DNA of 17,776 nucleotides from a bacterium (GCA_029210545.1 JARGFV010000049.1:1-17776); one strand, 5' to 3'; shown: positions 1 to 17,776, counted from the stretch's first letter. Made by a program: numbers and translations. Notes: generated by a model not told the origin, from the sequence alone.

Positions 1-77
1 TCAATGACTTACGGAGTGAGTCATTGATTTGGGCGCCCCGCGCGGGGCGCGTTGATGACTTTTTGCGAAGTCATCAA
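1..77. repeat. Left copy of triple-hairpin dispersed repeat
   Basis: Three consecutive palindromes are visible. Hairpin 1 (1-27) has arms tcaatgact and agtcattga. Hairpin 2 (33-50) is the perfect 18-bp palindrome gcgccccgcgcggggcgc. Hairpin 3 (52-77) has 10-bp arms ttgatgactt and aagtcatcaa around a 6-nt loop. The same unit occurs inverted at the other window end (17701-17776). It resembles REP/BIME-like extragenic elements. No transposase is nearby, so a contig break at a multicopy repeat is the likeliest reason it forms both ends. Confidence 0.85.
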
Positions 78-112
78 ATTTGGAAATAGGACTGCTTTTC
101 AGGAGGTTCTGA

Positions 113-1153
113 ATGAAAAAGGCTCTCATAACAGGCATTACCGGCCAGGACGGCTCCTATCTCGCCGAATTCCTGCTCTCAAAGGAGTACGAGGTCCACG
201 GGATCATCCGGCGGGCCAGCACCTTCAATACCGAGCGGGTTGATCATATCTATGTCGATCCTCACGAAAAGGGAGCGCGTTTTTTCCTGCATTACGGGGA
301 CCTGGCCGATTCGGGTCAGATCGACAACCTCATCTACAACATCAGGCCTGATGAGATCTATCACCTCGGGGCACAGAGCCACGTCCGTGTCAGTTTCGAC
401 ATCCCGGAATACACCGGGGATGTCACGGGGCTTGGGACAACCAGAATCCTCGAGGCGATCCGGCGGAGCGGGGTCGAAACGCGCTTCTATCAGGCCTCAA
501 GCAGTGAACTGTACGGGAACTCCCCGCCTCCACAGAGTGAATCGACGCCCTTCGAACCCAGGAGCCCCTACGCGGCGGCCAAGCTCTACTCATACTGGAT
601 GGTGGTCAACTACCGGGAAGGGTACGGCATCCACGCCAGCAACGGGATCCTGTTCAATCATGAGAGCCCGAGGAGAGGGGAGACTTTCGTCACAAGGAAG
701 ATTACCAGGGCCCTGGCCCGGATCCTGTCCGGAAAGCAGGACAAGCTTTACCTCGGGAACCTCAAGGCCAAAAGGGACTGGGGTTTCGCCCCTGAATATG
801 TCCAAGCCATGTGGCTTATGCTGCAGCAGGACGAACCCGGCGATTACGTCATCGCCACCGGTGAAACGTACTCTGTGGAGGAATTCCTTCACGAGGTTTT
901 TGGTTATGCGGGAGTTGATCCGGACAGGCATGTGGAGATCGACCGGAAATATTTCCGGCCCACCGAGGTGGATGTCCTTGAGGGAGACGCATTGAAGGCA
1001 CGCAAAACGCTGGGTTGGAAGCCCAAGGTCAAGTTCAGTGAACTCGTGCGTGTGATGGTGGACGCCGACATGGAGGCAGAGGGTCTCGAGCCCGTCGGCG
1101 AGGGTAAAAGGATCCTTGAGGAGAAGGGGTTCGGCTGGCTGGGGAAGCCGTAG
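113..1153 (+). CDS. gmd: GDP-mannose 4,6-dehydratase
   Basis: This 346-residue enzyme converts GDP-D-mannose to GDP-4-keto-6-deoxy-D-mannose, the first committed step towards GDP-L-fucose and related deoxysugars, in the cytoplasm. It is an extended short-chain dehydrogenase. The NADP-binding motif [10 protein letters not shown] lies at residues 8-17. The catalytic Ser-Ser-Glu stretch is in ASSSELYG (about 128-135) and YxxxK is Y153/K157. Length and the [15 protein letters not shown] segment (about 183-197) match the family closely. An AGGAGG ribosome-binding site lies just upstream of the ATG (about 102-107). It opens a gmd-fcl-manC-manB run, with fcl following after a 107-bp gap filled by short repeats. 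Identification is firm; the final sugar made depends on fcl, which is present. Confidence 0.97.
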
Positions 1154-1156
1154 GCC

Positions 1157-1250
1157 AGTAATCAGTAGTCAGTAATCAGTAGTCAGTAATCAGATAGTCA
1201 GTAATCAGATAGTCCGAAGGTTTTCCCTCTGGAATCTGGAATCGGAATTG
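1157..1250. repeat. Heptad repeat array between gmd and fcl
   Basis: Units agtaatc and agtagtc alternate at 1157-1191, each exactly 7 nt. They are followed by agatagtc, agtaatc and agatagtc to 1214. A second mini-array (1230-1250) has tggaatc twice and then ggaattg. The 15-nt composite at 1185-1199 is repeated exactly at 1200-1214. The array starts 4 nt after the gmd stop codon and ends at the fcl ribosome-binding site. Confidence 0.9.
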
Positions 1251-1260
1251 GAGGTTTTTT

Positions 1261-2202
1261 ATGGAACTTAGCGGAAAGAAAATACTCCTGACCGGCGGCG
1301 ACGGCTTCCTGGGCCGGTTCGTCCAGAAAGAGCTGGTCAGGAACGGTGTCGATAAAAATGACATCCGGATCCCGCACTACATCGATAACGACCTGCGCGT
1401 GATGGAGAACTGCGTCGCGGCTGTGGAAGGAATAGACCTCGTCATTCACCTCGCGGCCAGCGTCGGAGGGATCGGGTTCAACAGGCGTAACCCGGGTGTG
1501 CTGTTTTACGACAACATCATCATGGGGGCCCATCTCATGGAGGCGGCTCGCCGGGAGGGGGTCGGGAAGTTCATCCAGATCGGTACGGTATGCGCCTATC
1601 CCAAGTTCACTCCGGTTCCGTTCAGGGAGGAGAGCCTGTGGGACGGCTATCCCGAAGAAACGAACGCGCCATACGGGATCGCGAAAAAAGCGCTCCTGGT
1701 GCAGGCGCAGGCTTACAGGCAGCAGTACGGTCTTAACGCCATCTACCTTCTTCCCGTCAACCTGTACGGCCCCGGGGACAATTTCGATCTGGAAGATTCC
1801 CACGTTATCCCGGCGCTGATCCGCAAATGTGTCGAGGCGAAAGAGTCCGGATCCAAGGAGATCACGGTCTGGGGTTCGGGTGAACCAACCCGGGAGTTTC
1901 TCTATGTCGAGGATTGCGCAAGGGGGATCGTCATGGCAGCGCGAGCCTATGACGGGTCCGAACCGGTCAACCTTGGTTCCGGTGTGGAGATCTGTATAAA
2001 AGACCTCGTCAACCTCATTGCCAGGTTGACCGGTTTTACCGGTGAGGTCATCTGGAACAGCGCCATGCCTGACGGGCAGCCTCGACGTTGTCTCGATACC
2101 ACAAGAGCTTCCGGCTTCGGTTTCAAGGCGCAGGTCCTGTTCGAGGAGGGACTGGCTGAAACGGTGCGCTGGTACAGCGAGAACAGGAGCCGTTTACGAT
2201 GA
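1261..2202 (+). CDS. fcl: GDP-L-fucose synthase (epimerase/reductase)
   Basis: This 313-residue member of the extended SDR family converts the Gmd product GDP-4-keto-6-deoxymannose to GDP-L-fucose by 3,5-epimerisation and NADPH-dependent reduction. Visible signatures are the Rossmann motif TGGDGFLG (residues 11-18), the GTVCAYPK segment with Cys111 at the place of the family's active-site cysteine, and YxxxK at Y138/K142. The family-typical N-terminal [10 protein letters not shown] lies at 63-72. GGAGG at 1250-1254 sits six T's upstream of the ATG. Its last four bases overlap the manC start as ATGA, which indicates translational coupling. Length is normal and nothing is missing. Confidence 0.95.
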
Positions 2203-3674
2203 ACGCCCTTTACGCTCTCGTCCTGGCCGGCGGTTCCGGGGTCCGCCTGTGGCCGGTGAGCCGCCAATTGGCGCCCAAGCAGTTCATCAACCTGATGGGG
2301 GAACTCACCTTGTTCCAGCAGACGGTCAAAAGGATGGAAACCAGGGTGTCGGCCGACAGGATGGTTTTCGTGACCTCACGGGAGCACGAGGGAGCGATCC
2401 GGGACCAGCTCCGCGGTTATCTCGGCTCAGGGCGCGCTGAAAAGGTCGTCGTTGTGGGTGAACCGGCAGGCCGTAACACGGCTCCGGCTGTCCTGCTGGG
2501 CGCCCGGATCGTTTCCCGGCAAAACCCCGACGCTGTCATGCTGGTGGCCCCTTCCGACCACGTCATCCTCGACTCATGTGCCTTCGCGGACGCCGTGGAT
2601 GAATCCATGTCCGCCGCTGCCAGGGGGATGATCGTGACTTTCGGGATAAAACCCACGAGGCCTGAGACAGGTTACGGCTATATAAGGATCGGCGACCAGG
2701 CCGGCAAGGTCTTCAAGGTCGACAGGTTCGAGGAGAAACCGGACGCGGCAAGGGCTGAGGTTCTTTCCAGCGACAGAAGATACCTCTGGAACAGCGGCAT
2801 CTTCCTTTTTTCCGTCAGGACCATCATGGAGGAGGCCCGGAAACACCTCCCGGAGTTGATGGACGCCCTGGACGGGATCGACCCGGGCGATCTTGCCGGA
2901 CTGGACGAATGCTACGGGAAGCTCCAGGCTGTTTCCCTGGATCACGGGATCATGGAGAAAACTGACCGTGCTGCCGTCAAACCTGTTTCCATGGGTTGGA
3001 GCGATCTTGGAAGCTGGGATTCCTACTACGAGATGAACGATAAGGACATGTTCGGCAACGTGGTCACCGGTGACGCCGTCAGTCTTGACAACGAGGGGTG
3101 CCTCGTCGCCGCCGGGAGCCGTTTACTGGGTGTTGTGGGGATGAAAGACACCATCATCGTCCAGACGGAAGACGCCACACTGCTCTGTCCCAGGGGCCGC
3201 TCCCAGGAAGTCCGGCGTGTCGTCGAGCACCTCGCGGGAACGGGACGGGCCGAAAGCATGATCCACCCCACGGTGGTTCGTCCCTGGGGAGAATATACGG
3301 TCCTCATCGATCAAGGCCGGTACAAGGTGAAGAGGCTCACTGTGGCCCCTGGACAGAAGATGAGCCTTCAGAAGCACGAGCGAAGATCCGAGCACTGGGT
3401 GATGGTGAGCGGGGAGGTCGCGGTCGTCAGGGGAGATGAGAACCTCTTGCTGAAACCCAACGAGGGGGTGACCATCCCCGTGGGTATGCTGCACCGGATC
3501 GAGAACCCGGGACCGGAACCGGCTGAACTCGTGGAGGTTCAACTGGGCGAGTACGTGGGTGAGGACGACATTGTCCGGTATGACGACGATTATGGAAGGG
3601 TTAAAGAAAGTCCAAAGCCCAAGGTCCAAAGGGGAAACCTTCGACCATGGAACGGGGAGCCTGAGGCGCGTTAG
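2199..3674 (+). CDS. manC: Mannose-1-phosphate guanylyltransferase / mannose-6-phosphate isomerase
   Basis: This bifunctional 491-residue protein makes GDP-mannose from mannose-1-phosphate and GTP (N-terminal domain) and interconverts fructose-6-P and mannose-6-P (C-terminal cupin domain). The pyrophosphorylase motif is [12 protein letters not shown] at 11-22, with FEEKP at 177-181 and YLWNSGIF at 195-202. The isomerase domain starts near RPWGEY (361-366). It carries the metal-ligand pattern Q391/H393, E398/H399 and H432. AGGAG lies 9 nt before the ATG, which overlaps the fcl stop. Residues after about 469 do not look like family sequence: from 3607 the coding DNA is a 7-nt repeat array and the stop codon falls in a small hairpin. 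The conserved protein therefore probably ended near YGR (465-467). Confidence 0.95.
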
Positions 3675-3747
3675 CGCCGAGTTCCCATTGCCTCCAGCCT
3701 CTTGCCCATAGCCTGCATTTTTAAAACTTGAAACCTGAAATTTTAAA
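3607..3747. repeat. Heptad repeat arrays spanning manC 3' end and manC-manB gap
   Basis: Three sub-arrays have a 7-nt period. The first (3607-3634) has units aaagtcc, aaagccc, aaggtcc and aaagggg and lies inside the manC reading frame. The second (3686-3713) has four units ending in gcc every 7 nt (cattgcc, tccagcc, tcttgcc, catagcc). The third (3727-3747) has cttgaaa, cctgaaa and ttttaaa and ends 4 nt before the manB ATG. Confidence 0.88.
3662..3681. repeat. Small conserved hairpin containing the manC stop codon
   Basis: The sequence is tgaggcgc, loop gtta, gcgccgag. The GGCGC/GCGCC arms pair, and the manC TAG stop begins in the loop. The same 20-mer with loop acaa recurs at 6428-6447, so the arms are conserved while all or most of the loop differs. 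Confidence 0.75.
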
Positions 3748-3751
3748 CCGT

Positions 3752-5221
3752 ATGGATAATTCTTTTCCTTTTCATATCTTCCGCAAGTACGATATCCGGG
3801 GCCGTTTCGGGACGGATATCAGTCGGCAGGTCGCTGCAAGGATCGGGTACGCTTTTACAGTGCTGTGCCGCGAGCGGACCGGCTCCGGTTCCCCCCTCAT
3901 ATCGGTCGGGATGGACGCCCGGGTCCACTCACCGGCTGTCAGGGAAGCGTTCGCGGCGGGTGTCGGCCAGGCGGGCGGACGCTGGGTGGACCTGGGTCTT
4001 TGTCCCACACCTTTGGTCTATTACAGCGCGTTCACCCTGGACACGGACGGGTTTGCCATGGTTACGGCCAGCCATAACCCGCCGCCGGACAACGGTTTCA
4101 AGCTGGGGATCGGAAAGAATACGATCCACTCCGGGGACATAAAACAGCTGGGCCAGGAGGCATCCGGGAGCCCTGATCTTCCCGACACGTCCACCTTCGA
4201 ACCGGTCGATCACGTGGACATCATTTCCCTTTACCAGCGCGACATGGTGGACAGGTTTTCAGGGCTCGGGGAAAAGTTGAAAAAACTGGACCGGGCTGTC
4301 AGGGTCGTCGTGGACTCGGGAAACGGGACAGCGGGGGTGGTCGTACCACGAATCCTTCGCCAGTTATCTTTCGATGTGGTTGAGCTTTACAGTGAGCCGG
4401 ACGGTACTTTCCCCAACCATCATCCCGATCCGACCCTCCCCGAGGCGCTGCAGGACCTTACTGATGAAGTCGTCCGCGGCGGCGCCGATGTCGGGATCGC
4501 TTTCGACGGGGATGCCGACCGTATCGGTGTCCTGGACGAAAAAGGGCGGATCATCTGGGGTGACATGCTTCTCCTTATCCTGGGTCTGCGGATCATCGAC
4601 GAATGGCGCGGGGGAGGGGAGAGGGGCGACCCGCCCCTCGTGATCTCGGAGGTCAAGGCATCAAGGCTGCTCTACGACGGGATCGAGGCGGCCGGCGGCC
4701 GGTCCCTCATGTGGAAGACAGGGCACTCCCTCATCAAGGCGAAGATGAAGGAAACCATGGCCCAGGCGGCCGGGGAGATGAGCGGACACCTGTTCTTCGC
4801 CGACCGGTATTTCGGTTATGACGATGCCCCTTATGCGGCCCTTCGCCTGCTCGAAACCTATGTCGAGGCTCTTTCCACGGGCCGTTGCCGGCACTTTTCA
4901 GACCTTTTGAGAGGGCTTCCAGGGCTGTACAGCACCCCTGAGATCCGTGTTTCCTGTGAAGAGAGCGGGAAGTTCGACACGGTTGCGCGGTTTGCGGGAT
5001 TGCTGGCCGATCACCGGGGCAGCGGAAAGGAGCCGCTCATCGAAGATATCGTCGATATCGACGGTGTTCGGGTGTTGTTCACCGACGGCTGGGGGCTGCT
5101 GCGCGCAAGCAATACGGGACCTGTCCTTGTCATGCGTTTCGAGGGGACCGACGAGAAAACGGTAAGACGTTACAGAGGACTTTTCGACCGGCTGCTGGGG
5201 GAGGCAAAAGGAACGGTTTGA
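3752..5221 (+). CDS. manB: Phosphomannomutase/phosphoglucomutase
   Basis: This 489-residue alpha-D-phosphohexomutase (AlgC/ManB type) interconverts mannose-6-P and mannose-1-P to feed ManC. The phosphoserine loop is TASHNP with Ser107. The Mg-binding loop is DGDADR (252-257). The sugar-binding loop is GEMSGH (341-346). The phosphate-binding loop is RASNTGP (451-457). All four active-site loops are intact, as is the N-terminal FRKYDIRG. I chose ATG 3752 because the KYDIRG motif normally lies close to the N terminus. The in-frame TTG at 3728 is inside the heptad array and would add eight repeat-encoded residues. No clear Shine-Dalgarno sequence precedes the ATG. The name manB reflects its operon position; phosphoglucomutase activity is also possible. 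Confidence 0.94.
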   Translation: MDNSFPFHIFRKYDIRGRFGTDISRQVAARIGYAFTVLCRERTGSGSPLISVGMDARVHSPAVREAFAAGVGQAGGRWVDLGLCPTPLVYYSAFTLDTDGFAMVTASHNPPPDNGFKLGIGKNTIHSGDIKQLGQEASGSPDLPDTSTFEPVDHVDIISLYQRDMVDRFSGLGEKLKKLDRAVRVVVDSGNGTAGVVVPRILRQLSFDVVELYSEPDGTFPNHHPDPTLPEALQDLTDEVVRGGADVGIAFDGDADRIGVLDEKGRIIWGDMLLLILGLRIIDEWRGGGERGDPPLVISEVKASRLLYDGIEAAGGRSLMWKTGHSLIKAKMKETMAQAAGEMSGHLFFADRYFGYDDAPYAALRLLETYVEALSTGRCRHFSDLLRGLPGLYSTPEIRVSCEESGKFDTVARFAGLLADHRGSGKEPLIEDIVDIDGVRVLFTDGWGLLRASNTGPVLVMRFEGTDEKTVRRYRGLFDRLLGEAKGTV

Positions 5222-5293
5222 AACGCGATATTTCGGCTCTTCCGGGAAATGAGTATCCGCGAATCAGATCAAACGTCGAATGTGGATTTATCA

Positions 5294-5328
5294 CTGTGAA
5301 CTGTAAACCGTAAACGGTAGACTGCCCT
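5294..5328. repeat. Heptad repeat array abutting the ubiA-like start codon
   Basis: Five 7-nt units are present: ctgtgaa, ctgtaaa, ccgtaaa, cggtaga, ctgccct. The last ends 1 nt before the ATG at 5330. The sequence resembles the array at 12431-12479. The rest of the manB-ubiA gap (5222-5293) shows nothing recognisable. Confidence 0.85.
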
Positions 5329-5329
5329 T

Positions 5330-6193
5330 ATGCCATATATTCGTCTCCTCAGGCTCCACCAGTGGATAAAGAACGGCTTCGTGCTGGCCCCGCTCGTCTT
5401 TGCGGGCAGGCTTCTGGAAATGGACTCCGTGGTCCTGGCCCTTTCAGGTTTCACGGCATACTGCTTCGCCTCCAGCGCCACATACGTCTTCAATGACATC
5501 TTCGATCGTGATCAGGATCGCCATCATCCCTTCAAGTGCCGGCGCCCCGTGGCTTCCGGGGAGGTGTCCGTTCCGGCTGCCAATGTCCTCGGTGCCGGCC
5601 TTCTCCTCACATCCATCCTCATCGCCGCCGGGGTGGGGATCCCGTTTCTCTGGACCCTGCTGGCCTATCTGGCCCTCCAGGTCGGTTACAATGTCCTGTT
5701 CAGGAACATGGTCATCCTTGATATCCTTGTCATCGCCCTCGGGTTCGTACTCCGTGCCGTAGCCGGCACCTACGCCATCGATGTTGTCATCTCGCCCTGG
5801 CTGATCCTGTGTACACTGCTCATCGCCCTGTTCCTGGGTTTTGCCAAGCGCCGCCAGGAGATCATCCTCCTTGGGAAAGACGCCGTACAGCACAGGAGGA
5901 TCCTCCAAAGCTACTCAGTTCCCCTGCTGGACCAGCTCATCGGCATCGTCACGGCGGCCACCATCGTTTCCTACGCCATCTACACCCTTTCACCGGATGT
6001 GACGGATCGCATCGGGTCCCCTTACATGATCCTGACGCTTCCTTTTGTGATTTACGGCATTTTCCGGTACCTGTATCTTGTCCACGTGATGGAAAAGGGC
6101 GGCAGCCCAACCAGGGATTTTCTCACTGACGGCCCGCTGCTGGTGTCCACATTTCTCTGGGGCGTGGTGTCGGCTGTGCTGATATATCTTTAA
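5330..6193 (+). CDS. UbiA-family prenyl-phosphate transferase, DPPR synthase-like
   Basis: This 287-residue polytopic membrane protein most resembles decaprenyl-phosphate phosphoribosyltransferase. That enzyme transfers 5-phosphoribose from PRPP to a polyprenyl phosphate at the inner membrane. Evidence is the N-terminal RLHQWIKN, the metal/diphosphate-binding NDxxDxxxD at 55-63 followed by RHHP, and multiple hydrophobic helices ending in WGVVSAVLIYL. A conserved YSVPLLDQL lies around residues 197-205. The ATG is preceded by a heptad array with no visible Shine-Dalgarno sequence. No DprE1/DprE2 epimerase or arabinosyltransferase is present here, so the final product is unknown. UbiA family membership is firm; the exact acceptor and donor are inferred. 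Confidence 0.85.
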   Translation: MPYIRLLRLHQWIKNGFVLAPLVFAGRLLEMDSVVLALSGFTAYCFASSATYVFNDIFDRDQDRHHPFKCRRPVASGEVSVPAANVLGAGLLLTSILIAAGVGIPFLWTLLAYLALQVGYNVLFRNMVILDILVIALGFVLRAVAGTYAIDVVISPWLILCTLLIALFLGFAKRRQEIILLGKDAVQHRRILQSYSVPLLDQLIGIVTAATIVSYAIYTLSPDVTDRIGSPYMILTLPFVIYGIFRYLYLVHVMEKGGSPTRDFLTDGPLLVSTFLWGVVSAVLIYL

Positions 6194-6197
6194 GAGC

Positions 6198-6434
6198 AGT
6201 CCAAAATCCATCCACCTTCGCCATCCCCCTTCGTCAAGACTACGGAGGATATGGAGGCTTCGGTGGACATGAAGTCTAAAGTCCAAAGGGGATTAGAGCG
6301 GGCAATAGGCAATAGGCGAGAGGCTATAGGGAAGAGCAGTTGGCACGATGAAGAACACGGGCTTTTCAACCATTACCTCAAGCCCCCAGCCCATTGCCGG
6401 CCTTCAAAAAACATGGAACGTGAAACGTGAGGCG
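6198..6434. repeat. Repeat-packed gap between ubiA-like gene and DUF362 gene
   Basis: The 269-bp gap holds several period-7 stretches. They are agtccaa/aatccat (6198-6211), aagtcta and aagtcca (about 6272-6285), ggcaata twice then ggcgaga and ggctata (6301-6328), gcc every 7 nt (about 6380-6397), and tggaacg, tgaaacg, tgaggcg (6414-6434). The ggcaata block is the reverse-complement type of the gcc block at 3686-3713. A large fold-back (6211-6268) sits in the middle. Confidence 0.82.
6211..6268. repeat. Imperfect fold-back element
   Basis: Outer arms tccacc and ggtgga pair, and inner arms ccttcgt and acggagg pair with one G-T wobble. The centre is caagac. The rest of the stem is imperfect. 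It looks like a dispersed extragenic palindrome. It has no T-tract, so it is not a convincing terminator. Confidence 0.55.
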
Positions 6435-6447
6435 CACAAGCGCCGAG
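6428..6447. repeat. Second copy of the small GGCGC hairpin
   Basis: The sequence is tgaggcgc, loop acaa, gcgccgag. The arms are identical to those at 3662-3681 and the loop differs. It lies 3 nt upstream of the AGGAG ribosome-binding site of the DUF362 gene, so folding could influence that gene's translation. Confidence 0.75.
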
Positions 6448-6462
6448 CGAAGGAGAACGCAG

Positions 6463-7542
6463 TTGGAAAGATCCAAGGTCGTCGTGCTGAAAACCACCCC
6501 TGCATCGGTCGTTGCCGACTACGGTGAACTGATGAGGCGTGCCGGGTACAGGGAGGTTATCGATCCCAAGATCCCCACGCTTCTGAAGCTTAACCTGTCA
6601 TGGACGAAATATTATCCGGCGTGCTCTTCCCAGCCCTGGCAGGTTCACGGGGTCGTCAAGACCATGATCGACGACGGCTACGAGCGGGACAGGATCATCC
6701 CCATCGAGAACAAGACGGTGGTCACTGACCCGATCAAGGGAGCGATCAACAACAGGTGGATGAAGGTTCTTGACGAATATGGCCTGAAATTCACCCCCTT
6801 GCCCGACGTCAAGTGGGTCACGCACCAGTTCGCAGGGCCGCTGCTCAAGCTCCACGAGATCTTCCCGGAAGGGATCGAGATCCCGGAGATGTTCCTGGGC
6901 AAGAACGTCATTCACCTGCCAACGGTCAAGACCCACGGTCACAGCACGACGACCGGCGCCATCAAGAACTCTTTCGGGGGGCTGCTTAAAACCGTCAGGC
7001 ATTACGCCCACAAATACATGCACGAGGTCCTGGTGGACCTGATGATCATGCAGAAGGAGCTGCACCCCTGCATTTTCGCCGTCATGGACGGGACGGTCGC
7101 CGGCAACGGTGCAGGTCCGAGAACCATGCTTCCTGTGGAGAAGGACTACATCCTGGCCAGTTCAGACAGTGTGGCCATCGACTCGGTCGCCGCCTCCATG
7201 ATGGGTTTTGACCCCATGAGCATCCCTTATCTCAGGATGTGTCACGAGAGGGGATTGGGGATCGCCGACCCGGCCCGGATCGAGGTCGAGGGTGAGGATA
7301 TTGAAGGGGTCAACTTCGGGTTTACCGTCAAGCGCAGCTTCGTGATCTGGGGTGACCAGCTCATCAGGAAGGGGTGGCTGCGTCCCCTGGAAAAGATCCT
7401 TCTTCATTCACCGCTGGTGGCGTGGGCTCCCTTCGCCTCCAACGTCTACCATGACATATTCTGGTACCCGCTGATCGGCATGCCGGAGATAAGGCGGTTC
7501 AACCGCGGCAAATGGGGTCGGCTTTTTGAGTCTTACCGCTAA
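6463..7542 (+). CDS. DUF362 domain-containing protein
   Basis: This 359-residue cytoplasmic-type protein belongs to the DUF362 family, which has no settled biochemical role. The diagnostic stretch is HLPTVKTHGHSTTTGAIKN at 151-169, followed by SFGGLLK, with AVMDGTVAGNGAGPR further on. Many DUF362 proteins carry ferredoxin-like cysteine clusters; none is visible here. I chose TTG 6463 because AGGAG at 6451-6455 is 7 nt upstream. An upstream GTG at 6427 would start inside a repeat and a hairpin. It overlaps the next gene by 17 nt, so both are probably translated together as part of the glycan block. Any role in glycolipid metabolism is inferred from position only. Confidence 0.85.
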   Translation: MERSKVVVLKTTPASVVADYGELMRRAGYREVIDPKIPTLLKLNLSWTKYYPACSSQPWQVHGVVKTMIDDGYERDRIIPIENKTVVTDPIKGAINNRWMKVLDEYGLKFTPLPDVKWVTHQFAGPLLKLHEIFPEGIEIPEMFLGKNVIHLPTVKTHGHSTTTGAIKNSFGGLLKTVRHYAHKYMHEVLVDLMIMQKELHPCIFAVMDGTVAGNGAGPRTMLPVEKDYILASSDSVAIDSVAASMMGFDPMSIPYLRMCHERGLGIADPARIEVEGEDIEGVNFGFTVKRSFVIWGDQLIRKGWLRPLEKILLHSPLVAWAPFASNVYHDIFWYPLIGMPEIRRFNRGKWGRLFESYR

Positions 7543-8557
7543 ACCGAAACGGGTCTGGAAGGGCAGAAATATCCTTCTCTGGACCGTCCTTTCGGCGGTT
7601 ATAATCTTTATCCTGATCAGCCTCATCTCCGATCTCGAGGCCCTGATGAAGGCTCTGGCAGGGTTTCCCCGGATCCTCCTCGTTCCCATCGCCATGTTGT
7701 CCCTGGGCAACTATATCCTGCGGTATGTCAAGTGGCACTGGTACCTGAAGCTCATGGGTTACAGGATCAGGAGGTTCCCCAACTTCCTGGTATTCCTGTC
7801 AGGATTTGCCCTGACGGTGACCCCGGGGAAGGTCGGGGAGTTCATCAAGGCGTTCATCGTCAAGGAAAGGTTCCAGGTGCCCTATACCGTGTCCACCGCG
7901 GTGCTGCTCATGGAGCGCTTTACAGACGTCGCAGCCCTCGTGTTGTTAAGCTGTCTTGGCCTTTTGCTGCGTTTCCTGCATTGGTCTGCGGCCGTGGCGG
8001 CTGTTTTCATCCTTTTCGCCTTTCTCATGCTCCTGAGGAACCGGTCTCTCGTGGGCTGGTTCATCCTGGGGATGAGCCGTTTCAAGCTCCTGAAGCGCTT
8101 TACAGGGCCCCTGAGGACCTTTTACGAAGAGGGGAGGGTGCTTTTGGAACCCTGGGTCTTCGTTCAGTCGCTGATCCTCAGTCTATGTGCCTGGTTCCTG
8201 GAAGGGCTCGGATATGCCCTTGTGGTCTGGAGTTTTAATGTCGGGATCTCCCTCACCGAAGGTGTGTTCATCTATTCGGCGGCCATCCTGGGCGGTGCCT
8301 TGACCCTGTTTTTCGGCGGATTGGGGGCCACCGAGGGCGGCATGGTGGGTCTCGGGATCGCCTTTGGCATGTCCACGCCCATCGCGGGGGCTTCGACCGT
8401 TATCATACGGGTGATGACCCTCTGGTTTGCGGTTCTCATCGGGTGGAGTGTGTTCCTGACCACCCCCTGGCTGCGCTCTCTTCTCCAGGCAGCGAGGATC
8501 GATGAGGACGAAATGACCAGTGAGGAGATCAAGATTGATAAGAGAAAAAGTGTCTAG
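7526..8557 (+). CDS. UPF0104 / lysylphosphatidylglycerol synthase TM family flippase-like protein
   Basis: This 343-residue integral membrane protein has about eight hydrophobic segments, beginning with ILLWTVLSAVIIFILISLIS near residue 16. It has the family-typical TPGKVGEFIKAF after the second/third helix and LFFGGLGATEGGMVGLG near the C terminus. These match the COG0392 membrane domain, which is also found in MprF and in archaeal AglD-type proteins and is often linked to lipid translocation or glycolipid handling. The start is TTG 7526, overlapping the DUF362 gene; no ATG precedes the first membrane helix. The C-terminal tail is charged and probably cytoplasmic. With the sugar-nucleotide genes upstream, a role in moving or modifying a lipid-linked sugar is plausible but unproven. 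Confidence 0.85.
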   Translation: MSLTAKPKRVWKGRNILLWTVLSAVIIFILISLISDLEALMKALAGFPRILLVPIAMLSLGNYILRYVKWHWYLKLMGYRIRRFPNFLVFLSGFALTVTPGKVGEFIKAFIVKERFQVPYTVSTAVLLMERFTDVAALVLLSCLGLLLRFLHWSAAVAAVFILFAFLMLLRNRSLVGWFILGMSRFKLLKRFTGPLRTFYEEGRVLLEPWVFVQSLILSLCAWFLEGLGYALVVWSFNVGISLTEGVFIYSAAILGGALTLFFGGLGATEGGMVGLGIAFGMSTPIAGASTVIIRVMTLWFAVLIGWSVFLTTPWLRSLLQAARIDEDEMTSEEIKIDKRKSV

Positions 8558-8986
8558 GAGTCTGGCTCAACCGTTCGCCCTCGCGAGCTGGAATTTGGAT
8601 GATGCGATCCCGGTTCCTGTATAAGCGGTGTAATCCTTTTCACAAAAACGCCTATAATATCAATCTATTATGCTTCAGTAGTTAACAAGGCGCTTCACCT
8701 ATGCATTTCATCAATAGCAAGAAAATGGATCCACGAGAAAATGCCGCGCCTTGAAAGGGATGTCCTGGCGGCGCGCGTTGAGGCTGTGCTGGACGTTGTT
8801 AATGTACGGGAAGTGCTGAATAAAACAGATGTACCCGTACTGTACATCGCCGCATCACGGGATCGGGTGGTGCCACGGAAGTGCCTGGACGCTGTATCGA
8901 GTTGATCTGAGTCAGCCAGATTCAATTACGCATAAGAATGATTATGACAAGTTGCAGGTTGGTCAGGCATATTTCTGTTGATGGTG
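8558..8986. other. 429-bp gap without an intact gene
   Basis: This AT-richer stretch lies between the flippase-like gene (+) and the endonuclease gene (-). It contains a hydrolase remnant (8741-8905) and a perfect 8-bp inverted repeat, caaggcgc at 8686-8693 and gcgccttg at 8746-8753. A TATAAT at 8653-8658 has no matching -35 box. I see no terminator or RNA gene, and only a faint trace of period 7 around 8591-8611. Confidence 0.6.
8741..8905 (+). pseudogene. C-terminal fragment of an alpha/beta hydrolase
   Basis: The 54-codon frame ends at TGA 8903-8905. It contains VPVLYIAASRDRVVP near its end, the typical strand and acid-loop segment (with the Asp of the catalytic triad) seen late in alpha/beta-fold hydrolases. 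It is preceded by a helix like those before that strand (LAARVEAVLDVVNVREVL). The nucleophile elbow GxSxG and the final catalytic histidine region are both absent, so the piece is truncated at both ends. The frame stays open upstream to 8603 but shows no further homology I recognise. It probably marks decay or replacement of a gene at this insertion hotspot. Confidence 0.6.
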
Positions 8987-10060
8987 CTAAAGCTCCAAAT
9001 GCAACTGCTCAACATTATGTTTTTCAAAGACTTTTCTGAAAATCAGGTATTTCCTTTCATATCGCATTGATGACGGAACATCCTCATATAGGTAACTGTA
9101 CAACTTACCCACTATCTTCCCAACATAGGAGAACCAGAAGAATCTTCCATCATTCCTTGAATAGATTCGTCTTGGAGGGAACCCGGCTTTTTCCAGTTCG
9201 GCAAGCATCCCTTCGATTAACACTTTAGAGCCGCTGAAGAACCTGGCGTGGCAGGAGTTTGCACCATGCTTGCCGATCGATCCATCCCCATCCCAGCATC
9301 CTCGGATAAAATGACGCACATACGGTTCAGGGACATTGGGAAATTTGATATTCAGACTTTTACGCTCTGAAATTCCAAGTTCAACCAAACGGTCAAATAT
9401 CGTGTCGTTGTAAATAGTGAAACTGTAAATAGCACCAGCTGTTGTATGTTCGTACTTCCTCTCCTTCTGGAAAATGATTTTGGCGTTAGAACACATCAAA
9501 TCAAGAATTTTTCCAAGCAATTCAGGTTCTTTTTGAGCAAAGCTCAGAATTTTTCGCCTTCGTATTTTTGCATTCGCTCCTCGTGTCGGTACTTTTGATA
9601 TATTTCCATCAGTGGCTAACGCACCCAGCACATAGGCCATTTCTGCTGACCACTCATCAAAGAAATTCTCGTTAACATAGCGTTTTTCCAATTGAACTGT
9701 TGTTTTTTCACCTGATTCATCAACCCGATCGAAAGAGATCTTTCCTTTTTCAAGGGCCATGGTTCTGGCGTCACCCAGGGACCTTATTGGTATCTCCCAT
9801 TTGTTCATCTTCTGGGAAACGGCCTGTCTGGTGATTCCGAAGGTCCTTGCGATATCTGACAGTGATTTCGACTGATCCCAGTAAAGCTCAAAAAGAAGGT
9901 CCATGTTCAATTCCTTCGCAAACCTTTTCCCTTTCACCTTGGTTCCGGAGTGCCGCTCCTGGATGAAATCGTTGTAGCATTTCACACACAGACCGCGGGC
10001 GACGTGCTTGATCTCCACGGTTCCGCATCCAGTGCATTTGTTGTGCTTTCTAGCCCACAT
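8987..10060 (-). CDS. Free-standing LAGLIDADG homing endonuclease with zinc-finger and HTH domains
   Basis: With the ATG at 10058-10060 the protein has 357 residues. An N-terminal zinc-knuckle has C9/C12 and C25/C28 (CTGC and GLCVKC). A helix-turn-helix of the DIARTFGITRQAVSQ kind spans about 66-90. Two LAGLIDADG motifs follow: YVLGALATDG with Asp151 and FIRGCWDGDG with Asp259, 108 residues apart. Both catalytic acids are present, so it should be an active single-chain endonuclease. The DNA is visibly AT-richer than its neighbours, suggesting horizontal arrival. Its start follows the amrS stop as TAACATG. Upstream ATGs at 10075 and 10090 would overlap amrS. No intein splice motifs or intron-interrupted host gene are seen, so it is a stand-alone gene or a domesticated regulator. 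Confidence 0.85.
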   Translation of the reverse strand: MWARKHNKCTGCGTVEIKHVARGLCVKCYNDFIQERHSGTKVKGKRFAKELNMDLLFELYWDQSKSLSDIARTFGITRQAVSQKMNKWEIPIRSLGDARTMALEKGKISFDRVDESGEKTTVQLEKRYVNENFFDEWSAEMAYVLGALATDGNISKVPTRGANAKIRRRKILSFAQKEPELLGKILDLMCSNAKIIFQKERKYEHTTAGAIYSFTIYNDTIFDRLVELGISERKSLNIKFPNVPEPYVRHFIRGCWDGDGSIGKHGANSCHARFFSGSKVLIEGMLAELEKAGFPPRRIYSRNDGRFFWFSYVGKIVGKLYSYLYEDVPSSMRYERKYLIFRKVFEKHNVEQLHLEL

Positions 10061-10061
10061 G

Positions 10062-11072
10062 TTACGGTATCCCATCAAATTCCGCACCACACCCTGGACA
10101 CGTTCCCCCTTCCGTTATCCTGTTCTCGGCCACACAGAACCCTCTTCTGGTCAGAAGCGTCTCCTCACAGGCGCTGCAGCGGGTGATATCCTCCCCCAGG
10201 GAGACGTTTCCCAGGTAAACGTACTTCAAACCGGCTTCCTGCCCGATCTTTTCCGCCAACTGCAGTGATTCGACCGGCGTCGGCGGCCTGTCGGTCATTT
10301 TATAGGTCGGGTGAAAACGGGAAATGTGCCATGGGATCTTCGTGTCCACCGATGCGATGAATCCGGCGATGAACTCCAGGGCTCCCCTGTCGTCGTTAAG
10401 GCCCGGGATGAGCAGGGTCGTGACCTCCAGCCAGACGCCGATCTCATGGAGGGTCTCGATGGTTTCGAGTACCGGCGCCAGTGCAGCGCCGCAGATCTTC
10501 CTGTAATGCTCCTCCGTGGCCCCCTTGAGATCGACATTAGCCGCATCGAGGAATTCTCCGGCGAAACGTGTGGATTCCCCGGTCATGAACCCGTTGGTGA
10601 CGAAGACGTTGGAAAGCCCCTCTTCATGCGCCAGAACACCACAATCCCTGGCGAACTCCATGAAAACGGCAGGCTCCGTGTAGGTGTACGATATGGACCT
10701 GCATCCGGTCCTCACGGCGGCCTGGAGCACCTCCTCCGGGGTCGTCCGGTTCCCGGGAATGGGGTCTCTTTTCGGAGCTTCAAGACTGATCTGGTAGTTC
10801 TGGCAGTGGGTGCAGGACATGTTGCAGCCGGCTGTCGCGATGGAATAGGAAAGGGACCCGGGTTGGAAGTGGTAAAGCGGTTTTTTCTCGATGGGGTCCA
10901 CGCTGGCGGCCACAAGCTTGCCGTAGACGAGGCTGAACAGGGTCCCTCCCCTGTTCTCCCTGACGCGACAGATCCCCCTTTTCCCCGGGACGATGCGGCA
11001 CCTGTGGGCGCACAGGCTGCACCTGACGGCGCCGTCGGGCAGTTTTTCCTGGAAAAGGGCCGGTGTTGTCAT
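10062..11072 (-). CDS. amrS: AmmeMemoRadiSam system radical SAM enzyme
   Basis: This 336-residue radical SAM protein is related to pyruvate formate-lyase activating enzymes. The [4Fe-4S]-binding CxxxCxxC is C83/C87/C90 in AGCNMSCTHCQNYQIS. An N-terminal cysteine set (C18, C21, C25, C35) and C-terminal pairs C299/C302 and C325/C328 resemble extra metal sites typical of this subfamily. SYTYTEP (129-134) and ATAGCN also fit. The usual partners AMMECR1 and Memo-like proteins are not in the window, and the family's reaction is not settled. It lies 98 bp downstream of the FHA gene on the same strand, across a repeat fold-back. No strong Shine-Dalgarno sequence precedes the ATG. The frame is intact despite the endonuclease gene beginning right at its stop. 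Confidence 0.92.
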   Translation of the reverse strand: MTTPALFQEKLPDGAVRCSLCAHRCRIVPGKRGICRVRENRGGTLFSLVYGKLVAASVDPIEKKPLYHFQPGSLSYSIATAGCNMSCTHCQNYQISLEAPKRDPIPGNRTTPEEVLQAAVRTGCRSISYTYTEPAVFMEFARDCGVLAHEEGLSNVFVTNGFMTGESTRFAGEFLDAANVDLKGATEEHYRKICGAALAPVLETIETLHEIGVWLEVTTLLIPGLNDDRGALEFIAGFIASVDTKIPWHISRFHPTYKMTDRPPTPVESLQLAEKIGQEAGLKYVYLGNVSLGEDITRCSACEETLLTRRGFCVAENRITEGGTCPGCGAEFDGIP

Positions 11073-11081
11073 AAAAGTCAG

Positions 11082-11163
11082 GGCCGTTTACGTTGGTGCG
11101 TGTGTGCGTGAAGCGTAAAAAGACAAAGATTTTGTCGCACGTACGCTTGTACGCTCTACGCAC
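11082..11163. repeat. Heptad arrays forming a fold-back between FHA gene and amrS
   Basis: Read on the minus strand, units at 11082-11116 are acgcttc, acgcaca, cacgcac, caacgta and aacggcc. Units at 11135-11163 are gtgcgta, gagcgta, caagcgta and cgtgcga. The two arms are partly complementary (gtgcgt 11096-11101 with acgcac 11158-11163; aagcgt with acgctt). They enclose a perfect hairpin gacaaa-gat-tttgtc at 11122-11136. Confidence 0.72.
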
Positions 11164-11170
11164 GGACGTT

Positions 11171-12355
11171 CTAACTTCCCGTTGGCTCAAACAGCTTCCT
11201 GCAGTTGGGACAGCGGATATGGACCTTTTTTCCGGTGTAAAGGCTTTTGGCTTCAAGTGAACCGGCCGCCTGGCAGTGAGGGCAGGATATCCTTACCTTG
11301 GCGTTACGGTCCATGGCCATGGTGGCGTCGTGGCTGTCGGTGGAGACCAGCTGGACGTCTTCGGCAGGCGATCGGGCGAGGACCACCTGGAGGATGTAGC
11401 TGCCGATGGTGATACGGTCGCCGTCCTGAAGGGAAAACTCCCTGGTGAAATGCTCGTTGACGAAGATACCGTTGAGGCTGCCGAGATCCCTGACGATAAC
11501 CTTCCCGCCCCGTTCCTCCAAGGCTGCGTGATGGCGGGAAACTCCCGCGTCACCCAGTACGAGGTCGGCCTCCTCACTGCGTCCGATGATGAAGGGGAAC
11601 TTGTGAACGCTGACCCTCTTCAAGGTCCTCACCTTGTCACGGATGATGAGTTCGGGAAGGGGGCGGGTGTAATGCCTGTAGACCCCTCCGTTATATAGGG
11701 CTTCCCCTTCAACGTAATCCTCGGCGGGACTTGTCCGCATATCCTCGTAAATACGGATCTTGATGTGCTGTCCACGGATCTGGTAGCTTTCGATCCTCTT
11801 GAACAGGTCGATCCACTCCAGTCCGCCGGAAGATTCAACGAACTGGTCATAGAAGTACGCCTTGACCACTTTCCCGCCCTGTGCATAGGCGAGGCTGAAC
11901 TGTCCATTCTGGACCAGTGCCACGAGGGCGTCTTTACGCCCTTCCATGAGCCCCACGACCTGGTTCTCAACCCGGATGAACTCGGCGGATCCCTGGGTCT
12001 CGGGATGACACTCCTGGAGGACAAGGATTGATTTGATCAGGACCGGGTCAGTCTTGACGAAGTAGAGGCGGCACTGCGGATGCTGGGCCACGTAGACGAA
12101 GAAATCCCTGATGGCTGTCGTTTCGATATCCTGGAAATCGTTGAAGATCCCGGCCGTGTATGGTTTTCGCTGGAAAAACAGCAGGTAGCGCGGCTGCCTT
12201 ACATCCTGCTCAGATGTGACACAGTAACCGAACTCGAAATCGGCAAGATCACCCTCCCCTTTCAGGATCTGGTCGAAGAAGGCCGGATCGGGTGTCACAT
12301 CCTCGAGGACCACGGAAGTGAACGGAAAGGGCAGAAGGCTGTGAGGTGTGTCCAT
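11171..12355 (-). CDS. FHA domain protein with C-terminal zinc ribbon
   Basis: This 394-residue protein ends in a phosphothreonine-binding FHA domain (about 236-328): GRS at 258-260, SRHH at 273-276 and SLNG at 293-296 are the canonical binding loops. A four-cysteine zinc ribbon follows (C358/C361 and C382/C385). Between them lies a short TDSHDATMAMD segment (339-349) whose Thr could itself be phosphorylated. The first 235 residues are not recognised; two stretches (about 57-90 and 145-190) look like a weak internal duplication. No signal peptide or membrane helix is visible, so it is probably cytoplasmic. AGGAG (12363-12367 on the opposite strand) lies 7 nt before the ATG, and a sigma70-like promoter is just upstream. 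It is a likely reader of the Thr kinase encoded at 13684-16113. Confidence 0.85.
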   Translation of the reverse strand: MDTPHSLLPFPFTSVVLEDVTPDPAFFDQILKGEGDLADFEFGYCVTSEQDVRQPRYLLFFQRKPYTAGIFNDFQDIETTAIRDFFVYVAQHPQCRLYFVKTDPVLIKSILVLQECHPETQGSAEFIRVENQVVGLMEGRKDALVALVQNGQFSLAYAQGGKVVKAYFYDQFVESSGGLEWIDLFKRIESYQIRGQHIKIRIYEDMRTSPAEDYVEGEALYNGGVYRHYTRPLPELIIRDKVRTLKRVSVHKFPFIIGRSEEADLVLGDAGVSRHHAALEERGGKVIVRDLGSLNGIFVNEHFTREFSLQDGDRITIGSYILQVVLARSPAEDVQLVSTDSHDATMAMDRNAKVRISCPHCQAAGSLEAKSLYTGKKVHIRCPNCRKLFEPTGS

Positions 12356-12379
12356 TGAAGGTCTCCTGATTAAAGGCAG

Positions 12380-12408
12380 ATGTTATCCCACGAGGAGTTT
12401 GTTGACAA
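12380..12408 (-). promoter_or_regulatory. Putative sigma70-type promoter of the FHA gene
   Basis: On the minus strand TTGTCA (12403-12408) is followed after exactly 17 nt by TAACAT (12380-12385). A transcript would start near 12372, leaving a leader of about 17 nt that contains the AGGAG site. Its -35 box overlaps that of the divergent promoter. Confidence 0.5.
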
Positions 12409-12430
12409 GGGTCAGGAGCGAACATACTAT
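12402..12430 (+). promoter_or_regulatory. Putative sigma70-type promoter of the pentapeptide gene
   Basis: A consensus TTGACA (12402-12407) is followed after exactly 17 nt by TACTAT (12425-12430). The predicted start near 12437 places the whole heptad array (12431-12479) in the 5' leader of the pentapeptide mRNA. Confidence 0.5.
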
Positions 12431-12479
12431 GAAGCGTGAAGCGGTTGACTGTGAACCGTAAACTGTGCACTGCAAACCG
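12431..12479. repeat. Seven-unit heptad array in the pentapeptide gene leader
   Basis: Seven consecutive 7-nt units are present: gaagcgt, gaagcgg, ttgactg, tgaaccg, taaactg, tgcactg, caaaccg. It ends 2 nt before the GGAG ribosome-binding site at 12482-12485. Confidence 0.88.
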
Positions 12480-12493
12480 GCGGAGCTACCCTT

Positions 12494-13582
12494 TTGGCCG
12501 ATTACACACCGGAAGAGATACTGAATAAGAGAGGACGGGGTGAAAGCCTCGCGGGCGCCAACCTGGTCCGGATCTCCCTTCGTGGGGAGGACCTTTCAGG
12601 GATCGACCTTTCCGGGGCGAACCTGCAGTATGCGGATCTCACCGACGCGAACCTCTGCAAAGCCGACCTGACGGGAGCTGACCTGTCCTACGCCACCCTT
12701 AACGGCACCCGTCTCGAAGCCGCCAGGCTGTCTAGGAGTCAACTTGTCGGAGTCGAGATGACCGGTGCCGTTTTATCCGGATCGGATCTTGCGGGCGCGA
12801 ACATGGACGACGCCAGGATCGGCAATTGCGACCTTGCCGGGGCTGTGCTCACCGGTGCCACGGTACGGCGGGCTTCCGGTGAAAAGGTCCACGCCCCGGG
12901 CGGCGTTTTCAACGAGGCCGACCTGGAGGAGGCACAGCTGCCGGAAGCCAATTTCCGTGGAGCGTCCATGATCAGGGCCAACCTGGCCAAGGCTGCGCTG
13001 GCAAAAGCGGATCTTTCAGGTTGCGACATGAAGGGGGCGATCCTGACGCGCGCAAACATGGAGGAATCAGTCCTCATGTCGGCCGGATTCGTGGAGGCCA
13101 GCCTCGTCAAGGCTAACCTCAAGGGCGTCCGCGCTGCCGGGGCGGATTTCACACTATCCAACCTCACGGGTTCTGACCTTTCAGGGGGAAGTTTTACCAA
13201 ATCGGTGTTCCGTGGCACAGAGATGTCCCAGACCTTGCTCAACGTGGCCAACTTCACCGAGTGTGACCTGCGTTATGCCAGGTTAACCTATGCCACGGCG
13301 GAATCTTCCTCCTTTTCAAAGGCATCCTTTGCCGCCGGCAACCTTTCGGAAGCAAAGTTCAAGAAATGCCAGATCTCCGGCGCGGACCTGTCCGGTGCCA
13401 GGATGGCGGGATGCAGTCTGCTGGGTTCTGATCTTTCGGGTTCCAACCTGAGAGGTGCGGACATATCGAGAGCCAATGTGGGCGGGACGAACTTTTCCCG
13501 TTCTGACATGACAGGGGCAACCATTGTCGGGACCGATCTCGCCGATGCGAGACTGGAGGGGACGAAGCACCCGGGGGGGTAA
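12494..13582 (+). CDS. Pentapeptide-repeat protein
   Basis: Nearly all of this 362-residue protein consists of A(D/N)LxG-type pentapeptides, which fold into a right-handed quadrilateral beta-helix. The N-terminal cap [14 protein letters not shown] (residues 5-18) precedes repeats starting with LAGANL. The run is interrupted once around 128-140 ([13 protein letters not shown]) and then continues to near the C terminus. No signal peptide or membrane segment is seen. The start is TTG 12494, with GGAG 8 nt upstream and no closer ATG. Related proteins include DNA-mimicking gyrase protectors and many of unknown role; nothing here identifies a partner. It faces the kinase gene across a shared terminator and lies back to back with the FHA gene. 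Confidence 0.92.
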
Positions 13583-13589
13583 AAGGATT

Positions 13590-13679
13590 AAAATCCAAAA
13601 TCCAAGATCCAAAAAGGCCACCGTTACGGTGGCTTCCTTTTGCTCTTATCTTGGATCTTAGATATTGGACCTTGGATTG
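13590..13679. repeat. Opposed heptad arrays flanking the shared terminator
   Basis: The left array (13590-13617) has units aaaatcc, aaaatcc, aagatcc and aaaaagg. The right array (13645-13679) has cttatct, tggatct, tagatat, tggacct and tggattg, which is the same repeat type on the opposite strand. The arms can pair (aagatccaa 13604-13612 with ttggatctt 13651-13659), extending the central terminator hairpin. Confidence 0.85.
13611..13642. terminator. Bidirectional intrinsic terminator between convergent genes
   Basis: A perfect 7-bp stem, gccaccg (13617-13623) and cggtggc (13627-13633), has loop tta. It is followed by ttcctttt on the + strand and preceded by aaaaa, which reads as TTTTT on the - strand. 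It serves both the pentapeptide gene (+) and the kinase gene (-). Confidence 0.85.
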
Positions 13680-13683
13680 GCTC

Positions 13684-16113
13684 TCAGGTGAGTAATCCTT
13701 TCAGTTCATCAATGGCCCCGGCTACATCGGGGAACCTGTTGGCCGGATCCTTGGCCATGCATCGCATGATGAAACCGGAAAGTTCGGTGGAGATCTCGGG
13801 GTTGTGTACCGTGGGGGGTTCCGGTTCGGTGTGAACGTGATGGTAGAGCACATCACCATCCCTGAAGGGGACCTTTCCGGTGATAAACTCGTAAAGAGTG
13901 ATACCCATGGCATACTGGTCGGCAAGGTGCCCGACCTCTCCCCCGATGATCTGCTCCGGCGACATGTAGTAAGGTGTGCCGGCCATCTGGGTATGGGTTT
14001 TCCGCCCTTCCTCGATAACCCTGGCAAGTCCGAAATCCGTGATCTTGACCTGTTTTTCCGCCTTGGCCCAGAGCAGGTTGGCGGGTTTTATGTCCCTGTG
14101 GACGATCCCCTTGCTGTGGGCATAGGCCAGGGCCTTGAACACCTGGGCCGTGAGGACAAGGGCGGTCTTGATGGGGAACTTCCCCTGCTGCAGCAGCAGC
14201 TCCTTTAATGAATCTCCCTCCACCATCTCCATGATGATGAAGAACTCTCCCCTGTCTTCGTCGGCATCGTAAATGGTCACGATATTGGGATGGGACAGGC
14301 GGGCTGCCGATTTTGCTTCCCTGAGAAACATGTCCAGGATCTTCTGGTCTCTGTGGACCTGCGGCGGCAGGACCTTGTACGCAACGACGCGGTCCAGAAG
14401 GGTATCTTTTGCTTTGTAGACGACACCCATCCCTCCCCTTCCCAGTTCGTCGATGATCTGGTACCGGCTTGTTTTCCTGCCCCCTCGTTCCTGCGTTGGG
14501 GCGACCATGGTCATGTCCGGGGACTGGGCCAGGGGCATGGCCGCTCCGGGCGAGGAGGATCCCAGGACCTTTTTGATATCCTGGACCTGGTCCTTGGCGT
14601 CACGGTAGTGGTAGTCCACGAGGAGGATCTTTTCGAGAAACGACAGGGCACCCTGCAGCTGCCCTGTTTCTTTAAGGGCTGCCGCATAGCGGTAATGTGA
14701 GTCCAGGTTGTCCCTTCGGACGTTTTCCTCGGCCAGTGCCTTCTGGTAGCTCGCGATGGCCATGGACCATTGGTTCTGATCGTAGAAAATCTCACCCAGG
14801 AGATGGTGTGCCTCCTTGAAATGGCTGTCGCTTTCATCCACCTTCTGGAGCTCTACGGTAGCCTCTTTCCTCTTCCCGATCTCCAGGAGGCTCTTTCCGG
14901 CCTCGTAATGGATGCCCGCGGTGATGAGGGCTTCGACCTCCCTCTCCTTCTCCCCGAGCTTCCCATAGATACGGGCTGCATCCTCTGCTTTTCCGGCACT
15001 CATGAACATGGATGCCGCCTCGGGAAGCCGTCCCATCTCCAGGAGCAGATCGGCGGCCGATTTTTTATCGCCGTGCTGCAAATAGGCGTCCATCGCCAGA
15101 TCCTGCAGGTCGTTCTCAATGAAAAGCCTGGCAGCGCGGTTCCACTCACCAAGGCGTGAGAACAGTTCGGCGGCCTCCACCGGTTTCCCTTCCGCGAGGA
15201 GAGCCTCGGCGACCCGGAGAGCTCCCTCATCGGCATGGTCGGAAGATTCAAGGACACGCGCGGCGGAGGTCGTATCCTTGCCCCGGATGTAAAGGTCGGA
15301 GGCTTTCCCTTTTTCCCCCAGTTCCTCGTAAAGGCTGCCCGACTCGGTGTAGCGGCCGCCTAGTTCAAGGGCCTGGGCGGCTTTCAGTTTCTGGCCGCTC
15401 TCGAGAAAACATTTCGAGGCGATCAGGGCGATATTACCCGAAACGGCATCTTCCTCGAGAGTGAGAGAAGAGTCCCTTCGGCTGGACCTTTCCTGGAGGG
15501 TTCGAAGGAGGAAAGGAGCTGCCCGGTCGTATTCACCAGCTTCGGCGAGGAGTTCACCGGCTTTCTGATAAAATCCGACATTGGCGTAGCACTCAGCCGC
15601 TTTTACGGGATGCCCTCCCCTTGCGTAAAAAGGCGCCGCCTCCCCGACCTGCCCGATCCTCAGGAGGTTGTCGGCCGCGTTGGTGTAATCTCTTGCCTTG
15701 ATGAAAAGCTCAGCGGCTTGTTCATAGTCCTCTATCCGAACAAAACATTTGGCTGCGTTGGCAAAGTCGTTGTTCTGCAGGCAGGCATTGGACGCACTAT
15801 GGTAATCCTCGATCTTCACGTACATCCTGGCAGCTTCCATGTAGTGTCCGGCTGCCAGGTAAAGGTCACCGGCCTCCTTGTAGCTCCCCTTCTTTTCAGC
15901 CTTCTTTGCTTTCCTGACCAGGACTTGAACAGGTCGGTCGTGCTTCTCGTCCGATTCAGGCGCCCTTTTGGAAAGGACGAACAGAAGGAAAAAGAGGATG
16001 GAAAGGCCGCCGGACAGGACTGTGATGCTCTCCATAAGGCCGATGCCCCAGGGGGAAGGGATGGATAGCCGGGCGAGGTAACCCTCGATGATGGTCTGGT
16101 AGGAGGCAAGCAT
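13684..16113 (-). CDS. Membrane-anchored TPR Ser/Thr protein kinase (Hanks type)
   Basis: This 809-residue protein has an unusual order. A short N-terminal segment and one membrane helix (about 29-48, ITVLSGGLSILFFLLFVL) come first. A basic linker and a long array of TPR-like helical repeats follow (about 60-530). A complete kinase domain is at the C terminus (551-809). Kinase signatures are the Gly loop LGRGGMG, VAYK with Lys580, HRDIKPAN with catalytic Asp674, DFG with Asp693, and GTPYYMSPE. Positive charges after the helix place TPRs and kinase in the cytoplasm. The linker before the kinase contains SPDMTMVAPTQE (Thr535, Thr540), a plausible autophosphorylation/FHA docking site. A promoter lies only 8 nt before the ATG and no Shine-Dalgarno sequence is visible. 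It ends at the terminator shared with the pentapeptide gene. Confidence 0.93.
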   Translation of the reverse strand: MLASYQTIIEGYLARLSIPSPWGIGLMESITVLSGGLSILFFLLFVLSKRAPESDEKHDRPVQVLVRKAKKAEKKGSYKEAGDLYLAAGHYMEAARMYVKIEDYHSASNACLQNNDFANAAKCFVRIEDYEQAAELFIKARDYTNAADNLLRIGQVGEAAPFYARGGHPVKAAECYANVGFYQKAGELLAEAGEYDRAAPFLLRTLQERSSRRDSSLTLEEDAVSGNIALIASKCFLESGQKLKAAQALELGGRYTESGSLYEELGEKGKASDLYIRGKDTTSAARVLESSDHADEGALRVAEALLAEGKPVEAAELFSRLGEWNRAARLFIENDLQDLAMDAYLQHGDKKSAADLLLEMGRLPEAASMFMSAGKAEDAARIYGKLGEKEREVEALITAGIHYEAGKSLLEIGKRKEATVELQKVDESDSHFKEAHHLLGEIFYDQNQWSMAIASYQKALAEENVRRDNLDSHYRYAAALKETGQLQGALSFLEKILLVDYHYRDAKDQVQDIKKVLGSSSPGAAMPLAQSPDMTMVAPTQERGGRKTSRYQIIDELGRGGMGVVYKAKDTLLDRVVAYKVLPPQVHRDQKILDMFLREAKSAARLSHPNIVTIYDADEDRGEFFIIMEMVEGDSLKELLLQQGKFPIKTALVLTAQVFKALAYAHSKGIVHRDIKPANLLWAKAEKQVKITDFGLARVIEEGRKTHTQMAGTPYYMSPEQIIGGEVGHLADQYAMGITLYEFITGKVPFRDGDVLYHHVHTEPEPPTVHNPEISTELSGFIMRCMAKDPANRFPDVAGAIDELKGLLT

Positions 16114-16121
16114 TTGGAAGG

Positions 16122-16150
16122 ATTATAGGGAAAATAGGCGCAATGCTCAA
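16122..16150 (-). promoter_or_regulatory. Putative promoter giving a near-leaderless kinase mRNA
   Basis: On the minus strand TTGAGC (16145-16150), then 17 nt, then a perfect TATAAT (16122-16127). The kinase ATG begins 9 nt downstream of the -10 box, so the transcript would start at or within about 3 nt of the start codon. This agrees with the missing Shine-Dalgarno sequence. Confidence 0.5.
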
Positions 16151-16257
16151 CTCAAAGGAGCAAAACTTCAGGACCTTTATCATTTTCTTGATGAGTTGAG
16201 CCTTGCAGTTCAGAAGTGCACAGGCGCATGAGTGCAGTAAACCGCATAAAATGGGCC

Positions 16258-16280
16258 AAACAAAAGGGCCTCTCGGCCCT
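16258..16280 (-). terminator. Intrinsic terminator of the PHP gene
   Basis: Read on the minus strand, a 6-bp stem agggcc/ggccct with loop gaga (16265-16280) is followed by TTTTGTTT. It lies about 36 nt downstream of the PHP stop codon and isolates that gene from the kinase. Confidence 0.8.
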
Positions 16281-16283
16281 GTT

Positions 16284-16311
16284 TGAGATCTGAAATTTGA
16301 AATTTGAGATC
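16284..16311. repeat. Four-unit heptad array next to the PHP stop codon
   Basis: Units tgagatc, tgaaatt, tgaaatt and tgagatc form an A-B-B-A arrangement with strict 7-nt spacing. They lie between the PHP stop codon and its terminator. A more degenerate period-7 trace may continue at about 16207-16248. Confidence 0.85.
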
Positions 16312-16315
16312 AGAC

Positions 16316-17011
16316 TTACTTGAAGATTTGCAGTAGCAGGAACGTAGCGAAGAGCTGGATACCCACGGCGCTGCTGGTGCTGATCCTGGCCGGCCTGGTC
16401 ACGATAGTGGCTTTGTCTTCCTTTATGGCCTGGAAAATGGAGTGCATCTCCTTTTCCGCGTCAATAAGGGTATAGGTGTAGTTGAGCTGTTTTAAAGAGT
16501 GGGCGTCGGAAAGGCCAAGGGTCGGGATGCCATTTTCCCTGGCAAACTCCTGGGCCTTGAGATTGAAGTTGACCTTCCTGGTGTAAAGGTGGCTGTATTC
16601 GACGGCGTCGAAAAGGGTCGAAAAACGGTTAAGCAGGTTACCGAGGCAGTTGTAGTTGGGATAGAACGGATGAGGCGCCACGATGAAAGCACCGGCAGCC
16701 TTGAGCCGCTTGAGGTCGAAAAATGAAAGGCTGTCCCACTTTTCGCACGTTCCACCCGCATCGCCGCCTACACCATAGATGAGAACATGCTTTCCCATAA
16801 CCGTGGCCTCTACGCCCGGGATGAGAAGGATGCCCTTGCCAGCAGCGTAGTCCGCCAGTTCACTGTTGTAAGTGACCGTGTTGTGATTGGTGATGGAAAG
16901 GACATCGTATCTATGTCCTGCAGCGGCGTCGATAAGTTCTTTGGCAGAGTAGCTCAACTGGTGCCGGGGGTCTTCCTTGGTATGAAGGTGCAGGTCACAT
17001 TTGAGACGCAT
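16316..17011 (-). CDS. PHP-domain metal-dependent phosphoesterase
   Basis: This 231-residue protein carries the four PHP metal-binding motifs: DLHLHT (H8, H10), ITNHN (H43), APHPF (H114) and SDAH (D169, H171), plus GVEAT with Glu68. PHP proteins hydrolyse phosphoesters, and small free-standing ones like this include nucleotide and sugar phosphatases; the substrate cannot be told. Motif II has Asn42 where Asp is usual (TDH), a mild departure. The C terminus (about 215-231, AVGIQLFATFLLLQIF) is hydrophobic and may anchor the enzyme to the membrane. GGAGG precedes the ATG at a rather long spacing of 12 nt, and a consensus-like promoter lies upstream. It is flanked by its own promoter and terminator, so it is probably transcribed alone. 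Confidence 0.88.
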   Translation of the reverse strand: MRLKCDLHLHTKEDPRHQLSYSAKELIDAAAGHRYDVLSITNHNTVTYNSELADYAAGKGILLIPGVEATVMGKHVLIYGVGGDAGGTCEKWDSLSFFDLKRLKAAGAFIVAPHPFYPNYNCLGNLLNRFSTLFDAVEYSHLYTRKVNFNLKAQEFARENGIPTLGLSDAHSLKQLNYTYTLIDAEKEMHSIFQAIKEDKATIVTRPARISTSSAVGIQLFATFLLLQIFK

Positions 17012-17057
17012 ATTATAAAATTACCTCCGTGGATTAATAATAACGCACAACTTTTCC

Positions 17058-17086
17058 AAAATAACAATTTTGTAACAGGATGTCAA
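17058..17086 (-). promoter_or_regulatory. Putative sigma70-type promoter of the PHP gene
   Basis: On the minus strand a perfect TTGACA (17081-17086) is followed after 17 nt by TATTTT (17058-17063). The predicted leader is about 40 nt and contains the GGAGG before the PHP ATG. The surrounding 17012-17140 gap is AT-rich. Confidence 0.5.
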
Positions 17087-17108
17087 TGGTCTTCTTTATA
17101 TTCAAAAT

Positions 17109-17150
17109 CTTGAAAATAAAAGAAATCGCGATTTTGGAGCTTACAGCTCC
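17109..17150 (-). terminator. Possible terminator of the SH3 gene
   Basis: On the minus strand the stop codon lies in the loop of ggagc-tgtaa-gctcc (17136-17150). It is followed by the palindrome aaatcgcgattt (17123-17134) and then a T-rich tract (cttttattttc). Stems are short, so the call is tentative. Confidence 0.45.
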
Positions 17151-17656
17151 CAGGAATCGTCGCTGGGTTTACGGTTGTCGTATCTGAACGGCTGTTCCCT
17201 CCGATACCCTGCGATCTCTTTTAATTTCCTTCCGACAAACCGGAGCAGTTGCTCCCGCTTCCAGACTGCGACCGCTGACGATGTCAGAAACAGCAGCAGA
17301 AAAATAAAACCAGCTACCTTTCCCGCCATGGAAACCGGTTCATCCTTTTCACCTGGTTCTGCCTCTTCGGTATTCGGGCTACCTGACCGCTGCCCCGGCA
17401 GAACGTCCACCAGTTTGCCGAAGACCCACGCTTCACGTCCCTGATCGAGGGTTATGAGACACCACAGACCCTCCGTTCTGACGAGGGAAAACGCCTCCCC
17501 TTTTTCGGCCTGGAAGAGAACAGGGTATGTCGTACCCGGCCCCTGACGAACGTTGACGACAGTACCTTTCACCTTCACGTAGTCAGCTTGGGTCAGCGGT
17601 GGGAACGCAACCAGGAAAAGAAGGCTGAAAGAGGCCAGAATGCTATGTTTTATAAT
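17141..17656 (-). CDS. SH3b-domain protein with signal peptide and C-terminal membrane anchor
   Basis: From the start chosen the protein has 171 residues. It has a signal peptide with hydrophobic core ILASFSLLFLVAF and cleavage probably after TQA (residue 24). A bacterial SH3 domain (about 26-85) with the hallmark NVRQGPG at 35-41 follows, then an acidic linker. A membrane helix (about 113-132) and a basic cytoplasmic tail come last. SH3b domains usually bind cell-wall or glycan ligands. No ATG, GTG or TTG fits well. GGAGG (17665-17669) lies 8 nt before an ATT codon that begins an ideal signal peptide. In-frame GTG 17692 and TTG 17683 would sit upstream of the GGAGG and add acidic residues. 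The longest frame (ATG 17755) begins inside the terminal repeat and is unlikely. Confidence 0.78.
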   Translation of the reverse strand: MIKHSILASFSLLFLVAFPPLTQADYVKVKGTVVNVRQGPGTTYPVLFQAEKGEAFSLVRTEGLWCLITLDQGREAWVFGKLVDVLPGQRSGSPNTEEAEPGEKDEPVSMAGKVAGFIFLLLFLTSSAVAVWKREQLLRFVGRKLKEIAGYRREQPFRYDNRKPSDDSWEL

Positions 17657-17700
17657 GGTTTTTACCTCCAGCGTTTCAGACAAGATCGACACGTTCAAGG

Positions 17701-17776
17701 TTGATGGACTCGCAAAAAGTCCATCAACGCGCCCCGCGCGGGGCGCCCAAATCAATGACTCACTCCGTAAGTCATT
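17701..17776. repeat. Right, inverted copy of triple-hairpin dispersed repeat
   Basis: This is the reverse complement of the left-end element. 55 nt (left 3-57) are identical, including the GC palindrome, and the third hairpin diverges. Here its arms are ttgatggact (17701-17710) and agtccatcaa (17718-17727), still a perfect 10-bp stem although the sequence differs from the left copy. The final hairpin is cut by the window end. Confidence 0.85.

Follow-up and report, generated by a model that had tools for sequence, protein, structure and literature searches.

The window is a 17,776-nt stretch of bacterial DNA (GCA_029210545.1, JARGFV010000049.1:1-17776) and forms one contig (C49) of the source genome, G000, whose assembly comprises 2.72 Mb in 241 contigs. 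The gaps between its protein genes (1842 nt) hold the heptamer arrays and hairpins listed in Table 1. The window has no Rfam match, and known structured RNAs are rejected on this ground as the identity of the arrays. An island at 8558-10090 is free of heptamer arrays; on the minus strand (8987-10090) it encodes a LAGLIDADG-type protein that has a helix-turn-helix and whose gene overlaps a radical SAM gene. Viral relatives of the window's pentapeptide protein were sought, and none was found. A dispersed element of ~165 nt with multiple hairpins (ATCAATGACTTACGGAGTGAGTCATTGATTTGGGCGCC...) lies in inverted orientation at the two contig ends (1-84 and 17700-17776) and also occurs at L048:1535-1700 and 4093-4258. 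About 40 places in the same genome are listed for this element, at 79-97% identity, and copies occur family-wide; in the relative G011, one copy lies inside a heptamer array.

Table 1. Heptamer arrays, inverted arms and hairpins in the gaps of the window.
Feature	Position	Strand	Evidence
7-mer array CAGTAAT/CAGTAGT, two 2-nt slips	1156-1214	+	TRF; gap z 5.5
7-mer array TCTGGAA, directly 5' of the next gene	1228-1252	+	TRF
7-mer array AAAGTCC	3607-3631	+	TRF; gap z 7.0
Degenerate 7-mer run CCCATTGCCTCCAGCCTCTTGCCCATAGCC	3684-3713	+	Sequence; gap z 7.0
7-mer run TTGAAAC/CTGAAAT	3721-3750	+	Sequence; gap z 7.0
7-mer array ACTGTGA/ACTGTAA/ACCGTAA	5293-5322	+	Gap z 3.3
Short run AAGTCTAAAGTCCAAAGG	6271-6289	+	Sequence; gap z 5.6
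7-mer array GGCAATA, left arm of weak inverted pair	6301-6333	+	TRF
Right arm of weak pair, TTACCTCAAGCCCCCAGCCCATTGCC	6373-6398	-	Inverted scoring
7-mer array AAACGTG	6409-6430	+	TRF
Hairpin left arm, CGTGTGTGCGTGAAGCGTAAAA, not lag-7 periodic	11099-11120	+	Inverted score, fold
Hairpin right arm, TTGTACGCTCTACGCACGGACG	11147-11168	-	Fold, inverted score
Weak 7/14-mer array ACTGTGAACCGCAA, unit as in 5293-5322	12448-12477	+	TRF; gap z 2.1
7-mer array AAAATCC, left arm of inverted pair	13590-13614	+	TRF
Terminator-like hairpin between the two arms	13614-13640	.	Fold
Right arm of AAAATCC pair, ATCTTGGATCTTAGATATTGGACCTTGG	13648-13677	-	TRF, fold, inverted score
7-mer array TGAGATC/TGAAATT (TGAGATN family)	16282-16310	-	TRF; gap z 2.1

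The 7-nt period is a property of the gaps. Their identity at lag 7 reaches 0.344, where dinucleotide shuffles give 0.254 (z 8.2), and harmonics appear at lags 14 (z 5.4) and 21 (z 4.5). Lags 5, 6, 9 and 10 lie near zero and lag 8 reaches z 2.7; the same self-match test found no lag-7 signal in the genes of the window. In a 418-kb sample of the source genome the lag-7 signal rises to z 25.6, with 76 array segments where shuffles predict 1.3. One of these is a run of N, which leaves 75 arrays; lag 8 yields 23 segments. The window is array-rich, since just 28% of the gaps in the genome sample carry a 7-nt array. Within the family, we find 25 arrays in a 100-kb sample of G001, 34 in 92 kb of G003, and few in G002 and G009, while 19 single samples from other families (≤20 kb each) contain one array in total. 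The heptamer-array feature is real and lineage-dependent. An earlier note, made from the window alone, had described 7-nt arrays in most gaps and asked for a comparison of lag 7 with neighbouring lags and shuffles; the excess it expected holds genome-wide, and the arrays of G001 and G003 show that it is not confined to one assembly. Chance or an assembly artefact has a negligible probability. The source is indeed a fragmented metagenome genome, but the signal is genome-wide and arrays recur in independent assemblies, including the single-contig G001 and G008 and finished plasmids.

Individual sites are less uniform than that note had proposed. It called the period strict, but units are 73-88% alike by TRF, and 8-nt steps are present. 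Periodicity is confirmed at 1157-1250, where two units follow each other (CAGTAAT, then TCTGGAA), at 5294-5328, at 6198-6434, which is made of several short arrays, and at 13590-13679 (z 4.5), where the arrangement is an inverted pair. The site at 3607-3747 keeps its lag-7 signal but consists of three dissimilar arrays with a hairpin between them, not a single array. At 12431-12479 the period is weak and TRF reports a 14-nt unit, while 16284-16311 is periodic locally, with a low score for the gap as a whole. The site at 11082-11163 is not a 7-nt array (z 0.4) but a near-perfect hairpin, whose arms score 11.0 when inverted (shuffles, at most 10.2) and whose fold of -40.7 kcal/mol has z -3.5. 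The gap that holds it (11073-11170) measures about 15-30 nt in G001, G002, G006, G007 and G009, which represent five other genera.

Terminal inverted repeats are clear at two places in the window, 11099-11168 and 13594-13669, and weak at 6308-6398. The AAAATCC pair (13594-13612 against 13651-13669) scores 14.6, with a shuffle maximum of 10.0 and a fold z of -4.6. Its convergent gap (13583-13683) is only 22 nt in G009; in G007 it carries an AAAATCC array. For the weak pair (6308-6333 against 6373-6398) the score is 10.6, with shuffles reaching 10.4. Inverted scoring against shuffles found no partner at the remaining window sites, including the array at 1156-1214.

Units recur. The earlier note took each gap to have its own unit, but 27 of the 75 arrays in the genome sample reuse one, against 5.3 expected when letters are shuffled within each unit. 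Within the window, ACTGTGAACCGTAAAC is common to the arrays at 5293 and 12448, and AAAGTCC at 3607 appears again near 6280; AATCAGT, the unit of 1156-1214, is the commonest in the sample (seven arrays). A single fixed genome unit is rejected by the 48 distinct units among these 75 arrays. Eleven units are common to G000 and G003, which belong to different genera, where 2.2 are expected. The TGAGATN pattern has 55 matches in G000, 168 in G003, 153 in G008, 41 in G011 and 19 in G002; no TGAGATN array was found in the family's other sampled genera, and outside the family it is sporadic (10/374 genomes). Arrays of TGAGATTT, a unit of the window's family, also occur in an unrelated family (L249-L258; G161, G299). 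Self-complementary steps are depleted in the units (GC 0.38, CG 0.45 and TA 0.51 of expectation), as if self-folding arrays get lost. Period-8 arrays are present at L188, L190, L192 and L194 (G011) and at L107 and L202, some built on the self-complementary GTGCACNN and others, which have inverted partners, on TCTCCGTG/TCGCCGCG. Period-8 arrays take the place of the 7-mer arrays of orthologous G003 gaps. G-quadruplexes are rejected as a general cause, most units here not being G-rich.

Arrays in the same gap differ between congeners. G003 and G011 have genes that are about 90% identical. Across their orthologous gaps, one array is fully identical and another is interrupted in G011 by a dispersed element of a different kind; most of the rest have been swapped for an array of another unit or for octamers. 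In one operon, the arms ATTCCAN/TGGAATN of the G011 gaps correspond to ATCTCAN/TGAGATN in G003. Between G009 and G004 (84-86% identity) units are retained, with 7-nt gains and losses, and L185/L247 and L336/L340 likewise differ by +7/-7. The earlier note had proposed that unit numbers be compared across strains; between close relatives they vary by such gains and losses. We conclude that slippage exists, yet whole arms also get replaced.

Plain polymerase slippage would make these arrays ordinary simple repeats, 7 nt being the stretch held by the polymerase (Mrazek 2007, as cited in PMC4679880 and PMC4692102). The 7-nt gains and losses fit it, as does the finding that in many genomes heptanucleotides prevail among the long simple repeats (PMC4679880). 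It does not predict that one array is swapped within a gap of ~90%-identical congeners while another array there is unchanged, nor does it predict the in-register inverted partners, the IVP genes between private inverted arms and the sites lacking both arms and gene that are described below. Slippage of single units is rejected as a complete account by block replacement and paired arms, and we consider plain slippage an unlikely explanation.

Arrays might instead serve as sites for a protein that binds DNA or RNA, which has been suggested for the TAACTGA arrays of Beggiatoaceae (MacGregor 2015, PMC4679880) and for the paired 7- and 8-mer arrays of Geobacter metallireducens (PMC2700814). In G000 there is a mild excess of arrays 15-25 nt upstream of start codons, but this clustering was not seen in G003, and arrays also lie directly after stop codons and between convergent genes. 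Units moreover vary among gaps and are swapped between congeners. Regulatory sites are therefore very unlikely, and a start-codon regulator in particular is rejected, the placement bias being weak and not common to G003.

We show that about a third of arrays face an inverted copy of their unit, a key feature that the earlier note had overlooked. In G000, 35% of arrays have an inverted copy of their unit in the same gap, against 8% with shuffled flanks; direct copies accompany 13%. Inverted partners accompany 43% and 29% of arrays in two relatives, and about 65% of the G000 arrays have no inverted partner detected. Paired arrays can form long stems (e.g., G003 L049:8449-8535). Such stems, and the terminator-like hairpin inside the AAAATCC arms, would fit transcript-end hairpins, that is, terminators or mRNA stabilisers under selection. 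This reading is highly improbable, however: inverted partners are present in every gap orientation, the arms are absent from orthologous gaps of other genera, and elsewhere arms surround IVP genes and whole elements.

In unrelated bacteria, genes of the 23S-rRNA-intervening-sequence protein family (IVP or S23, PF05635) mostly lie between inverted heptamer arms. In the G011 gap L185:2930-3556, a PF05635 gene (E 4.7e-29) is placed between ATTCCAN/TGGAATN arms, and the orthologous G003 gap lacks it; both genomes have PF05635 genes. Further loci come from plasmids of Nostoc, Calothrix, Stanieria, Pseudanabaena, Aulosira and Riemerella and from 31 IMG/VR contigs. The latter may be host DNA or provirus, since no IVP was found in the named phages of INPHARED. 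Nearly all these IVP genes lie between inverted 7-mer (in a few cases 8-mer) arrays with a unit private to the locus, such as AGTAGGG/CCCTACT, TCGGCTT/AAGCCGA or AGAGTGG/CCACTCT. Arrays occur on both sides of 29 of the 43 IVP genes but of none of the 63 other genes at the same loci, and an inverted flank match of at least 15 occurs at 33/43 and 1/63, respectively. After reduction to non-redundant loci (80% identity), 24 of 30 have inverted arms. Among controls, 3.7% of 870 pairs made by swapping arms between loci are inverted, as are 2 of 20 other genes whose flanks are noncoding. Among 83 ordinary genes of the array-rich relatives that likewise have noncoding flanks, 23 have two-sided arrays but only 6 an inverted match, so that there the inverted match, and not the mere presence of arrays on both sides, is diagnostic of IVP. 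Arm identity in register is 0.89 at IVP loci and drops to 0.65-0.67 when one arm is slid by 7 nt; the arms therefore behave as true terminal inverted repeats. Two loci have unusual neighbours. On a Pseudanabaena galeata plasmid (L332), a type I-D CRISPR-Cas locus carries an IVP gene with long TTAGCTT/AAAAGCT arms between its cas6 and cas4 genes. Comparison of L329 and L342 shows an IVP element on the opposite strand between the ribonucleotide reductase beta and alpha genes in Nostoc edaphicum, and its absence in Calothrix NIES-4105.

Filled and element-free sites can be compared between close relatives in four plasmid contexts: after a TraM gene, and between ribonucleotide reductase, secretion and two hypothetical genes. 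The arms, too, are missing from sites without IVP, with one exception: at the TraM site, L341 has arms but no IVP. Some of the filled and unfilled plasmid sites differ by more than a clean insertion, and a possible target-site duplication (ATTCTAA) is seen at one site only.

An element without IVP is also dispersed. In Nostoc N6 (L347), a 182-nt element that has heptamer arms but no IVP interrupts an IVP gene that is intact in two relatives. In all, 43 cyanobacterial plasmids carry this element at 94 places; nine aligned copies have common ends (TTGAAGAAG...CTGTTT) in unlike flanks. Seven base pairs of its core show compensatory change among these copies, suggesting constraint on a folded single strand. 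The element has the unit TCAGAAG/TCAGGAG, as do the IVP elements L334, L337 and L346 from the same cyanobacterial group, which would fit a non-autonomous partner. We linked neither a transposase nor a reverse transcriptase to the elements and observed no movement.

For the most part, the window's 7-mer arrays are probably either inverted arms of tiny selfish hairpin elements akin to the intervening sequences (IVSs) of 23S rRNA, or single arms that such elements have left behind. A complete element would comprise a left arm of about four imperfect heptamers (sometimes octamers), a gene for the IVP/S23 four-helix bundle, and a right arm, which in the same register reads as the reverse complement of the left one. 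Versions without IVP would also move, presumably with IVP or another factor in trans, and single arms would be leftovers of decay or nested insertion. The window's family would have mainly IVP-less versions. No IVP gene was found in the window or in about 438 kb of the 2.72-Mb genome that was searched; its arrays are thus probably IVP-less arms and decayed single arms of non-autonomous or decayed copies, the unpaired arrays presumably being arms as well.

The strand may act as RNA, by analogy with the excision of 23S IVSs (e.g., that of Coxiella) by RNase III, and the transcript of an intergenic element would then form a long stem with IVP in its loop. Two processes might keep the arms complementary, namely copying of one arm from the other by folding back, or selection on the stem; agreement in register despite element-specific units requires one of the two. 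Heptamer number would shift by slippage. The earlier note had postulated a process that copies or selects a 7-nt phase. Something does copy blocks, but the 7-nt step more plausibly reflects how the arms of a selfish hairpin element are built internally. What stands of that reading overall is the genome-wide excess common to relatives, not the view of units as private to gaps.

Arms of selfish elements would account for heptamers in scattered, unrelated bacteria. We tentatively put forward, as a possibility somewhat short of an even chance, that STRR, TAACTGA, GGGAATC and MTYCTGA arrays and the units described here are arms of one superfamily of IVS/IVP-type selfish hairpins. Such hairpins would colonise the DNA between genes and, in rare cases, rRNA, and would gain new units through joint change in both arms, giving families with private heptamers. 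If true, two puzzles merge, namely the 7-nt preference of long simple repeats and the role of the widespread S23/IVP genes, and a class of 100-500 nt elements that shapes intergenic DNA is predicted.

Several known systems resemble these elements in part. MITEs and REP sequences are likewise small, intergenic inverted-repeat elements with many copies and no enzyme of their own, and the cyanobacterial IVP-less element has the many copies, sharp ends and unlike flanks of a MITE. Unlike theirs, the ends here are periodic 7-mers that vary by element family, and no transposase family was found. The bAvd protein of diversity-generating retroelements is a small four-helix bundle that works with a reverse transcriptase. 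IVP is likewise a small four-helix bundle, a resemblance that offers a lead for mechanism only.

According to Mrazek (2007, as cited in PMC4679880), most bacterial genomes have heptanucleotides as their most abundant long simple repeats. The earlier note did not recognise the form seen here among known heptamer repeats, but arrays of TAACTGA, GGGAATC and GGGGA(C/T)T had already been reported in other phyla (PMC4679880, PMC4692102), and Microcystis mixes several units. The window's arrays resemble these LSSR/STRR repeats of cyanobacteria, Xanthomonas (GGGAATC) and Beggiatoaceae (TAACTGA) in being intergenic heptamer arrays that are sporadic across phyla: their tandem 7-nt units are enriched in intergenic DNA, and unit number varies among close relatives. 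LSSR/STRR mostly have one or few units per genome and no link to IVP, whereas dozens of related, imperfect units per genome occur here. Xanthomonas campestris has 70 inverted pairs of GGGAATC arrays (PMC4692102), and its protein XCC0516 (PDB 2gsc) is a relative of IVP. The tandem hepta- and octanucleotide arrays of Geobacter metallireducens, with opposite-strand pairs at variable distance and the consensus MTYCTGA, are alike by description and were interpreted as global-regulator sites (PMC2700814).

The closest likeness is to the 23S IVSs of Coxiella and Leptospira, sporadic elements whose S23/IVP ORF is enclosed by terminal inverted repeats that pair as a long stem, and which have been called selfish (PMC4990558). 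The Coxiella IVS has an S23 ORF between inverted termini whose stem is 28 bp long, and RNase III excises it (PMC4990558). Known IVSs occupy helices 9, 25 or 45 of 23S rRNA and are excised by RNase III, whereas the elements here, including the window's arrays, lie between protein genes and not inside 23S rRNA, each with its own unit and many without an ORF. Heptamer arrays, the inverted pairs of Xanthomonas and rRNA IVSs are each known; their joining appears to be new. We found no paper in the open-licence literature that joins heptamer arrays to IVS/IVP, and the nearest precedent is the Coxiella IVS itself, which carries GACAGAT heptamers whose number varies between strains (PMC4990558).
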